A stretch of DNA of 64,000 nt. Origin: Actinocorallia populi. Lineage in GTDB: Bacteria; Actinomycetota; Actinomycetes; Streptosporangiales; Streptosporangiaceae. The translations under genes and the position numbers were made by a program. Positions 1 through 64,000 of the stretch are shown here, piece by piece (the stretch's first letter is position 1; each line of letters begins with the position of its first letter). The notes below the pieces were generated by a model, which had not been told where the DNA came from, did no database searches, and worked only from the letters and a program-made list of their open reading frames with translations. Location: NCBI RefSeq assembly GCF_002995495.1, contig NZ_PVZV01000005.1:434001-498000 (forward strand), given 5' to 3'.

Positions 1-15
1 GGAGGCGCGTTCCGC

Positions 16-837
16 ATGAGACGTCTGAACAGCGCAGGAGCGGTGCTCCTGGCCGTCGCGGCGGTCCTCGCCGCCCCCGGGGCGGTCTCCGCCTCGGCCC
101 GTGCGGACAAGACCCTCCGGCTGCGGCAGGACACCCCGGTCGGCGCCGCGAGCAAGGCGGGCGGCACATGCCCCGTGCCCGCGGACAAGGACGGCTGGCA
201 CTTCAGCCTCGCCGAGGCCCCGCAGAACGTGGAGTTCCGGTCGGTGACCGCCACCTTCGACATCGGCGGCGCCCAGACGGTCGGCGCGGGCGGCCGCGAC
301 GCCTACGTGGCGTCCGAGAGGGGGGCGAACCTCACCGGCGCCACCGCCGTCGTGGACGGTTCGCTGCTCGTCCTGCCGCTGGTGCGCTACTTCGACCTGG
401 CCGGCACCTGCCCCGGCCAGGCGCCTCCGCCCCCGCCCCCGGCCGCACCCCCGCCCCCGGTCGAGCAGCCGCCCGCGGAGCAGCCGCATCAGGACGACCG
501 GCCCGCCCAGGACCAGCCTCAGGACCAGCCCGCGGCGGACCCGGTGAACGACGGCCGGCCGGAGGAAGACGGCCAGAAGCCCGGCGCCTCCCCGGCGGCG
601 GCCTCTCCCACCTCCGGCCCGGCCGACGCCACGAAGCTGCCGAAGGTCCCCGGCGGCCCCGACCAGCCCCGGCTCCACGTCAACACCGAGGAGGGCGGCA
701 CCCCGGTGCCCGCCGCCGCCGACGAGCCCTCCGGCGGGCTGGGCGTCCAGGGGTTCTCCCTCATCGCCGGCGGCCTCTTCCTGCTGGTCTTCGGCGGTGC
801 GGCCGCCTATCTGAACCTCCGCCGCCGCGGCGCCTGA
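16..837 (+). CDS. Secreted, proline-rich, C-terminally anchored protein
   Basis: The 273-residue product has a classical signal peptide (MRR followed by a hydrophobic stretch and an AxA-type cleavage region near residues 25-30). An extracellular domain of about 110 residues follows, containing two cysteines that could pair. Residues of roughly 135-205 form a low-complexity Pro/Glu/Gln/Asp linker. One transmembrane helix near the end is followed by a short Arg-rich tail (LRRRGA), so the protein is probably anchored with its N-terminal domain outside. GGAGG at the very start of the window lies about 10 bases before the ATG. I do not recognise the folded domain. It is not a sortase substrate, since no LPxTG is visible. 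Upstream partners are outside the window. Function unknown. Confidence 0.8.
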   Translation: MRRLNSAGAVLLAVAAVLAAPGAVSASARADKTLRLRQDTPVGAASKAGGTCPVPADKDGWHFSLAEAPQNVEFRSVTATFDIGGAQTVGAGGRDAYVASERGANLTGATAVVDGSLLVLPLVRYFDLAGTCPGQAPPPPPPAAPPPPVEQPPAEQPHQDDRPAQDQPQDQPAADPVNDGRPEEDGQKPGASPAAASPTSGPADATKLPKVPGGPDQPRLHVNTEEGGTPVPAAADEPSGGLGVQGFSLIAGGLFLLVFGGAAAYLNLRRRGA

Positions 838-888
838 CCCGGCCGTTCACCGCTCCCGGCGGACGGTGAACCGGGAGGCGTCCGGTAC

Positions 889-906
889 ATTAAGCGTGCG
901 CTTAAT
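889..906. promoter_or_regulatory. Palindromic operator candidate upstream of acyl-CoA dehydrogenase
   Basis: ATTAAGCG-TG-CGCTTAAT is a perfect 8+8 inverted repeat 31 bases before the GTG start of the acyl-CoA dehydrogenase. Position and symmetry suit a TetR-type repressor of fatty acid or acyl-CoA genes. The cognate regulator is not evident next door. Confidence 0.6.
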
Positions 907-936
907 GAGCGGGCGCCCAGTGGACTGGAGGACGAT

Positions 937-2082
937 GTGCGGCGGACGCTGTTCAACGAGGACCATGAGGCTTTCCGGGAGACCGTGCGCGGCTTCGTCG
1001 AGCGCGTGCTCGTCCCGAACCACGAGCGCTTCATGGAGCAGCGCTCCATCGACCGCGAGGTCTGGCTGGAGGCCGGCAAGCTCGGCCTGCTCGGCCTCGA
1101 GGTCCCCGAGGAGTACGGCGGCTCCGGTGCCCACGACTTCCGCTTCAACGTCGTGGTCAACGAGGAGTTCTCCAAGGTCGCCCTGGCCTTCGCCTCCTGC
1201 ATGAGCATCCACGCCGACATCTGCGCCCCCTACCTGGTGAAGCTCACCACCGAGGAGCAGAAGAGGCGCTGGCTGCCGAAGTTCTGCACCGGCGAGCTGT
1301 GGACCGCCATCGCCATGACCGAACCCGGCGGCGGCTCCGACCTGGGCGCTTTGAAGACCACCGCCGTCCGCGACGGCGACGAATGGGTCATCAACGGCAG
1401 CAAGACCTTCATCACCAACGGCTACTCCGCCGACCTCGTCATCGTCGCCGCCCGCACCGACCCGGCCAAGGGCGCCAAGGGCATCTCCCTCTTCGCCGTC
1501 GAGACCGGCACCCCCGGCTTCGAACGCGGCCGCAAACTCGACAAGATCGGCCAGCACGAGTCCGACACCGCCGAGCTCTTCTTCAGCGACGTCCGCGTCC
1601 CCGCCGACAACATGATCGGCGAAGAGGGCATGGGCTTCGTCAACATGATGAAGCTCCTCCCGCAGGAACGCCTCGGCACCGCCGTCACCAACCTGGCCCA
1701 CGCCACCCAGATCTTCACCGAGACCCTGGCCTACGTGAAGGAGCGCAAGGCCTTCGGCCGCCCCGTCGGCTCCTTCCAGCACAACGCCTTCCAGCTCGCC
1801 GACCTCGCCACCGCCCTCGACGTGGCCCAGGCCTACGTGGACCAGTGCACCCAGGCCCACGTCCTGGGCGAGGCCACCACCGTCGACGTCTCCAAGGCCA
1901 AACTCTGGTCCTCCGAAATCCAGAACCAGGTCATCGACACCTGCGTCCAGCTCCACGGCGGCTACGGCTACATGACCGAATACCGCACCGCCCGAGCCTG
2001 GGCCGACGCCCGAGTCACCAAGATCTGGGCCGGCTCCAACGAGATCATGAAGCTGATCATAAGTCGGGACCTGGGGTTGTAG
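937..2082 (+). CDS. Acyl-CoA dehydrogenase (LCAD-like)
   Basis: This 381-residue flavoenzyme should catalyse FAD-dependent alpha,beta-desaturation of an acyl-CoA. The full fold is present: N-terminal helical domain, the MTEPGGGSDL FAD/substrate motif near residue 127, and the C-terminal QLHGGYGYM motif. The classical YEGT catalytic position reads WAGS, so the base is not there. Instead the helix-G segment LLPQERLG carries Glu244, where long-chain and isovaleryl-CoA dehydrogenases keep their catalytic Glu. The GTG start is supported by GGAGG at 927-931. A perfect palindrome at 889-906 suggests repressor control. The gene appears monocistronic. The acyl substrate cannot be told from sequence. 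Confidence 0.93.
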   Translation: MRRTLFNEDHEAFRETVRGFVERVLVPNHERFMEQRSIDREVWLEAGKLGLLGLEVPEEYGGSGAHDFRFNVVVNEEFSKVALAFASCMSIHADICAPYLVKLTTEEQKRRWLPKFCTGELWTAIAMTEPGGGSDLGALKTTAVRDGDEWVINGSKTFITNGYSADLVIVAARTDPAKGAKGISLFAVETGTPGFERGRKLDKIGQHESDTAELFFSDVRVPADNMIGEEGMGFVNMMKLLPQERLGTAVTNLAHATQIFTETLAYVKERKAFGRPVGSFQHNAFQLADLATALDVAQAYVDQCTQAHVLGEATTVDVSKAKLWSSEIQNQVIDTCVQLHGGYGYMTEYRTARAWADARVTKIWAGSNEIMKLIISRDLGL

Positions 2083-2099
2083 TCCTGGCCTGGGCTTTT

Positions 2100-2118
2100 A
2101 CGGATCCGGTGGGTCCGT
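2100..2118 (+). terminator. Weak hairpin after acyl-CoA dehydrogenase
   Basis: ACGGATCC and GGGTCCGT pair across a 3-base loop with one G-T wobble, 18 bases after the stop. There is no U-tract. The following stretch to 2377 shows no convincing gene. Confidence 0.35.
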
Positions 2119-2377
2119 CGGTGCTGCGAGCCTAGTGCCGTGTTAGATCAAAAGTCAGGGGATCCGGTAAGGGTCTTGTTCTCCCGGCCGGGTCCTGTCC
2201 GATATCCCCGGATATGTGGCCCGGCTTTGCGTGTCAGGGTGTCCGCCCTGGTGGTGCTCCGTGTCGGATCAGGGCCGACGGCTGTCCCGTCGTGCTGTCG
2301 GCCTCAACGTCGCTGGACGTAGCCTGTCGCGCATCTTGGTGATGTTGGGTGGTAGTGCCCGTGGGTATGCTTCGGCT

Positions 2378-2776
2378 ATGTCGGATGGGCTGCTGGTGGA
2401 TGCGGATCGTGAGGCTGTCGAACGCTTCGTGAATGCCGCGAGGAGGCGGCTGCCCAGGGAGGCTGAGCGGTCGCTGTGGTTGAACCGCGCTGTCGTCTCG
2501 GCTCTGGAATCCGATCCTGATCGTGTGTTGGCCATCGCTCGTCGCAACCTTCAGCGTATGCGGGATAGGCAGGGCTGGGGTCGCAATCCCTGGCTCGTTC
2601 GATGGATGATCATTCTCGATGCCGGAGTCGATGCAGTGATCGAGGTGCTTCTGTCGCGTGATCCCGAGGCGGTTGAACTGCGGCAGAACGCCCCGTTCGC
2701 CGGGGTGCTCGAGCAGGAGCATCGCGAGCGTCTTCTTGAGGAGTTCCGGAGGCACTGGGCTCGCGCGAACGGCTGA
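2378..2776 (+). CDS. Small helical protein, likely antitoxin-type partner
   Basis: Starting at ATG 2378 gives 132 residues, mostly predicted helix. A longer in-frame start at 2216 adds only non-protein-like sequence. The C-terminal half carries GRNPWLVRW, then ELRQNAPFAGVL, a pattern I have seen in actinobacterial proteins encoded beside nucleotidyltransferase-like partners. The gene ends 32 bases before a DUF6036-type gene in the same orientation, which suggests a two-gene toxin-antitoxin or abortive-infection module. Codon use is less GC-biased at third positions than in flanking genes (by eye), consistent with transfer. Biochemical role unknown; antitoxin or regulator is inferred from pairing alone. 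Confidence 0.65.
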   Translation: MSDGLLVDADREAVERFVNAARRRLPREAERSLWLNRAVVSALESDPDRVLAIARRNLQRMRDRQGWGRNPWLVRWMIILDAGVDAVIEVLLSRDPEAVELRQNAPFAGVLEQEHRERLLEEFRRHWARANG

Positions 2777-2808
2777 TCGGCCGAGTCGATGGAGGCTAGT
2801 GTCGAGGC

Positions 2809-3381
2809 GTGAAGCGCAGTGAACTGGACGATCTCCTCACGTTGATCGGTAGCAGGCTCGGTGGTGAAATCCTGGTGGTCGGCAGTCAGGCCATCCTCGC
2901 AGCGGTGCCGGAGGAGGAGTTGCCTGCGGAGGTCACGGCGTCGATCGAGGTGGACGTGACCTTCCTCGACGGGGATGAGGAGAAGGCGGATATCGTCGAT
3001 GGCGCGCTGGGCGAGTACTCGCGCTATCACGAGGAGCACGACGTCTATGCTCAAGGCGTCGGCTTGGAGACGGCCAAGCTTCCCGCTGGTTGGAGAGACA
3101 GGCTCGTTCGGTTCGAGGGACTTCCTGACGAGGTTGTCGCCTTCGCTCCGGATCCGCATGATCTCGCAGCGGCCAAGGCTGTCGCCGGCCGGGAGAAAGA
3201 CGCGGTCTACGTCTTGTCCTTGATTAAGTCGGGCATCCTGGATATTGAGCTCCTGTTCGAGCGTCTCCAGCAGATGCCGGCCGAGGTGCCTCCCGAAATG
3301 ATCAACATGGTGAGCGATTACCTGGCCGATCTGCGTTCTGCTACCGACGAACCGACCGACCGGAGTCCATACGAATTCTGA
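2809..3381 (+). CDS. DUF6036-type nucleotidyltransferase-like protein
   Basis: The 190-residue product begins LDDLLTLIGSRLGGEILVVG and contains VGSQAILAA followed by VDVTFLDGDE. That matches the GSxA(x)nDhD layout of minimal nucleotidyltransferases such as AbiEii and DUF6036 proteins. It would transfer a nucleotide to an unidentified target. The start is GTG; GGAGG at 2791-2795 is somewhat distant (13 bases). With the helical gene just upstream it forms a plausible type IV (AbiE-like) toxin-antitoxin pair. An IS3 remnant follows within 200 bases, so the pair sits at the edge of a mosaic region. Toxicity is not demonstrable from sequence. Confidence 0.7.
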   Translation: MKRSELDDLLTLIGSRLGGEILVVGSQAILAAVPEEELPAEVTASIEVDVTFLDGDEEKADIVDGALGEYSRYHEEHDVYAQGVGLETAKLPAGWRDRLVRFEGLPDEVVAFAPDPHDLAAAKAVAGREKDAVYVLSLIKSGILDIELLFERLQQMPAEVPPEMINMVSDYLADLRSATDEPTDRSPYEF

Positions 3382-3544
3382 GCCCGGTCAACACTACGAG
3401 TGAACCCACTTCGTCCCCGGGCGGCCTGGCGATGCGTTGGAAGCGGACAACCGCCAACGACTTCGGGACTCAGATGGGCCCCACCTTTAACTAAGCGCTC
3501 CGGGCCTGATGGAGGCTCTGGTCTGCCTCCACCACACCCGGGGC

Positions 3545-3970
3545 AGGCCACCGAAGGAGGCCGGCGTTTGCGGCCGTAGTAGGTGCCCGGGCACAGGTCC
3601 AAGACCCTGCAGACAGGCTCGACCCCGAAGCCGCCGCGGAAGTGGTCGACCACCGCGACTACCTCGTCCGGGGCTGGCCGAGCTCCGTGGCGAAAAACAC
3701 CGAAGCGGCCTTGAGGATCTCATTAGCCCGCTTGAGCTCGGTGTTCTCCTTGCGCAACCGCTTGATCTCCTCGCGCTCCGCGCAGGTCGGCTGCTCAGGC
3801 CGCCGTCCTGTATCGGCCTCGGCCTGGCGGACCCACAACCGCAGTGCCTCGCGGTGGATCCCCAGGTCCTTGGCGATCTGTGCGATCGGCCGGTCCGACT
3901 CCAGCACCAGGCGCACGGCCCGGTCCCGGAGCTCTTGGGGCGGCCGTGCTGCGGGGGGAACCTCACAATG
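3545..3970 (-). mobile_element. IS3-family insertion sequence remnant (orfA plus start of orfB)
   Basis: On the minus strand, 3916-3659 encodes PIAQIAKDLGIHREALRLWVRQ followed by a leucine-zipper-like segment ending ILKAASVFFATEL, typical of IS3 OrfA. Coding similarity (PQELRDRAVRLVLE) extends upstream to about 3950, but no in-frame start survives. A shifted frame then begins OrfB (DHFRGGFGVEPVCRVLDL, then YYGRK) and loses similarity near 3550. The DDE catalytic core is absent, so the element is dead. It separates the DUF6036 pair from the GH78 gene and marks an old insertion or recombination point. I found no terminal inverted repeats. The stretch 3382-3545 holds no gene I can support. Confidence 0.8.
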
Positions 3971-4003
3971 CGGGACGGCACGTCGTTAGCGAGTCAGGAT
4001 CGC

Positions 4004-6520
4004 TCATCTTTCCAACACCGCCCGCAGGTCTTCTTCCAGGGCCGGGATGTTCCTCGGCAGCATCTCGAGGACGGCATTCAGCGAGGCGTCACTGGTTTCG
4101 ATGCCGGAGGCCTCGATGGGAAATCCGGGGAGGTGCTTCGTGAGCACGCCTCGTACGGCTGCCCAGATCTCGGGCTCATCAGCCACCTTCGCCAAAGGAG
4201 TGTCCATCGTGAGCAAGGGGCGTTCGCCATAGTCTGCCGGTACCGGATAGCGCCATGTGTGTGTGCCGGACTCCACCTCCTCGGCGGAGTCTTCGGAGTG
4301 AAGCGGTAGTACGACCATCGCGGTTGCGCCTGCCGGGACCGTGACATCGAGGGTCAGCTCGCCGTTCGCGATCTGCCAACCTACTTCCACGCGTCCTCTG
4401 ACCGTGTCGTGCACCGTGCGAGCAGAAGTGAGTCCGCCACCGGGTCGGGGGGCGATCTGGAGTCGTTTCCAGCCCGGCGAGGTGCGTACCAGACCGCCGA
4501 CCACGCGGTGCAGCCAGGCGGCGACGGCGCCCAAGGCGTAATGGTTCAGGGAGGTCATCCCCGTCGAGTTCAGTGTGCCGTCGGGACGGATCGAATCCCA
4601 GCGCTCCCAGATCGTCGTCGCGCCCATCGTGACCGGGTAGAGGAAGGACGGGCACTCTTTCTCCATCAGCAGCCGATATGCCTCTTTGAGATGGCCGGTG
4701 CTGCTGAGTGCCTCGGTCACCAGCGGGGTTCCCGCGAAACCGGTGGAGATGCGGTAGTCCTCCTTCTTCACGATCTCCGCGAGGCGGTCGCCGGCCTTCT
4801 GCCGCTGGGGCTCTTCGAGGATGCCGAACATGATGGCCAGGGCGTAGGCCGTCGCGGTCTCGTTCACGACGCGACCGGAGTCGGTGACGTACTCGCGCCG
4901 GAACGCGTTGCGGACCCGCTCGTGCAGGGCCCGAAAGTGTTCTTCGTCCTGGTCTATGCCGAGGATCGCGGAGGTCAGAGCCATCTCGCGCGTGGTCTTG
5001 ACGAAGTACGCGGAGGCGACGAGGAAACGATCGGTCTTTCCCCCGGCCGCGTTGTCGGCGGGCGCGTCAGGGTCCAGCCAGTCGCCGAACTGGAAACCCG
5101 AGCTCCACAGCCCGTCCTCGTCGAGCAGGCCCTCCACCTGCCGCACGAAAGCGGTCATCGACTCGTAGCTGCCGCGCAGGATGGCCGTGTCGCCGTACTC
5201 CTGGTAGAGCTCCCAGGGCAGGCTGACGGCGACGTCACTCCAGAGCGCCGTGGGTGAGGAGGGGGTGGACTGCACGTCCGGCACGGTCCAGGGGACGTCG
5301 CCCGTCTCCCGCTGCTCGGCTGCGAGGTCCTGCAGCCAGGAGCCCAGCACGCCCCGCACGTCGTACAGGAAGGTCGCGGTCGTCGAGAACGCGTTCAGAT
5401 CGCCCGTCCAGCCCATGCGCTCGTCGCGCTGAGGGCAGTCGGTGGGCAGGCCGACGAAGTTGCCCCGCATCGACCACAACGTGTTCTCATGGAGCCGGTT
5501 GATCAGCGGGTCGGATGTCTCGAACCAGCCGGTGCGTGTCATGTCGCTGTGCACGACGACGGCACGAAGGGCCTCTGCCGTCGGGTCTCCGGGCCAGCCT
5601 TCGATCTCGACGTAGCGGAAGCCGTGGAAGGTGAACTGCGGTTCCCACACCTCGACGCCGTCTCCGCGGAGCGTGTACCGGTCGGTCGCTTCCGCCGTGC
5701 GGTTCGTCTCCCGCTCGAGCTCGCCGGAGGGGGTGAGCACCTCGGCATGCCGAAGGGTCACCGTGGTGCCCGCCTCACCGGCCACGCTGATCCGCACCCA
5801 GCCGGAGATGTTCTGGCCGAAATCGACGATCGTCGTCCCCGCGTCGGTTCTGCGCAGCAGGGTCGGAGCGAGCTCTTCGACGCGCCGGATCGGGGGCGCG
5901 GCCGTCTCGGTGAGGCTCGAAAGGGGCCAGTCGAAACGCCGGGCCGCCGCCCAATCGCCGTCGTCGAACCCGGCTCGGGTCCAGCCGCTCGGCTCGAGCC
6001 GGGCGTCGTAGGTCTCACCGGCGTAGATTCCGTTCGCCCGGACCCCGCCCGTGCCGATCCGGAACCGCTCGTCGGTCGCGACGATCTCGGTCCGGTCGGG
6101 GTATTCGAGCTCCAGCTGTGCGAACAGAGCCGGACGATCCGCGTAGTTATGGCGGTTGTTGTCCCAGGTCAGTGCGCCGACCGCCCAGCCTTCGCCGACG
6201 ATGGCGCCGAAGGCGTTGGCGCCCGGGGAGATCAGAGCGGTCACGTCGTGGGTGCTGACCGCGAGCCGGTGCCGGTACGACGTCCACCCGGGCGCGAGAA
6301 CCTCGTCTCCGACACGGGATCCGTTGATGTAGGGGACCACGATTCCGAGTCCCGTCACCGTCAACCGTGCGCGAAGAGGGAGGTCTTCGACGTTGAATTC
6401 TCGTCGAAAATAGACGGCTGGATCCCCATCGGCAGCGGCGCTCGTGCCGCTGACAAAAGATGCCTGCCATTTGAGGGATGCGCGGTCGTGCTCGGTCGTG
6501 CTTGTGACGGGGGTCGTCAT
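4004..6520 (-). CDS. Alpha-L-rhamnosidase, GH78
   Basis: The protein hydrolyses terminal alpha-L-rhamnosides. It has N-terminal beta-sandwich domains, then an (alpha/alpha)6 barrel with the family motif DCPQRDERMGWTGD (general acid expected at Glu367) and ATTIWERWDSI (base expected at Glu639). A beta-sandwich of roughly 80 residues follows. The last ~70 residues, starting TMDTPLAKVADEPEIW, are an extra helical tail resembling the tails of the GH3 enzymes in this window. ATG 6520 is chosen over ATG 6535 because AAGGAG sits 5 bases before it. No signal peptide, so a cytoplasmic enzyme. It lies 119 bases downstream of a GPH importer on the same strand, suggesting import of rhamnosylated glycosides followed by cleavage. 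Confidence 0.92.
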   Translation of the reverse strand: MTTPVTSTTEHDRASLKWQASFVSGTSAAADGDPAVYFRREFNVEDLPLRARLTVTGLGIVVPYINGSRVGDEVLAPGWTSYRHRLAVSTHDVTALISPGANAFGAIVGEGWAVGALTWDNNRHNYADRPALFAQLELEYPDRTEIVATDERFRIGTGGVRANGIYAGETYDARLEPSGWTRAGFDDGDWAAARRFDWPLSSLTETAAPPIRRVEELAPTLLRRTDAGTTIVDFGQNISGWVRISVAGEAGTTVTLRHAEVLTPSGELERETNRTAEATDRYTLRGDGVEVWEPQFTFHGFRYVEIEGWPGDPTAEALRAVVVHSDMTRTGWFETSDPLINRLHENTLWSMRGNFVGLPTDCPQRDERMGWTGDLNAFSTTATFLYDVRGVLGSWLQDLAAEQRETGDVPWTVPDVQSTPSSPTALWSDVAVSLPWELYQEYGDTAILRGSYESMTAFVRQVEGLLDEDGLWSSGFQFGDWLDPDAPADNAAGGKTDRFLVASAYFVKTTREMALTSAILGIDQDEEHFRALHERVRNAFRREYVTDSGRVVNETATAYALAIMFGILEEPQRQKAGDRLAEIVKKEDYRISTGFAGTPLVTEALSSTGHLKEAYRLLMEKECPSFLYPVTMGATTIWERWDSIRPDGTLNSTGMTSLNHYALGAVAAWLHRVVGGLVRTSPGWKRLQIAPRPGGGLTSARTVHDTVRGRVEVGWQIANGELTLDVTVPAGATAMVVLPLHSEDSAEEVESGTHTWRYPVPADYGERPLLTMDTPLAKVADEPEIWAAVRGVLTKHLPGFPIEASGIETSDASLNAVLEMLPRNIPALEEDLRAVLER

Positions 6521-6639
6521 GGAACTCCTTGCCATTGTCTGCTCGCGAGGCCGGACCAGGCCGGTTGTGAGTGGTGTTCAGGAAAAAGCCGCCGCGTGCG
6601 GTGTCGTGTCGTCAGGCAGTTTCGGACACTGCGCACGTC

Positions 6640-7986
6640 CTATCGGGATCCACGCACGAGCATGGCTGTGATGACGGCTCCGAGGCTCAGGATCCCGCCG
6701 AAGGTGAAGAGCAGCGTGTAGTTCTGTCCTGCACCGCCGATGGCAAGGATCATCGGTGCGATGATCGGACCGAGCGCGCCGGCCAGGTTGCCGGAGAGGT
6801 AGTAGATCGACATCCACTTGCCGTTCTCGTCTTTCGTGGGGAGGACGTCCGCTGCCAGGGCGAGGTCGACGGAGTTGAACGCGCCGACGCCTGCCGCGAG
6901 CACGGTGCCGCCGATGGCGTAGGTGAGGAAGCCGGGGGCGAACGCGGCGATGACCGAGCCCACGGCGATCATGGATGCCGCCGTGTAGATGAACGGCTTG
7001 CGGCGTCGCAGGCGGTCGGAGAGGTATCCGCCTCCGATCGTGAACAGCATCGTGGCGAGCAGGCTCACGCCGCCGACGAGTGCGAGCTGCCGTCCTGCGC
7101 TCTCGGCCGTGTAGCCCAGACGATCGAGGAGGAAGTAGAGCTGGTAGGTCCCGAAGAACGCGTACCCGAACTGCAGGCAGAACTTGCCCAGCCAGACCCA
7201 CGCGAAGTCCTTCGCCTTCAGGGGATTGAACGCGAGGCTGCGGAAGATGTCGAGTACCGATCCAACTCGCGCTTCGGCGGGAGCCGGCGCATCCGGCACG
7301 GTGATGAGCCAGAGGACCACCACCAGGGCGAAGACGGCCACGGGTGCGAGGAAGAGCAGGAGCAGGTCACCCGTCAGGAAGCTGCCGGCGAGTGTTGCCA
7401 GGACACCGGCGATGGACGCGGCGACCCCGGTGAGCGCGCCGAGCTTTCCGCGTTGGGAGCTCGGCACCCGCTCGGCGAGCGTGGGGTTGAGCGCCGCGCT
7501 GATCGCGCTGCCGGCGAACTGCGCGACGAGCCAGCCGACGAGGACGACCCAGAAGTTCGGCGCCACTGCGATGATCAAAGCACTGAGGAGTGCGAAGCAT
7601 AGGCCGACGACGAGGTACGGACGGCGGCGTCCCCACCGTGAGCGAGTCGCATCGCTGATCACGCCGAAGACCGGTCCGACGACCAGACTCACGAATGCAC
7701 CGATACCGACGATGAGGCCGAGATTAGCCTCTTTCGTCGTGGGGTCCATCAGTTGCACCTTGTAAGCCAAACTGAACAAGGATGGCATGAAGAGCACGAG
7801 GTAGAAGCCGAAATAGGTGAGCGTATAGACGGTGGTGAACCACGTGCCCACTCGGGGGATGCCCGGTGATTCGAGGGCTCCTGCCGTATCGGCGATAATG
7901 GCGCATTCAACCGGATCTTCGGGCGGGAGATCGTGCGCTGTGTCGGTCGCCGAGGAGTCGGTAATGGCGGACGGGTCGTGCTTCAT
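6640..7986 (-). CDS. GPH-type MFS glycoside importer
   Basis: The 448-residue protein has about 12 membrane helices. It carries the glycoside-pentoside-hexuronide/MFS signature between helices 2 and 3 ([19 protein letters not shown]) and a second-half counterpart ([11 protein letters not shown]). Such proteins are cation symporters for sugars or glycosides. ATG 7986 gives the usual cytosolic leader; longer in-frame versions run through the ISAs1 remnant and are rejected. The perfect operator ATTGACGC-GCGTCAAT lies 76 bases upstream, with its TTGACG overlapping a possible -35 box. The downstream partner is the GH78 gene. Two paralogues occur at 32458 and 44858, each next to a GH gene. Confidence 0.9.
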
Positions 7987-8061
7987 GGCAGGTCCATTGG
8001 CGTCTAGAAAATGCAATGATCGATTCAGATCGCGATGTGCGGACCTCATGGAACCATGCGA

Positions 8062-8077
8062 ATTGACGCGCGTCAAT
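8062..8077. promoter_or_regulatory. LacI-type operator, copy 1 (ATTGACGCGCGTCAAT)
   Basis: This perfect 16-base palindrome lies upstream of the minus-strand importer. The identical 16-mer recurs at 9714-9729 between the divergent LacI and GH3 genes. The even-length palindrome with central CG is typical of LacI-family operators. On the minus strand TTGACG could act as -35, followed 17 bases later by the weak -10 TTCCAT, so binding would block the promoter. Confidence 0.8.
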
Positions 8078-8089
8078 ACTAAGGTGGAG

Positions 8090-8655
8090 CCTCGTGCCGA
8101 CCCGTCGACCCGCCGACCCCGGGTCGCCAGGGCCGCCGTTACCGGCTGGGCCCGCTGCCGGCATTGTGCCTGCTCGCGATGCCCGGCGGAGCGCCCTCGC
8201 CCGTCGGGGACAGGAGATTCATCGGGCTGCGACTCCACCCTGCTCGCAGTCCTCGGACTACGCCAAGGCGCCGACCTGCCCGGGGCCAGCACACTAAGCC
8301 CGCTGCTGGCCCGCCTGGACGGCGACACCCTGGACAAGGCGGCGGGCGGATACCTCGCCCGACTGGCCGCCGAACAACCCGGCGCCCCGCCCCTGGCCGC
8401 CATCGCGGTCGACGGCAGGATCCTGCGCGGCAGCCGCACCGAAGACGGCACCGCCGTTCACCTGCTCGCCGCGGCCCTGCACCACGTCCGGGACGTCACC
8501 TACCGCGAGATCGCCTCAAAGATCCGCACCGGGACCGCACCCCGAGCGATGGCGACCTTCCGCAACCTCGCCATCGGCTTGGCCCGCATGATCGGCTGGG
8601 CCAACCACACCGCTGCCACCGCGCCCACCCGACCACGGTCTTCAGCCACTCGGTC
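8090..8655 (+). mobile_element. Decayed ISAs1-family transposase remnant
   Basis: Fragments of an ISAs1/DDE transposase can be read in order but in different frames. First comes [14 protein letters not shown] (about 8135-8180). Then, in another frame, come [19 protein letters not shown] and [20 protein letters not shown] (about 8305-8470). Last are [20 protein letters not shown] and a degenerate C-terminus (to about 8650). The canonical segment between the AVDGK-like motif and the C-terminal helix is missing, so the copy is frameshifted and internally deleted. It abuts the LacI stop codon at 8656 and fills the gap between the importer promoter and lacI. It probably separated genes that were once closer. 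Confidence 0.8.
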
Positions 8656-9651
8656 TCATGATCTGAACAGGCTTTCACCTTGGTTCCGCATCCGCGAGGT
8701 GCTCTCGCCCGGGACGACCGTGATCTGCTTCTTCACGATGTCCAAAGGCTGCTCGGGCATCGACTGGGGGCCCAGGAGCAGGGCCTTGACGATCTCGTGC
8801 GCGCTGTACTCGACGTCGATGTCGATCGTCGTGAGGGAGGGTTCCGAAACGTGGGCGACCGTGGAGTTGTCGACCCCGATCACGCCGATGTCCTCGGGGA
8901 CGCGTTTTCCCGCTCGCCGTGCGGCGCCCAGCACGGCGAGCGCCGCTTCGTCGTTGTAGGCGGCGAATCCCGTCCTGCCGCCGTGAGGCGGGAGGAACGC
9001 CGTCTCAGAGGCCGTCCCTCGTTCCATGTTCAGATGCAGAGTGGGCAGGGCATCGACGCCGTTCTTCGCGCACCACTCGACCACGCCCCTCTCCCGTGCG
9101 GTCGCGAAAGGCTGTTCCCGCTGGTCGACCGGCATGGCGACGGCGACGCCGGTATAGCCCGTCTCGGCGAGATGCGCCGCTTGGAGAGCACCGATCTCGG
9201 CATCGATGGCGACCTGCAGCTCTCGGGACTGCTCGATCACCGGGACGTTGTTCGTGGCGAGGCGCGCGCGCTGTTCCGGGGAGAGCGGGGCGACGCTCCA
9301 TACCCCGACGGGCCGGAGTCCGAGGATGGCGTCTTCCAGGGTGTCGTCGGAGGAGGCCAGGCGGAGCAGGTTCGTTTTGCCGGCCTGTGCGAGCTCGGCG
9401 GTGATGCGGTCTATGAGCTCTCGCAGCCGGGGGCCGAAAGTGATGTTGGGGATCAGCGTGATGACGATGTCGCTGGTTCCGCGGGCGAGCGTGCGTCCGG
9501 CGACCGACGGGCGGTAGCCCAGTTCTTGGGCAACCTGACGGACATGCTCCACCATTTCGGGCTTGAACCGGTGACCGTGGCCGTTCATGATCTGGCTGAC
9601 CGTGGAACGGGACACGCCGGCGCGGGCCGCGACGTCCGCACTGCTCGCCAT
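8656..9651 (-). CDS. LacI-family transcriptional regulator (island A)
   Basis: The 331-residue protein starts with a LacI helix-turn-helix ([21 protein letters not shown]; recognition positions equivalent to LacI Tyr17/Gln18 are Arg/Ser) and a hinge helix. A periplasmic-binding-protein-like effector domain follows. It is divergent from the GH3 gene at 9794, and the shared intergenic region holds ATTGACGCGCGTCAAT, identical to the site before the importer at 7986. It is therefore the probable repressor of the importer-GH78 and GH3-GH43 units and of itself. The effector is likely a sugar or glycoside released by these enzymes. An ISAs1 remnant ends exactly at its stop codon. Confidence 0.92.
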
Positions 9652-9713
9652 GTGGTCTCACCCCTTTCGGTGTGGGTTCTCTCCAGCCTGGCACGTTGAT
9701 CGGACCAGGAGAA

Positions 9714-9729
9714 ATTGACGCGCGTCAAT
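9714..9729. promoter_or_regulatory. LacI-type operator, copy 2 (ATTGACGCGCGTCAAT)
   Basis: This perfect palindrome is identical to 8062-8077. It is located 63 bases before the lacI start and 65 bases before the GH3 start in the divergent promoter region. On the plus strand TTGACG at 9715-9720 is placed as a possible -35 element for the GH3 gene. Confidence 0.85.
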
Positions 9730-9793
9730 ACTCGTGGTTTGCTGACCGACCACGTGCAAGTCTTACGCGTGGACGCGTGACGAAGGGGCGACG

Positions 9794-12469
9794 ATGACCG
9801 GGTTCGAGGAGGGCAGGCTCACTGCCGCCGCTGCAGAGGCCGGACTTTATGCGGCATACAGGGACGTTTCGCTTCCCGTGGGAGAGCGCGTCGTCGATCT
9901 GATCGAGCGGATGACGTTGGAGGAGAAGGCCGCTCAGATCGCCTCACCGTTCGGGTCGGCCGTCGATGTGCACGCTCCTCCGCCGACGGGATGGGGCAGC
10001 GCCACCGCCGCGCTGTCCGTTCTCGGCACGACTCCGCGCGAAGCGGCGGAGAAGGCGAACGAGCTGCAGCGCAAGCACGTCGAGGAGACCCGCCTGGGCA
10101 TCCCCGTCCTGCTGATCGAAGAGGCGCTGCTCGGCCTGAAGGTGCGGGATGCGACGACCTTTCCCGACGCGATCGCGCAGGCCGCGACCTGGGATCCCGA
10201 CTCGATCGAGGAGATGGGCGCGGTCATCGGCGCCCAGATGGCGGCGCTCGGCGTGCGGCAGGCGCTGTCGCCGCTCGCGGACGTCGCACGCGATCCCCGA
10301 TGGGGGAGGGTCGGCGAGACCTACGGCGAGGAGCCGTATCTCGTCGGGGCCATGGCGACGGCGTTCGTGCGCGGGATACAGGAAGCCGTGCCGGACGTTC
10401 CACTGATCGCGACGTTGAAGCACTTCGTCGCATACGGGGCGAGCGAGGGCGGACGGAACACGGAGCCGGCCCAGCTCGGTGAGCGTGCGCTCCGGGAGAC
10501 CTACGGCGTGCCGTTCGAGATGGCGATCCGCGAAGGCGGCGCCCAGGGCGTGATGCCGTCGTACAACAGCATCGACGGGGTGCCGGTGACCGGATCCCGA
10601 GAGCTTCTGACCGAACTGCTGCGTGAGGAGTACGGGTTCAACGGCCTGGTCATCTCCGACCTTGCGGCCGTGGCGCAACTGCACACCAAGCACGGCGTCA
10701 CCACCGATGTCGTCGGCGCCTACGCCCAGGCCCTGCGGGCGGGGGTGGACCTCGACCTGGACAACCGGGTGTCGTCGGACCGCGTGATCGAGGCCGTCCG
10801 TACCGGCGCGCTGCCGGAGCCGGACCTGGACCGCGCCGTCGCGAGCGTCCTGCGCGCCAAGTTCCGGCTCGGCCTGTTCGAGCGACCGTACGTGGATCTG
10901 GAGAAGGTGCCCGAGAGCCTCGACTCCGGCGAGTCCAGGGCGCTCGCCAGGTCGATCGCGGAGAAGTCGGTCGTGCTCCTGCAGAACGAGCCGGTCGACG
11001 GGACGCCGCTGCTGCCGCTGGCGTCCGATCCGGGGACCATCGCCGTCATCGGGCCCAACGCGGATCGTCCGATGGGTCAGCTCGGGCATTACAGCTACCA
11101 GGTGCTCGACAGCATGACGAAGCGGTTCGCGCTGGCCGCGGATCCGCAGGCGCGAGCGGCGGACGCCGAGGGGCTGGCCGGCAGAAGCGGACCGGACGAC
11201 GCGGAGCTGCTGGTGGAATCGGTGCCGGTCGTCACGTTCCTCCAGGGCATCCGCGATCGTGCCGGAGCGGATGCGACCGTGCTCTACGAGCAGGGGTGCC
11301 CCGTCGCAAGGGAGGACAGGTCGGGCTTCGCCGCGGCCGTGCGCGCCGCGGCGAAGGCGGATGTGGCGATCGTCGTCGTCGGAGACCAGGCGGGCATCAA
11401 CACGCGGGGCACCGTCGGGGAGGGGCTGGACAGCACCGACTGCGCGCTGCCCGGGGTTCAGCGGGAGCTCGTCGAGGCCGTAGCGGGCACCGGCACCCCT
11501 ACCGTCGTGGTCCTGAGCCACGCCCGTCCCTTCGTCCTCGGTTGGATGGCCGACACCGTTCCGGCGATCGTGAGCTCCTGGTTCGGCGGTGAGGAAGCGG
11601 GCAACGCGGTCGCGAACGTGCTGTTCGGCGATGTGAATCCGGCGGGACGCCTCCCGATCGCGATGCTCGAGTCGGCAGGCGCCGCACCCGTCCCCTACTG
11701 GCGCTCGCTCCAGTCCCCGGCGTACACCGATGGTTCGATCAAGGCGGTCTTCCCGTTCGGCCACGGCCTGAGCTACACCGCCTTCGAGTACCGCGATCTG
11801 CGGATCCCGTCGGGCAGGGTGCGCACGGACGGTGTCATCCGCGTCGAGTTCACGGTCGCGAACGTCGGATCGCGAGCCGGGGACGAGGTGGTGCAGGTCT
11901 ACGGACGCGACGTCCACGGGCGGACGGCGCGCCCCGCGCGGAAGCTGGTCGCGTTCCGGCGGCTGACACTCGCTCCCGGTGAGGAGGAGCGCGTCGCGGT
12001 CGACATCCCGGCCGACCTGTTCGCCCTCTGGGACCCGCGGGAGGGGTGGGTCGTCGAGCCCGGTGCCGTGAAGCTCTTCATCGGCCCGTCGTCGGCGGTC
12101 ACCCCCCTCCGCGGCGAGGTGAACCTCATCGGGCGGGAGCACCGTCCGGGTGCGCACCGGGCGCTGAGCAGCACCGTGACGGCCGGCGTCGAGGTGTCGC
12201 CGGCCCCATCGGCGGCCGAAGAGAGTGAAGACGGGGACGAGGAACCGGTGCCGGTGAGGCCGCTGACCGCCGAAAGCACGGTCGGGGACTGGTTCGCGCA
12301 TCCGGTCGGGGCCCGAGTCCTGCGCTCCGTGCTCGGCGGCGTGGACGAGGAGACGCTCGCCCCCGCCTTCGGCCTCACGCTCGAGCAGATGGTGATGTAC
12401 AGCAATGGCGCCCTGCCGGCGTCCCTGCCCGGAGAACTCCTGGAGAGAGCGGCCCGTGAATCCGACTGA
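9794..12469 (+). CDS. GH3 beta-glycosidase with C-terminal tail module
   Basis: This 891-residue GH3 enzyme has the (beta/alpha)8 domain with KHFVAYG and GLVISDLAAV (nucleophile Asp289). The alpha/beta sandwich domain follows, then an FnIII-like domain (PFGHGLSYTAFEY, then VANVGSRAGDEVVQVY). The SDL rather than SDW nucleophile context and overall arrangement resemble beta-xylosidase/beta-glucosidase branches; the exact sugar is unresolved. After an acidic linker (EESEDGDEE) comes a ~65-residue tail starting TAESTVGDWFAHPVG, similar to tails of the other GH3s here. No signal peptide. It is divergent from lacI and overlaps the next gene by 14 bases, so the two are co-translated. Confidence 0.92.
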   Translation: MTGFEEGRLTAAAAEAGLYAAYRDVSLPVGERVVDLIERMTLEEKAAQIASPFGSAVDVHAPPPTGWGSATAALSVLGTTPREAAEKANELQRKHVEETRLGIPVLLIEEALLGLKVRDATTFPDAIAQAATWDPDSIEEMGAVIGAQMAALGVRQALSPLADVARDPRWGRVGETYGEEPYLVGAMATAFVRGIQEAVPDVPLIATLKHFVAYGASEGGRNTEPAQLGERALRETYGVPFEMAIREGGAQGVMPSYNSIDGVPVTGSRELLTELLREEYGFNGLVISDLAAVAQLHTKHGVTTDVVGAYAQALRAGVDLDLDNRVSSDRVIEAVRTGALPEPDLDRAVASVLRAKFRLGLFERPYVDLEKVPESLDSGESRALARSIAEKSVVLLQNEPVDGTPLLPLASDPGTIAVIGPNADRPMGQLGHYSYQVLDSMTKRFALAADPQARAADAEGLAGRSGPDDAELLVESVPVVTFLQGIRDRAGADATVLYEQGCPVAREDRSGFAAAVRAAAKADVAIVVVGDQAGINTRGTVGEGLDSTDCALPGVQRELVEAVAGTGTPTVVVLSHARPFVLGWMADTVPAIVSSWFGGEEAGNAVANVLFGDVNPAGRLPIAMLESAGAAPVPYWRSLQSPAYTDGSIKAVFPFGHGLSYTAFEYRDLRIPSGRVRTDGVIRVEFTVANVGSRAGDEVVQVYGRDVHGRTARPARKLVAFRRLTLAPGEEERVAVDIPADLFALWDPREGWVVEPGAVKLFIGPSSAVTPLRGEVNLIGREHRPGAHRALSSTVTAGVEVSPAPSAAEESEDGDEEPVPVRPLTAESTVGDWFAHPVGARVLRSVLGGVDEETLAPAFGLTLEQMVMYSNGALPASLPGELLERAARESD

Positions 12470-14273
12470 CCCGCACCTCTGCCGGACCGAAGCGATCGAT
12501 GATGAAGGTGCCCCGGAGCCACCGGTCATCTGCAACCCGATCGATCTGCCGTACCGGTACCAGGACTTCGGACGCGGCCCGATGCGGGCCGTGTTCCGCG
12601 AGTCCGCAGACCCCTCGGTGGTCCGGTTCAAAGGCCGGTTCTACCTTTTCGGATCGATGTCCGGCGGGTTCTGGCACTCGGCCGACCTGGGTTCGTGGGA
12701 GTTCACCAGCGCGCCGCAGCTGCCGGCCGGCGACTATGCGCCGGACGTCCGTGAACTGAACGGGCACCTGTACATGACGGCGTCCCGCCGGAAAGGCGCC
12801 TGTCCGATCTTCCGTTCCGCGGATCCGCTGACAGAGCCGTTCGAGCAGGTCGGCGGCAGCGCCTTCCCGTACTGGGATCCGAACCTCTTCCAAGACGACG
12901 ACGGCCGGGTGTACCTGTACTGGGGGTGCTCCAACACCGAACCCCTCCGGGGTGTGCGGCTCGACCCTGACACGCTGCAGCCGCTCGGCGACACGGTGGA
13001 CCTGCTCACCGGGCATCCGGAGGAGTACGGATGGGAGCGTCCGGGGGAGTCGAACCGGATCGTTCCGCCGTCGACGCTCGGGCAGAAGCTCTCCGCCCGC
13101 TTGTTCGGCACGCACAGCCGGACGCCGTTCATCGAGGGTCCGTGGCTGACGAAGCACGGCGACACGTACTACCTCCAGTACGCCGGGCCCGGTACGGAGT
13201 ACAACGTCTACGCCGACGGCTACTACACCGGTCCCACTCCGCTCGGCCCGTTCACGTACGCGCCGGACAGCCCGTTCTCCTCCAAGCCCGGCGGGTTCAT
13301 CACCGGAGCCGGACACGGCAGCACATTCCAGGACCGGTATGGCAACTGGTGGCATGCCGCCACGATGCGCATCTCGGTGAACCACCACTTCGAACGGCGG
13401 ATCGGCCTGTTCCCGGCCGGTTTCGACGAGGACGGAGTGCTGTTCTGCAACCAGAACTTCGCCGACTATCCGCTCGCCCTGCCCGACCGGAAGGTGGACC
13501 CGTGGACGGGTTGTGCGACGGGCTGGATGCTGCAGTCCTACCGCGCGGCCGCCACGGCGTCCTCTTCGCTGCCCGGGCACGGTCCGGAGCTCGCCGTGAA
13601 CGAGGACATCCGCACCTGGTGGGTCGCCGGCACCGACCGGCCGGGGGAGACTCTGACCATCGACATGGGAAACGACCGGATCGTCCACGCGATCCAGGTC
13701 AATCTCGCCGATCACGACCTCACACGCCGCAAACCGAAACGGCCCCTGCGTGATCCGGACGAGTCGCGGGCGGCGTTCCGCGCCGTCGTCACCGACGACC
13801 ACCCCGCGGTCTACGTCCTGGAGGGCTCGGCCGACGGACGGTCGTGGCGGGTTCTGTTCGACGGCCGGACCGACCCGTCCGACGCCCCTCACCGGCTCGT
13901 GCGTCTGCCCGAGGCCCGGGCGCTGCGGTTCGTGCGCGTGACCGCGGTGTCGACTCCGTGGAACGCCCATTTCGCGGTCAGCGGCCTCCGCGTGTTCGGG
14001 GCCGACGACCGGCCGCCTCCGGGCGCCGTTTCTCCTTCCGCCGCCCGCATCGAGCCGAGGAACGCCTTGGTGCGGTGGGAGCCGGCGGAGGGCGCGGACG
14101 GATACAACGTCCGCTACGGCCGGCGGCCCGACAAGCTTTATCACTCCTGGCAGGTGTGGGGGGCGACGGAACTCGACCTGTCGACCTTGAACGCCGCAGA
14201 GGACTACTGGGTCGCCGTCGACGCCTACAACGCCGGCGGGGTGACCGAAGGAGAACCGGTCAGGATCAGCTGA
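12456..14273 (+). CDS. GH43-like beta-propeller hydrolase with F5/8-type and FnIII domains
   Basis: From GTG 12456 (GGAGAG 8 bases upstream) the product is 605 residues. The five-bladed propeller shows the GH43 triad: Asp52 in ADPSVV, Asp141 in YWDPNLF and Glu227 in FIEGPW. A discoidin/F5-8-like beta-sandwich follows (about residues 350-505), where such domains often bind galactose-type sugars. The C-terminal ~85 residues form an FnIII domain (ALVRWEPAEGADGYNVRY). No signal peptide is visible, unusual for an enzyme with binding modules. The overlap with the GH3 stop indicates one operon. Activity could be alpha-L-arabinofuranosidase, beta-xylosidase or galactan-related; I cannot decide. Confidence 0.85.
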   Translation: MNPTDPHLCRTEAIDDEGAPEPPVICNPIDLPYRYQDFGRGPMRAVFRESADPSVVRFKGRFYLFGSMSGGFWHSADLGSWEFTSAPQLPAGDYAPDVRELNGHLYMTASRRKGACPIFRSADPLTEPFEQVGGSAFPYWDPNLFQDDDGRVYLYWGCSNTEPLRGVRLDPDTLQPLGDTVDLLTGHPEEYGWERPGESNRIVPPSTLGQKLSARLFGTHSRTPFIEGPWLTKHGDTYYLQYAGPGTEYNVYADGYYTGPTPLGPFTYAPDSPFSSKPGGFITGAGHGSTFQDRYGNWWHAATMRISVNHHFERRIGLFPAGFDEDGVLFCNQNFADYPLALPDRKVDPWTGCATGWMLQSYRAAATASSSLPGHGPELAVNEDIRTWWVAGTDRPGETLTIDMGNDRIVHAIQVNLADHDLTRRKPKRPLRDPDESRAAFRAVVTDDHPAVYVLEGSADGRSWRVLFDGRTDPSDAPHRLVRLPEARALRFVRVTAVSTPWNAHFAVSGLRVFGADDRPPPGAVSPSAARIEPRNALVRWEPAEGADGYNVRYGRRPDKLYHSWQVWGATELDLSTLNAAEDYWVAVDAYNAGGVTEGEPVRIS

Positions 14274-14358
14274 CCCGCGGAGCAGACAGGCCCGAGCTCG
14301 TCACCGCCTTCCCCTGGAATGTTGGATAGTGTGGGGTTTTCTTGGTTTTGGGGAGCGG

Positions 14359-15123
14359 ATGCTTGCTTCGCAGCGACAGGGGTTGATCGTGGACCTCGTG
14401 CGGCGGTCCGGGGCGGTGCGGGTCGCGGACCTGGTGGAGCGGTTCGGGGTGTCGGACATGACCATCCGGCGCGATCTGGAGACGCTCGCCGAGCGCGGCC
14501 TGCTGGTGAAGGTGCACGGCGGGGCGGTCGCGCCCGGCTCGTCGGCGGACGAGCCGGGCTTCGCGGTGAAGTCGGCGGTGCGCCCGGCGGAGAAGGACGC
14601 GATCGCGGAGCGGGCCGCCGCGCTGGTGGAGCCGGGGATGGCGGTGGCCCTGTCGGCGGGGACGACGACCCGCGCCCTGGCCGGCCGGCTCGTCTCGGTG
14701 CCGGAGCTGACGGTCGTGACGAACTCGCTGAGGGTCGCCGAGGCCTTCCACGCCGACGGGCGGCCGGATCAGACCGTGGTGCTGACGGGAGGAGTGCGCA
14801 CCCCCTCCGACGCGCTCGTCGGGCCGGTGGCGGTGGCGGCGATCCGGTCCCTCAACGTCGACCTGCTCCTGCTGGGCGTGCACGGGATGAGCGTCCGCGC
14901 CGGGTTCACCACCCCGAATCTGCTGGAGGCCGAGACGGACCGGGCGCTGGTCGCCTCCGCCCGCCGCACCGCCGTCCTGGCCGACCACACCAAGTGGGAG
15001 GTGGTCGGCCTTTGCACGATCGCCGCGCTCGGCGAGGCGGACCTGCTCGTCACCGACGCGGCGCTGGAGGAGCCGGCGCGAGAGGCGCTGCGGGCGGAGG
15101 TCGGCGAGCTCATCGTCGTGTGA
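14359..15123 (+). CDS. DeoR-family regulator, probable gal operon repressor
   Basis: The 254-residue protein has a DeoR winged helix (QRQGLIVDLVRRSGAVRVADL, then SDMTIRRDLETL). The sensor domain shows the DeoR/LacR phospho-sugar features GTTT and LLGVHG. ATG 14359 follows GGGGAG closely. It converges on galK and probably senses a phosphorylated sugar such as galactose-1-phosphate. Two TCAAACAT repeats upstream of galT (18224-18251) are candidate targets, because DeoR proteins often bind A/T-rich direct repeats. Assignment to the gal genes rests on adjacency. Confidence 0.88.
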   Translation: MLASQRQGLIVDLVRRSGAVRVADLVERFGVSDMTIRRDLETLAERGLLVKVHGGAVAPGSSADEPGFAVKSAVRPAEKDAIAERAAALVEPGMAVALSAGTTTRALAGRLVSVPELTVVTNSLRVAEAFHADGRPDQTVVLTGGVRTPSDALVGPVAVAAIRSLNVDLLLLGVHGMSVRAGFTTPNLLEAETDRALVASARRTAVLADHTKWEVVGLCTIAALGEADLLVTDAALEEPAREALRAEVGELIVV

Positions 15124-15139
15124 GGCGGACCGGTCCCCG

Positions 15140-16204
15140 TCACAGGGCTCGGGCGCCCGGGCCCGCGACGGCCGTCAGGAAGGACGGCGCAGGCCGGCCC
15201 CCCTCGGCGAAGGCCGCGGTGACGGCCGCTTCGACGGCCGGGATCCGGTCGGAGGCCACCAGGGCGATGACGGAGCCGCCGAAGCCGCCGCCGACCATCC
15301 GGGCCCCGGCCGCGCCCGCCGCGACCGCCGTCTCGACCGCGAGGTCGGCCTCGGGCCAGGAGACCCCGTAGTCGTCGCGCAGCGAGGCGTGCGAGGCGGT
15401 GAGCAGCGGCCCGACCTCGGCCGTCGCGCCCGACTCCAGCAGCCGCACGGCCTCCTCGACGCGGCGGTTCTCCCCGACCACGTGGCGGACGCGCCGCCGC
15501 AGCACCGGGTCGTCCAGGCCGTCGGGCGCCTCGGAGACCTCCCGCAGGGTCGGGACGCCCAGCAGCGCCGCGGCCTTCTCGCAGGACGCCCGCCGGTCGG
15601 CGTATCCGCCGTCGCCGTGGCGGTGCTCGGCGCGGGTGTCGATGACGAGCACGCGGTGGTCGCCCGACTCCAGCGGGATCGGGGTGATCAGCTCGTCGCG
15701 GAAGTCCATGAGCAGGGCGTGGCCGGGGCGGCCGAGCATCGAGGCGGCCTGGTCGAGGAGGCCGCACGGGACGCCCGCGTACAGGTGCTCGGCCCGCTGG
15801 GCGATCCGGGCCAGCTCCAGCGGCTCGATCTCCAGCTCGAACAGGTCGCGCAGGGCCACCGCGGTCGCGCACTCCAGGGCCGCGCTGGAGGACAGGCCCG
15901 CTCCCTGGGGCAGGTCGGAGGAGAAGCGCAGAGCGGCGCCGCCGATCCGGTGCCCGGCTTCGATCAGGCAGCCCGCCACCCCGGCCGCGTATGCGGCCCA
16001 GCCGCCGACGCCGCCGGGGGAGAGCCCGTCGAGCGGCACGGTCGCCGTCCGGCCGCCGGAACTCAGCTCCAACCGCCGGCCGGGGCGGCGCTCTCCTTCG
16101 ACCGTGATGCCCTGCAGCAGGGCGAACGGCAGGACCAGGCCGCCGTTGTAGTCGGTGTGCTCACCTATCAGGTTGACCCTTCCGGGTGCGTGCCAGGTGT
16201 TCAT
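15140..16204 (-). CDS. galK: Galactokinase
   Basis: This GHMP-family kinase phosphorylates galactose to galactose-1-phosphate in the cytoplasm. The galactokinase signature [15 protein letters not shown] lies at residues 8-22, the ATP-binding GHMP loop [14 protein letters not shown] near residue 105, and the third motif [11 protein letters not shown] near 305. At 354 residues it is slightly short but complete. The start ATG overlaps the galE stop as ATGA (16201-16204), giving translational coupling, and matches the family N-terminus. It is the last gene of galT-galE-galK. It would feed galactose released by the nearby GH2 or other glycosidases into central metabolism. Confidence 0.95.
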
Positions 16205-17151
16205 CGGCGTGCGAACTCCCAGGCGTCGGAGACCATCGTCTTCAGGTCGCGTTCGGCGGCCCATCCCAGGTCGCGTCCGATCGTGTCGGACGAGGCGACC
16301 AGGACGGCGGGGTCGCCGGCGCGGCGCGGCCCCATGGCGACGGGGATCGGGTGTCCGGTGACCTCTCGACAGGCCTCGACGACCTCCAGCACCGAATACC
16401 CGGTGCCGCTGCCGAGGTTGTAGACCTTGTGGCGGTCCGGCGTGGTCGCGGCGAGGGCCAGCAGGTGGGCCCGTCCGAGGTCCGTGGCGTGGACGTAGTC
16501 GCGCACGCACGTCCCGTCGGGAGTGGGGTAGTCGTCGCCGAACAGGGTGACAGTCCGGCGTTCACCGAGCGCCACGGCCAGGACGTTCGGGATGAGATGG
16601 GTCTCGAGGGCATGGCGCTCGCCGAACCGCCCGTGCGCTCCCGCGACGTTGAAGTAGCGCAGGGAGACCCCGCCGAAACCGTGGAGCCGGGCGTACTCCG
16701 CCAGGGTGTGGTCGATCGCGAGCTTCGTGGCCCCGTAAGGGCTGGTCGGCCGGGTCGGCGCGTCCTCCGGGATCGGCACGGCCTCGGGCTCTCCGTAGAC
16801 GGCCGCGGTCGAGGAGAAGACGATCCGCGTGACGCCGGTGCAGCGCATGGCGTCGAACAGCGCCAGGGACTCACCGAGGTTGCCGTCCCAGTACCGGTGC
16901 GGCTCCCGCACGGACTCGGCGACCAGGGAGCGGGCGGCGAAGTGCAGGACGGCTTCGAAACCTCCTTCTTCCAGGACGTCGAAGGCGGCGTCGCGCAGCG
17001 TTCCCTTCACGAACCGGGCGCCGTCGGGGACGGCGTCGGCATGGCCGGTCGAGAGGTCGTCGAGCACGACGACTTCGTGCCCCGCCTCCAGCAGCTGGGC
17101 CGTGACGACGGAGCCCACGTAACCGGCGCCGCCGGTGACGAGGAGTTTCAT
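16201..17151 (-). CDS. galE: UDP-glucose 4-epimerase
   Basis: This 316-residue extended SDR interconverts UDP-galactose and UDP-glucose. The NAD-binding TGGAGYVG starts at residue 6, the catalytic Ser/Tyr/Lys set is represented by FSSTAAVYG and SPYGATK, and RYFNVAGA is conserved. The ATG at 17151 places the Rossmann strand right at the N-terminus as usual. It lies 37 bases downstream of galT and overlaps galK by 4 bases. The three genes complete the Leloir pathway except for galactose mutarotase, which is not seen here. Confidence 0.95.
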
Positions 17152-17188
17152 GTGATTGCCTTTCAGGGCGGATCGAGCCGGAACCCGG

Positions 17189-18214
17189 TCAGGCCGAGCG
17201 GAGGCGCTCGGCGGCCGTCTCGGGCAGGACGTCATTGATGAAGGCCCCTGCGGCCGATTCGCTGGAAGCCAGGAACTTGTACCTGTCGGCGGCCCTGCGG
17301 GTGGTGAAGATCTGGGCGTAGAGGTGGTCCAGATCGGCGCGGTGGCGGACCGGTGCCTGATGCCAGGCGGCCATATAGGGGGTCGGGCCGGTGAACAGCC
17401 GGTCGAAACGGCGCAGAACGTCGGCGTACAGGCCCATCAGCTCGGCACGCTCGTTCTCGGTGAACGCGGCGAGGTCGCCGACGCAGGCGCGCGGCGCGAG
17501 ATGGACCTCATACGGCCAGCGTGCGGCCTCGGGAACATAGGCGACGAAGCCTTCGCTCTCCGCGACGACCCGCGGTCCCGCCGCTTCGCGGTCGACGATC
17601 GCGCACAGCAGGCAGCCGCCGCGGGCGGCCCGGTGCAGACGCGCCGACTCCAGCACCGCGGCCTGGACCGGAGGCAGATAGGGGTAGGCGTAGATCTGGC
17701 CGTGCGGATGGGCGAGGGTCGCGCCGATCTCCGCACCCCTGTTCTCGAACACGAAGACCTGCTCGACCTCGGGCAGGGCGGACAGCGCGGCCGTCCGATG
17801 CGCCCATGCCCGCCCGATGGTCGCCAACCGCTCCGCCGGCAGCTTCGCCATGTCCCCCTCATGGTCGCTGGAGAAGCAGACGACCTCGCACCGCCCCCCG
17901 ACCTTCCCTCCCAACGACGGGAAGCGGTTCTCGAACACCGCGACGTGGTAGTCGCCGGCCGGAATCTCCGTCCTGCGTCCCGGTCGTGTAGGGCACAGCG
18001 GGCAGTCGGCGGTGCCCGAGCTGATCGTTCGCACCTGCCGCCGCGCAGCGACGAGCACCGGCTGCCGCGTCAACGGATCAAGCCGCACCTCCGCCTCCGG
18101 TGCGAACGGCTCCAGCTTCCGCCCGTCGACCGCGTCCCGATCCCGCCCCGGCACGTCGTCGAAGTAGGTGATCTCACGTCCGTCGGAGAGTCGACTCAAC
18201 ATGTCCGCCATCAT
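17189..18214 (-). CDS. galT: Galactose-1-phosphate uridylyltransferase
   Basis: The 341-residue enzyme exchanges UMP between UDP-glucose and galactose-1-phosphate. It contains the active-site HPHGQ (nucleophilic His) and zinc-type ligands in CPLCP and [10 protein letters not shown]. The second HIT-like half starts around WPYEVHLAP. The start could be either Met of MMADM at 18214/18211 or a Met four codons later; the first gives a normal length. It is first in the galTEK operon and has a short A/T-rich leader with two TCAAACAT repeats just upstream. Confidence 0.94.
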
Positions 18215-18223
18215 GGCTCATGA

Positions 18224-18251
18224 TCAAACATTAATCAACAAAGTCAAACAT
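18224..18251. promoter_or_regulatory. Direct repeats before galT, candidate DeoR operator
   Basis: TCAAACAT occurs at 18224-18231 and 18244-18251, start-to-start 20 bases, in an A/T-rich patch just before galT that contrasts with the GC-rich surroundings. A related ATCAACAA lies between them. Regular spacing near two helical turns and the nearby DeoR gene make this the likely operator region of the gal operon. Confidence 0.6.
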
Positions 18252-18521
18252 GACCGACTCCTGTAGTGCACGACAGGCCGTCCCCGGGTGAGGGCGCCGT
18301 CCGCCGCCTGCATGCCGCGGGAGCGCTCGCACACGGCTCCGCCCGGGCTGGGAACCACAGAGTCGGCGGCCCGCCGCGGCCGCTCAGGGGGGTGCTCCTG
18401 ACATGGCCGCACGGCCCCCCGCCCTGTCGCCGGTCGGCGATGAACCCTCTGGAGAGGAGACGGGATTTATCCGGGTTCTTGGAATTTACTTGAGTCCTTC
18501 CCGTCCCTGTCGGCATCCGGA
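18252..18521. other. Intergenic region without a supportable gene
   Basis: Short open frames exist on both strands here, but none has a convincing start, ribosome binding site or protein-like composition. The segment lies between the divergent gal promoter and the hairpins downstream of the IclR gene. Confidence 0.5.
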
Positions 18522-18564
18522 AGGCGGAGAACCGCCTGAATTGCGGATTCCCAGAAGGGAATCC
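18522..18564 (-). terminator. Twin hairpins with AGAA loops downstream of the IclR gene
   Basis: AGGCGG-AGAA-CCGCCT (18522-18537) and GGATTCCC-AGAA-GGGAATCC (18545-18564) are two perfect hairpins 7 bases apart with the same loop. They begin 10 bases beyond the iclR stop on the minus strand, so they probably terminate or stabilise that transcript. Confidence 0.6.
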
Positions 18565-18573
18565 ATGAGGAGC

Positions 18574-19392
18574 TCATTTCTGAGCGGTCGCCGGAAACGC
18601 TGTGCGAATGGGGAGGCGAGGAGTCCGCCGACGCGGGAAATTGAACCCCGAAGAGGCGTACCAGAGGTCCATGGCGGCGATCCTCACGGTATCGGAAGCC
18701 TGTTTCATCTGCACCGCACCGGTCGGCCCGCACAGCGACAGCGCCGTCCGGAGGTCGCCTTCGGGCGGACCGATCGGCGCCGCCACCACCGTGGTGTCCG
18801 CGGCGCAGCCGCCGGCGTCGATCGCGACACCGCCGCGGTCACGGACCGCGTCGAGTGCGCGCCGCAGCCGCGTCCGCGTGTGGAGCCCGTGCGAGGCGGG
18901 AGACGGAGGGAAGAGGGGCTCCGGCCATTCGGCCTCCTCCAGCTGCGCCAGCAGCGCACGGCCCGCGGCCGTGTGCACGGCGGGCTGCCGGGAGGCGGGA
19001 AGCCAGCCCTCACCGGTCGCGGGCCAGCAGCCGATCCTCTCGAGATGCAGGATGTCCGAGGACACCAGCGTGCTCAGATGGACCGTCAGGCCGGTCGACC
19101 GGTGCAGTGCGTGCATGGCGGGCAGCGCCGCCTGGTGGAGGGCGCTCCGCTGGACCGCCCGCGCCCCGAGTTCGAACATGCCGATGCCCAGGGTGTACTG
19201 GTACCCCCGGCGTTCGAGCCAGCCGAGCTCCACGAGGTGCTGGAGTATCCGGTGGGTCGAGGACCGCGGCAGGTGGGCCTGGCGCGAGACCTGCGCCAGC
19301 GTGAGGTGGTGGTGCCTGCTGAAGACCTCGAGGAGCGAAGCCACCCTGTCGATCATCGCCATGGGCGCATCGTGGTTCTCCGCCCTGGTCAC
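18574..19392 (-). CDS. IclR-family transcriptional regulator
   Basis: The 272-residue protein has an IclR winged helix (SLLEVFSRHHHLTLAQVSRQ, then PRSSTHRILQHLVELGWLER). The GAF-like effector domain follows (LHRSTGLTVHLSTL, then HTAAGRALLAQL). IclR proteins commonly respond to small aromatic or carboxylic metabolites and control adjacent catabolic operons. It is divergent from a TetR gene and lies about 1.2 kb from the DUF1214-SDR-sulfotransferase operon. The palindrome TTCCACT-C-AGTGGAA before that operon is an IclR-like target candidate. The C-terminus (SGFNFPRRRTPRLP) is somewhat extended. Confidence 0.9.
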   Translation of the reverse strand: MTRAENHDAPMAMIDRVASLLEVFSRHHHLTLAQVSRQAHLPRSSTHRILQHLVELGWLERRGYQYTLGIGMFELGARAVQRSALHQAALPAMHALHRSTGLTVHLSTLVSSDILHLERIGCWPATGEGWLPASRQPAVHTAAGRALLAQLEEAEWPEPLFPPSPASHGLHTRTRLRRALDAVRDRGGVAIDAGGCAADTTVVAAPIGPPEGDLRTALSLCGPTGAVQMKQASDTVRIAAMDLWYASSGFNFPRRRTPRLPIRTAFPATAQK

Positions 19393-19430
19393 GTCACCTC
19401 CCAGCGCGCGTCCGGTTGCCGATCATGTAA

Positions 19431-19449
19431 CCTGTCATAAACTGACAGG
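19431..19449. promoter_or_regulatory. Inverted repeat CCTGTCA-N5-TGACAGG
   Basis: A perfect 7+7 inverted repeat with a 5-base spacer lies 39 bases upstream of the IclR start in the iclR-tetR intergenic region. It is a possible autoregulatory operator. Confidence 0.5.
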
Positions 19450-19493
19450 CAGCAGTGTAGCCAGGGGGGGAGGTCGTGTAAATGGAATGTTTC

Positions 19494-19514
19494 CAAAATC
19501 CGCATACGATTTTG
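19494..19514. promoter_or_regulatory. Inverted repeat CAAAATC-N7-GATTTTG
   Basis: A perfect 7+7 inverted repeat with a 7-base spacer ends 46 bases before the preferred TetR start. Its position fits autoregulation by the TetR protein. Whether the same motif occurs before the downstream operon was not seen. Confidence 0.5.
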
Positions 19515-19560
19515 TATCTAGATGGGCGGCCCGTCGCCGGCGCGGGCGCAGGGAGCTGAA

Positions 19561-20160
19561 GTGGCCAGACGGGATCAGCCGACCGTTACGGAACGGCTCG
19601 CTCAGGAGCGCCGCATCTCCATCGCCCGCAAGGCGATGGAGATCTTCGTGGCCGACGGCGACACCTCGGCGACGGTCGAGCGCATCGCCGAGGCGGCGGG
19701 TGTCACACCGCGCACCTTCCACCGGCACTTCGCCGCCAAGGAGGACGTGGTCCTGCCGATCTTCCGCGCCAGCTGGGAGGCGGTCATCGAGGCCCTGGCG
19801 AAGGCGCCCGAGTCGGGCGACCTGGTGGAGGCACTGGTCGCGGTGTGGACTTCGGAGTTCCCGGACGGCAGGCTCTCGGACTTCGACCGCGCCTTCCTGA
19901 AGCTGATGGTCACCACTCCGCAGTACCGCCTGCGCTGGCTGGAGGCCGACGACGACCTGTACGAGGCAGTCGCCGACCTCCTTCGGAGACGCATCTCGCT
20001 GGAGGGGGATCCGCTGCTCCAGACCTTGCCCGCCTATCTCATCGTCCACGCGACCCGCCATGTCTTCGACCGGTGGCTGACCTCCGAGACCGACGAGGAC
20101 CTTGTGGACATGCTGCGCAGGGCCTTCCGGATCACGCTCGCGGGCGTCGGCGTCCTGTGA
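19561..20160 (+). CDS. TetR-family transcriptional regulator
   Basis: GTG 19561, with GGGAG 5 bases upstream, gives 199 residues. An upstream in-frame ATG (19522) would add 13 residues and lacks a ribosome site. The N-terminal helix-turn-helix is TVERIAEAAGVTPRTFHRHF with the family follow-on AAKEDVV. The C-terminal ligand domain is all-helical and of normal length. It is divergent from iclR and lies upstream of the DUF1214-SDR-sulfotransferase operon, a natural target. A 7-base stem hairpin immediately follows its stop. The ligand is unknown. Confidence 0.9.
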   Translation: MARRDQPTVTERLAQERRISIARKAMEIFVADGDTSATVERIAEAAGVTPRTFHRHFAAKEDVVLPIFRASWEAVIEALAKAPESGDLVEALVAVWTSEFPDGRLSDFDRAFLKLMVTTPQYRLRWLEADDDLYEAVADLLRRRISLEGDPLLQTLPAYLIVHATRHVFDRWLTSETDEDLVDMLRRAFRITLAGVGVL

Positions 20161-20175
20161 TCCCGCCGGGCGGGA
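20161..20175 (+). terminator. Short GC hairpin at the tetR stop
   Basis: TCCCGCC-G-GGCGGGA starts directly after the TGA. It is a compact 7-base inverted repeat and may end tetR transcription. The rest of 20176-20326 has no gene I can support. Confidence 0.45.
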
Positions 20176-20326
20176 ATTGCATCAGGCCGCCTGGGCGCAT
20201 GGAAGTGAAAGTCATGCCGACCGGTGTCCGTGAACCGCTCGCCATGGCTTTTTGAGATTTCCGTGTTCGCCGGGCCGCCGGCCCAGAGCCCCCGTGACGC
20301 ACCGGAGTGGCTTTGCCCATAAAGGG

Positions 20327-20366
20327 TTCCACTCAGTGGAAAGAGTGAATGCCGGCCTTATAAGGC
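20327..20366 (+). promoter_or_regulatory. Promoter/operator region of the sulfonation operon
   Basis: TTCCACT-C-AGTGGAA (20327-20341) is a perfect odd-length palindrome of the form often bound by IclR-type repressors. GCCTTATAAGGC (20355-20366) follows and contains a TATAAG-like -10. The palindrome would cover the -35 zone. The leader from here to ATG 20646 is about 280 bases and holds no convincing gene, so a long 5' UTR or a second promoter is possible. Confidence 0.5.
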
Positions 20367-20645
20367 GCTCCTAGCCTCAAGGCGTGTCCTTATTCGAAAC
20401 CGTCCTCGGCGGCGCGTGTCCTCGTCTGAGCACAGCGAGGACACGCGTCGACCGAATCGGTTCGATCCCTCACGGAAACCGGGAGAGCACGTCCCTCCCT
20501 CCGGCGCAGGCGTTCACGTCCGTCGTTGATCCAACGAGGTCTCTCGCACCGGTCCGGCCGCGGGAACAGGTCGTCGGCGCAACAGAAGTCCACGGCGGTG
20601 ACGCGGTGCCCGGGTCCTCGTCATCCTCTTGGAGAGGCTGGTCTC

Positions 20646-21857
20646 ATGACCGTTTCAGAAGACAGATCCCAGGCCGGACCGCTCCTTCCGGCCTGGAACG
20701 CCTTCCTCGACGGACTGCGCGATCTCGCGCCCCTGATGCTCGACGGGGTCCCCTCGGAGGTGCGGGACGACCTCCAAACGCAGCACGAGATCGGGCGGTT
20801 GATGCTCGGAGCACTGGCCGCGCGCAGTCTCGACGCGATCGCCGCGGACGGCGACCGTCCCGTGTTCCTGCCCTCGATCAACGCGGTGCTCAACGTCTTC
20901 CAGCCGAACGCGGACACCGTCTACAAGACGGCCGCGATCACTCCGGGAGGCAGCTACCGCCTCCGCGGACGCGCCGGCTCCCTGCGCATCGCGAAGATCG
21001 GAGCGATGGCGCCCCCCTCCGCCGACGGCGCCGTCCGCGCCTCGGAGTACTACGACCTCAACACGCTGAAGACCGACGAGGACGGCGCCTTCGACCTCCT
21101 GCTGAGCCCCTCCCCGCCGCCGGGATACACCGGCGAATGGCGGCCGCTGGATCCCGAGGCCCGTACGCTCGTGCTCCGCCAGGTCGCCTACGACTGGTCG
21201 CAGGAACGCGATCCGGTCATCTCGATCGAACGCACCGACGCTCCGCCGACCCGGCCCCGGCCCGCCGCGGCCGATCTCGAGCGGCGGCTGCGAGGGCTGG
21301 CGGCCGCCACCAGCCGCACGGCGACGCTCCTCGTCGGGCACGTCGAGCAGCTGCGGCAGGAGGGCTATGTCAACAGGTTCAAGGTGTGGGACGTCACCGC
21401 CGACCACGGAGGCCTGTTCGGCCAGTTCTACTACGAATGCGCCTACGAGCTCGCGGACGACGAAGCGCTGATCATCGAGACGGACTGCCCGGAGACCTTC
21501 GGCTACGCCTCGTTGATCCTCACGAACCAGATCTTCGAGACGACCGACTGGTGCAACAACCACAGCAGCCTGAACGGCTCGCAGTGGCGGCTGGACACAG
21601 ACGGAAGACTCAGAGTGGTGGTGTCCGCGAAGGACCCCGGGGTGCCCAACTGGCTCGACACCGCCGGTCACCCGATCGGCGCCGTCCAGGGGCGCTGGGC
21701 CGACAGCAGCTCCACCCCCATGCCGTCGGTGCGCAAGGTCGCCGTGGCCGACGCGGCCGGGATGCTTCCGCCGGACACGCCGCGGGTCACCGCCCACGAG
21801 CGCGAGCGGACCATCAGGGAGCGCCGGGCCCTGTACCAGCAGCGCGTGCTCTGGTGA
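20646..21857 (+). CDS. DUF1214-domain protein
   Basis: ATG 20646, with GGAGAGG 8 bases upstream, gives 403 residues. A DUF1254/DUF1214-like arrangement is visible: INAVLNVFQPNADTVYKTAA in the first half and, in the second, NNHSSLNGSQWRLDTDG followed by VPNWLDTAGHPIGAVQGRW. Proteins of this type often sit in lipid or steroid gene clusters; their activity is unknown. No signal peptide. It is the first gene of a co-directional set (SDR, sulfotransferase, cysD, cysN/C, dehydrogenase). It may bind or process the hydrophobic substrate of that pathway, which is inference from context. Confidence 0.82.
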   Translation: MTVSEDRSQAGPLLPAWNAFLDGLRDLAPLMLDGVPSEVRDDLQTQHEIGRLMLGALAARSLDAIAADGDRPVFLPSINAVLNVFQPNADTVYKTAAITPGGSYRLRGRAGSLRIAKIGAMAPPSADGAVRASEYYDLNTLKTDEDGAFDLLLSPSPPPGYTGEWRPLDPEARTLVLRQVAYDWSQERDPVISIERTDAPPTRPRPAAADLERRLRGLAAATSRTATLLVGHVEQLRQEGYVNRFKVWDVTADHGGLFGQFYYECAYELADDEALIIETDCPETFGYASLILTNQIFETTDWCNNHSSLNGSQWRLDTDGRLRVVVSAKDPGVPNWLDTAGHPIGAVQGRWADSSSTPMPSVRKVAVADAAGMLPPDTPRVTAHERERTIRERRALYQQRVLW

Positions 21858-21948
21858 GCGGCACGGACGCGAACGACTTCTCGACCACCCCATCCAGCTC
21901 GAGCGGACATCCGTCCGGTCGTCGCAAGCCACTCGGAGGAGAATTCTC

Positions 21949-22698
21949 GTGGCGAACATCTGCTTTGACTTCGCGGGGAGCCGCGTTCTCGTCACAGGCG
22001 GTTCGAACGGCATAGGCCTGGGCATCGCGAGGGCTTTCCGCGAAGCGGGCGCCGAAGTCGTCATCACCGGTACGCGCGCGAACGCGAAGGACTACGAGCA
22101 CGACCTCGAGGGGTTCGACTACCGGCCTCTCTCGCTGACCGACGCCGCCGGGATCACCCGGCTCGCGTCCTCCCTGGACCGGCTCGACATCCTGGTGAAC
22201 AACGCGGGACAGAACCGCGCCGGCTTCCCCGGGGAATGGGATCCGGACGTCTTCGCGGAGACCGTGGAGATCAACCTGACCGGGGCCTTCAGGCTCGCCG
22301 CCGCATGCAAGCCCCTGCTCGCCGCCAGTCCGCTGGAGGGCGGCGCCAGCGTCGTCAACATGGGTTCGATGACGAGTTACTTCGGCCAGGCCGTGGTTCC
22401 CGCCTACGGCGCGGCCAAAGGCGGGATCGTCCAGCTGACCAAGGGGCTGGCCGTGGGCTGGGCCTCCGACGGAATCAGGGTCAACGCGGTGGCGGCGGGC
22501 GTCATCGAGACGAACATGACCCGGCCCATGCTCGGAGTGGAGTCGCAGGTGGAGCGCGTGCTCGCCCGCACGCCGATGGGCCGCTGCGGCGAGCCCGGGG
22601 ACGTCGCTCCGGTCGTGCTGTTCCTCGCCGGCCCGGCCGCCCGGTTCGTGACCGGCCAGACGCTGCCCGTCGACGGCGGCTACTCGATTCAGGGATGA
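21949..22698 (+). CDS. SDR-family oxidoreductase
   Basis: This 249-residue classical SDR has NAD(P)-binding TGGSNGIG near residue 17, NNAG at about 84, the catalytic Ser region NMGSMTS and Tyr/Lys in AYGAAKGG. The C-terminal VTGQTLPVDGGY is typical. It should oxidise or reduce a hydroxyl/ketone group. The start is GTG after GGAGGAGAA. Its TGA overlaps the ATG of the sulfotransferase (ATGA), so the two are translationally coupled. A plausible role is to set the hydroxyl group that the sulfotransferase then modifies. Confidence 0.92.
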   Translation: MANICFDFAGSRVLVTGGSNGIGLGIARAFREAGAEVVITGTRANAKDYEHDLEGFDYRPLSLTDAAGITRLASSLDRLDILVNNAGQNRAGFPGEWDPDVFAETVEINLTGAFRLAAACKPLLAASPLEGGASVVNMGSMTSYFGQAVVPAYGAAKGGIVQLTKGLAVGWASDGIRVNAVAAGVIETNMTRPMLGVESQVERVLARTPMGRCGEPGDVAPVVLFLAGPAARFVTGQTLPVDGGYSIQG

Positions 22699-23954
22699 CC
22701 ATGGCCGACGACATCCGCATCGACGACCTCGCCGCGCCCCGCCTGACGCCGGCGCAGCAGGAGGCGCTCGCCTACGGCGAATCGACCCCCGTCGACCTGA
22801 GCGTCGACGCCGTCCTGGAGACGGCGACGGCTCGCGCCGGACTCGACGACTTCGGCTCCGACGACTTCCGCGAACGCCTGGGCCTGTGGTTGGCCGAGAT
22901 GGAGGAGGACGAGGACCGCACCGGCCTCGGCCGGCTGTCCATGTTCGGCGAATGCGTGCGCCACGCCGTCAACCGGCTGCGCATCCACGACCTGCTCCAG
23001 CGGCATCCCGAGATCCACGACGTGCCGATCGAGCGGCCCGTCATCGTGGTCGGCCTGCCCAGGTCCGGGACCACCCACCTGGTCAACATGATCGCCGCCG
23101 ACGGGCGTTTCCGCTCGATGCCGTTGTGGGAGAGCCGGGAGCCGGTGCCGGACCCCCGCGAGAGACCCGGACCCGGCGGTGTGGACCCCCGCTGGGAGCG
23201 ATGCGACCAGTCGTGGAACGCGGCGCGGCGCACGCTGCCGCACCTGGCGGCCATGCACCCGCTGCTGCCCGATCACGTGCACGAGGAGTTGGAGCTCGAG
23301 CTGCCCGACTTCTCCAGCTACTACATCGAGTGGGTCGCCCGCTGCCCCGGCTGGCGGGACTACTACCTCACCCACGACCAGACCCCGCACTACGCGTACA
23401 TGCGGACCGTGCTGCAGATCCTGCAGTGGCGACGCCCGGGTCGGCGCTGGGTGCTGAAGTCGCCGCAGCATCTCGAGCAGCTCGGGCCGCTGCTGAAGAC
23501 GTTCCCCGACGCGACCGTCGTGGTCACCCACCGGGACCCCGTCTCGGTGGTCCAGTCGACCGCCACGATGATGACCTACAGCGCCCGGCTGCACTACCGG
23601 CACACCCGTCCCGAGTGGTACGTCGAGTACTGGACGGATCGTATCCGCCGTCTGCTCGACAGCGCGGTGCGCGACAGATCCCTGCTGCCGGCGGACCGCA
23701 CCGTCGACGTGCACTTCCACGAGTTCATGGCCGACGAAATGGGCACGGTCGAGCGGATCTACGACGCCGCCGGGCTGGAGCTCACGCCCGAAGCCCGTTC
23801 TGAGATCGTCGCGTACCACGACTCCCACCGGAGGGGGCGTGACGGCCAGGTCGTCTATGACCTCCGCCGCGACTTCGGCGTCACCCCGGACGAGGTGAGG
23901 GCGCCGTTCGGCTTCTACCTCGACCGGTTCGACGTTCGGGCGGAGGTCCGATGA
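22695..23954 (+). CDS. PAPS-dependent sulfotransferase
   Basis: The 419-residue protein has the sulfotransferase 5'-phosphosulfate loop [14 protein letters not shown] near residue 117 and the 3'-phosphate loop [12 protein letters not shown] near residue 278. A helical region with [10 protein letters not shown] lies between them. This is the bacterial Sulfotransfer_3-like family seen in lipid and natural-product clusters. It would move sulfate from PAPS to a hydroxyl group. It overlaps the SDR by 4 bases and is followed by cysD and cysN/C, which make PAPS. The acceptor is unknown. The C-terminus ends in an ATGA that opens a 23-codon frame bridging to cysD. Confidence 0.9.
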
Positions 23955-24022
23955 CGAGCCTGCTCATCCGCCGCGCGGAACCGGTGTCCGCCGTCCTCGA
24001 CCTCTCGCTGGAGCGACCGTGA
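23951..24022 (+). CDS. Possible 23-residue linking peptide between sulfotransferase and cysD
   Basis: ATG 23951 overlaps the sulfotransferase stop (ATGA). The frame runs 23 codons ([18 protein letters not shown] and so on) and ends with a TGA that overlaps the GTG start of cysD (GTGA, 24019-24022). The double overlap would let ribosomes pass from one cistron to the next without dissociating. No homology is recognised. It may be only a coupling leader. Confidence 0.4.
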
Positions 24023-24921
24023 AGCCCCTTACCCACCTGCAGCGGCTCGAAGCCGAGAGCATCCACATCATGCGCGAAGCGGTCGCCGAGAGCGAGCGTC
24101 CCGTCATGCTGTACTCGATCGGCAAGGACAGCTCCGTCATGCTGCGGCTGGCGATGAAGGCGTTCTACCCGTCGAAGCCGCCGTTTCCGCTGCTGCACGT
24201 GGACACGACGTGGAAGTTCCGTGAGATGTACGCCTTCCGCGACCGGACGGCCGCAGAGCTCGGTCTCGACCTGCTCGTCCACCAGAATCCGGAGTGCCTG
24301 CGGCTCGGTATCAATCCCTTCGAGCACGGTTCGGCCACGCACACCGACATGTGGAAGACCGACGGGCTCAAGCAGGCGCTCGATCAGCACGGCTTCGATC
24401 TCGCGTTCGGCGGGGCCCGCCGGGACGAGGAGAAGTCGCGCGCCAAGGAGCGGGTGTTCTCCATCCGTTCGCCGCAGCACCGGTGGGATCCGAAGCGGCA
24501 GCGGCCCGAACTCTGGCGGACCTACAACACGCGGACGAACCCCGGAGAGACGGTGCGCGTGTTCCCGCTGTCGAACTGGACCGAACTGGACGTGTGGCAG
24601 TACATCCACCTCGAGCAGATTCCGATCGTCCCGCTGTACTTCGCCGCGCCGCGGCCGGTCGTGCAGCGGAACGGGATGCTCGTCATGGTCGACGACGACC
24701 GGATGCCGCTCGAACCGGGCGAGGTCCCGGAGAAGCGGAGCGTCCGGTTCCGCACCCTGGGCTGCTACCCCCTCACCGGAGCCGTCGAGTCCACCGCGGA
24801 CACGCTCCTCGACATCATCCGGGAGATGCTGCTGGCCACCACCTCCGAGCGGCAGGGCCGGGCGATCGACCACGACGCCGACGGGTCCATGGAGAAGAAG
24901 AAGCAGGAGGGATACTTCTGA
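24019..24921 (+). CDS. cysD: Sulfate adenylyltransferase small subunit
   Basis: The 300-residue CysD forms adenosine 5'-phosphosulfate from ATP and sulfate together with CysN. The PP-loop reads [11 protein letters not shown] near residue 34. Family blocks [31 protein letters not shown] and the C-terminal [12 protein letters not shown] are intact. The GTG start fits the family N-terminus [14 protein letters not shown]. Its stop overlaps the cysN/C start by one base (TGATG). No cysH, sulfite reductase or sulfate permease is nearby, so the role here is probably PAPS supply for the sulfotransferase rather than cysteine synthesis. Confidence 0.96.
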
Positions 24922-26825
24922 TGGCCCACACCGACAGGCGTATCGCCTCCGACATCGAGACCTACCTCGCCGCGCAGCAGGAGAAGTCGCTGCTGCGGTT
25001 CATCACCTGCGGCAGCGTCGACGACGGCAAGAGCACCCTCATCGGACGGTTCCTCTACGAGTCCAAGCTGGTCTTCGAGGACCATCTCGCCGCACTGGAG
25101 AACGATTCCAGGAAGGAGGGTACGCAGGGCGGCGACCTCGACTTCGCGCTGCTCGTCGACGGCCTGGCGGCCGAACGCGAGCAGGGGATCACGATCGACG
25201 TCGCATACCGCTACTTCTCCACCGAGAAACGCAAGTTCGTCGTCGCAGACACGCCGGGGCACGAGCAGTACACCCGCAACATGGTCACGGGCGCCTCGAC
25301 CGCGGACCTCGCGGTGATCCTGGTCGACGCCCGGAGGGGGGTGCTCACCCAGACTCGGCGCCACAGCCACCTCGTCGCGCTGCTGGGCATCCGCCACGTC
25401 GTGCTGGCGGTCAACAAGCTGGATCTCGTCGACTACTCGCACGAGGTCTTCGACCGCATCGACACGGAGTACCGGGCCTTCGCCGCCGAACTGGGCCTGT
25501 CCGACATCGTCAGCATCCCGCTCTCGGCCCTGCGGGGCGACAACATCACGCAGCCCAGCCCCAACACGCCGTGGTACTCCGGACCGACCCTCATCGAGCA
25601 CCTGGAGACCGTGGAGGTCGACGATGACCGGGCAGGGTTGCCCTTCCGGATGACGGTGCAGTGGGTGAACCGGCCCCATCTCGACTTCCGGGGCTTCTCC
25701 GGTCTCGTCGTCGGCGGTGTCGTTCGGCCGGGTGACCGGGTGCGCGTCGCGCCCTCCGGGGTCGAGAGCACCGTGGCGCGGATCGTCACCTACGACGGCG
25801 ACCTTCCGGAAGCGGTCGCCGGCCAGTCCGTCACGCTCGTCCTCACCGACGAGGTCGACGTCAGCCGCGGCGACGTCATCGCCGCGGCCGACGACCCCCC
25901 GGGGGTCGCCGACCAGTTCGAGGCGCATGTGGTGTGGATGGGCGAGGACGAGCTGCTACCGGGGCGCCGCTATCTCGCCAAGATCGGCGCGACGACCGTC
26001 GGGGTCACCGTCGACCACCCCAAGTACCAGGTGAACGTCAACACCCTGGAGCACGTCGCCGCGAAGACGCTGGGCCTGAACCAGATCGGTGTCTGCGCGG
26101 TGCACTTCGACCGCCCGACGCCGTTCGACGCCTACCTCGGCAACCGGGACCTCGGCGGCTTCGTCATCATCGACCGGCTGACCAATGCCACGGTGGGCAT
26201 CGGGCTGCTGCGCTTCGTGCTCCGGCGCGCCCAGAACGTCCATTGGCAGGCGCTCGAGGTCGACAAGGCCGCCCGCGCCGCTCTGAAGCACCAGCGGCCC
26301 GCGGTGGTGTGGTTCACCGGGCTCTCCGGCGCGGGGAAGTCGACCATCGCGAACGCGGTGGAGCGCAGGCTGCACGCGCTGGGGCACCACACCTACCTGC
26401 TCGACGGCGACAACCTCCGGCACGGCCTGAACCGCGATCTGGGCTTCACCCCGGCCGACCGCGTGGAGAACGTCCGGCGCAGCACCGAGGTCGCCGCACT
26501 CCTGGCGGATTCCGGCCTCATCACCCTGGTCTGCCTGATCTCTCCCTACCGGGCGGAACGCCGCATGGCCAGGGACCGGATCCCGGACGGCGAGTTCATA
26601 GAGGTCTTCGTGGACACTCCGCTCGAGGTCGCCGAGGCCCGGGACCCCAAGGGCCTGTACGCCAAGGCCCGCCGGGGCGAGCTGCCGAACTTCACCGGCG
26701 TCGACGCGCCCTACGAGCCTCCGGAGGAGCCCGAGATCCACATCCGTACCTCCGAGACCACCCTGGAGGAGGCAGCCGAGAAGATCGTCGCCCACCTCCT
26801 GGACCGGTGCGGCGAGAGGCCCTGA
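24921..26825 (+). CDS. cysNC: Bifunctional sulfate adenylyltransferase large subunit / APS kinase
   Basis: The 634-residue fusion has an N-terminal CysN GTPase (GSVDDGKST at about 31, DTPGHEQY at about 108, NKLD at about 169) with elongation-factor-like beta-barrels. A CysC APS kinase follows (GLSGAGKST at about 467, then [17 protein letters not shown]). CysN regulates and powers APS formation by CysD; CysC phosphorylates APS to PAPS. Both catalytic halves look intact. Directly behind cysD and the sulfotransferase, it completes a self-contained path from sulfate to PAPS to sulfonated product. Confidence 0.96.
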
Positions 26826-26878
26826 CCGCTGCTCGCCCCGTTCTCATCTACCGCTTGGTTCCTTGTGAAAGGACTGGA

Positions 26879-27916
26879 ATGCAGGCATATCGACTCTTTG
26901 GACAGCTCGACCTGAGACTGCAGGACGAGCCGGATCCGGATCTGAAGCCGGGCGAGGTGCGGCTCCGCATGGCCCACGTCGGCGTGTGCGGCACCGACCT
27001 GCACTACTACTTCGCCGACGACAGGGCGATGCCGGGCCGTCCCCGGCACATCGGGCACGAGCTGTCGGGGACCGTCGTCGAGGCGGCCCCGGACGTCACC
27101 TCGGTCGCCGTGGGCGACCGCGTCGCCGTATTCCCGTTGATCTCCTGCGGAGAGTGCGGTGAGTGCCGGGACGACCACCCGATGTCGTGCGAGCGGGTCG
27201 ACCGCGCCGTCTCGACGGTGGGGTGCGGCGGCCCGATCGGCGGCCTCGCCGAGCATACCGTGATCCCCGCGGACCTGGCGGTCCCGCTGCCCGAGGGCGT
27301 CAGCCTGCTGCAGGGCGCCCTGATCGAGCCCCTCTCCGTGGCGGCGACCGCCGTCCTGCGATCGGATGCGCCGCAGGACGGCGTCGCGGTCGTCACGGGC
27401 GCCGGACTCATCGGCATCGGCTGCGCGCTGGCCCTCCGCGCGACGGGGGTGTCCAAGATCGTCGTCGTCGAGCTGTCCGAGGAGCGCCGGAAGAACCTGG
27501 CCGGCATCGAGGGCCTGACCGTCGTGGACCCCGCTGTCGACGACGTCGAGGGGATCGTCCGCGGCTTGAGCGGCGGTCTCGGCGCCGACGTCGTCTTCGA
27601 GTGCGCCGGCGCGTCGGCGGCCATGGACCTGGCCTTCTCCGTCACCCGCAGCCGCGGCCGCATCGTCATCATCGGGATCCACGAACGGCCGTATCCGTTC
27701 AACGCGCTCCTCGCCCTGGCCAAGGAGCTGACCGTCCAAGGACACAGCGGCGAGTCCCGGAGCGGCTTCGAGGCGGTCATCGACTGGATGGACCGGGGAC
27801 TGCTCCCCGTCGAGCAGTGGGTGACCCGTGTCGACTTCGACAGGATCGTCGAGGACGCGCTCGAGCCGTCCCGCAGCGGACGGCTCGTCAAGGCCGTCAT
27901 CGACATCCCGCAGTAG
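26879..27916 (+). CDS. Zinc-dependent medium-chain dehydrogenase
   Basis: The 345-residue MDR enzyme has catalytic zinc ligands in GVCGTDLHYY and GHELSG. The structural-zinc loop is only partly conserved (CGECGECRDDHPMSC). The Rossmann motif reads VTGAGLIGIGCALA. It resembles sorbitol/L-idonate/threonine-type dehydrogenases and should oxidise a secondary alcohol with NAD(P). AAAGGA precedes ATG 26879. It begins 53 bases after cysN/C in the same direction and is followed by a perfect 30-base palindrome, so it is probably the last gene of the sulfonation operon. It could act on a sugar or on the sulfonated scaffold. Confidence 0.9.
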   Translation: MQAYRLFGQLDLRLQDEPDPDLKPGEVRLRMAHVGVCGTDLHYYFADDRAMPGRPRHIGHELSGTVVEAAPDVTSVAVGDRVAVFPLISCGECGECRDDHPMSCERVDRAVSTVGCGGPIGGLAEHTVIPADLAVPLPEGVSLLQGALIEPLSVAATAVLRSDAPQDGVAVVTGAGLIGIGCALALRATGVSKIVVVELSEERRKNLAGIEGLTVVDPAVDDVEGIVRGLSGGLGADVVFECAGASAAMDLAFSVTRSRGRIVIIGIHERPYPFNALLALAKELTVQGHSGESRSGFEAVIDWMDRGLLPVEQWVTRVDFDRIVEDALEPSRSGRLVKAVIDIPQ

Positions 27917-27928
27917 GCCGCCGTGCCG

Positions 27929-27958
27929 CCGGGGTGGACGGGCGCCCGTCCACCCCGG
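27929..27958 (+). terminator. Perfect 30-base palindromic terminator
   Basis: The left arm CCGGGGTGGACGGGC and right arm GCCCGTCCACCCCGG are exact reverse complements with no spacer, giving a stem of about 13 pairs with a 4-base turn. It starts 13 bases after the dehydrogenase stop and no U-tract follows. It separates the upstream operon from the flavoprotein gene. Confidence 0.75.
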
Positions 27959-28100
27959 GTCCGTCCCTGGCATACCGCGGTCTTCTCCGGTCGGAGCCCG
28001 GGGTAGTGGCGGGTGATCTGAGTTTTCCGGTGCCGACCTCTCCTGCTGTGAGGGGGCGGCCATGCAGACATGAGAGTACGGACATCAAGGAGAAACGCTC

Positions 28101-29597
28101 ATGACGAACGACCATGCCGAGACCACGTCGTCCGGTTCCCGGGTTGCTGCCGCACCGGTGCCGCTGTCGGAGGTGGAGCGGTTCGATCACGAGACCGACG
28201 TCCTGGTCGTCGGGTTCGGGTGCGCCGGTGCGGCGGCCGCCTACGAGGCCGCGAGCGCCGGGGCCGACGTGCTGGTGTTGGAGCGGTTCTCGGGGCCGGG
28301 CGGGTCTGCCGCCCAGTCCGGCGGGGAGGTCTACCTGGGCGGCGGCACCCGGGTGCAGGAGGCGTGCGGGTTCGACGACACCCCGGAGGACATGTACGCC
28401 TATCTGCACGCCGCGCTCGGTCCTCATGCGGATGAGGAGAAGCTGCGGTTGTACTGCGAGGGCAGCGTCGAGCACTTCGAGTGGTTCCGTGCCCGCGGGG
28501 TGCCCTTCCAGGAGTCGCTGTACGGGGAGCCTGGCTGGATGGCGCCGACGAAGGACGGGTTGATGTGGCTGGGTGAGAACGCCTGGCCGTACAACACCCT
28601 CGCCCGTCCCGTCCCGCGAGGCCACCGCCCGCCCGTGGAGGGCTTCGCGGGCGTTCTGCTCATGGAGAAGCTGGCCGCCGCTGCGGTCGAGGCCGGGGCG
28701 CAGGCCCACACCGACACCCGGGCGTCCGCGCTCGTGGTCGACGCCTCAGGGCGTGTGGCGGGCGTGGTGGCCCGGCGGTTCGGCGAGGAGGTGCGCTACC
28801 GGGCCCGCAAGGGGGTCGTCCTCACCACCGGAGGCTTCGTCGACGACGAGGAGATGCTGGCTGATCATGCTCCGGTGCTGCTCGGGCACGGCAAGGTCAG
28901 CGACGGCGGCGACGACGGCAGCGGGATCCGCATGGCCTGCGCGTTGGGCGCGGCGACCCGGCGCATGGGTTCGGTGGAGGCGGCGCTGGTGGTGATGCCG
29001 GAGGCGGCCTGCCGGGGCATGCTGGTCAACGCGCTCGGGCAGCGCTTCATCAACGAGGACGTCTACCCCGGCCTGTTCAGCCACGCCGCGCTGCACCAGC
29101 CCGCGCCCTGGTGGGTGATCCTCGACGAGGAGGGCTTCGCGGCCTATTCCGAGCGGAACCCGGGGGCGATGCCGCCGGACCACGTCGCCGAGAGCCTGGC
29201 CGAGCTCGAGGAGGAGTTGGGCATCCCCGCAGGCGCGCTGGAGAGCACGGTGGCGATGTACAACCGGTACGCGGCCCTTGGCGAGGATCCTCTGTTCCAC
29301 AAGAACCCCAAGTGGCTGCGCGAGCTGAAGGCGCCCTTCGCCGCCGTCGATCCGCGTGTCCTGGCCAGGTTGGCGGAGAACCGCCGCGAGGCCACCGGGA
29401 TCTCCGGTTTCACCCTCGGCGGCCTGCACACCACGGTGGACGGGGAGGTGCTGCACGCGACCCGCCGCCCGATCCCGGGCCTGTACGCAGCGGGTCGGGC
29501 TTCGTCGGGCATCCACGGCGAGGGCTACGTCAGTGGTACCTCGATCGGGGACGGGACGTTCTTCGGCCGCCGGGCCGGACGCGCCTCCGCCCATTAG
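28101..29597 (+). CDS. FAD-dependent oxidoreductase, KSTD / fumarate-reductase-like
   Basis: The 498-residue flavoprotein has an N-terminal dinucleotide fold (VLVVGFGCAGAAAAYEA, then LVLERFSGPGGSAAQSGG). The fumarate-reductase/3-ketosteroid-dehydrogenase style C-terminal FAD contact is IPGLYAAGRASSGIHGEGYV followed by SGTSIGDGTFFGRRAG. It also has the GVVLTTGGFVDDEEM segment. Members desaturate or reduce C-C bonds next to carbonyls, as in steroid ring oxidation. AAGGAGAAA lies 7 bases before the ATG. It stands between two strong hairpins, so it is probably its own transcript. The substrate is unknown; steroid-like is suggested by family only. Confidence 0.85.
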   Translation: MTNDHAETTSSGSRVAAAPVPLSEVERFDHETDVLVVGFGCAGAAAAYEAASAGADVLVLERFSGPGGSAAQSGGEVYLGGGTRVQEACGFDDTPEDMYAYLHAALGPHADEEKLRLYCEGSVEHFEWFRARGVPFQESLYGEPGWMAPTKDGLMWLGENAWPYNTLARPVPRGHRPPVEGFAGVLLMEKLAAAAVEAGAQAHTDTRASALVVDASGRVAGVVARRFGEEVRYRARKGVVLTTGGFVDDEEMLADHAPVLLGHGKVSDGGDDGSGIRMACALGAATRRMGSVEAALVVMPEAACRGMLVNALGQRFINEDVYPGLFSHAALHQPAPWWVILDEEGFAAYSERNPGAMPPDHVAESLAELEEELGIPAGALESTVAMYNRYAALGEDPLFHKNPKWLRELKAPFAAVDPRVLARLAENRREATGISGFTLGGLHTTVDGEVLHATRRPIPGLYAAGRASSGIHGEGYVSGTSIGDGTFFGRRAGRASAH

Positions 29598-29617
29598 ACG
29601 CCCGACGGGGTGGCGTC

Positions 29618-29671
29618 GACGCCCTCCCGGTGTGCCTGCACGATGCGTGCATGGTCCGGCGGGAGGGCGTC
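29618..29671 (+). terminator. Nested hairpin after the flavoprotein gene
   Basis: Outer arms GACGCCCTCCCG (29618-29629) and CGGGAGGGCGTC (29660-29671) pair perfectly over 12 bases. The loop itself contains TGCACG-ATG-CGTGCA (29637-29651), a second perfect stem. This is a strong two-tier terminator 20 bases past the stop. From 29672 to 29814 nothing further is recognised. Confidence 0.7.
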
Positions 29672-29814
29672 GCCCGGTGCCCGACCGCGCGGACGCTCTG
29701 GTCCTGGAACCGAGATCGCCGCTCGAGGCGATGCCGGGGATGAGGGAGGCGATCGGCTCGCCGGCGCTGTCGACCATCTCGGTGCTCCCTCACCCGCTGT
29801 TCCCATGATGACAC

Positions 29815-29892
29815 ATTAACGCGCGACAATAGATGGAAAATCTCAGTGCCGCGCGACAATTATATACTATATTCGCATTGACACGCGACAAT
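29815..29892. promoter_or_regulatory. Three phased LacI-like operator boxes upstream of GH2
   Basis: ATTAACGCGCGACAAT (29815-29830), AGTGCCGCGCGACAAT (29845-29860) and ATTGACACGCGACAAT (29877-29892) each differ from the island A operator ATTGACGCGCGTCAAT at two or three positions. They share the half-site GCGaCAAT and are centred 30 and 32 bases apart, close to three helical turns. The third box carries TTGACA (29878-29883), a good -35. TATACT at 29863-29868 is another possible -10. Tandem repression by a LacI-type regulator is inferred. Confidence 0.7.
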
Positions 29893-29956
29893 GGACATGC
29901 TTCTCTGAGACCCCGATCACACGTCCGGGCGACGAAGAAGCATGGGAAGAGCAACG

Positions 29957-32461
29957 ATGACTGTGGGAACGGTCGAGCACACGAGAGTCCGAGTGCTCGA
30001 CACCTGGGAATTCCGCCGCGCCGACGGCACGGGCGGACGCGTGGTGCGGTTGCCGCATGATGCGATGCTCGCCGAGCAGCGCAGCGCTTCCAGCCCCGGC
30101 GGGGCCGACACGGCGTGGTTTCCCGGCGGCCGGTACGAGTACCGCACCACATGGACTCCTCGTGCCGAGGACCGGGGGCGCCCGGTGGGTCTGCGTTTCG
30201 AGGGCGTCCAGGGCGATGCGGCCGTTACCGTGAACGGCACCCCTGTCGGGACCGTGCGCAGCGGCTATTTCGAGTTCGAGTTCCCGATCGAGCACATGCT
30301 GCGCTGGGACGCCGAGAACGAGATCGCCGTCGACGTCGACCACGAGGACCAGCCGGGCAGCCGCTGGTATCCGGGGTCGGGCCTGTACCGGCCGGTCTCG
30401 GTGGTCGTCCATGCCGCCACCCGTTTCGCGCCCGACGGCGTACGGCTGCACACCCGCTCGGTCGACGGCGGCACGGCCGAGGCCGAGGTCTCGTTCGAGG
30501 TGGTCGGTGAACACCTCGAGGGAGCCGAGGTCTACATCGGTCTCGTCGACGCCGGAGAGGTCGTCGCCTGCGGGACCTCCCGTGCGGCGGTCGGCGCCAT
30601 ACCCCTTTCCGTGGCGAACGCGCGCCTTTGGTCGGCGGAGTCCCCCCACCTGTACGACCTGGTGGCGCGGATCGAACAGGACGGGAAGGTCCTGGAGGTG
30701 CGCACGGAGCGGGTCGGTCTGCGCACGGTCGCCGTCGATGCGCGCCGCGGCCTGCAGATCAACGGCCGGGCCGTCAAGCTGCGGGGGGCGTGCATCCACC
30801 ACGACAACGGCATCCTCGGAGCCGGCACCCATCGGGCCGCGGAGCTCCGACGCGTCCGCATCCTCAAGGAGAGCGGGTTCAACGCTCTTCGCAGCGCGCA
30901 CAACCCCATGTCCCGCGAGCTGCTGGACGCGTGCGACGAGCTCGGGATGTACGTGCTGGACGAGTTCGCCGACCACTGGTTCGCCGCCAAGACCGCCCAT
31001 GACCGTGCCGACCGGTTCCGCGAGACGTGGCGGGAGGACGCCGCCCGGCTGATCGGAAAGGACCGCAACCGGGCATGCGTGGTGATGTACGCGATCGGCA
31101 ACGAGATCCCGGAGACCGCGACCCCCGAAGGGGTGGCGCTGTCGCGGGAGATCGCCGACCACTTCCGCCGGGCCGACCCTCACCGCCCCGTGACGCTCGC
31201 GGTGAACCTGTTCCTGAACACGCTGGTGTCCCTGAACGCCTCGCCGTACAAGAGCCGTTCGTCCGGGAGCGACGAGACGTCGATGGCGGGGAGCACCGAG
31301 GCGAACGTGATGGTGAACCAGATCGGGCGCATGATGCACGTCGTCTCCCGGCTGCCGCGCGCGGACAGGGCGTCCCGGGACGCCTTCGCCACCGTCGACG
31401 TCGCCGGCTACAACTACGGCCTCGCCCGCTACGAGCGGGACGTCCGGCACTACCCCGACCGCGTCATCCTCGGAACCGAGACCCTTCCCGGGGACGTGCC
31501 GCGGGCGTGGGAGCTCGTGCGGCGCCACCCCGCGGTGATCGGCGACTTCGTGTGGACGGGCTGGGAGTACCTCGGCGAAGCCGGCGTCGCGGTGTGGGTG
31601 CCGGGCAAGCGGGCCGGGCTCTCCAAGCCGTATCCGTACATCATCGCCGGGCCCGGCATGCATGATCTGACCGGCCGCCCCGATGTCTCTCTGCGGCTGG
31701 CGCAGGCCGCGTGGGGAACCCTCGAATCCCCGGCGATCGCGGTACGGCCGCTGGACCGGGCCGGAACGCCGGTCGTGCGGTCGGCGTGGCGGATCACGGA
31801 TGCCGTGGAGAGCTGGGCCTGGCGCGGCTGCCGGGGCCGCCTCGCCGAGATCGAGGTCTACAGCGCGGACGACGAGATCGAGCTGCTCCTGAACGGCCAC
31901 TCGTTGGGCCGCCGCCGGACGGGCGGGCGTCGCGGCCACCTCGCCCGGTTCAAGACCCGCTACGAGCCCGGGACCCTGACCGCGATCGGCTACCGCGGCG
32001 GTCGGCCGGTATCGAAATCCACCCTCCGCTCGGCGGCGGAGGAGCTGGCGCTGCGCCTGTCGGCCGAACGGTCCGAGCTCACCGCGGACGGCTTTGACCT
32101 GGCCTTCGTGACCGTCGAGGTCGCCGACCGGGACGGCGTGGTGGAGATGCTCGCCGATGAGCCGGTGGCCCTCGCCGTCACCGGGCCGGCCGAGCTGATC
32201 GGATTCGGAAGCGCCGCGCCGGCGACCGAGGAGTCGTACCTGTCCGACCGGCATACCACCTTCCGCGGCCGTGCCCTGGCCGTCCTCCGCTCCACCGGGG
32301 GAACGGGGACGGTCACCCTCACCGCGCGAGCACGATCCGCCGGCTCAGCACGGCTCGAGCTGCAGGCGATCACCGCACCCGAACCGCACGACGCCGCGGC
32401 GCCCGCCGTTTCCGGTGCCGCCGAAGTCGAAGTCGAAGCCGAAGCCGGAGCCGGCAGATGA
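29957..32461 (+). CDS. GH2 beta-galactosidase/beta-glycosidase
   Basis: ATG 29957, preceded by GGGAAGAG, gives 834 residues; ATG 29942 is an alternative adding five. The N-terminal sugar-binding jelly roll is followed by an immunoglobulin-like domain and the TIM barrel. Acid/base Glu383 lies in AIGNEIPE and nucleophile Glu508 in LGTETLPG. Two further beta-domains precede an Ala/Glu-rich tail. Without a signal peptide it acts in the cytoplasm. Overall it matches the GH2 beta-galactosidase branch (HHDNGILGAG), though beta-glucuronidase or beta-xylosidase activity is not excluded. Its stop overlaps the importer start as ATGA. Galactose released here could feed the galTEK genes. Confidence 0.9.
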   Translation: MTVGTVEHTRVRVLDTWEFRRADGTGGRVVRLPHDAMLAEQRSASSPGGADTAWFPGGRYEYRTTWTPRAEDRGRPVGLRFEGVQGDAAVTVNGTPVGTVRSGYFEFEFPIEHMLRWDAENEIAVDVDHEDQPGSRWYPGSGLYRPVSVVVHAATRFAPDGVRLHTRSVDGGTAEAEVSFEVVGEHLEGAEVYIGLVDAGEVVACGTSRAAVGAIPLSVANARLWSAESPHLYDLVARIEQDGKVLEVRTERVGLRTVAVDARRGLQINGRAVKLRGACIHHDNGILGAGTHRAAELRRVRILKESGFNALRSAHNPMSRELLDACDELGMYVLDEFADHWFAAKTAHDRADRFRETWREDAARLIGKDRNRACVVMYAIGNEIPETATPEGVALSREIADHFRRADPHRPVTLAVNLFLNTLVSLNASPYKSRSSGSDETSMAGSTEANVMVNQIGRMMHVVSRLPRADRASRDAFATVDVAGYNYGLARYERDVRHYPDRVILGTETLPGDVPRAWELVRRHPAVIGDFVWTGWEYLGEAGVAVWVPGKRAGLSKPYPYIIAGPGMHDLTGRPDVSLRLAQAAWGTLESPAIAVRPLDRAGTPVVRSAWRITDAVESWAWRGCRGRLAEIEVYSADDEIELLLNGHSLGRRRTGGRRGHLARFKTRYEPGTLTAIGYRGGRPVSKSTLRSAAEELALRLSAERSELTADGFDLAFVTVEVADRDGVVEMLADEPVALAVTGPAELIGFGSAAPATEESYLSDRHTTFRGRALAVLRSTGGTGTVTLTARARSAGSARLELQAITAPEPHDAAAPAVSGAAEVEVEAEAGAGR

Positions 32462-33741
32462 CCACCGGCCGGTCCGACTCCAGCCCGGCCGCCGTGGAGA
32501 TCGCCGACGCCCCCGCGGAGCCGCCCCGCGCGTCCAAGCGGATGATCTCCGTCTACACCGCCGCCATGTTCGCGGGAAGCTTCGCACTGCTCACCCCCAC
32601 GCTCTTCACCGTCGCGTACAAGCTCCAGGTGATCGCCCCCGAGGGCAAGGAGGCGAGTCTGGGCGTCATCGTCGGCGCCGCGGCCGTGTTCAACCTCGTC
32701 GCGGGTCCCCTCTTCGGAGTGCTGTCGGACCGCACCCGCACGCGATGGGGTCGCCGGCGGCCGTGGATCCTCGCCGGGATCGTCATCTGCACGGCCAGCG
32801 GCCTGCTCATGGCCCTGTCCGCGACCCCGCTGATCCTCGGCATCGGCTGGTCGCTCTACACGATCGGCATGGCCGCCGCGCTCGGCGCGATGAACCCCGC
32901 TCTCGCCGAGGTCATTCCGAGCTACCAGCGCGGCAAGGTCGGAGCGCTCGTCGGCGTCGGCGGCCAGCTCGCCGGCGTCATGGGCGTCGTCCTCGGCGGG
33001 ATGCTCACCGGCAGCCTCCTGCTGCTCTTCCTCGTCCCGGTGGCGGTCTTGGGGGTGTTCTTCGTGTTCTACGCGTTCACCATCCCCGACCACCCCGTGA
33101 AGGGGGCAGAGCAGGGCGAGCCGATCTGGGCGATCTTCCCGCAGCTGGTGTTCGACCCGCGGAAGCACCGGGATTTCGCGCTGGTCTGGGTCGGGCGGTT
33201 CCTGATGCAGGTCGGTCTGACGTTCCTCAGCACCTACCAGCTGTACTTCCTGCTGGACCGGCTCGGCCTCACTCCGGAGGCCGCGAGCCGGCAACTGGCG
33301 TTCGTCGGCGGCCTCGGGGTCCTCGTGACGACCGCCTTCGCCGTCATCGGCGGCATCCTGTCCGACAGGCTCAAGCGCCGCAAGGTGTTCATCTACCTCG
33401 CGTCCGCTCTATCGGCGACCGGCCTGAGCGTCCTCGCGTTCGCATCCTCCGTCCCGGCGTTCGCGGCCGCCGTCGTCTTCATACTCGCCGCAGCCGGCCT
33501 CTTCGGCTCGGTCGACCTCGCCCTGGCCAGTGACGTCATGCCGAACAAGGAGGAGGCGGGGCGGTGGATGGGGATCTACTTCGTCGCCAACACCACCTCC
33601 ACCGCCATCGCACCCATCTTCGCGCCGCTGATCCTGGCGATCGGAAAAGACGGAGCGAACTACACGGTTCTGTTCCTCGTCGGCGCGACGGTCGCCCTCG
33701 GCGCCGCTCTGGCCGCCCAACGCATCGGTTCCGTCCGTTGA
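32458..33741 (+). CDS. GPH-type MFS glycoside importer (island B)
   Basis: This 427-residue, ~12-helix transporter is paralogous to those at 6640 and 44858. It keeps FGVLSDRTRTRWGRRRPWIL between helices 2 and 3 and LSDRLKRRKVF in the second half. It is translationally coupled to the GH2 gene by an ATGA overlap and lies 28 bases before GH3, so importer and hydrolases are made together. It probably symports a small glycoside that GH2, GH3 and GH1 then cleave. The long acidic/hydrophilic N-terminus is of the same type as in its paralogues. Confidence 0.9.
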   Translation: MTTGRSDSSPAAVEIADAPAEPPRASKRMISVYTAAMFAGSFALLTPTLFTVAYKLQVIAPEGKEASLGVIVGAAAVFNLVAGPLFGVLSDRTRTRWGRRRPWILAGIVICTASGLLMALSATPLILGIGWSLYTIGMAAALGAMNPALAEVIPSYQRGKVGALVGVGGQLAGVMGVVLGGMLTGSLLLLFLVPVAVLGVFFVFYAFTIPDHPVKGAEQGEPIWAIFPQLVFDPRKHRDFALVWVGRFLMQVGLTFLSTYQLYFLLDRLGLTPEAASRQLAFVGGLGVLVTTAFAVIGGILSDRLKRRKVFIYLASALSATGLSVLAFASSVPAFAAAVVFILAAAGLFGSVDLALASDVMPNKEEAGRWMGIYFVANTTSTAIAPIFAPLILAIGKDGANYTVLFLVGATVALGAALAAQRIGSVR

Positions 33742-33769
33742 CCACACGAATCCACGGAGTACTGCACTC

Positions 33770-36055
33770 ATGACCGACCACCCGTTCGAGGAATCCGCCG
33801 GCGAGCAGAACGCGCATGCTTCCTCCTCCTTCTCCGAAGTCCCCGCCGAGCGGAAGGCCGCGCTGTTGTCCGGCCGCACGTTCTGGGAGACCGAGTCGCT
33901 CGAGGAAGCCGGCATCCGACCGGTGGTGATGGCGGACGGCCCGTACGGGCTGCGGCACCAGTCCGGGCGGCACGACAACCTCGCGCTGTTCGAAAGCGAC
34001 CCGGCGACATGCTTCCCTCCCGGGGTCGCGATCGGATCCAGTTGGGATCCCGGTACGGCGGCGCGCCTGGGAAGCGCGCTGGGGAAGGAGGCCGCCGCCC
34101 GGCGGATCGATGTGGTGCTAGGCCCCGGGGTGAACATCAAAAGGTCACCGCTGTGCGGCCGGAACTTCGAGTACTACTCCGAGGACCCGCACATCTCGGG
34201 GGTGCTGGGAGCGGCGTTCGTCCGGAGCCTGCAGGCGGAGGGGCCCGGCGCGTCGGTGAAGCACTTCGCCGTGAACAACCAGGAGACCAACCGGCAGACG
34301 ATCAGCGCGGACGTCGACGAGCGCACTCTCCGCGAGATCTACCTTCCCGCTTTCGAGCAGGTCGTCACGCAGGCGCGGCCGGCGACGGTGATGTCCTCCT
34401 ACAACAAGATCAACGGGGTCTACGCGTCCGAGAACCGGTGGCTGCTCACCGAGCTGCTCCGCGGCGAGTGGGGCTTCGACGGGCTCGTCGTCTCCGACTG
34501 GAGCGCCGTCACCGACCGGGTCGCGGCCCTGAAGGCCGGGCTCGACCTCGAGATGCCTGGCGGGGACATGGGGCATGACGCCGACGTGATCGAGGCGCTC
34601 CGGGCGGGTGCCGTCACGGAGGAGGACATCGACGCCGCCGTCGCCCGGCTGCGCACGCTGGCGGCACGCGAGCTGCCCGCCGGGGGCGACGTCGACTACG
34701 ACGCGCATCACGAGCTCGCACGCGAGCTCGCGGCGGAGTGCGCGGTACTGCTGCGCAACGAACACGGCGTCCTCCCGATCCGAGGCGGAGCGCACGTCGC
34801 GGTGATCGGGGCCTTCGCGGAGCATCCGCGCTACCAGGGCGGCGGAAGCGCGCACGTCAACGCCATCCGCGTCGACCAGCCCCTTGAGGAGATCCGCGCG
34901 ATCGCGGATGAGATCGGCGCCATGGTCGCCTACGCCCAAGGATTCGCCCTGGACGGACCCGAAAACGAGGAACTTCGGGAGGAAGCGATCCAGACGGCGC
35001 TCGACGCCGACGTCGCGGTGGTCTTCGCCGGCCTCACCGAGGCGCGCGAGTCGGAGGGAATCGACCGGGAGACGATCGGCCTCCCCGCCGATCAGGTGAA
35101 GCTCATCCGCGCCGTCGCCGCGGCCGCGCGCCGTACCGTCGTCGTCCTCTCCAACGGCGGAGTCGTCTCGCTCGAAGGGTGGCACGACGAGGTCGACGCG
35201 ATCCTCGAAGGGTTCCTGCTCGGGCAGGGCGGCGGACACGCGATCGCCGAGATCCTCTTCGGACGCGTGAACCCGTCGGGGCGCCTCGCCGAGACGATCC
35301 CCCTGCGGCTGGAGGACCACCCGAGCTGGCTGAACTTCCCCGGTGAGCAGGGCCATGTCCGCTACGGCGAGGGAGTGCTGGTCGGATACCGCTACTTCAC
35401 GACCGCCGACGCACCGGTCCGGTACCCGTTCGGGCACGGCCTGTCGTACACGGCGTTCGAGACCGGCGACCTCGTCGTGGAGCAGACCGGGCCGGACTCG
35501 GCGGTCGCGCAGGTCCGGGTGACCAATACCGGTGACCGTGCGGGCAAGCACGTCGTCCAGGTGTACGTGTCCACCGGCGCCGGACCGGTGCGCCGCCCCC
35601 TCCGGGAACTCCGCGGGTTCGCGAAGGTCGCGCTGCAGCCGGGCGAGACCGCGGCCGTGGAGATCGAACTCCCGCGCCGGGCGTTCGCGTACTGGAACGT
35701 CGCCGCACAGGACTGGGTGGTCGCCGGCGGAGAGCACCGCGTCCAGGTGTGCGCTGACGCGGCGACGGTGCTGGCCGAAGCGGCGCTGATCCTCGAGGGC
35801 GATCGCGTCGCGATCGAGCTGACCCTGGACACGCCGGTCGGCGCCTGGTTCGAACACCCCGACGTCGGCGCGCGCACGAAGCGGACCCTCGGACTGGAGG
35901 GAGCCCCGATCACCGAGGAGCAGCTCGCCATGGTCGCGTCCATGACGATGCGCCAGTTCATCGGCATCTCCGGGCTCGACATCTCCACTGACGCGCTCGA
36001 AGAGCTGATGGACGTCAGCCGCGGCGGGCGGCCGGCCCCATCGCCCGCCGGATGA
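33770..36055 (+). CDS. GH3 beta-glucosidase-type enzyme with C-terminal tail (island B)
   Basis: This 761-residue GH3 enzyme has GPGVNIKRSPLCGRNFEYYS, KHFAVNNQET and GLVVSDWSAV (nucleophile Asp243). The alpha/beta sandwich domain follows, then the FnIII-like domain with PFGHGLSYTAFE. This is the typical bacterial beta-glucosidase layout. The last ~75 residues, from TLDTPVGAWFEHPDVG, form a helical tail absent from minimal GH3 enzymes and similar to the tails at 9794 and 46201. No signal peptide. The 46201 gene is its closest relative in the window. It is coexpressed with the importer, GH2 and GH1. Confidence 0.93.
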   Translation: MTDHPFEESAGEQNAHASSSFSEVPAERKAALLSGRTFWETESLEEAGIRPVVMADGPYGLRHQSGRHDNLALFESDPATCFPPGVAIGSSWDPGTAARLGSALGKEAAARRIDVVLGPGVNIKRSPLCGRNFEYYSEDPHISGVLGAAFVRSLQAEGPGASVKHFAVNNQETNRQTISADVDERTLREIYLPAFEQVVTQARPATVMSSYNKINGVYASENRWLLTELLRGEWGFDGLVVSDWSAVTDRVAALKAGLDLEMPGGDMGHDADVIEALRAGAVTEEDIDAAVARLRTLAARELPAGGDVDYDAHHELARELAAECAVLLRNEHGVLPIRGGAHVAVIGAFAEHPRYQGGGSAHVNAIRVDQPLEEIRAIADEIGAMVAYAQGFALDGPENEELREEAIQTALDADVAVVFAGLTEARESEGIDRETIGLPADQVKLIRAVAAAARRTVVVLSNGGVVSLEGWHDEVDAILEGFLLGQGGGHAIAEILFGRVNPSGRLAETIPLRLEDHPSWLNFPGEQGHVRYGEGVLVGYRYFTTADAPVRYPFGHGLSYTAFETGDLVVEQTGPDSAVAQVRVTNTGDRAGKHVVQVYVSTGAGPVRRPLRELRGFAKVALQPGETAAVEIELPRRAFAYWNVAAQDWVVAGGEHRVQVCADAATVLAEAALILEGDRVAIELTLDTPVGAWFEHPDVGARTKRTLGLEGAPITEEQLAMVASMTMRQFIGISGLDISTDALEELMDVSRGGRPAPSPAG

Positions 36056-36095
36056 AACCCGCTCTGTGACACCGCATGAAAGAAAAGGAATTCCT

Positions 36096-37277
36096 GTGAC
36101 CCGCTCATTCCCCGACGGCTTCCTCTGGGGGGCCTCCACCGCGGCGCACCAGATCGAGGGCAACAACCTCAACAACGACTGGTGGCAGCTCGAGCACACC
36201 GCCGCCGACTACGGCGTGCAGTTCAGCGGCGACGCGCTGGACAGCTACCACCGGTACGAAGAGGACATGCGCCTGCTCGCCGAAGCGGGCTTCAACGCCT
36301 ACCGGTTCAGCATCGAGTGGTCCCGTATCGAGCCCAGCCCGGGCAAGTTCTCCCGCGCGGTGCTGGCCCACTACCGCCGCATGATCGACACCGCCCGGCG
36401 GCTCGGCCTGAACCCGGTCGTCACCCTCCACCACTTCACCCACCCGATCTGGTTCGGAGAGCGCGGGGGGTGGCTCGGCGAGCACGCGGTCGAGGACTTC
36501 ACCCGCTACGTCGAGCAGGCGTGCACGATCCTCGACGGCGTCGAGTGGGTGTGCACCATCAACGAGCCCAACGTCCTGGCGGTCAACCACGGCCAGCTGC
36601 GCCGCGTCGCCCGGGGCGAGGACTACCAGCTGGTCGGCGCCCTGCCCGACTCCGAGATCGGCGAGGCCCTCATCGAGGCCCATCGCGCGACCGCGCCCCT
36701 GGTGCGCGACGCGGTCGGCGCGAAGACGGGGTGGACGGTGGCGAACCAGGCGCTCGTACCCGCCCCCGGAGCGGAGGCCAGGCACGCCGAGGTGCAGTGG
36801 ATCTGGGAGGACATGTACCTCAAGGCGGCCCGCGATGACGACTACGTCGGCGTGCAGTCCTACACCAGCCAGCCCGTGGACGAGAACGGCGTCGTCCCCC
36901 ACCCCGACCACCCCGACAACACGCTGATGGGCTGGGCGTACCGCCCCGACGCGCTCGAGATCGCGGTCCGCCACACCCATGACGTGCTCGGCGGCGTGCC
37001 GATTCTCGTCACCGAGAACGGGATCGCCACCCCCGACGACGAGCGCCGCATCGCCTACACGAAGGCGGCGCTCCAGGGGCTGCGCAACGCGATGGACGAC
37101 GGGATCGACGTGCGGGCCTACCTGCACTGGAGCCTGCTGGACAACTTCGAATGGGGCCGCTGGGAGCCGACGTTCGGACTCGTCGCCGTCGACCGGGAGA
37201 CCTTCGAACGCCGTCCCAAGCCGAGCCTGGCGTGGCTCGGCGGCATCGCCCGCACGAACGCCCTCCAGACGCGGTGA
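36096..37277 (+). CDS. GH1 beta-glycosidase
   Basis: GTG 36096, with AAAAGGAA upstream, gives 393 residues beginning TRSFPDGFLWGASTAAHQIE, the family N-terminus. An earlier in-frame ATG lacks support. Acid/base Glu157 is in CTINEPN and nucleophile Glu307 in VTENG. The aglycone motif LLDNFEWGRW closes the barrel. At 393 residues it is compact compared with the usual ~450. It retains substituents on beta-glucosides or related beta-glycosides and acts in the cytoplasm. It follows GH3 by 40 bases, giving GH2, GH3 and GH1 in one operon. Confidence 0.93.
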   Translation: MTRSFPDGFLWGASTAAHQIEGNNLNNDWWQLEHTAADYGVQFSGDALDSYHRYEEDMRLLAEAGFNAYRFSIEWSRIEPSPGKFSRAVLAHYRRMIDTARRLGLNPVVTLHHFTHPIWFGERGGWLGEHAVEDFTRYVEQACTILDGVEWVCTINEPNVLAVNHGQLRRVARGEDYQLVGALPDSEIGEALIEAHRATAPLVRDAVGAKTGWTVANQALVPAPGAEARHAEVQWIWEDMYLKAARDDDYVGVQSYTSQPVDENGVVPHPDHPDNTLMGWAYRPDALEIAVRHTHDVLGGVPILVTENGIATPDDERRIAYTKAALQGLRNAMDDGIDVRAYLHWSLLDNFEWGRWEPTFGLVAVDRETFERRPKPSLAWLGGIARTNALQTR

Positions 37278-37346
37278 AGCGCTCCGGAGCGGACGAAGGC
37301 TGATCTGACCCCTCACCCCCCCCACCCCCCCCACGAGGAGCCCCCC

Positions 37347-38804
37347 ATGACCTCACCCGACAGTCCGCCGCGGGCGGGCCGGACAGGCTTCGGCCCGCGC
37401 CTGGCCGTCCTGCTGCTCGCCCTGCTGTGGCCCGCCCAGCTGCTGCCGATGATCGGGCTGCTGGCCGGCAACGCCCAGGCCGATGTCGCCCTCCACTTCC
37501 ACACGACGCAGATCGCGTGGTTCACCCTCATCACGGCCCTGGTGGCGACCTTCGCCACCCCGTTCGTCGTCAAGGCCGCCGACCTGTACGGCAAGCGGCG
37601 CCTGATGCTCGTCGTCACCGCCCTCGGCCTGATCGGCGACCTGATCGCGGCTCTGGCCCCGACCTACGAGGTCCTGCTGATCGGCCGCGGCCTGGCCGGC
37701 GTCTACGGGGCGGTGGGGGCGCTGGTGTTCGCGATCACCCGGGACCTCTTCCCGCCGCGGCTGGTCGGTGTCGCCAGCGGCCTCATCGGCGCCGGAGTCG
37801 GCGTGGTCGCCGTCGGCGGCCCGTTCCTGTCCGGCTGGCTGATCGACGACTTCGGCTTCCGCGGCGTGCTGTGGTTCCTGGTCCTCGCCACGGCGCTGAG
37901 CCTGGTGCTCCTGATCTTCGTCGTGCCGGAGAGCCCGGTCCGAGGGGAGCGCACCGGCATGGACTGGGCCGGCGGACTGCTCCTGGGCGGCGGCATGACC
38001 GCGGTCGTCTACGCCATCGGCAAAGGCGCCGAGTGGGGCTGGACGAGCGGGAAGACGATCGGCTTCCTGGCCGGCGGCGGCGTCGCCCTCGTCCTCTTCC
38101 TGATCGTCGAGAAGGTCGTGCCGAATCCGATGTTCGACCTCGGGATGCTGGCCAGGCGGCAGGTCTGGACGGCGCTCCTCGCCACCTCGATCATCGCCGC
38201 CTCGGTCTTCGCGGGCGGGACCGTCTCCCAGCTCCTCGGGCTGTTCCCCAAGATCCCGGGCGTCTCGGACGGGCTCGGGTTCTCCGCCACCAAGCTGGCG
38301 GTCATCGGCATCCCCTCGAGCGTCCTGCTCCTGGCCGCCGCGGTCGCCACGGGCGTGCTCGCCCGGCGGATCGACGCCCGTCTGCTGCTGGTCGCGGGGG
38401 CGGTCCTGGGCGGCGGGGGGCTCGTGCTCATGTCGCAGTACCACTACACCGTCCCTCAGCTGGTGCTCACGGCTATCCCGTTCGCCCTCGGAATGGGCTC
38501 GATCTCGGCCCTGGTGCCGATCCTGATCATCGAGGCGGTGACGCCGAAGGAGCAGGCCCTGGCCAACGGAATGCAGGGCCTGCTCCAAGGAGTCGTGGCC
38601 GGCGTGGTCACCCAGTTGCTGTTCGTGGTGATGGCGCAGCACGGCACGGTGCTGCAGGGCACGCAGTTCTACCAGGACAAGGGCTTCACCTACGGCTACC
38701 TGCTGCCGGTGGCCTTCGTGGCCGTCGGCGTCCTGGTCGCGCTGCTGATCCCGCGCACCGCCAAGCTCGACGAGGTCGAAGCCGGCGCAGCGACGGCGTC
38801 CTGA
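37347..38804 (+). CDS. 14-TM MFS transporter (DHA2-like)
   Basis: The 485-residue protein shows about 14 hydrophobic helices, with the MFS loop KAADLYGKRRLML between helices 2 and 3. It has an antiporter-like segment (GLIGAGVGVVAVGGPFLSG) in helix 5. This matches drug:H+ antiporter family 2 rather than the GPH importers elsewhere in the window. GAGGAG precedes the ATG and is itself preceded by two runs of eight C. As part of island B it may export a liberated aglycone or toxic product. The direction of transport is inferred. Confidence 0.85.
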   Translation: MTSPDSPPRAGRTGFGPRLAVLLLALLWPAQLLPMIGLLAGNAQADVALHFHTTQIAWFTLITALVATFATPFVVKAADLYGKRRLMLVVTALGLIGDLIAALAPTYEVLLIGRGLAGVYGAVGALVFAITRDLFPPRLVGVASGLIGAGVGVVAVGGPFLSGWLIDDFGFRGVLWFLVLATALSLVLLIFVVPESPVRGERTGMDWAGGLLLGGGMTAVVYAIGKGAEWGWTSGKTIGFLAGGGVALVLFLIVEKVVPNPMFDLGMLARRQVWTALLATSIIAASVFAGGTVSQLLGLFPKIPGVSDGLGFSATKLAVIGIPSSVLLLAAAVATGVLARRIDARLLLVAGAVLGGGGLVLMSQYHYTVPQLVLTAIPFALGMGSISALVPILIIEAVTPKEQALANGMQGLLQGVVAGVVTQLLFVVMAQHGTVLQGTQFYQDKGFTYGYLLPVAFVAVGVLVALLIPRTAKLDEVEAGAATAS

Positions 38805-38853
38805 CGAGCCCTTCCCACCGACCCGGAAAACCTAGAAACCTGAGAAAGAGGTC

Positions 38854-39618
38854 ATGTCAATGGAACGGCTCACCGACCGGCGGATCCTGGTCACCGGAGC
38901 GGCATCCGGCATCGGCCGGGCGACGGTCCTGCGCCTGCTGGCCGAAGGCGCCCGCGTGGCCGCAGCCGACGTCTCCGACGACGGGCTCAAGGAGACCGAG
39001 GCCCTGGCCGGCAGCGACCGCATCACCACCCACAGGGTCGACGTCTCCGACGAGGCGTCGGCGGCCGGCGCGGTGAGCGCGGCCGCCGCCGAGTTCGGAG
39101 GCCTGGACGCCCTGGTGAACGCGGCGGGGATCCTGCGCGGCGCTCACACCCACGAGTGCTCGCTGGAGCTGTGGAACAGGGTCATCGGGGTCAACCTGAC
39201 GGGTACCTTCCTGATGACCCGGGCGGCGCTTCCGCACCTGCTGGAGAGCGGCAGCGGGGTGGTGGTGAACTTCAGTTCGACCTCCGCCTTCTTCGCCCAC
39301 CCGTTCATGGCCGCCTACTCGGCGAGCAAGGGCGGCGTCGCCTCCTTCACCCACAGCCTCGCGCAGGAGTACGGCAAGCGGGGACTGCGCGCGGTGAACA
39401 TGGTGCCCGGCGGGATCAGCAGCGGGATCACCGACAACATCGGCGACCTGATGCCCGCGGACACCGACTGGGAGCTGCTCCTCAAGCTGTCCCCCGCCCT
39501 GCCGGGCGGGATCCCGGGACCCGAGAAGGTGGCCGGAGTGGTGGCGATGCTGGTCTCCGACGACGCCGCCTTCATCACGGGCACCGAGATCCGCGTCGAC
39601 GGCGGCGCCCACCAGTGA
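38854..39618 (+). CDS. SDR-family oxidoreductase (island B)
   Basis: This 254-residue classical SDR has TGAASGIG near residue 14, NAAG, the Ser region NFSSTSAF and AYSASKGG, and ends with ITGTEIRVDGGAHQ. ATG 38854 is preceded by GAAAGAGG; a second ATG two codons on is possible. Such enzymes often oxidise ring hydroxyls of sterols and terpenoids. It lies 49 bases after the MFS gene and is followed by a strong hairpin, so it ends the island B unit. It may act on the aglycone left after sugar removal. Confidence 0.9.
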   Translation: MSMERLTDRRILVTGAASGIGRATVLRLLAEGARVAAADVSDDGLKETEALAGSDRITTHRVDVSDEASAAGAVSAAAAEFGGLDALVNAAGILRGAHTHECSLELWNRVIGVNLTGTFLMTRAALPHLLESGSGVVVNFSSTSAFFAHPFMAAYSASKGGVASFTHSLAQEYGKRGLRAVNMVPGGISSGITDNIGDLMPADTDWELLLKLSPALPGGIPGPEKVAGVVAMLVSDDAAFITGTEIRVDGGAHQ

Positions 39619-39645
39619 GCCGAGGCGGGTGATCACCGCGCTCCG

Positions 39646-39679
39646 ATCCGCCCGTACTGCTTCCGCAGTACGGGCGGAT
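39646..39679 (+). terminator. Strong 15-base-stem terminator of island B
   Basis: ATCCGCCCGTACTGC, a TTCC loop, then GCAGTACGGGCGGAT form a perfect stem 27 bases past the SDR stop. No U-tract follows, as is usual in high-GC actinobacteria. Confidence 0.8.
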
Positions 39680-39796
39680 GCCTGCGGTGGTGTGACGACG
39701 CACGGGAGTCGACCAGGAGAGTCTTGAAGGACGCGCTCGGGAGGGGACCGACCCACCCGGCCTCCTTTCTTACGACACCTTCTCTGGGGGACTGAC

Positions 39797-41998
39797 GTGT
39801 CTGTGATCGCCCGGTGGTGCCATGCCCACCGGATGCCGGTGATCCTGCTCTGGCTCGGGCTGATCGGGGTGCTGGGGGCGGGGGCGATGTCCGCCGGCTC
39901 CCGCTACACCTTCGAGTCCGACATGCCCGATACCGAGTCGAGCATCGCCGCCTCCCTGCTGGCCCGGGAGGCTCCGGCGGCCTCCGGGACCGGCGGAACG
40001 GTGGTGTGGCGGGTCTCCGAGGGGAGCGTGCGGGACGCCTCCGTCAAGGAGCGGATGCGCTCCGCGCTGGAGCGGATCTCCCAGGCACCCGGAGTGGCGT
40101 CGGTGGCCGGCCCCTACAACCCGCGGGGAGCCGCGCAGGTCAGCCCCGACGGCCGCACCGCGTACGCGGCGGTCACGTTCTCCGCGAGCGGCGAGGACCT
40201 GGCCGGCGAGGACGTCCGGCGGGTCGAAGGCATCGCGGCCGGCGCACGGACGGACGGCCTCGAGGTGGAGCTGGGAGGCCAGGCCTTCCAAGGAGGGTTC
40301 GCGCTCTCGCACTCCAGCGAGATCATCGGCATCGGGGCGGCGCTGGTGGTGCTGCTGCTGATGTTCCGCTCCGCGTGGGCCGCGGTGCTGCCGGTGCTGA
40401 CGGCGGGCGCGGGCGTCGGCACCGCCCTGTTCGCCGTGATCCTGCTCAGCCATGTGATGAACCTGCCGGAGACCACGCCCACGCTGGGCGCGCTGATCGG
40501 CCTGGGCGTGGGCATCGACTACGCCCTGTTCATCGTCGACCGCCACCGCCGGGCCCTGATGGCCGGCATGGACGTCGCGCGGGCGACCGAGAAGGCGGTC
40601 ACCACCTCGGGCCGTGCGGTGGTCTTCGCGGGGCTGACCGTGATGGTGGCCCTGCTCGGCATGTTCACCCTGGGGATCGGCATCCTCAACGGCATGGCCC
40701 TGGGCGCGGCGATCACGGTCGCGCTGACCGTCCTGGCCGCCGTCACCCTCCTGCCCGCCGTGCTGGGCGTGCTGGGAACGCGGGTGCTCGGCCGCGCCCA
40801 GCGCCGCGCCCTCGCCCAGGGCCGCCTGGAGCGGTCCCATGAGCCGACGGGCCGGTGGGCGCGCTGGGCCGGGCTGGTGCAGGCCAGGCCCGGGCCGACG
40901 GCCGCGGTCGCCCTGGTCCTCATCGGGCTGGTCGTGCTGCCGGGCCTGTCCATGCGCCTGGGCGCGGCCGACGCGGGCAACGACCCCGCCTCCAGTAGCA
41001 GCCGCAAGGCCTACGACATGCTGGCCGAGGGCTTCGGGCCCGGCTTCAACGGGCCGCTGCTGCTGGTCGCCCAGGCGCCCGCCGCCCAGGACCGGGCCCG
41101 GTTCGGCGCCCTGGCGGAGGACCTCGGCTCGGTCGAGGGCGTCGCCCGGGTCGACGCCGCCCCGATGCTCCCGGGCCGGGACCTCGGGGTGATCACGGTG
41201 GTGCCGGACGGCTCGCCCCAGTCCGAGGAGACCGCCGAGCTCATCGACCGCCTGCGCCAGGACGTCGTCCCGCGGGCCGAGCGGGGCAGCGGCCTGCAGG
41301 TCTACGTGGGGGGCGTCACCGCCGCCAACGCCGACTTCGCCTCGGTGCTGATCGGCAAGCTGCCCCTGTTCATCGGTGTGATCGTGGTCCTGGGCTTCCT
41401 GCTGCTGGTCCTGGCGTTCCGCAGCCTGCTCGTCCCGGCGATCGGGGCCGTGATGAACCTGCTGACCATCGGCGCCGCGCTCGGCGCGATCGTGGTGGTG
41501 TTCCAGCACGGCTTCGGCTCGGAACTGCTGGGCGCCGGCTCGGCGGGACCCGTCGAGGCCATCGTCCCGGTGATGGTCGTCGGGGTGATGTTCGGCCTGT
41601 CCATGGACTACCAGGTCTTCCTGGTGAGCCGGATGCACGAGGAGTGGACCCGCACCCGTGACAACCGGCGCGCGGTCCGCGTGGGCCAGGCCGACACCGC
41701 CAGGGTCATCACCGTGGCCGCCACGATCATGTTCTGCGTGTTCGCGGCGTTCGCCGGCGGCGGGATGCGGATGATCGCCCAGTTCGGGGTGGGCTTCGCC
41801 GTCGCCGTCGTGCTGGACGCCCTCCTGCTGCGCATGATGCTGGTCCCGGCCCTGATGCACCTGACCGGCAGGGCCAACTGGTGGCTGCCGGGCCTGCTGG
41901 ACCGCCGCCTGCCGCACTTCTCGGTCGAGGGCGGGGAGGACGCCGAGCACGGCCTTCCCGCAGGGGAGAGGAAGGAGATCACCTCTTCCGTCGGCTGA
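39797..41998 (+). CDS. MMPL-family transporter
   Basis: This 733-residue RND-type protein has two repeats, each with a large extracytoplasmic loop and about six helices. The MMPL motifs GLGVGIDYALFIVDRHR (first half) and FGLSMDYQVFLVSRMHEEW (second half) are intact. MMPL proteins export lipids, siderophores or hydrophobic metabolites using the proton gradient. The GTG start gives the normal start with one helix before the first loop. A 20-base-pair terminator follows, isolating it from the two-component genes, though proximity suggests that system may regulate it. Confidence 0.92.
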   Translation: MSVIARWCHAHRMPVILLWLGLIGVLGAGAMSAGSRYTFESDMPDTESSIAASLLAREAPAASGTGGTVVWRVSEGSVRDASVKERMRSALERISQAPGVASVAGPYNPRGAAQVSPDGRTAYAAVTFSASGEDLAGEDVRRVEGIAAGARTDGLEVELGGQAFQGGFALSHSSEIIGIGAALVVLLLMFRSAWAAVLPVLTAGAGVGTALFAVILLSHVMNLPETTPTLGALIGLGVGIDYALFIVDRHRRALMAGMDVARATEKAVTTSGRAVVFAGLTVMVALLGMFTLGIGILNGMALGAAITVALTVLAAVTLLPAVLGVLGTRVLGRAQRRALAQGRLERSHEPTGRWARWAGLVQARPGPTAAVALVLIGLVVLPGLSMRLGAADAGNDPASSSSRKAYDMLAEGFGPGFNGPLLLVAQAPAAQDRARFGALAEDLGSVEGVARVDAAPMLPGRDLGVITVVPDGSPQSEETAELIDRLRQDVVPRAERGSGLQVYVGGVTAANADFASVLIGKLPLFIGVIVVLGFLLLVLAFRSLLVPAIGAVMNLLTIGAALGAIVVVFQHGFGSELLGAGSAGPVEAIVPVMVVGVMFGLSMDYQVFLVSRMHEEWTRTRDNRRAVRVGQADTARVITVAATIMFCVFAAFAGGGMRMIAQFGVGFAVAVVLDALLLRMMLVPALMHLTGRANWWLPGLLDRRLPHFSVEGGEDAEHGLPAGERKEITSSVG

Positions 41999-42005
41999 GG
42001 AATCC

Positions 42006-42047
42006 GCCCGCGGCGGGCCGGAGGGAGCCCTCCGGCCCGCCGCGGGC
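42006..42047 (+). terminator. Very strong 20-bp stem terminator after MMPL gene
   Basis: Arms 42006-42025 and 42028-42047 are exact reverse complements (GCCCGCGGCGGGCCGGAGGG on the left) around AG. It begins 8 bases after the stop. Further flanking pairs (ATCCG and CGGAT) extend it with a bulge. Confidence 0.8.
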
Positions 42048-42114
42048 TCGGATGCCGTCTTCGAACGGCGCGAGTTGCGGGTACGGTCGGTGCCCGGCGA
42101 GGAGGACTGTTGCC

Positions 42115-43311
42115 ATGTGGCCTTCTGATCAGGCGATTTCGCCTCATACCCGTATCGGATTCACGCACCGTGCGTGGTTCCGGCATGCCTCTCTGCCCGC
42201 ATCGCTGGTTCTGGTGGTGCAGGGCGCCATCGCCTCCACCGACGGCGTGCACTGGCAGCGGCCCTATCTCCTCTGCCTCCTCGCCATCGCCATCGGCAGC
42301 CTGGCGCTCCTCTGGCGCCGGAGCCGCCCTCTGGCCGCGGCCGTCATCACCGTCCTGGCCGACGGCGTCCTGCTCGTGGTCCCGCCTGACCGCAACTGGG
42401 TGCCGATGGCCGGCATGGTCGCGCTGTACACGCTGGCGACCCTGGCCGAACGCCGCGTCGTCTGGATCACCGGAGCCGCCGCGGCCCTCGGCCTGGCCCT
42501 GACCTGGGTGCTGCAACCGGGTGGAGGCCTGACCATCGCCGTCCTCCTGCCGGTCGACTGCGTCGCCTTCGCCGTCATCCTCGGCGAGGCGGTGCGCAAC
42601 CGCCGCGCCTACCTCGCCCAGGTGGAGGAACGGGCGGAACAGGCCGAACGCACCCGCGAGGAGGAGGCGCGGCGCCGTGTGCGGGAGGAACGCGTACGCA
42701 TCGCCCGAGAACTGCACGACGTGGTCGCCCACCACATCACCCTGGTCAACGCGCAGGCCGGTGTCGCCCATCACCTGCTGCGCAAGGATCCCGAGAAGGC
42801 ATACCAGGCGCTGGGCCACATCAGGGACACCAGCCGCACGGCGCTGGAGGAGCTGCGGGCCACCGTAGGGCTGCTGCGCCAGGACGACGATCCTCCCCCC
42901 AGCCTCCAGCCCGCCCCCGGCTTCACCCGCCTGGACGACCTGCTGGACTCCTTCCGGGAGGCGGACATGGAGATCCGCCTCACCCGGGAAGGCCGGGCGA
43001 GGCCCCTGACGGGCACGGCCGACCTGGCCGCCTACCGCATCGTCCAGGAAGCCCTCACCAATGCCGGCAAGCACGGGACCGGCGCGGGCGCCGACCTCCG
43101 GCTCGCCTACACCGACGACGTCCTGCAGATCACCGTCGCCAACCGCGCCCATCCCGCCCGGCGCGGAGCGGGCACCGGCCACGGGCTCATCGGCATGCGC
43201 GAGCGCGCCGAGGCCGCCGGCGGATCCTTCCACGCGGACACCGGACCCGACGGCGTCTTCCACCTCCGCGCCACCCTGCCTCTCAGCACAGCCGAAGGAA
43301 CGCCCACATGA
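42115..43311 (+). CDS. NarL-type sensor histidine kinase
   Basis: ATG 42115, with GGAGGA 8-9 bases upstream, gives 398 residues; in-frame codons further upstream cross the terminator and are rejected. About five membrane helices form the sensor region. A coiled coil rich in Glu/Arg follows, then a HisKA_3 dimerisation box (RIARELHDVVAHH, His201) and an HATPase_c domain (EALTNAGKHG, GHGLIGMRERAEAAGG). This is the common actinobacterial DesK/NarX-like type. Its stop overlaps the response regulator start (ATGA). The stimulus is unknown; the absent extracytoplasmic loop suggests membrane stress or lipophilic ligands. Confidence 0.93.
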   Translation: MWPSDQAISPHTRIGFTHRAWFRHASLPASLVLVVQGAIASTDGVHWQRPYLLCLLAIAIGSLALLWRRSRPLAAAVITVLADGVLLVVPPDRNWVPMAGMVALYTLATLAERRVVWITGAAAALGLALTWVLQPGGGLTIAVLLPVDCVAFAVILGEAVRNRRAYLAQVEERAEQAERTREEEARRRVREERVRIARELHDVVAHHITLVNAQAGVAHHLLRKDPEKAYQALGHIRDTSRTALEELRATVGLLRQDDDPPPSLQPAPGFTRLDDLLDSFREADMEIRLTREGRARPLTGTADLAAYRIVQEALTNAGKHGTGAGADLRLAYTDDVLQITVANRAHPARRGAGTGHGLIGMRERAEAAGGSFHADTGPDGVFHLRATLPLSTAEGTPT

Positions 43312-43976
43312 CTCTGCGCGTCCTGCTCGCCGACGACCAGGCCCTCCTGCGCGGCACCTTCCGCCTCCTGATCGACTCCGAACCCGACATGGAGGTCGTC
43401 GCGGAGGCGGGAACGGGCCGCGAGGCCGTCGACCTCGCCCTGGCCCACCCGGTGGACGTCGTGCTCATGGACATCCGCATGCCCGACCTCGACGGCCTGG
43501 CGGCCACCCGCATGATCACCTCCGATGAGCGGCTCGCCGGGGTGCGGATCCTCATCCTGACCACCTTCGAGGTCGACGAGTTCGTCGCCCAGGCCCTGCA
43601 CGCCGGCGCCAGCGGCTTCCTCGGCAAGGGCGTCACCCCCGCCGACCTCCTCACCGCCATCCGCGTCATCGCCGCGGGCGAGGCCCTGCTCTCGCCCGCC
43701 GCCACCAAGAGCCTCATCGCCCGCTACCTGGCCCAGCCCACCGCCTCCCTGCAGCGGACGCCCGAGCGGCTCGAGGCCCTCACCCCCCGGGAGCGCGAGG
43801 TCCTGACCCTGGTGGCCGCCGGCCTGTCCAACGACGACATCGCCGAACGCCTCTTCATCAGCCGCTTCACCGTCAAGACCCACATCAACCGCACCATGGC
43901 CAAGCTCGCCGTCCGGGATCGGGCCCAGCTCGTCGTCATCGCCTACGAGACCGGTCTCGTCCGCTCCGGCTCCTGA
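43308..43976 (+). CDS. NarL/LuxR-family response regulator
   Basis: The 222-residue regulator has a receiver domain (phospho-acceptor Asp55 in VVLMDIRMPD, acidic pair DD at 9-10) and a C-terminal LuxR helix-turn-helix (LTPREREVLTLVAAGLSNDD, then FTVKTHINRTMAKL). It is translationally coupled to the kinase. Likely targets include the adjacent MMPL exporter or its own operon, which is an inference from neighbourhood. Its stop codon lies inside a hairpin shared with the convergent DUF202 gene. Confidence 0.95.
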   Translation: MTLRVLLADDQALLRGTFRLLIDSEPDMEVVAEAGTGREAVDLALAHPVDVVLMDIRMPDLDGLAATRMITSDERLAGVRILILTTFEVDEFVAQALHAGASGFLGKGVTPADLLTAIRVIAAGEALLSPAATKSLIARYLAQPTASLQRTPERLEALTPREREVLTLVAAGLSNDDIAERLFISRFTVKTHINRTMAKLAVRDRAQLVVIAYETGLVRSGS

Positions 43977-44012
43977 AGCCGTGCGGGAAGCGTCGTCCCA
44001 CCCGGTTCAGGA
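43971..44012. terminator. Bidirectional terminator between converging genes
   Basis: TCCTGAA (43971-43977) pairs with TTCAGGA (44006-44012), with an inner GGGA/TCCC stem. The structure contains both the response regulator stop (plus strand) and the DUF202 stop (minus strand), so it can end transcription from both sides. Confidence 0.55.
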
Positions 44013-44336
44013 CAGCACGGCGTAGCCGAGTCCGAGTGCCGCCAGGGCCGAGACGAGTGCGGCGGTCTGCAGGAGCAGCCCGCCGCCGGGCAGGGAGCCG
44101 GTCCCGGTGAGCAGCGAGAGCCGCGTTCTTCGCGACCGGCGTGATGCCGACGCCAGACCTGCGAGGGCGAGGGCGAGCCTGCCCAGTCCGACGGCCGCCG
44201 ACCACGCGCCCGGGAGCGGTGAGAGCGCGCGCATCGACAGCAGGCAGCCCGCGGCCAGGGCCAGGCCGGTCCGCCGCCAGGCGAGTTCGGTGCGTTCGGG
44301 CTGCAGGCCAGGGTCGAAGATCCGCCGTTCTCTCAT
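44007..44336 (-). CDS. DUF202 membrane protein, second of pair
   Basis: This 109-residue protein has the DUF202 N-terminal motif LQPERTELAWRRTGLALAAG and three hydrophobic helices. Its ATG overlaps the stop of the preceding DUF202 gene as ATGA (44333-44336), so the two probably form a membrane complex. DUF202 (YidH-like) proteins are of unknown function. It ends within a hairpin shared with the response regulator. Confidence 0.85.
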   Translation of the reverse strand: MRERRIFDPGLQPERTELAWRRTGLALAAGCLLSMRALSPLPGAWSAAVGLGRLALALAGLASASRRSRRTRLSLLTGTGSLPGGGLLLQTAALVSALAALGLGYAVLS

Positions 44337-44692
44337 CGTGTCAGGGCGCCGAGCACCGTCAGGGCCGCCACCGCGGACACGCCGATCGCCAGCGGCGCCG
44401 TCACCCACGAGGAGGGCAGCGGCTCCCGGCGGCGCATCCGCCGTTCCGCGACGGCCCAGGAGAGCCAGGCCAGGACCGGAACGAGCAGGCCCAGCAGCAG
44501 CAACAGGAGTGCGGCGGCGGCGCGGAACGCCGGCTGGAGGGGGAGCGGCAGCGCCTCCAGGGCGATCCCGCCGCCGATCAGGGCGAGTGACGTGCGGACC
44601 CACGCCAGGAAGGTCCGCTCGTTGGCGAGGGTGAAACGGGGATCGGGTTCGGTCCCCTCCGCGTAGACCCAGCGCGGGAAACGGTGGTTCAT
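44333..44692 (-). CDS. DUF202/YidH-like membrane protein, first of pair
   Basis: This 119-residue protein contains DPRFTLANERTFLAWVRTSLALIGGG, the characteristic YidH/DUF202 start, and three membrane helices. It is transcribed divergently from the island C importer; the shared intergenic region carries two CTTGCGC-type operators, so its expression may also be affected by the island C LacI protein. The next gene overlaps by 4 bases. Function unknown. Confidence 0.87.
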   Translation of the reverse strand: MNHRFPRWVYAEGTEPDPRFTLANERTFLAWVRTSLALIGGGIALEALPLPLQPAFRAAAALLLLLLGLLVPVLAWLSWAVAERRMRRREPLPSSWVTAPLAIGVSAVAALTVLGALTR

Positions 44693-44752
44693 GGAGATGC
44701 AGGCCCTTCCGCTCGTCGTCCTCCCGGCCCGGGTGAGCTTGCCACAGACGCA

Positions 44753-44811
44753 GCTTGCGCGCGCAAGTGGGTCGCCGTTAACATCCCGTTTCACAACTTG
44801 CGCGCTCAAGT
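44753..44811. promoter_or_regulatory. Double LacI-type operator of island C
   Basis: CTTGCGC-GCGCAAG (core 44754-44767) and ACTTGCGC-GCTCAAGT (44796-44811) are two even-length palindromes whose 16-base frames start 43 bases apart, about four helical turns. TTGCGC at 44755-44760 with TAACAT 18 bases later (44779-44784) could be the promoter, so site 1 covers -35 and site 2 lies downstream of the start point. A third copy precedes the LacI gene at 51220. Confidence 0.78.
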
Positions 44812-44857
44812 ACAGATTCCGGAGCGCGCCCGTGCCTGTGAACCCGGGAGGTCCCCC

Positions 44858-46162
44858 ATGAAGCCGAGTCCCGGAGGCGGTCCGTCCACGGCGCCCGAGA
44901 CCGCCGAGAAGAGGGGTCCGGTTTTCGAGGAGCCGTCCCCGGTCGGCGCCTCCTACATCTGGCTCATGGTGTTCGCCCAGTTCGGCGTGTACATGGCCTT
45001 CATCACCCCGATCGCGATCTCGCTGACGATCAGGGTGGAGGAGATCGCCCCCGGCCATGAGGAGTACCTCGGCTACGTGACCGGCGCGGGCGCGTTCGTC
45101 AGCATGATCAAGGGCCCTCTCGTGGGAGCCCTCAGCGACCGGACCCGCAGCAGGTTCGGCCGCCGTCGGCCGTTCCTGGTCGGGGGTATGGCCGTCGGCG
45201 TCCCCGCGCTCTTCGTGATGGCGTGGGCCCCCGACATCATCACGCTCGGTCTGGGATGGTGCCTGACGCAGCTCGGCTGGGGCGCGGTCCTGAACACCCT
45301 GCTCGCCTCGCAGGCCGACAGGCTTCCGCACTCGCAGCGCGGCAAGGTCGCGGGGCTGTGCGGCTTCTCCACCATGGCCGCGCCCGTCTTGGGCGTCGTC
45401 ATCGCGGGCGGGCTCGTGGACCACTCCCTCCTGCTGTTCCTGGTCCCGGGCCTGATCGGCGTGATCGCCGTGACGTCGTTCGTATGGTTCGTCCCCGAGG
45501 ACGACAGCCGCGGCCTGATGTTCGCCGAGCCCCTGACGGTCCGCTCGATCGCCCTGAAGTACGTCTTCAGCCCCCGCCGGAACCCCGACTTCGCCTGGAA
45601 CTGGCTCAGCAAGTTCATCTTCATGTTCGGCGTCACCTTCAACACCACCTACACGGTGTTCTTCTTCGCCTCCCGGCTGGACGTGACGGTCAAGGAGGTG
45701 GCCGGCACGATCGCGGTGCTGTCCGCGGGCAGCGTCGCGGCCACCGCCCTGGGCGCGGTGGGCGGGGGCCTCCTGTCCGACCGGCTGGGCCGCCGCCGCA
45801 TCCTGGTCATGGTGGCGGCCCTGCTGTTCACCTCGGGCGCGGTGACCATGGCGCTGTCGTCGGCCGTGCCGATGCTGTTCGCGGGCTCCCTGCTGTGCTC
45901 CCTGGGCAACGGCGCCTTCTCCTCGGTGGATCAGGCACTGGCCTTGGACGTGCTCCCCGACCGCGGCACCGACGCCGGCCGGTACATGGGCGTCATCGGC
46001 TTCGCCGCCACGGTCCCGCAGGCCCTGGCCCCTCTCGCCGCGCCGCTGTTCCTCGCGGTCGGCGCCGGCGGGGAGAAGAACTACACCCTGCTGTACCTGG
46101 TGGCCGCCGCCTTCACGGTACTGGGCGGCCTGACCGTCCTGCGCGTCCGGTCCGTCCGCTGA
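44858..46162 (+). CDS. GPH-type MFS glycoside importer (island C)
   Basis: From ATG 44858 (GGGAGG 6 bases upstream) the product is 434 residues with ~12 helices. Upstream in-frame codons would include the operators and are rejected. LVGALSDRTRSRFGRRRPFL and LLSDRLGRRRILVM are the paired cytoplasmic loop motifs. It is more divergent than the importers of islands A and B. It heads a co-directional set with GH3, sulfatase and formylglycine-generating enzyme, so a sulfated glycoside is a reasonable cargo, though not proven. Confidence 0.9.
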   Translation: MKPSPGGGPSTAPETAEKRGPVFEEPSPVGASYIWLMVFAQFGVYMAFITPIAISLTIRVEEIAPGHEEYLGYVTGAGAFVSMIKGPLVGALSDRTRSRFGRRRPFLVGGMAVGVPALFVMAWAPDIITLGLGWCLTQLGWGAVLNTLLASQADRLPHSQRGKVAGLCGFSTMAAPVLGVVIAGGLVDHSLLLFLVPGLIGVIAVTSFVWFVPEDDSRGLMFAEPLTVRSIALKYVFSPRRNPDFAWNWLSKFIFMFGVTFNTTYTVFFFASRLDVTVKEVAGTIAVLSAGSVAATALGAVGGGLLSDRLGRRRILVMVAALLFTSGAVTMALSSAVPMLFAGSLLCSLGNGAFSSVDQALALDVLPDRGTDAGRYMGVIGFAATVPQALAPLAAPLFLAVGAGGEKNYTLLYLVAAAFTVLGGLTVLRVRSVR

Positions 46163-46200
46163 TCTCCTCGACCCCATCCCCTAGGAAAGGCGACCTTCCG

Positions 46201-48414
46201 ATGTCAGACGAGCTGTCGCTGGAGCAGAAGGCGTCCCTGCTGTCCGGGCGGGACTTCTGGTCCACCGAGCCGATCGAGGAGGCGGGCGTCCCCTCGATCG
46301 TCCTCACCGACGGTCCGCACGGGATCCGCCGCCAGACCGGGGACGCCGACCACCTGGGCATCAACGAGAGCCTTCCGGCCACCTGCTTTCCGCCCGCCGT
46401 GGCGGTGGGCTCCAGCTGGGACGCCGAGATCGCCGCCCGGGTGGGCGCGGCCGTCGGCAGGGAGGCGCGCGCGTTCGGCGTCGGCGTCGTGCTGGGGCCG
46501 GGGGTGAACATCAAGCGGTCCCCGCTGTGCGGGCGCAACTTCGAGTACTACTCCGAGGACCCGCTCCTGTCCGGCGTCCTGGCGTCGGCGCACGTGCGGG
46601 CGCTGCAGGCCGAGGGGCCGGGCGCGTCGGTCAAGCACTTCGCGGCCAACAACCAGGAGACCGACCGGATGCGGGTCAGCGCCGACGTGGACGAGCGCAC
46701 CCTGCGCGAGATCTACCTTCCCGCCTTCGAACGCGTCGTCACCGAGGCGCTGCCGGCCACGGTGATGTCCTCCTACAACAGGATCAACGGCGTGTACGCC
46801 TCGCAGAACCGGTGGCTGCTGACCGAGGTGCTGCGCGAGCAGTGGGGCTTCGACGGGGCCGTGGTCTCGGACTGGGGCGGCGTCTACGACCGGGTCGCGG
46901 CTCTGGCGGCGGGGCTCGACCTGCAGATGCCCGGCAATGGAGGCGTCGACGACGCCGAGGTCGTGCGGGCGGTCCGCGACGGGGAACTGGACGAGGCCGT
47001 CGTCGACCAGAGCGTTCGCAGGATGCGAGTGCTGGCCGAGCGCGTCTCCCCGGCGACGGGCGAATTCGACGCCGAGGCCCATCACGCCGAGGCCAGGGAG
47101 CTGGCCGCCGCCTGCGCGGTGCTGCTGAAGAACGATCGCGCCACTCTGCCCATCACCGAGCGGACGCGGCGCATCGCCGTCATCGGCGAGTTCGCGGCAG
47201 AACCGCGTTATCAGGGCGGTGGCAGCTCCCGCATCAACGCCACCCGCGTCGATGCCGCGCTGCAGGAAATCCAGGTGCTCGCTGGAAGCCGCGGCCAGAC
47301 CGTGGCCTACGCGCGGGGATACGCCGCCGACGGCTCCGGTGATCCGCTGGAGTTGCGCGAGCAGGCGGTGCGGGCCGCGGCGGAGGCTGACATCGCCGTC
47401 GTGTTCGCCGGGGTGGCCGAGGAGTCCGAGGGAGTCGACCGCGAACATCTCGACCTGCCCGCCGACCAGGTGGAGCTCATCCGCGCCGTCGCCGCCGCCG
47501 CTCCGCGCACCGTCGTCGTGCTGTCCAACGGTGGAGTGGTGTCCCTGGAGGGCTGGCATGACGACGTCGACGCGATCCTGGAGGGCTGGCTGCTGGGCCA
47601 GGCCGGGGGAGGCGCCCTCGCCGACCTCCTGTTCGGCGTGGCCAACCCCTCCGGCCGACTGGCCGAGACGATCCCGCTCCGGCTGGAAGACACCCCGGCC
47701 TACCTCAACTTCCCCGGCGAGCAGGGGCATGCGCGGTACGGCGAAGGCGTCATGGTCGGCTACCGCTACTACGAGACCGTGGGACGCGCGGTGCGTTACC
47801 CCTTCGGCCACGGCCTGTCCTACACCGTGTTCACCACCGGTGACCTGAAAGTCACCGTCACCGGTGACGACACCGCCACCGCGGCGGTCACCGTGACCAA
47901 CACCGGTGACCGGGCGGGCGGGCACGTCGTGCAGGTCTACGTCGCCACGACCGCCGGTCCGGTGCGCCGCCCCGCCCGCGAACTGCGCGCCTTCACCAAG
48001 GTCTTCCTCCAGCCGGGAGAGTCCCGGCGCGTCGAACTGGCCCTGGACCGGCGGGCGTTCGCGTACTACGACGTCGAACTCGGCCGCTGGACGGTCGCCG
48101 CGGGGGAGTACGCCGTCCAGATCGGGCAGGACGCCTCCACCGTCGTGGCCGAGCAGACCATCACCCTCACCGGTGACGTCATCGTCAAGGCACTGTCCCT
48201 GGACACTCCGGTCGGTGACTGGTTCGCCCACCCGGTCGTCGGGCCGGAGCTCATGCGCACCCTCATGGCGGGCCTGAGCGAGGAGCAGGCCCGCCAGGCC
48301 GAGGAGCAGGCCGAGATGCTGCAGATGGTCGCGTCCCTGCCGATGCGGCAGTTCCTCGGGTTCGTCAGCATCCCCGAAGAAGCCCTGAACAGGATGATCG
48401 CGATGGGGGCGTGA
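46201..48414 (+). CDS. GH3 beta-glucosidase-type enzyme with C-terminal tail (island C)
   Basis: This 737-residue GH3 enzyme is closely related to that at 33770. It has GPGVNIKRSPLCGRNFEYYS, KHFAANNQETDR and VVSDWGGV (nucleophile Asp224), then the sandwich domain and FnIII-like domain with PFGHGLSYTVF. ATG 46201 follows AGGAAAGG; the reading frame remains open far upstream through the importer gene in another frame, which is not coding. The last ~75 residues from SLDTPVGDWFAHPVVG form the shared tail module. It lacks a signal peptide and sits 38 bases after the importer. Confidence 0.93.
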   Translation: MSDELSLEQKASLLSGRDFWSTEPIEEAGVPSIVLTDGPHGIRRQTGDADHLGINESLPATCFPPAVAVGSSWDAEIAARVGAAVGREARAFGVGVVLGPGVNIKRSPLCGRNFEYYSEDPLLSGVLASAHVRALQAEGPGASVKHFAANNQETDRMRVSADVDERTLREIYLPAFERVVTEALPATVMSSYNRINGVYASQNRWLLTEVLREQWGFDGAVVSDWGGVYDRVAALAAGLDLQMPGNGGVDDAEVVRAVRDGELDEAVVDQSVRRMRVLAERVSPATGEFDAEAHHAEARELAAACAVLLKNDRATLPITERTRRIAVIGEFAAEPRYQGGGSSRINATRVDAALQEIQVLAGSRGQTVAYARGYAADGSGDPLELREQAVRAAAEADIAVVFAGVAEESEGVDREHLDLPADQVELIRAVAAAAPRTVVVLSNGGVVSLEGWHDDVDAILEGWLLGQAGGGALADLLFGVANPSGRLAETIPLRLEDTPAYLNFPGEQGHARYGEGVMVGYRYYETVGRAVRYPFGHGLSYTVFTTGDLKVTVTGDDTATAAVTVTNTGDRAGGHVVQVYVATTAGPVRRPARELRAFTKVFLQPGESRRVELALDRRAFAYYDVELGRWTVAAGEYAVQIGQDASTVVAEQTITLTGDVIVKALSLDTPVGDWFAHPVVGPELMRTLMAGLSEEQARQAEEQAEMLQMVASLPMRQFLGFVSIPEEALNRMIAMGA

Positions 48415-48460
48415 GCCCGCCGATCTCCGGTCCGATTCCCGACCCCATGAAGGAAGCGCC

Positions 48461-50185
48461 ATGAAAGCGATCATGTTGATGTTCGACAGCCTGAACCGGC
48501 ACATGCTCCCGCCGTACGGGGACACCCTGGTGCAGGCTCCGAACTTCGCCCGGCTGGCAGAGCGGTCGGTCACGTTCGACGACTTCTACGGCGGGTCGAT
48601 GCCGTGCATGCCGGCCCGGCGGGAGCTGCACACGGGCCGTCACAACTTCCTGCACCGCAGCTGGGGGCCGCTGGAGCCGTTCGACGACTCCATGCCCGAA
48701 CTGCTGAAGAACGCCGGTGTGCACACCCATCTGGTCTCCGACCACCACCACTACTGGGAGGACGGCGGCGCCACCTACCACGGCCGCTACAGCACCTGGG
48801 AGTTCTTCCGCGGACAGGAGGACGACCCCTGGAAGGGCGTGGTGGGCGTGGCCGGGCACCGGCAGAACGACGTCAACCGCCGCTACATGCCCACCGAGGC
48901 CGAGCACTCCCAGACCCTGACCGTGGACGCGGGTCTGCACTTCCTGGAGACCAACCTGGAGGCCGACCGCTGGTTCCTGCAGCTCGAGCTGTTCGATCCG
49001 CACGAGCCGTTCTTCTCCCACCGGTTCTACAAGGACCTGTACCCGCACGACTACGAGGGGCCCGACTTCGACTGGCCGCCGTATCAGAAGGTGGTCGAGC
49101 CCCAGGCGCAGGTCGAGCACGCCCGGTACGAGTACGCGGCGCTGGTGTCGATGTGCGACCGCTCGCTGGGCCGGGTCCTGGACTTCATGGACGAGCACGA
49201 CCTGTGGCGCGACACGATGCTGATCGTCAACACCGACCACGGGTTCCTGCTGGGCGAGCACGGCTGGTGGGCCAAGACCGTCCAGCCGTGGTTCAACGAG
49301 CTGGTGCACCTGCCGATGTTCCTGTGGGACCCCCGCACGGGCGAGCGCGGGACCCGCCGCAACGACCTGGCCCGCACCATCGACATCGCACCCACCCTCC
49401 TGCGCTACTTCGGGCTCGAACCGGCCCCCGACATGCAGGGACGCGACCTGAACTCCGACGCCCCCGCCCCGCGAGGCGCGCTGTTCGGCATCCACGGCGG
49501 CCACGTCAACGTCACCGACGGGCGCCACGTCTACATGCGGGCCTCCCGCGAGGCGACCAACGGGCCTCTGGAGGAGTACACCCTCATGCCCACCCACATG
49601 AAGAACCGCTTCGGAGTGCACGAGCTCAAGGACTGGACGCCCGCACCCCCGTTCTCCTTCACCAAGGGCCTGCAGACCATGCGCATGCCGTCAGGGGGAT
49701 CCTGGGTGAACCCGTGGCAGCACGGCACCCTGCTCTTCGACCTCGTCACCGACCCCGCCCAGGAGCACCCGGTCGTCGACGACGAGCTCGAGCTGCGCAT
49801 GCTCGGCCTGCTCAGGGAGCTCATGCGCGAGGCGGACGCGCCGTCCAGCCAGTACGAGCGGCTCGGCATCCCCGAGGACGGGGAGCCGACCGAAGCCCAC
49901 CTCCTGGTGCGCGAGCAGCGCGACCACGCCGCCCGAACGGCCGAACCGCTGCCCCGGCTGGGCGAGATGGAGGCGCAGGACCTGCTCTCCCTTCCCCTGG
50001 CCGAACTGCTCCAGGTCACCGGCGCCCGCGACTGCGTCGCCCGGCACGCGCCCGGCCTCGTGCAGACCGAGCTGCTGTCCGTCCCCCTGCCGCTCAGCCT
50101 CATCGACCTGGCCCGTTACTCGGGCGTGCACGCCGCGGCCCTGCGCGCGATCGGGAAGGACCTGGCCGCGCTCGCCGAGACCTGA
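48461..50185 (+). CDS. Formylglycine-dependent sulfatase (type I)
   Basis: The 574-residue alkaline-phosphatase-fold enzyme hydrolyses sulfate esters. The maturation motif is CMPAR (Cys49 to Arg53) followed by RELHTGR. It is a C-x-P-A-R variant of the commoner C-x-P-S-R and should still be converted to formylglycine. Metal ligands are visible: Asp9 in MLMFDS and the DH pair in NTDHGFLLGEHG. No signal peptide, so a cytoplasmic desulfating step. The final ~70 residues (SLPLAELLQVTGARDCV onward) are outside the sulfatase fold and weakly resemble the GH tails. The FGE gene follows within 35 bases. Confidence 0.92.
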   Translation: MKAIMLMFDSLNRHMLPPYGDTLVQAPNFARLAERSVTFDDFYGGSMPCMPARRELHTGRHNFLHRSWGPLEPFDDSMPELLKNAGVHTHLVSDHHHYWEDGGATYHGRYSTWEFFRGQEDDPWKGVVGVAGHRQNDVNRRYMPTEAEHSQTLTVDAGLHFLETNLEADRWFLQLELFDPHEPFFSHRFYKDLYPHDYEGPDFDWPPYQKVVEPQAQVEHARYEYAALVSMCDRSLGRVLDFMDEHDLWRDTMLIVNTDHGFLLGEHGWWAKTVQPWFNELVHLPMFLWDPRTGERGTRRNDLARTIDIAPTLLRYFGLEPAPDMQGRDLNSDAPAPRGALFGIHGGHVNVTDGRHVYMRASREATNGPLEEYTLMPTHMKNRFGVHELKDWTPAPPFSFTKGLQTMRMPSGGSWVNPWQHGTLLFDLVTDPAQEHPVVDDELELRMLGLLRELMREADAPSSQYERLGIPEDGEPTEAHLLVREQRDHAARTAEPLPRLGEMEAQDLLSLPLAELLQVTGARDCVARHAPGLVQTELLSVPLPLSLIDLARYSGVHAAALRAIGKDLAALAET

Positions 50186-50219
50186 CCGGTCCTCACCCTC
50201 GAAGCCGGAGGAGACCGAC

Positions 50220-51128
50220 ATGACAGAGAGCGCACCGGCATGCTGCGCGGCCGGCAGGCAGGCCGTCGACCTCGCCCCGGGCGCCGGTGGGACGGTCCGC
50301 GTCGAAGCCGTCGCCCCGTCCTGGCACCGCGAGACGGTCGCACTGCCAGGCGGCACGTTCCTCATGGGCGCCGAGGACGCCGACGGATTCCCCGACGACC
50401 ACGAAGGTCCGATCCGCCCGGTGACCGTGGAGCCGATAGCCATCGGCCGCTATGCGGTCACCAACGCGTGGTTCGCCGAGTTCATCGCGGACACCGGATA
50501 CGTCACCGAGGCCGAGCGGTACGGCTGGTCCTACGTCTTCGCCTCCTTCCTGCCGGGAGCGCTGCGCCGCGACTCGCCCCGCCCGCCCAAGACGCCCTGG
50601 TGGTGCGGTGTCTCGGTTGCCTGCTGGGCTCGCCCGGAGGGTCCCGGCTCCGGACTCGACGGCCGGTGGGACCACCCCGTCGTTCACGTCTCCTGGAACG
50701 ACGCCACGGCCTTCTGCGCCTGGGCGGGCACCCGTCTGCCCACCGAGGCCGAGTGGGAGTACGCCGCTCGCGGCGGTCTGGAGCAGGCCCGCTACCCCTG
50801 GGGCGACGAGCTGACGCCGGGCGGAGAGCACCGCTGCAACATCTGGCAGGGGAATTTCCCCACCCGCAACACCGCTGAGGACGGCTACCGCGGCACCGCC
50901 CCGGTCGACGCCTACCCGTCCAACGGCCACGGCCTGTACAACTGCGTCGGCAACGTCTGGGAATGGACCGCCGACCCTTGGGGCCGCGGGGAGCCCACCC
51001 GCGTCATCCGCGGCGGCTCCTACCTGTGCCACGACTCCTACTGCAACCGCTACCGGGTCGCCGCCCGCAGCCGCAACACCCCGGACAGCACCAGCGGCAA
51101 CACCGGCTTCCGCGTCATCGAAGGGTGA
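50220..51128 (+). CDS. Formylglycine-generating enzyme (sulfatase-activating)
   Basis: The 302-residue FGE/SUMF1-family protein oxidises the sulfatase cysteine to formylglycine. It shows the family fold (GGTFLMGAEDADGFPDDHEGP, VSWNDATAFCAWAG, LPTEAEWEYAARGG, GNVWEWTAD). The copper-binding cysteine pair is present in GSYLCHDSYCNRYRVAARS (Cys270 and Cys275), five residues apart as in characterised enzymes, so it is the aerobic FGE type. GGAGGAG lies 6-7 bases before the ATG. Its location right behind the sulfatase indicates a dedicated activator. Confidence 0.95.
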   Translation: MTESAPACCAAGRQAVDLAPGAGGTVRVEAVAPSWHRETVALPGGTFLMGAEDADGFPDDHEGPIRPVTVEPIAIGRYAVTNAWFAEFIADTGYVTEAERYGWSYVFASFLPGALRRDSPRPPKTPWWCGVSVACWARPEGPGSGLDGRWDHPVVHVSWNDATAFCAWAGTRLPTEAEWEYAARGGLEQARYPWGDELTPGGEHRCNIWQGNFPTRNTAEDGYRGTAPVDAYPSNGHGLYNCVGNVWEWTADPWGRGEPTRVIRGGSYLCHDSYCNRYRVAARSRNTPDSTSGNTGFRVIEG

Positions 51129-51174
51129 AACCCGGCTCGGCCGACCGGCGCCTCCTAAGATGAGAACGGCGGTG

Positions 51175-51190
51175 ACTTGCGCGTACAAGC
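51175..51190. promoter_or_regulatory. LacI-type operator before the island C regulator
   Basis: ACTTGCGC-GTACAAGC matches the island C operator consensus ACTTGCGC-GCNCAAGT with a less conserved right half. It sits 30 bases before the preferred LacI start, arguing for autoregulation and against the longer start at 51160, which would put the operator inside the coding region. Confidence 0.72.
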
Positions 51191-51219
51191 TGGTTCCCCG
51201 ACGGAAAAAGGAGGTTCTT

Positions 51220-52248
51220 GTGGCCGGTGGCAGGCCGACACATCGCGTGACGGCGGCGGACGTTGCGCGGGCGCTCGGGATCTCCCGGGCGACGGTGGGG
51301 TACGTGCTGAACAACACGCCGGGGCAGACGATCTCGGCGGCGACCCGGGAGCGGGTGCTGGCGGAGGCCGCCCGCCAGGGGTACCGGCCGCACCGGGCGG
51401 CGCAGGCGCTGGCCAGCGGCCGCAGCATGATCATCCTGCTGGTGCTGCCGGACTGGCCCGTCGGGCACAGCCTCCAGCGGAGCCTGGAGGAGTCGACGCA
51501 GCTGCTCGACGACGCCGGATACTCCCTGGTCGCCCATGTCCGGCACGAAGGGGGCAGGGCCCGGCCGCTGTGGGAGTCACTGAACCCCGACGCGGTCATC
51601 GGCTGGACGCCCATCACCGCCGAGGAACGCGCCTCCATGCGGGCCGTCGGCATCACCAGGATCCTGCCCACCGACCAGGAGGAGCGCACCTTCCTCGCCT
51701 CGCCCACGCTCACCGCCGGCGCCCGCGCGCAGGTCGAGCACCTGCACGCGCTGGGGCACCGGCGGATCGCGTTCGCCGCGTCCGCCGATCCGCGCGTCGC
51801 GCTCATGAGCGAGGGGCGCGCCGCGGCGGCGCAGGAGACCGCCGCGCGCCTCGGCCTCGCCCCCATGGACGTCCGCCCCGTCGACCCCCGTGACGGCGGT
51901 GCTCTCGAGGCCGTCCGGGACTGGCACCGCTCGGGCGTCACCGGGGTCGTCGCCCACCAGGACGACATCGCGCTGGCGCTCATGACGGCGGCCCTGCGCA
52001 GCGGCCTGTCCGTGCCGGACGACCTCTCGGTGATCGGACACGACGACAGCCCGTTCGCCGAACTGCTCTTCCCCTCCATGTCCAGCGTGCGCCTCGACTA
52101 CGCCGGCCTCAGCCGCTACTTCGCGGACCTGGCGCTGCGGCTCGCCGAAGACCGGCCCCTGCCCGAGACGGCCCCCGATTTCCAGGCCACCGTCGTACCC
52201 AGGGAGTCCACTGGAGCTCCGCGCCAGGTCAGGGCACCAGGACGCTGA
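51220..52248 (+). CDS. LacI-family transcriptional regulator (island C)
   Basis: GTG 51220, with AAAGGAGG 5 bases upstream, gives 342 residues. The in-frame ATG at 51160 is disfavoured because an operator lies between. The helix-turn-helix reads TAADVARALGISRATVGYVLNN; recognition positions are Arg/Ala with Tyr at the Arg22 equivalent, unlike the island A regulator. This fits the different operator sequence. The effector domain is complete (LSVIGHDDSPFAELLFPSMS). It closes the importer-GH3-sulfatase-FGE group and is the likely repressor of the sites at 44753-44811. Its 3' end overlaps the convergent MaoC gene by 20 bases. Confidence 0.93.
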   Translation: MAGGRPTHRVTAADVARALGISRATVGYVLNNTPGQTISAATRERVLAEAARQGYRPHRAAQALASGRSMIILLVLPDWPVGHSLQRSLEESTQLLDDAGYSLVAHVRHEGGRARPLWESLNPDAVIGWTPITAEERASMRAVGITRILPTDQEERTFLASPTLTAGARAQVEHLHALGHRRIAFAASADPRVALMSEGRAAAAQETAARLGLAPMDVRPVDPRDGGALEAVRDWHRSGVTGVVAHQDDIALALMTAALRSGLSVPDDLSVIGHDDSPFAELLFPSMSSVRLDYAGLSRYFADLALRLAEDRPLPETAPDFQATVVPRESTGAPRQVRAPGR

Positions 52249-52681
52249 GCCTCTCGACGACGCAGGCCGGCTTGCCACCGCCTTCACGCTCGACGGTCAC
52301 CCCGGCCTTCAGCAGGTGTCCGCCTCTGCGGGGCGTGAGCGAAAGCAACTCCACACCGGCGCGGACCCGGGAGCCCACGGGCACGGGAGAGGGGAAGCGG
52401 AGCTTGTCGGCGCCGTAGTTGATGGTCATCTTCAGCCCGTCGACCCTGTAGACCCGCCCCGCGAGCATCGACACCAGCGACAGCGTCAGATAGCCGTGGG
52501 CGATGGTGGAGCCGAACGGGCCCCGGGCGGCTTTGTCCGGGTCGACGTGGATCCACTGATGGTCGCCGGTGGCTTGGGCGAAGGCGTCGATCTGCTCCTG
52601 CGTGACGGCGTGCCATCCGGAGTACCCCAGACGGGTGCCGACGGCCTGCCGCACCTCTTCGACGCCGTGGAAGACCCTCAT
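52229..52681 (-). CDS. MaoC-like hotdog dehydratase
   Basis: The 150-residue single hotdog protein contains the hydratase 2 motif (DAFAQATGDHQWIHVDPDKA) with catalytic Asp/His and the downstream FGSTIAHGYLTLSL block. Such enzymes hydrate or dehydrate enoyl-CoA esters. ATG 52681 follows GGAAGAGAGG; a longer start adds a Pro/Arg-rich stretch. It leads no further minus-strand gene and lies 60 bases downstream of the alpha/beta hydrolase, ending tail-to-tail over the last 20 bases of lacI. It fits a CoA-dependent side-chain or ring degradation path. Confidence 0.9.
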   Translation of the reverse strand: MRVFHGVEEVRQAVGTRLGYSGWHAVTQEQIDAFAQATGDHQWIHVDPDKAARGPFGSTIAHGYLTLSLVSMLAGRVYRVDGLKMTINYGADKLRFPSPVPVGSRVRAGVELLSLTPRRGGHLLKAGVTVEREGGGKPACVVERLSVLVP

Positions 52682-52741
52682 TTTCGCCTCTCTTCCTTCC
52701 CGAGGCGGTGGCCTCGGGGACATCACCTTCCGTCCCGGCGC

Positions 52742-53584
52742 TCAGCGGGACAGCCAGGAGGAGATGGTCCTGATGCTGCGGTGGAACTCCGGCTTCTGCG
52801 GCCGGTTCAGGTGGCCGTGGGAGGTACCCGGCTCGAAGCCCTCCTCCACCGGACGTCCGTGGGCGCGCAGCTCGTCGGCGAAGGCCTCTCCGGAGGCGCG
52901 CAGGGTGTCCCGCTCGGAGTTCACGATGAGGGCCGGGGGGAAGCCGCCGAGGTCCGCGCCGCCGGGAAAGGCCTCTGGCAGGCGGTCGATGCCGTCCCGT
53001 CCCACGTAGTTGCGGGCCATCCACCTCACCGAGGCCGCGGTGAAGGTGCCCAGGCGCCGGAATCCCCGCAGGCTGCGGCGCAGTTCGTCGCTGAAGGGCG
53101 GCAGGGACGGGTGCAGCAGCGGGTAGGCGAGGACGACCCCGGCCGGAGGCCTCGCGTTCCCGCGCAGGAGCCGGAGGACGAGGGTGGAGGCCAGGGCCCC
53201 GCCGGCGCTCGCGCCTCCCACGTGCATCCGCTCGGGGTCGATCCCGAGTTCCGCCGTCTTGTTCCGCACCCACTGCCAGGCTCGTTCGCAGTCGTCGAGC
53301 GGCAGGGGGAAGCGGACCGCCGCGGGAGCGTTTCGGGCTCGCCGCGCTCCGAAGTTCGGAGCGAGCCGGTACTCGACGGCGACACAGGTGATCCCGTCTT
53401 TCGCGAGCGCGGCGCAGACCGCGTCGCTCTCGGGCATGTCCAGCGAGCCTCCGACGAACCCGCCGCCGTGCAGCCACAGGAGGAAGGTGCCGGAGGCCTT
53501 CGCCGAGGCGTCTGCGGGGTAGATCCGGAGACGGAGGGAGAGACGCTCGTCGTCCAGGACGAGATCGTACTCAGGCGGGATCAC
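52742..53584 (-). CDS. Alpha/beta hydrolase, HSL-type esterase
   Basis: The 280-residue hydrolase has the oxyanion-hole motif HGGGFVGG and the nucleophile elbow GGASAGGALA (GxSxG). The catalytic Asp lies in NSERDTLRASGEAF and His in GTSHGHLNRP, defining the hormone-sensitive-lipase family. It probably cleaves acyl esters of a small hydrophobic molecule in the cytoplasm. It lies between MaoC and a SnoaL-like gene on the same strand, each separated by short gaps, suggesting one operon starting near 54983. Confidence 0.92.
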   Translation of the reverse strand: MIPPEYDLVLDDERLSLRLRIYPADASAKASGTFLLWLHGGGFVGGSLDMPESDAVCAALAKDGITCVAVEYRLAPNFGARRARNAPAAVRFPLPLDDCERAWQWVRNKTAELGIDPERMHVGGASAGGALASTLVLRLLRGNARPPAGVVLAYPLLHPSLPPFSDELRRSLRGFRRLGTFTAASVRWMARNYVGRDGIDRLPEAFPGGADLGGFPPALIVNSERDTLRASGEAFADELRAHGRPVEEGFEPGTSHGHLNRPQKPEFHRSIRTISSWLSR

Positions 53585-53622
53585 CTGTTCTCCTCAAGGC
53601 CGGGGTGTCCGAAGGCGTCCGG

Positions 53623-54156
53623 TCACCGCGGCTTCTTCAGGAAGTCGTAGAAGCCCGGAGTGCGGTCCTCCCGCAGGCGGGAGAGGTTGCGGTAGCCGAT
53701 CAGCCAGCGGCCTTCCACCTTGCGGTACTCCTCGTGGTAGTGGCCGTACCCGTGGAGGTGCTCCTCGCGGTCGCCGTTGGTCCACCACAGGTGGTCCTCC
53801 ATGGCCCAGACGCCGCGGGCGGTGGTGTCGGAGGTCAGCTCGATGACGGGCGTGTGGCCGTGGTGGACCGTGGTGAGGGGGACCGGTCCGTCCAGCAGGC
53901 CGCGGATCGTGGCGGTGAGCTCCTCCTTCCCGATCACGCGCCTGCGCTCCCCGGGCGTCGGGGGCCGGTCCTCCGAGGGGAGGCGGCCGAACGTCTCGCT
54001 GACGACGTCGTCGGTGTGGAGGGCTGGGTAGACCTCCCACTCCTTGGCGTCCATGCAGCGGAGCCGTTCGGCGAAGACGCCCTTGATCTCCTCGATCGCG
54101 AGGAGCCTCTCGACGGCGCTCAAGGTGACCGCCTCACCGGATGCGTTTCCTGCCAC
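53623..54156 (-). CDS. SnoaL-like (NTF2-fold) protein
   Basis: GTG 54156, with AGGAAG upstream, gives 177 residues. The pattern AIEEIKGVFAERLRCMDAKE, followed by VYPALHTDDVVSETFG and the C-terminal HEEYRKVEGRWLIGYRNLSR, matches SnoaL_4-type NTF2-fold proteins. These serve as small dehydratases, isomerases or cyclases, often on steroid or polyketide rings. No catalytic assignment can be made from sequence. It sits between the hydrolase and the SDR in the minus-strand operon. A second member occurs at 56045 on the other strand. Confidence 0.82.
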   Translation of the reverse strand: MAGNASGEAVTLSAVERLLAIEEIKGVFAERLRCMDAKEWEVYPALHTDDVVSETFGRLPSEDRPPTPGERRRVIGKEELTATIRGLLDGPVPLTTVHHGHTPVIELTSDTTARGVWAMEDHLWWTNGDREEHLHGYGHYHEEYRKVEGRWLIGYRNLSRLREDRTPGFYDFLKKPR

Positions 54157-54194
54157 GGGTCTTCCTGTCTTCCTCGGGTGATATGGGCGGGGCG

Positions 54195-54983
54195 TCAGTG
54201 GCCGAGCAGCCGCTTGACGGCCTCCGCGTGGTTCTCGACGATCTGGTCGCGCGCCATGCCGCTGTTGGCCTCCGCGGTCTTCAGGTTGCCCCCCGCCACC
54301 CACACCGGTCCGTCCGCCAGGTGGTCGAGCCCCTCCTGGGCGACGTCCTCGGGGTCCGCGACGTTGAGGCCGGGCCGGTCCAGCTTCAGCCCGGCCCGCT
54401 CCATCGCCGGTGTCCGCGTCACTCCCAGCACGAGTTCGAGGACGTGCACCCCGTGCGGCTTGAGTTCCAGCCACAGGCCCTCGGCGAAGATCCGGCCGAA
54501 CGCCTTGGACGCCGCGTACACGCCGATGCCCGGCTGGCCGAGGTAGCCGGCCAGCGAGCCGACCAGCATGATGCCGCCCTTGCCCCGCTTCTTGAGCCTG
54601 GCGCCGAAGTACTGCGACAGGAGCATCTGGCTGGTGATGTTCAGGTCGATGACCCGCTGGAACTGCTCCAGGTCCCCTTCGACGAACTCGGCGCCGTAGG
54701 TGTTGGCGCCCGCGTTGAAGATGAGCAGCCCGACCTCGACGTCGTCGGACGCCCGGCGGATCGCGTCGAAGGTCCCCGGGTCGAGGAGGTCGGCCGCCAC
54801 GGTCCGGACCTCGACGCCGTGCTTCCTCGCCCGGTCGGCCGTCTCCTCCAGCGGTCCGGGCTTGCGGGCGATCAGCACCAGGTTGATCCCGGCCGCGGCC
54901 AGCCTGTCGGCGAAGGCCGCGCCGACGCCTTCGGATCCGCCTGCGATGACGGCCCACGGACCGTAGACCTCGGTGTCGAGCAT
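54195..54983 (-). CDS. SDR-family oxidoreductase (first gene of minus-strand catabolic operon)
   Basis: This 262-residue SDR has AVIAGGSEGVGAAFADRLA, FNAGANTYG, the Ser region LVGSLAGYLG and GVYAASKAFG. The C-terminal part is closer to oxidoreductases of the fatty-acyl/ketone class (LGVTRTPAMERAGLK). ATG 54983 is preceded by GAGGAG. It is divergent from the LLM gene across a 184-base region containing a long inverted repeat, so both arms may share one regulator. The order is SDR, SnoaL-like, hydrolase, MaoC. Confidence 0.9.
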   Translation of the reverse strand: MLDTEVYGPWAVIAGGSEGVGAAFADRLAAAGINLVLIARKPGPLEETADRARKHGVEVRTVAADLLDPGTFDAIRRASDDVEVGLLIFNAGANTYGAEFVEGDLEQFQRVIDLNITSQMLLSQYFGARLKKRGKGGIMLVGSLAGYLGQPGIGVYAASKAFGRIFAEGLWLELKPHGVHVLELVLGVTRTPAMERAGLKLDRPGLNVADPEDVAQEGLDHLADGPVWVAGGNLKTAEANSGMARDQIVENHAEAVKRLLGH

Positions 54984-55010
54984 GCTGCTTCTCCTCGTCT
55001 GCCGTTGCGA

Positions 55011-55037
55011 GTGCTCAAGGGGGTGCCGCTTGAGCAC
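55011..55037. promoter_or_regulatory. Inverted repeat GTGCTCAAG-N9-CTTGAGCAC
   Basis: A perfect 9+9 inverted repeat with a 9-base spacer lies in the divergent promoter between SDR and LLM genes, 28 bases before the SDR start. It is a good operator candidate for joint control of the two catabolic arms. Confidence 0.6.
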
Positions 55038-55167
55038 AGGACGAGTCTCGGGAGACGCAGGGAGGACGGCCAAGGGGGGCTCCCGCTGAGAGGGAGACGG
55101 GGTTACCGGCCTCTGACCACGGCACATACCGTCGCCGCATCTTGTGAACCTCGAAGAAAGGCACTGG

Positions 55168-56052
55168 ATGCGTGTCGGAATCGTCAGCCCTGTGGTGACC
55201 CTCATGCCGGGAACGCATGCGGAATGGGAGCGCTCGGCGGGCATCGAGGACCTCGGGCGGATCGCCCGCGTCGCCGACGGGCTCGGGTTCGACCACCTCA
55301 CCTGCAGCGAGCACGTCGCCGTTCCGTCCGAGGTCGCCGAGGTCAGGGGAGGGACCTATTGGGATCCTCTGGCGACCTTCGGCTATCTCGCCGCGTGCAC
55401 CGGCCGGATCAGGCTGGCCACCCACGTGCTCGTGCTCGGCTACCACCACCCCCTTGAGATCGCCAAGCGCTACGGGACGCTCGACCGGATCTGCGGCGGC
55501 CGGCTCGTCCTCGGGCTCGGCGTGGGCACCCTGCACGAGGAGTTCGCGCTGCTGGGGGCGGAGTTCGAAGGCCGCGGACGGCGGGCCGACGACGCCCTCG
55601 CGGCGCTGCGCGCCTCGCTCTCCCGGCGCGAGCCGGAACACCACGGCGAGTTCTACGAGTTCTCCGGGATGATCGTGGAGCCGCACGCGGTCCAGCCCCG
55701 GGTGCCGCTGTGGATCGGCGGGCGCACTCCGCGCTCCCTGCGCAGGGCCGTGCGCTTCGGCGACGGATGGGTGCCGTTCGGCCTCTCCTCGGACGAGCTG
55801 ACGGGGATGCTGGCCGCCGTCGGCCTTCCCGAAGGGTTCGAGGTCGTCCTGACGGCGGAGGGGATGCTCGACCCGATCGGATCTCCCCGGGTCATAGAGC
55901 AGAAGTTGCACAGCCTGCGCGCCGCAGGCGCGACCGTGGTCGACGTGCGGATCTCCGCGGAGTCGCCCGCCCACTACTGCGAGCAGCTCGAGGCGCTGCA
56001 CGCGCTGGTCCAGGAAATCGAAGGAATCGAAGGGAATGCGTCACATGACTGA
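55168..56052 (+). CDS. LLM-class F420-dependent oxidoreductase
   Basis: ATG 55168, with GAAAGG 6 bases upstream, gives 294 residues. The luciferase-like TIM barrel shows EDLGRIARVADGLGFDHLT, ATHVLVLGYHHPLEIAK and GLGVGTLHEEFALLG. The C-terminal GGRTPRSLRRAVRFGDGWVP is typical of F420-dependent actinobacterial members; an FMN-dependent role is not excluded. The start at 55144 is an alternative. It overlaps the downstream SnoaL-like gene by 8 bases. It probably reduces or oxidises the same class of hydrophobic substrate as the neighbours. Confidence 0.88.
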   Translation: MRVGIVSPVVTLMPGTHAEWERSAGIEDLGRIARVADGLGFDHLTCSEHVAVPSEVAEVRGGTYWDPLATFGYLAACTGRIRLATHVLVLGYHHPLEIAKRYGTLDRICGGRLVLGLGVGTLHEEFALLGAEFEGRGRRADDALAALRASLSRREPEHHGEFYEFSGMIVEPHAVQPRVPLWIGGRTPRSLRRAVRFGDGWVPFGLSSDELTGMLAAVGLPEGFEVVLTAEGMLDPIGSPRVIEQKLHSLRAAGATVVDVRISAESPAHYCEQLEALHALVQEIEGIEGNASHD

Positions 56053-56527
56053 TGTCGAACGGCGGCTGGCCGCACTGGAGGAGCGTCTGGCCCAGCTCGA
56101 GGAGGAGAAGGCGGTGGCCCGGCTGATCTCCTCCTACGGTCCGCTGGTGGACAGCGGCAGCGCCGACGCGGCCGCCGCACTGTGGGAGCCCGACGGCGTC
56201 TACGACGTGGAGGAGCTGGTGATGACCGGCCGCGACGAGATCGCCGGCATGGTCCGCTCGGACACCCACCAGGGGTGGATCACGGGAGGGGCCGCCCATT
56301 TCGTCGGCCCGCCCCACGTGACCGTGACCGGCGACGAGGCCGTGGCGGTCGGCTATTCGCTCATGATCCTCCGGCAGGGGGACGGGTTCGAGGTCCGGCG
56401 CGCGACCGCCAACCACTGGCGGCTGCGCAGGGGCCCCGACGGCTGGCGGGTCACCGCGCGGACCGCCCGCGTCCTGGACGGCCGTCCGCAGGCCCGGGAA
56501 CTGCTCGCCGAAGGCATCATGCCCTGA
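56045..56527 (+). CDS. SnoaL-like (NTF2-fold) protein, second copy
   Basis: The 160-residue product begins with a short coiled coil (VERRLAALEERLAQLEEEKA). The SnoaL/NTF2 core follows (ISSYGPLVDSGSADAAAALW, then GRDEIAGMV) and ends with NHWRLRRGPDGWRVTAR. It overlaps the LLM gene by 8 bases, so the two work together. An in-frame ATG at 56036 is possible but leaves no spacing for AGGGA. Likely a small dehydratase/isomerase-type protein; activity unassigned. Confidence 0.83.
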   Translation: MTDVERRLAALEERLAQLEEEKAVARLISSYGPLVDSGSADAAAALWEPDGVYDVEELVMTGRDEIAGMVRSDTHQGWITGGAAHFVGPPHVTVTGDEAVAVGYSLMILRQGDGFEVRRATANHWRLRRGPDGWRVTARTARVLDGRPQARELLAEGIMP

Positions 56528-56630
56528 CCCTCGCATTTCTGTCGGTCACCTTATTTTTCAGACGCCGTGCCAGGTCCAGAACGTCCGGACCGCCCTCTTG
56601 ACGATGTGACGCACGCCACCTAAGTTCCCA

Positions 56631-56644
56631 AACAAATGTTTGTT
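56631..56644. promoter_or_regulatory. Palindrome AACAAA-TG-TTTGTT before the Liv-type transporter
   Basis: This A/T-rich 6+6 inverted repeat is set in GC-rich DNA, 43 bases before the livK-like start. It resembles TetR-type sites of lipid catabolism operons in layout only. Confidence 0.55.
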
Positions 56645-56687
56645 ACCGCAAGGTGGGCGCGCCGTGCGGTCAGTGGGAGGTCGATGG

Positions 56688-57887
56688 ATGGTGCGACGTT
56701 ACAGTGTGGCGGCCTCGGTCATCACGGGCGCGGTGGTGGCGCTCACCGGGTGCGGAGGAGGGCCGGCCGAGGACGGCGGAGGGGCGCGGCCCTACCGCGT
56801 GCTGATCACGGCCGGCCTCAGCACCCAGGGCGTGCTGGCGGCCAACGCCGAGACCGCGGTGGTCGCCGCCAAGGCGGGGGCCGCGAAGGTGAACGAGGCC
56901 GGCGGCGTCGACGGCCGCAAGGTCGAGGTCGCCGTGGTGGACGACGAGGGCAATCCCACCACCGCCCTCACCAAGATCCGTCAGGAGATCGCGAAGAAGA
57001 AGCCGGACCTCGTGCTCAACGCGGGGCCGTCCACGATCACGGCCGCGACCCTGCCGGTCTTCAAGCAGAACAAGATCCTCTCCTTCAACATCGCCCCGAC
57101 CGAGGACTCGGGCGACCCCGAGGCCTATCCGCTGAACTTCGACCTGACCGGTTCCCCCGACGACTACACCAACGGCCTCCTGCCCTACTTCGCGGAGAAG
57201 GGGTACAAGTCGGCCGGGATCATCCACAGCAGCACGGCCAACGGCGTCGCGTTCGACACCGCGGTCACCGCCGCCCTGAAGGCCGAGGGCATCCCGGTCC
57301 TGGACAGCCAGGAGTACGACCCCGCGGCCCTCGACATGACCCCGCAGCTCCAGTCCGTCCAGGCGAAGAAGCCGGACGTGCTCCTCCTGAACGGCTACGG
57401 GGCGCCGGTCGGCTACCTGCTCAAGGGCATCGAGAAGCTGGGCTGGGACGTGCCGGTCATCGGTGACGGCTCGGTGAGCGCGACCGGCCTCATCGCGACG
57501 CCGCCGCCCGCCGGCGTCCTCGGGACGCCCCAGGTGGAGAACCTCGTCATCCAGGCCCTGAAGTCCTCCGTCAAGAACCCGGACGACCAGGCGGTCAACG
57601 ACGCGATCACGGCCATGACCTCGACAGGGGAGATCAAGGCGACGCTGATCATGGCGACGAACTACGACGCAGTGCCCCTCATCGCCGCGGCGGCGGAGAA
57701 GGCCGGCGGTGCCGACGACCCCGAGGCGCTGGCCGAGGCGCTGGAGGACCCCGCGGTCCAGAGCGCCGCCAAGGTCGCCGTCCTCAAGAAGTACAACTAC
57801 AGCGCCACCTCCCACGGCGCCAACCTCGGCGCCGAGGAGTTCGCGTTCATCCCGCCCTCCGAGGTCGTGAACGGCCAGTACCAGTGA
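56688..57887 (+). CDS. Liv-type ABC transporter substrate-binding lipoprotein
   Basis: ATG 56688 follows GGGAGG by 7 bases and gives 399 residues. Residues 1-22 form a lipoprotein signal with lipobox LTGC (Cys22). The mature part is a type I periplasmic-binding protein (Peripla_BP_6): NEAGGVDGRKVEVAVVDDEG, LPVFKQNKILSFNIAPTED, and GIIHSSTANG. Binding proteins of this class carry branched amino acids but in actinobacterial catabolic clusters often bind aromatic, terpenoid or steroid acids. A 15-bp hairpin follows, probably raising its level relative to the downstream permeases. Confidence 0.93.
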   Translation: MVRRYSVAASVITGAVVALTGCGGGPAEDGGGARPYRVLITAGLSTQGVLAANAETAVVAAKAGAAKVNEAGGVDGRKVEVAVVDDEGNPTTALTKIRQEIAKKKPDLVLNAGPSTITAATLPVFKQNKILSFNIAPTEDSGDPEAYPLNFDLTGSPDDYTNGLLPYFAEKGYKSAGIIHSSTANGVAFDTAVTAALKAEGIPVLDSQEYDPAALDMTPQLQSVQAKKPDVLLLNGYGAPVGYLLKGIEKLGWDVPVIGDGSVSATGLIATPPPAGVLGTPQVENLVIQALKSSVKNPDDQAVNDAITAMTSTGEIKATLIMATNYDAVPLIAAAAEKAGGADDPEALAEALEDPAVQSAAKVAVLKKYNYSATSHGANLGAEEFAFIPPSEVVNGQYQ

Positions 57888-57893
57888 TCATCC

Positions 57894-57924
57894 CCGCTCC
57901 GGCGCCGGACCGGCGCCGGAGCGG
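57894..57924 (+). terminator. Intercistronic hairpin after the binding protein gene
   Basis: CCGCTCCGGCGCCGG and CCGGCGCCGGAGCGG pair perfectly around a single A, 6 bases past the stop. Within an ABC operon such a stem commonly acts as a partial terminator or 3' stabiliser, giving more binding protein than permease. Confidence 0.72.
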
Positions 57925-57966
57925 TCGGCACGCCCGGCCACCGGGCCGAGACAGGGGTTCGACATC

Positions 57967-58824
57967 ATGACGATCATCTGGGGCGGGCTGGCGCTCGGCG
58001 CGGTGTACGCGCTGGTCGCCATCGGCTACAACATCGTCTTCATCTCCTCCAACACGTTCAACTTCGCGCAGGCCCAGCTGATGATGGTGGGCACGTTCGT
58101 GACCTACACCGGGCTGGTGACGTTCCACCTGCCGGTCTTCGCCGCGGTCCTCCTCGCCATGGCCGCGGTGGCGGTCGTCGCCTCGATCGAGGAGCGGGTG
58201 GCGATCCGTCCGGTGGCCGATCCCTCGGCCCTCCTGGTCACCACCCTCGGCGCGGCCGTGCTGCTCAACGGACTGAGCCAGCTCACCTGGGGCACCCAGC
58301 CGCTGTCGGTGCCGTTCTTCGCCGGCGACCGGGTGCTCGGCCTGCTCGGCGGCCGGGTCTACCCCGTGGAGCTGGCCCTGGTGGCGGTCGCGATCGCGGC
58401 CGTCCTGATCTTCACGCTGCTGAGCCGGCGGCTCGTGACCGGGTTGGCGCTGCTGGCCATGGCCGAGGACCGCGAGGCCGCGATGCTGCGCGGGATCAAC
58501 GTCCGCCGAATGGCCTTCTGGGCGTTCGCCGCCTCGGGCGCTTTCGCCGGGCTGCTCGGCGTCTTCGTGGGCCCCAAGACCTTCGCGGTCGCCACGCTGG
58601 GCGCGTCCCTCGCGCTCAAGGGCTTCGTCGTCGTGGCCATCGGCGGATTCGGCTCGATGCCGGGCACTCTCGTGGGCGGGCTGGCCGTCGGCCTGGTGGA
58701 GGCGGTCGCCGCGCGCTACCTGGGCAGCGAGTACGCCCTCATCTCCGTCTTCGCCGTGCTCCTCTTGATCCTGCTCGTCCGGCCGTCCGGACTGTTCGTC
58801 CGCGCGCAGGAAAGGACGGTGTGA
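57967..58824 (+). CDS. livH: Liv-type ABC permease (LivH-like)
   Basis: The 285-residue permease has eight or so membrane helices. The LivH-type segments are GLALGAVYALVAIGYNIVF at the start and, in the second half, the coupling loop MAEDREAAMLRGINVRRMAF. GGFGSMPGTLVGGLAVGLVE is the usual C-terminal signature. The stop overlaps the next start as GTGA. It pairs with the LivM half of the downstream fusion to form the channel. The symbol is by family, not proven substrate. Confidence 0.92.
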   Translation: MTIIWGGLALGAVYALVAIGYNIVFISSNTFNFAQAQLMMVGTFVTYTGLVTFHLPVFAAVLLAMAAVAVVASIEERVAIRPVADPSALLVTTLGAAVLLNGLSQLTWGTQPLSVPFFAGDRVLGLLGGRVYPVELALVAVAIAAVLIFTLLSRRLVTGLALLAMAEDREAAMLRGINVRRMAFWAFAASGAFAGLLGVFVGPKTFAVATLGASLALKGFVVVAIGGFGSMPGTLVGGLAVGLVEAVAARYLGSEYALISVFAVLLLILLVRPSGLFVRAQERTV

Positions 58825-60686
58825 TGGCGGCCGTCTGGCGGGGGCTGCGCTCCCTTCCCACCTGGACGCTCCCCCTGGTCCTGGGGCTCGTCCTGCTGTC
58901 GCTCCCGTGGTTCGGGCTGGACTTCACGCTGTCCCGGCAGATCCAGCTCGGCTGCATCCTGGCGCTGCTGGTGAGCGGGCTGAACCTCAGCCTCGGCTAC
59001 GCCGGCGAGCTCGCGCTCGGCCAGGTGGCGATGTACGCCGCCGGCGCGTACACGGCCGGGCTGCTGGCGACGGCCGGCTGGACCGACCTCCTGCTCCAGC
59101 TCGCCGCCGCGGGCCTGGCCGTGGTGCTGGTGGGCGTGGTGACGGGCATGGCGGGCCTGCGGCTCGGCAGCCTGTCGCTGGCGATGACCTCGTTCTTCCT
59201 CATCCTCCTCATCCCCGACATCGTGGCGATCTTCGAGGAGCACACGGGAGGTCGCAACGGGCTCGCCGGCATCCCCGCGGGAACGCTCCTCGGCAGGCCC
59301 GTGGACCCCGAGTCCTTCTACTTCGTCGTCGTGGCGGTCCTGATCGGCTGGTTCGCGGTGATGCGCAACATCGCGGCCTCCCGGCACGGGGTGGCCCTGC
59401 AGGTCCTGAAGCAGAGCCCGGTCCTGGCGTCGTCCATGGGGATCTCGGTCTTCCGCATGAAGCTCCTCGCGTACGCCGTCGGAGCCGTTCCCGCGGGGCT
59501 GGCCGGCGTCCTGTTCGCCAACCTCGACCTCTACATCTCCGCGGAGGCGTTCGGCTTCACCATGGCCACGACGATCCTGGCCGCGTCGATCCTCGGCGGG
59601 CCGATGAGCGTCTACGGAGCCGCCGTCGGGGCGGCCGTCATGCAGGCCGGACCGAACCAGTCCTCGAACTTCCAGCAGTTCGCCCTGGTCTTCACCGGGA
59701 TCTTCCTCATCGCGGGCGGCGTCCTCCTCAGGGGAGGCCTCGCCGATCTGGCGCGCAAGGCCGTGGACCGCCTCGACCGGGCGGCCGGGCTGAAAGGCCG
59801 GCCGGAGCCCGAGGCCGGGGAGGCACCGGACCTGCCCCGGATCGAGGGCGTGGAACTCGGCGTCGAGGACGTCTCCAAGGCGTTCGGCGGCAACCAGGCG
59901 CTCAAGGACGTGAGCTTCCGGGCGCTCCCCGGCCGGGTCACCGCGCTCATCGGCCCGAACGGCTCCGGCAAGACGACGCTGCTCAACATGATCTCCGGGT
60001 TCTACCGGATCGACTCGGGCCGCGTCCTCGTGGCCGGCGCTCCGCTCAAGGGCGCCGTGCCGCACCGGGTCGCGCGGGCGGGCGTCGCCCGGACGTTCCA
60101 GACGCCGAACATCCCGGAAGGGGTGACGGTCCTCCAGGCGGTCGCCTCCGGCCGCTACTCCTCCGACCGGGTCTCCCTGCTGTCCGCGGTCCTGCGGCTG
60201 CCCCGCTTCCGCAGGGCCGCCCGCGCCGACCTCGACGAGGCCGGTCGAGTGCTGGCGCTCGTCGGCATGGGGCATCTGCGCGACGCTGAGGCGGTCTCGC
60301 TGCCCCTGGGCATGCGGCGGCTGCTGGAGGTCGCGCGTTCGCTCGTCGGCGCGCCGGGCGTGCTCCTGCTGGACGAGGCGGCCTCCGGCCTGGACGAGGA
60401 CGAGGTCGACCGGCTGGCCGGGCTGATCCGCCGGATCCGCGCGGCGGGAGGAACCGTCGTCCTGGTCGAGCACAACTTCCGGCTCGTGCTCGACCTCGCC
60501 GACGACATCGTCGTCCTGGCCCACGGCCAGGTCATCGCACAGGGACCGCCGTCGGAGATCGCGGAGAACCCGAGGGTGCTCAGCGAATACCTCGGAGTGG
60601 ACAACGAGTGGGGCGCGGACCACGGCACGGCCGCGGAGTTCGCCGGTGCCGCCAAGACCGCCGAAGCCCCGGAGGAGGCGTCATGA
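58821..60686 (+). CDS. Fused Liv-type permease and ATPase (LivM-LivG)
   Basis: The 621-residue fusion joins a LivM permease (residues about 1-320; NLSLGYAGELALGQVAMYAA, then ILGGPMSVYGAAVGAA) to a LivG ATPase (about 345-600). The ATPase has Walker A GPNGSGKT, the Q-loop segment ARTFQTPNIPEGVTVLQ, Walker B VLLLDEAASGLDEDE and the H-loop VEHNF. The ABC signature is altered to SLPLGMRRLLEVARSL instead of LSGGQ, as in other LivM-LivG fusions. The partner LivF keeps LSGGQ, so the dimer is asymmetric. The start is GTG 58821 or ATG 58824. Confidence 0.93.
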   Translation: MMAAVWRGLRSLPTWTLPLVLGLVLLSLPWFGLDFTLSRQIQLGCILALLVSGLNLSLGYAGELALGQVAMYAAGAYTAGLLATAGWTDLLLQLAAAGLAVVLVGVVTGMAGLRLGSLSLAMTSFFLILLIPDIVAIFEEHTGGRNGLAGIPAGTLLGRPVDPESFYFVVVAVLIGWFAVMRNIAASRHGVALQVLKQSPVLASSMGISVFRMKLLAYAVGAVPAGLAGVLFANLDLYISAEAFGFTMATTILAASILGGPMSVYGAAVGAAVMQAGPNQSSNFQQFALVFTGIFLIAGGVLLRGGLADLARKAVDRLDRAAGLKGRPEPEAGEAPDLPRIEGVELGVEDVSKAFGGNQALKDVSFRALPGRVTALIGPNGSGKTTLLNMISGFYRIDSGRVLVAGAPLKGAVPHRVARAGVARTFQTPNIPEGVTVLQAVASGRYSSDRVSLLSAVLRLPRFRRAARADLDEAGRVLALVGMGHLRDAEAVSLPLGMRRLLEVARSLVGAPGVLLLDEAASGLDEDEVDRLAGLIRRIRAAGGTVVLVEHNFRLVLDLADDIVVLAHGQVIAQGPPSEIAENPRVLSEYLGVDNEWGADHGTAAEFAGAAKTAEAPEEAS

Positions 60687-61462
60687 CAGCCGAACCGTCC
60701 GGCGAACCCGTCCTGCGGGTGCGCGACCTCGGAACCGGGTACGGCGACCTGCGCGTGGTGTGGGACGTCAGCATCGACGTGTGGCCCGGTGAGATGACCG
60801 TGCTCCTGGGCCGCAACGGCGCGGGCAAGACGAGCACGCTGCGGGCCGTCACCGGCCTCAACAAGGCGGTCGCGGGGTCGGTGGAACTGGCCGGAGCGGA
60901 CGTGACGAGAGCCGCCGTCCATCAGCGGGTCCGAGGCGGTCTGGGATACGTGCAGGAGGGCAAACGCGTCTTCCACAAGCAGACGGTCGAGCAGAACCTC
61001 ATCCTCGGCGGATACACGCGCGGCATGAGCCGGTCGGCGCTGCGCGCCGAGGCCGGGAGCGTCTACGAGGTCTTCCCGGTGCTCGGGGAGAAGAGGGGGC
61101 TGCTCGCGGGCAGCCTGTCGGGCGGGCAGCAGCAGATGCTGGCCATCGGGCAGGCGCTCATGGCGCGGCCGAAGGTCCTGCTCCTCGACGAGCCCTCCGG
61201 CGGCCTGGCCCCCGTGGTCATGGGGGAGGTGATGCGGCAGGTGGCCCGGCTCAAGGAGCGCGGGATAGGAGTCCTGCTGGTCGAGCAGGCGCTGGAGGCC
61301 TCGGTCCGGGTCGCCGATCACGTGGTCGTGCTCGACATGGGCAGGGTGCTCTTCAGCGCGCGCAAGGACGAGATCGATGACCTTTCGGTGCTGCGCGAGG
61401 CGTACTTCGGCAAGGTGAGCGGCGGCTCGTCCGACGCAGGGAAGTCCTCCGGTCCAACCTGA
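60683..61462 (+). CDS. livF: Liv-type ABC ATPase (LivF-like)
   Basis: The 259-residue ATPase has Walker A GRNGAGKT, the signature GSLSGGQQQMLAIGQAL and Walker B VLLLDEPSGGLAP, with H-loop VEQALEASV. ATG 60683 overlaps the fusion stop as ATGA. With the binding protein, LivH and LivM-LivG fusion the import system is complete. It is followed by a strong hairpin, so the operon ends here. Substrate specificity cannot be assigned; context favours a product of the neighbouring catabolic genes. Confidence 0.94.
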   Translation: MTAEPSGEPVLRVRDLGTGYGDLRVVWDVSIDVWPGEMTVLLGRNGAGKTSTLRAVTGLNKAVAGSVELAGADVTRAAVHQRVRGGLGYVQEGKRVFHKQTVEQNLILGGYTRGMSRSALRAEAGSVYEVFPVLGEKRGLLAGSLSGGQQQMLAIGQALMARPKVLLLDEPSGGLAPVVMGEVMRQVARLKERGIGVLLVEQALEASVRVADHVVVLDMGRVLFSARKDEIDDLSVLREAYFGKVSGGSSDAGKSSGPT

Positions 61463-61480
61463 GACCGGCTGCGGATTCCG

Positions 61481-61512
61481 GGTGCCGCGGTCCGGGCGAG
61501 GGCCGCGGCACC
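61481..61512 (+). terminator. Terminator of the Liv-type operon
   Basis: GGTGCCGCGG (61481-61490) and CCGCGGCACC (61503-61512) pair perfectly over 10 bases with a 12-base loop, 18 bases after the livF stop. Confidence 0.75.
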
Positions 61513-61635
61513 TCATCCCGGCGATGCCGCCTCTTCTTCTCATGGCGTGCTCACGCTCCGAGCATCCGGGGAGTGGAGGCCGTGCCGCGGTCCTCGTCCG
61601 GGACACGGTGCGGACGGGTGGTGCGCGACCACTTG

Positions 61636-61658
61636 AAAACCGAGGATAACTTGGTTTT
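61636..61658. promoter_or_regulatory. Imperfect palindrome before the last GH3 gene
   Basis: AAAACC and GGTTTT flank an 11-base spacer with partial inner symmetry (AG/CT), 34 bases before the ATG. It is a candidate operator, different in sequence from both LacI-type sites of islands A-C. Confidence 0.5.
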
Positions 61659-61691
61659 AGATGGGGGGCCACCCCGCGAAAGGAACCCCTC

Positions 61692-64000
61692 ATGACGGCT
61701 GACCTCCCCCCGGAGACGGATCTCGAACGCCGCCTGGCGGCCATGACGTTGAAGGAGAAGGTCTCGCTGCTGACCGGCGCCGATGCCTGGAGCCTGGTGG
61801 AGGTTCCCGCGGCGGGCCTGCGGTCCCTGCGCCTGTCGGACGGGCCGGCCGGGCCGCGCGGGACCTCCTTCGGCCCCGACTCCGAACCCTCCCTGCTCTT
61901 CCCCAACACCACCTCCCTGGCGGCGACCTGGGACGTGGACGCCGTGCGCGAGGCGGGTGAGCTGATGGGAGCCCGGGCCCGGGAGATGGGCCTGCACGTC
62001 CTGCTCGCGCCGACGGTGAACCTGCACCGCTCCCCGCTGGGCGGCCGGCACTTCGAGTGCTTCTCCGAGGACCCCCTGCTCACCGCGAGGATGGCCGCCC
62101 CCTTCGTCGAGGGCGTGCAGTCGGCGGGCGTCGCCGTCTGCGTGAAGCACTTCGTGGGCAACGACTCCGAGACCGAGCGGATGAGCTACGACGCGCGGAT
62201 AGACGAGCGCACCCTGCGCGAGGTCTACCTCCAGCCGTTCGAGGCGGCGGTGCGCGAGGCGGGCGCCTGGACGGTGATGGCCGCCTACAACGGGGTCAAC
62301 GGCCGGACGATGACGGAGAACACCGCCCTGCTCACCGGCCTCCTCAAGGAGGAGTGGGGCTTCGACGGCGTCGTGATCTCGGACTGGACGGCGGCCCGCT
62401 CCACCGAGGAGCCCGCGCTGGCCGGCCTCGACCTGGCCATGCCCGGCCCGATCGGCCCGTGGGGCGACGCGCTCGTCGCCGCCGTCGAGGAGGGGCGCGT
62501 GCCGCAGGCCCTGATCGACGACAAGGTGCTGCGGATCCTGCGCCTGGCCGCACGGACGGGCGCGCTCGAGGGCGTGGACGCCGTGCCCGCTCCGCCCGTG
62601 CCGGACGACGTGCGCTCCCGGCTGCGGGATCTGGCGGTCCGGGGCACGGTCCTGCTGCGCAACGACGGCATCCTCCCGCTCTCGCCGGTGCGCAGGCTGG
62701 CGCTCGTCGGCCCCAACGCGGCGCGCTTGGCCGCGCAGGGCGGGGGCAGCGCCAACGTGCGGCCCGAGCACGTCGTCAGCCCGCTGGAAGGCCTGCGACG
62801 CGCCCTCGGCGACGACACCGAGATCACGGTGCACCCGGGTGTGTTCCCCCGGGCCAAGCTGGACCCGCTGACCGCGGCGAACGACCCGGAGACCGGCGAG
62901 CCCGGAGTCCGGCTCCGCTACCTGGCCGAGGACGGCTCGGTCCACTCCGAGGAGCACAAGGACCCCGCCCTGTGGTGGTTCCCGCTGATCCTCGACGACG
63001 CCGTCGCCGAACTGTCGGTCCAGGCCGTGCTGGAGCTCGGGGCGTCGGGCGACCACCGTCTCTCGGTGCTCGGAGCGGGCGAGTTCACGCTGCTCGTGCC
63101 CGGCCGGGAGCCGATGGCCTGCAGCCTGCTCGTCGAGAACCCCGACATCGGCGAGCTCGCCCTGAATCCTCCCTCGCACACCTTCGTCCTGCCCGCCTCC
63201 GCGGGCTCGCTTCCGGTCGAGATCAGGTGCCGGCCGCAGCGCGACTTCCCCTACCCGGTCGCGCTGCTGGGCCTGGGCTACGCCGAGCCGCGCGGCGATG
63301 ACGCCGCCGAGTTCGCCGCCGCCGTGGAGGCCGCCCGCGCCGCCGACGTGGCGGTGGTGGTCGTCGGCAGCGACGAGTACGCCGAGACCGAGAGCGTCGA
63401 CCGGACCTCGCTCGTGCTCCCCGGCGGTCAGGACGAGCTGGTGCGGGCGGTGTGCGAGGCCAATCCCCGCACCGTGGTCGTCGTGAACGCGGGCGCGCCG
63501 TGGCTGATGCCGTGGGCGGACGAGCCCGCCGCGCTTCTGTGGTCGTGGTTCCCCGGCCAGGAGGGCGGCGACGCCATCGCCGACGTCCTCACGGGTACGG
63601 AGCCGGGCGGGCGCCTGCCCACCACCTTCCCGACCGCCGAAGCCGATGCGCCGGTCCTCTCCACCAAGCCCGAAAAGGGAGTCCTCGACTACGCCGAGGG
63701 AGGCGTCATCGGCTACCGCGCCTACGCGCAGGCCGGGACCGAGCCGCTGTTCCCGTTCGGATACGGCCTGTCCTACACCGCCTGGAAGCACCTGGAGGCC
63801 CGCGCTTCCGGCCGTGTCGTCGAGGTCGAGGTCCGCAACTCCGGCGACCGCGCCGGCCGGGAGGTCGTCCAGGCCTACCTGATCGCTGACGACGAGCCCC
63901 CGCGCCTCGTCGGCTTCGCCGCGGTGCAGGCCGGACCGGGCGAGACGGTGACCGCCCGCATCGAGCTGACCGAACGGGCCCTGTCCCGCTGGACCGACGA
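61692..64000 (+). CDS. GH3 beta-glucosidase with inserted middle domain (truncated by window edge)
   Basis: ATG 61692, with AAAGGA 7-8 bases upstream, opens a GH3 frame still open at the window end (769 codons seen). It has LLAPTVNLHRSPLGGRHFEC, KHFVGNDSETER and GVVISDWTAAR (nucleophile Asp231). A ~140-residue beta-rich insertion (about residues 395-535, PETGEPGVRLRYLAEDGSV onward) sits in the sandwich domain, in the place where PA14 domains occur in GH3 beta-glucosidases. PFGYGLSYTAWKHL marks the FnIII-like domain. No signal peptide. Whether it carries the shared tail lies beyond the window. It belongs to a different GH3 branch than the three upstream. Confidence 0.92.
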   Translation, partial: MTADLPPETDLERRLAAMTLKEKVSLLTGADAWSLVEVPAAGLRSLRLSDGPAGPRGTSFGPDSEPSLLFPNTTSLAATWDVDAVREAGELMGARAREMGLHVLLAPTVNLHRSPLGGRHFECFSEDPLLTARMAAPFVEGVQSAGVAVCVKHFVGNDSETERMSYDARIDERTLREVYLQPFEAAVREAGAWTVMAAYNGVNGRTMTENTALLTGLLKEEWGFDGVVISDWTAARSTEEPALAGLDLAMPGPIGPWGDALVAAVEEGRVPQALIDDKVLRILRLAARTGALEGVDAVPAPPVPDDVRSRLRDLAVRGTVLLRNDGILPLSPVRRLALVGPNAARLAAQGGGSANVRPEHVVSPLEGLRRALGDDTEITVHPGVFPRAKLDPLTAANDPETGEPGVRLRYLAEDGSVHSEEHKDPALWWFPLILDDAVAELSVQAVLELGASGDHRLSVLGAGEFTLLVPGREPMACSLLVENPDIGELALNPPSHTFVLPASAGSLPVEIRCRPQRDFPYPVALLGLGYAEPRGDDAAEFAAAVEAARAADVAVVVVGSDEYAETESVDRTSLVLPGGQDELVRAVCEANPRTVVVVNAGAPWLMPWADEPAALLWSWFPGQEGGDAIADVLTGTEPGGRLPTTFPTAEADAPVLSTKPEKGVLDYAEGGVIGYRAYAQAGTEPLFPFGYGLSYTAWKHLEARASGRVVEVEVRNSGDRAGREVVQAYLIADDEPPRLVGFAAVQAGPGETVTARIELTERALSRWTD

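Follow-up and report, generated by a model that had tools for sequence, protein, structure and literature searches.

The window, a 64-kb piece (70% GC) of an 8.25-Mb genome, carries by Pfam assignment a GH78 alpha-L-rhamnosidase gene on the reverse strand (4004-6535) and, on the forward strand, three GH3 genes (9794-12469, 33770-36055, and a frame over 46201-48414, whose gene start at 46201 was verified) and a sulfatase gene (48461-50185). Between the last Pfam domain and the C-terminus lie 87 residues in the GH78 protein and 124, 99, and 93 residues in the GH3 proteins encoded at 9794, 33770, and 46201, respectively. These GH3 proteins, the GH78 protein and, probably in diverged form, the sulfatase end in one domain of approximately 65-80 residues, referred to here as the tail.

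Tail-bearing genes in the window and its genome

The tail of the GH78 protein is encoded at 4010-4222 on the reverse strand (E = 3e-11 in the own-genome search), and those of the three GH3 proteins on the forward strand at 12257-12460 (4e-17), 35816-36031 (7e-8), and 48187-48405 (7e-13). The search profile, A9, contains these tails except for the one at 35816-36031. All four were located where the sequence-only reading had claimed them; none of 18,866 reversed ORFs passed E ≤ 0.003 with any of four tail profiles, with which 350, 339, 344, and 22 real ORFs passed. The alignment also confirmed the proposed common entry motif, which is followed by a second block.

The sulfatase tail (49994-50167, forward strand) was weak on its own, with E = 1.1 in the own genome and 0.02-0.03 in a small set. 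With short gaps, the protein aligned from the linker through the tail with the ends of four sulfatases. Three of these are Pfam-verified, one being an own-genome paralogue (L315) with 61% identity over 425 residues. As this alignment spans the linker into the tail, the sulfatase end is probably a real but diverged copy of the domain, in agreement with the weak relationship first suspected.

The tail was absent from the GH2 and GH43 proteins of the window and from its fourth GH3, near 61650, and searching the own genome yielded nothing at E ≤ 10 in the GH1 region. The claim that GH1, GH2, and GH43 lack the tail therefore holds within the window but not elsewhere, where GH2 and GH43 proteins carry it.

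In the whole genome, profile A9 found eight clear tails (E ≤ 7e-8), comprising six previously known ones, one on a further GH3, and one on a sulfatase. Six of the 12 GH3 genes encode a tail when weaker cases are included (one at 8e-6); of the other six GH3 proteins, two were judged by eye to have secretion-type N-termini. Among the six GH78 genes, two have clear tails, one a tail at 1.4e-4, two were assigned by faint scores or end-residue resemblance, and one has none.

One domain on nine enzyme families

Six tails scanned alone against Pfam gave a single row at E ≤ 10 (E = 0.076). Profile A2, built from six own-genome tails (four GH3 and two GH78), matched 49 of 296 genomes of the window's class at E ≤ 0.01; the matches were C-termini of GH3 and GH78 proteins and, unexpectedly, N-termini of SDR proteins of about 340 residues. 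Separately built profiles of GH3 tails and SDR N-termini matched each other with an hhalign probability of 99.6 (E = 6e-25) and a best HMMER E of 2e-20 with the GH3 profile.

Within the window's class, the direct similarity of GH78 to GH3 tails was marginal (hhalign probability 21-26, E 0.0007-0.001; best HMMER E 0.19, with two of 14 GH78 tails at E ≤ 1), so that their link rests on bridging Bacillota GH78 tails, which matched window-class GH78 tails at 1e-11 and window-class GH3 tails at 4e-9. The kinship of GH78 and GH3 tails asserted at the outset thus came close to failing in the direct profile comparison and stood through the Bacillota tails, which also matched Bacillota SDR tails at 2e-17. 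When tails were grouped by carrier and source (the GH43 group being one sequence), 40 of 45 pairs scored better than the strongest of 90 reversed-alignment controls (E = 0.0017, probability 15.5), and 35 had E < 1e-4. The five failing pairs were window-class GH78 tails with window-class SDR, GH140-like, and GH2 tails, and window-class SDR tails with GH140-like and GH2 tails; all groups connect via intermediates. A chance motif was ruled out by the reversed ORFs and the reversed-alignment controls. The groups compared had been gathered with tail profiles, the 80 GH3 loci with a tail-holding query, and the matches in the 296 genomes with a profile seeded from the own genome, and none is a random sample; L062, L069, L043, and L075 were dropped from the first seed set.

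Pfam-verified carriers belong to nine families, namely GH3, GH78, GH2, GH43, GH13, GH140-like, sulfatase, BD-FAE esterase, and SDR. The tail is mostly C-terminal on GH3, GH78, GH2, GH43, sulfatase, and BD-FAE esterase proteins, and N-terminal on SDR, GH140-like, and GH13 proteins and one GH43. The GH140-like carrier is by Pfam a DUF5060/Apiosidase/DUF5605 protein, which we take to be GH140-like. This spread over unrelated catalytic domains bears out the proposal that the tail moved as a separate module. The BLAST-based carrier counts, made against our own references and counting overlapping loci repeatedly, were 209 for GH3, 52 for GH78, 44 for SDR, 12 each for GH3+SDR and GH2, nine for esterase, six for GH140-like, one for GH43, and 30 unclassified; sulfatases, GH13, and the second GH43, assigned later by Pfam, sit among the unclassified. 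Stand-alone tail ORFs of 74-77 amino acids were found at L226, L325, and L326, with less clear ones at L228 (69 amino acids) and L327 (91 amino acids, contig end), and one GH3 (L114) bears two tails in tandem. Further carriers, assigned to none of these families, are an 846-residue protein (L042) with no Pfam match at 0.001 and a best PDB match, kojibiose phosphorylase, at E = 0.08, and a protein with STAS and APH domains by Pfam (L329). There was no transporter among the carriers identified.

An export signal was lacking in 139 of 140 evaluable complete, distinct C-tailed proteins, after exclusion of 143 ORFs that were truncated or unaligned, 53 that were N-tailed, 24 with no reference, three duplicates, and three at edges. 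In the sole flagged protein the hydrophobic N-terminal stretch is located before the segment reaches its first Met. The cut-off used picked out 23 of 32 lipobox-type control ORFs, and another signal-peptide screen flagged none of the 21 ORFs it evaluated. For the proteins screened, these results support the predicted cytoplasmic location.

The tail occurred in 109 of 197 genomes from the family of Paenibacillus nanensis (profile A6, E ≤ 0.01), 76 of 200 from the window's order and 41 of 196 from the order of a Roseburia MAG (both A9, E ≤ 0.001), and nine of 249 drawn genomes from the phylum of Evansella caseinilytica (A5, E ≤ 0.001), rates that are not comparable with each other, as profiles and cut-offs differ between the samples. 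One match only was present in 54 of the 109 positive genomes of the P. nanensis family and in 54 of the 76 of the window's order. Loci around relatives of Clostridium thermocellum BglB yielded Bacillota tails from both GH3 and GH78 proteins, and further GH3 tails from MAGs bearing the labels Thermotogota and Bathyarchaeota. The expectation of one domain on many GH families and sulfatases was borne out, but the domain is confined neither to the window's class nor to the families first named, and, judged by eye, its loci do not consistently lie beside GPH importers.

Structure and known relatives

The tail of the third GH3 (46201-48414) was modelled by AlphaFold jointly with the preceding Fn3-like domain and linker (47758-48186, forward strand). 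The last Fn3 strand occupies model residues 128-137, and six helices follow within residues 152-217, with block pLDDT of 85-96. In this modelled GH3 the tail is thus predicted to form an all-helical unit of its own after the Fn3-like domain. The possibility that it represents the last strands of the Fn3-like domain (PF14310), the ordinary end of a GH3, which the sequence-only reading had named as a refutation, was rejected on the all-helical model after the last strand. The model of the L114 tandem showed two helical units, the second without aligned rows, and no firm tail-tail interface; its pTM of 0.54 makes the mutual placement of the units unreliable. By Foldseek, the models matched 8J9F, 9LQL, and 7MS2 over the Fn3 strands plus the tail, in the case of the tandem over 111 alignment columns of the 200-residue model, with the next match at E = 1.1.

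A search of PDB chains with profile A9 found the tail in the GH3 beta-glucosidases 7MS2 (C. thermocellum BglB), 8J9F (PSTG1, also 9LQL), and 5WAB (Bifidobacterium adolescentis), whose ends are by sequence the same domain; 7MS2 aligned with the GH3 at 33770-36055 through its tail. Judged by resolved lengths, the tail is largely ordered in 7MS2 (745-750 of 755 residues) and 8J9F (744-749 of 780) and largely disordered in 5WAB, whose chains have 654-701 of 751 residues resolved. The tail is not discussed in the available text of papers citing 5WAB or 7MS2 (PMC6327262, PMC11071339). The tail profile matches the sequence of 8J9F, which is presumably PSTG, an enzyme estimated to be a tetramer by gel filtration, according to the accessible part of the report (PMC3622683).

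The same profile matched residues 653-731 of the beta-glucuronidase (GUS) 7KGZ at 4e-8 and, more weakly, 6MVG at 0.003 and 8GES, 8GET, and 6MVH (residues 685-776) at 0.012-0.014, 6MVH at 0.014. Since a repetitive designed helix bundle reached 2e-4 in this search, 7KGZ is the one beta-glucuronidase match that is firm alone. The tail thus apparently matches the ends of FMN-binding gut beta-glucuronidases. Their C-terminal domain is described in the text available as mobile, unresolved, and about 150 residues long, and in the R. hominis 3 GUS as critical for processing of triclosan-glucuronide (PMC8748916). Truncation of Roseburia hominis 2 GUS by a stop codon following residue 644 lowered mycophenolate-glucuronide activity eightfold, and a gate was proposed (PMC9377255); deletion of the domain reduced activity on bulky substrates in the accessible portions of both reports, which give such effects for R. 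hominis enzymes only (PMC8748916, PMC9377255). Like the tail, whose profile matches it, this is a mobile end domain, here of GH2 enzymes; it differs in spanning about 150 residues and belonging to one GUS class, and the available text of the two papers draws no link to GH3, GH78, SDR, or sulfatases (PMC8748916, PMC9377255).

No Pfam or NCBIfam model covers the tails scanned. The only recurrent library match was a full-length GH3 NCBIfam model (three of 25 tails, best E 0.0076), which may include such an end, and the best stray matches were DUF1786 (5.6e-4) and DUF1858 (0.0014), each with one tail of 20. DUF1858 (PF08984) resembles the tail in length and motif order; membership was rejected, as that one tail reached 19.1 bits against a gathering threshold of 32.2 and none of 25 tails matched in the second set. 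Cellulosomal dockerins are likewise mobile modules on many glycosidase families; they are extracellular and bind calcium, whereas tail carriers lack export signals where tested, and no dockerin row appeared at E ≤ 10 for the 20 and 25 tails scanned. No ligand-binding family matched the tails convincingly. A search of the open PMC literature with few terms found no named domain of this kind in the text covered, which is weak evidence of absence.

Gene order and putative function

Within the fetched loci, 39 successive pairs of tail ORFs were listed after removal of L193, a chance match (2.5e-4); two places were counted twice, three pairs come from the window, and gaps reach 21 kb. Twenty distinct pairs have frames no more than 200 bp apart. 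In nine of nine distinct pairs with an N-tailed SDR, taken from chosen loci and not from a random sample, a C-tailed ORF lies upstream on the same strand, in six of them within 120 bp; this first ORF of the pair encodes a GH3, a GH78, an esterase, or an unassigned protein. In three genomes the order GH3-tail-tail-SDR is contained in one frame of 1109-1120 amino acids (Pfam on one, BLAST on the others). In the P. nanensis family, one locus (L224) combines a GH78, an esterase, and a GH3-SDR fusion, all tailed, two loci (L225 and L243) a tailed esterase and GH3-SDR fusion, and two (L230 and L242) a tailed GH78, esterase, and SDR. A second tail ORF was present in only five of 80 GH3 neighborhoods of up to 20 kb (L114, L121, L126, L128, and L135), and most of the 44 SDR matches had no tailed neighbor within the short flanks fetched.

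In modular polyketide synthases, small helical docking domains stand at the C-terminus of the upstream and the N-terminus of the downstream gene product. The tails follow the same arrangement in the nine SDR pairs and the three fused frames; they differ in that their carriers are separate catabolic enzymes and that tail binding is putative. Pfam scans of sets of 20 and 25 tails listed no polyketide synthase docking-domain family.

The best explanation, tentatively preferred, is that the tail works as an association (docking) domain, an all-alpha mobile accessory found on intracellular enzymes that dismantle imported glycosides. It would bind another tail copy or a shared partner, and enzymes acting successively on one substrate, i.e., rhamnosidase, esterase, glucosidase, sulfatase, and then the SDR dehydrogenase, would be held together; alternatively, such binding would make one enzyme oligomerize. 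Association is favored by the presence of one domain at either terminus, the neighboring carriers in part of the loci, the order of C-tail before N-tail, the GH3-tail-tail-SDR frames, and the stand-alone ORFs, and docking of tailed enzymes to each other is plausible. The tandem tails in one GH3, the apparently repeated gain of tails by SDRs, and the tetramer estimate in the accessible text on PSTG (PMC3622683) also count for association. Counting against it are the many one-tail genomes, the tail-less GH1, GH2, GH43, and fourth GH3 of the window, the sparse clustering at Bacillota GH3 genes, the many SDR matches with no tailed neighbor in the short flanks, and the GUS deletion data, which fit a gate too.

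Such a gate, a flexible lid next to the active site recruiting and positioning bulky, often aromatic aglycones of imported glycosides, is suggested by the matches of profile A9 to beta-glucuronidase ends, by the eightfold loss and the authors' proposal for R. hominis 2 GUS (PMC9377255), and by the need for the C-terminal domain in triclosan-glucuronide processing by R. hominis 3 GUS (PMC8748916), as far as the available text of these reports goes. The GUS deletion took away more than the tail, however, and it is hard to imagine a single lid geometry serving enzymes of the TIM-barrel, (alpha/alpha)6, sulfatase, and Rossmann (SDR) types, whichever terminus bears the tail; a gate would also leave the stand-alone ORFs, tandem copies, and C-tail-then-N-tail gene order unexplained, and is considered somewhat unlikely. 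A tag function, in which all tails recognize the same cellular protein, cofactor, or site (other than the importer) and so localize or regulate the enzymes, would make sense of the one-copy genomes, which form about half or more of the positives in two samples, and of one family occurring N-terminally, C-terminally, and alone. This is unlikely, as no candidate common partner was noticed in the neighborhoods inspected by eye and the ligand-binding families gave nothing convincing.

That the tail is only a structural end cap, stabilizing the fold or homo-oligomer of each enzyme and linking no different enzymes, would agree with the PSTG tetramer (PMC3622683, accessible part) and the ordered ends of 7MS2 and 8J9F, but the disorder in 5WAB, the tail-less GH3 paralogues of the own genome, and the movement between unrelated folds make it quite unlikely. 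Docking to the membrane importer, which the sequence-only reading had offered beside mutual docking, is very improbable. GPH/MFS-like transporters lie near the tails in the window and, judged by eye from N-termini, at L240 and L243, but ABC-type importer genes, likewise recognized by eye, take their place at L224, L225, L226, and L237, which speaks against a common docking surface, and the identified carriers include no transporter.

It is possible, though doubtful, that several phyla possess a counterpart of the cellulosome in the cytosol, in which a helical docking domain, C-terminal on glycosidases, esterases, and sulfatases and N-terminal on dehydrogenases, would bring together into a complex the enzymes that handle one imported glycoside, the C-terminal domain of drug-reactivating gut beta-glucuronidases being included. 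For two enzyme classes, others have already crystallized or deleted pieces of the tail domain; what appears to be new is a single module shared by nine enzyme families, mostly of unrelated folds, together with its docking-like gene order. This domain, which has no model in the libraries scanned, recurs in genomes ranging from high-GC ones to those of gut Clostridia, on families nearly all of which serve the breakdown of glycosides. Should it assemble enzymes, an intracellular metabolon code would be legible from genomes, predicting which enzymes share a substrate. The family also offers a way into the mobile terminal domain of gut beta-glucuronidases.

Acquisition of tails by SDRs seems to have happened at least twice. 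In a tree of 131 tails over 76 columns, with large groups cut to 20-25, the nearest tails of window-class SDR tails were window-class GH3 tails (20 of 20), and Bacillota SDR tails fell closest to the tail of a Bacillota GH43 (12 of 12). The SDR parts are nevertheless related, with 32-39% identity between four from the window's class and two from Bacillota. A consensus SDR tail also matched 15 plasmid records, with a GH3 annotation under several.

Stand-alone tail domains

The all-helical tail domain was also found by itself, in stand-alone ORFs at three fetched loci (L226, 7092-7322; L325, 1937-2158; and L326, 5716-5937), which are 74 to 77 aa long and consist of the tail domain and nothing else. 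For one of the three, a tail-bearing GH2 is located 160 bp upstream.

Unusual carrier proteins

Among the carriers tested with Pfam, the only one that is plainly neither a glycoside-processing enzyme nor an SDR was a protein that combines STAS with an APH-type phosphotransferase and bears the tail domain at its C terminus (locus L329, 3761-5287), encoded in a genome from the order of a Roseburia MAG. At locus L042, an 846-aa frame with the tail at its C terminus (545-3082) is flanked by a GH3 and an SDR gene, each tail-bearing; its Pfam scan at 0.001 gave no match, and a faint similarity to a kojibiose phosphorylase was observed (E 0.08). Tail-like domains were located N-terminally on GH13 alpha-amylase-family proteins of loci L331 (E 1.5e-7), L333 (3.8e-7), and L335 (0.003).

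Other genes in and beyond the window

A fourth GH3 gene (61650-63998) continues past the window end, and its complete copy, at the own-genome locus L364, is without the tail. Another GH78, encoded 2.6 kb past the window, has an end that is no more than tail-like. Between the genes for tail-bearing enzymes, at 22236-29597, are situated a sulfotransferase gene (PF13469), a gene for a fusion of a CysN-type GTPase with APS kinase, and one for an FAD_binding_2 oxidoreductase; this sulfate activation and transfer block shares its locus with a sulfatase.
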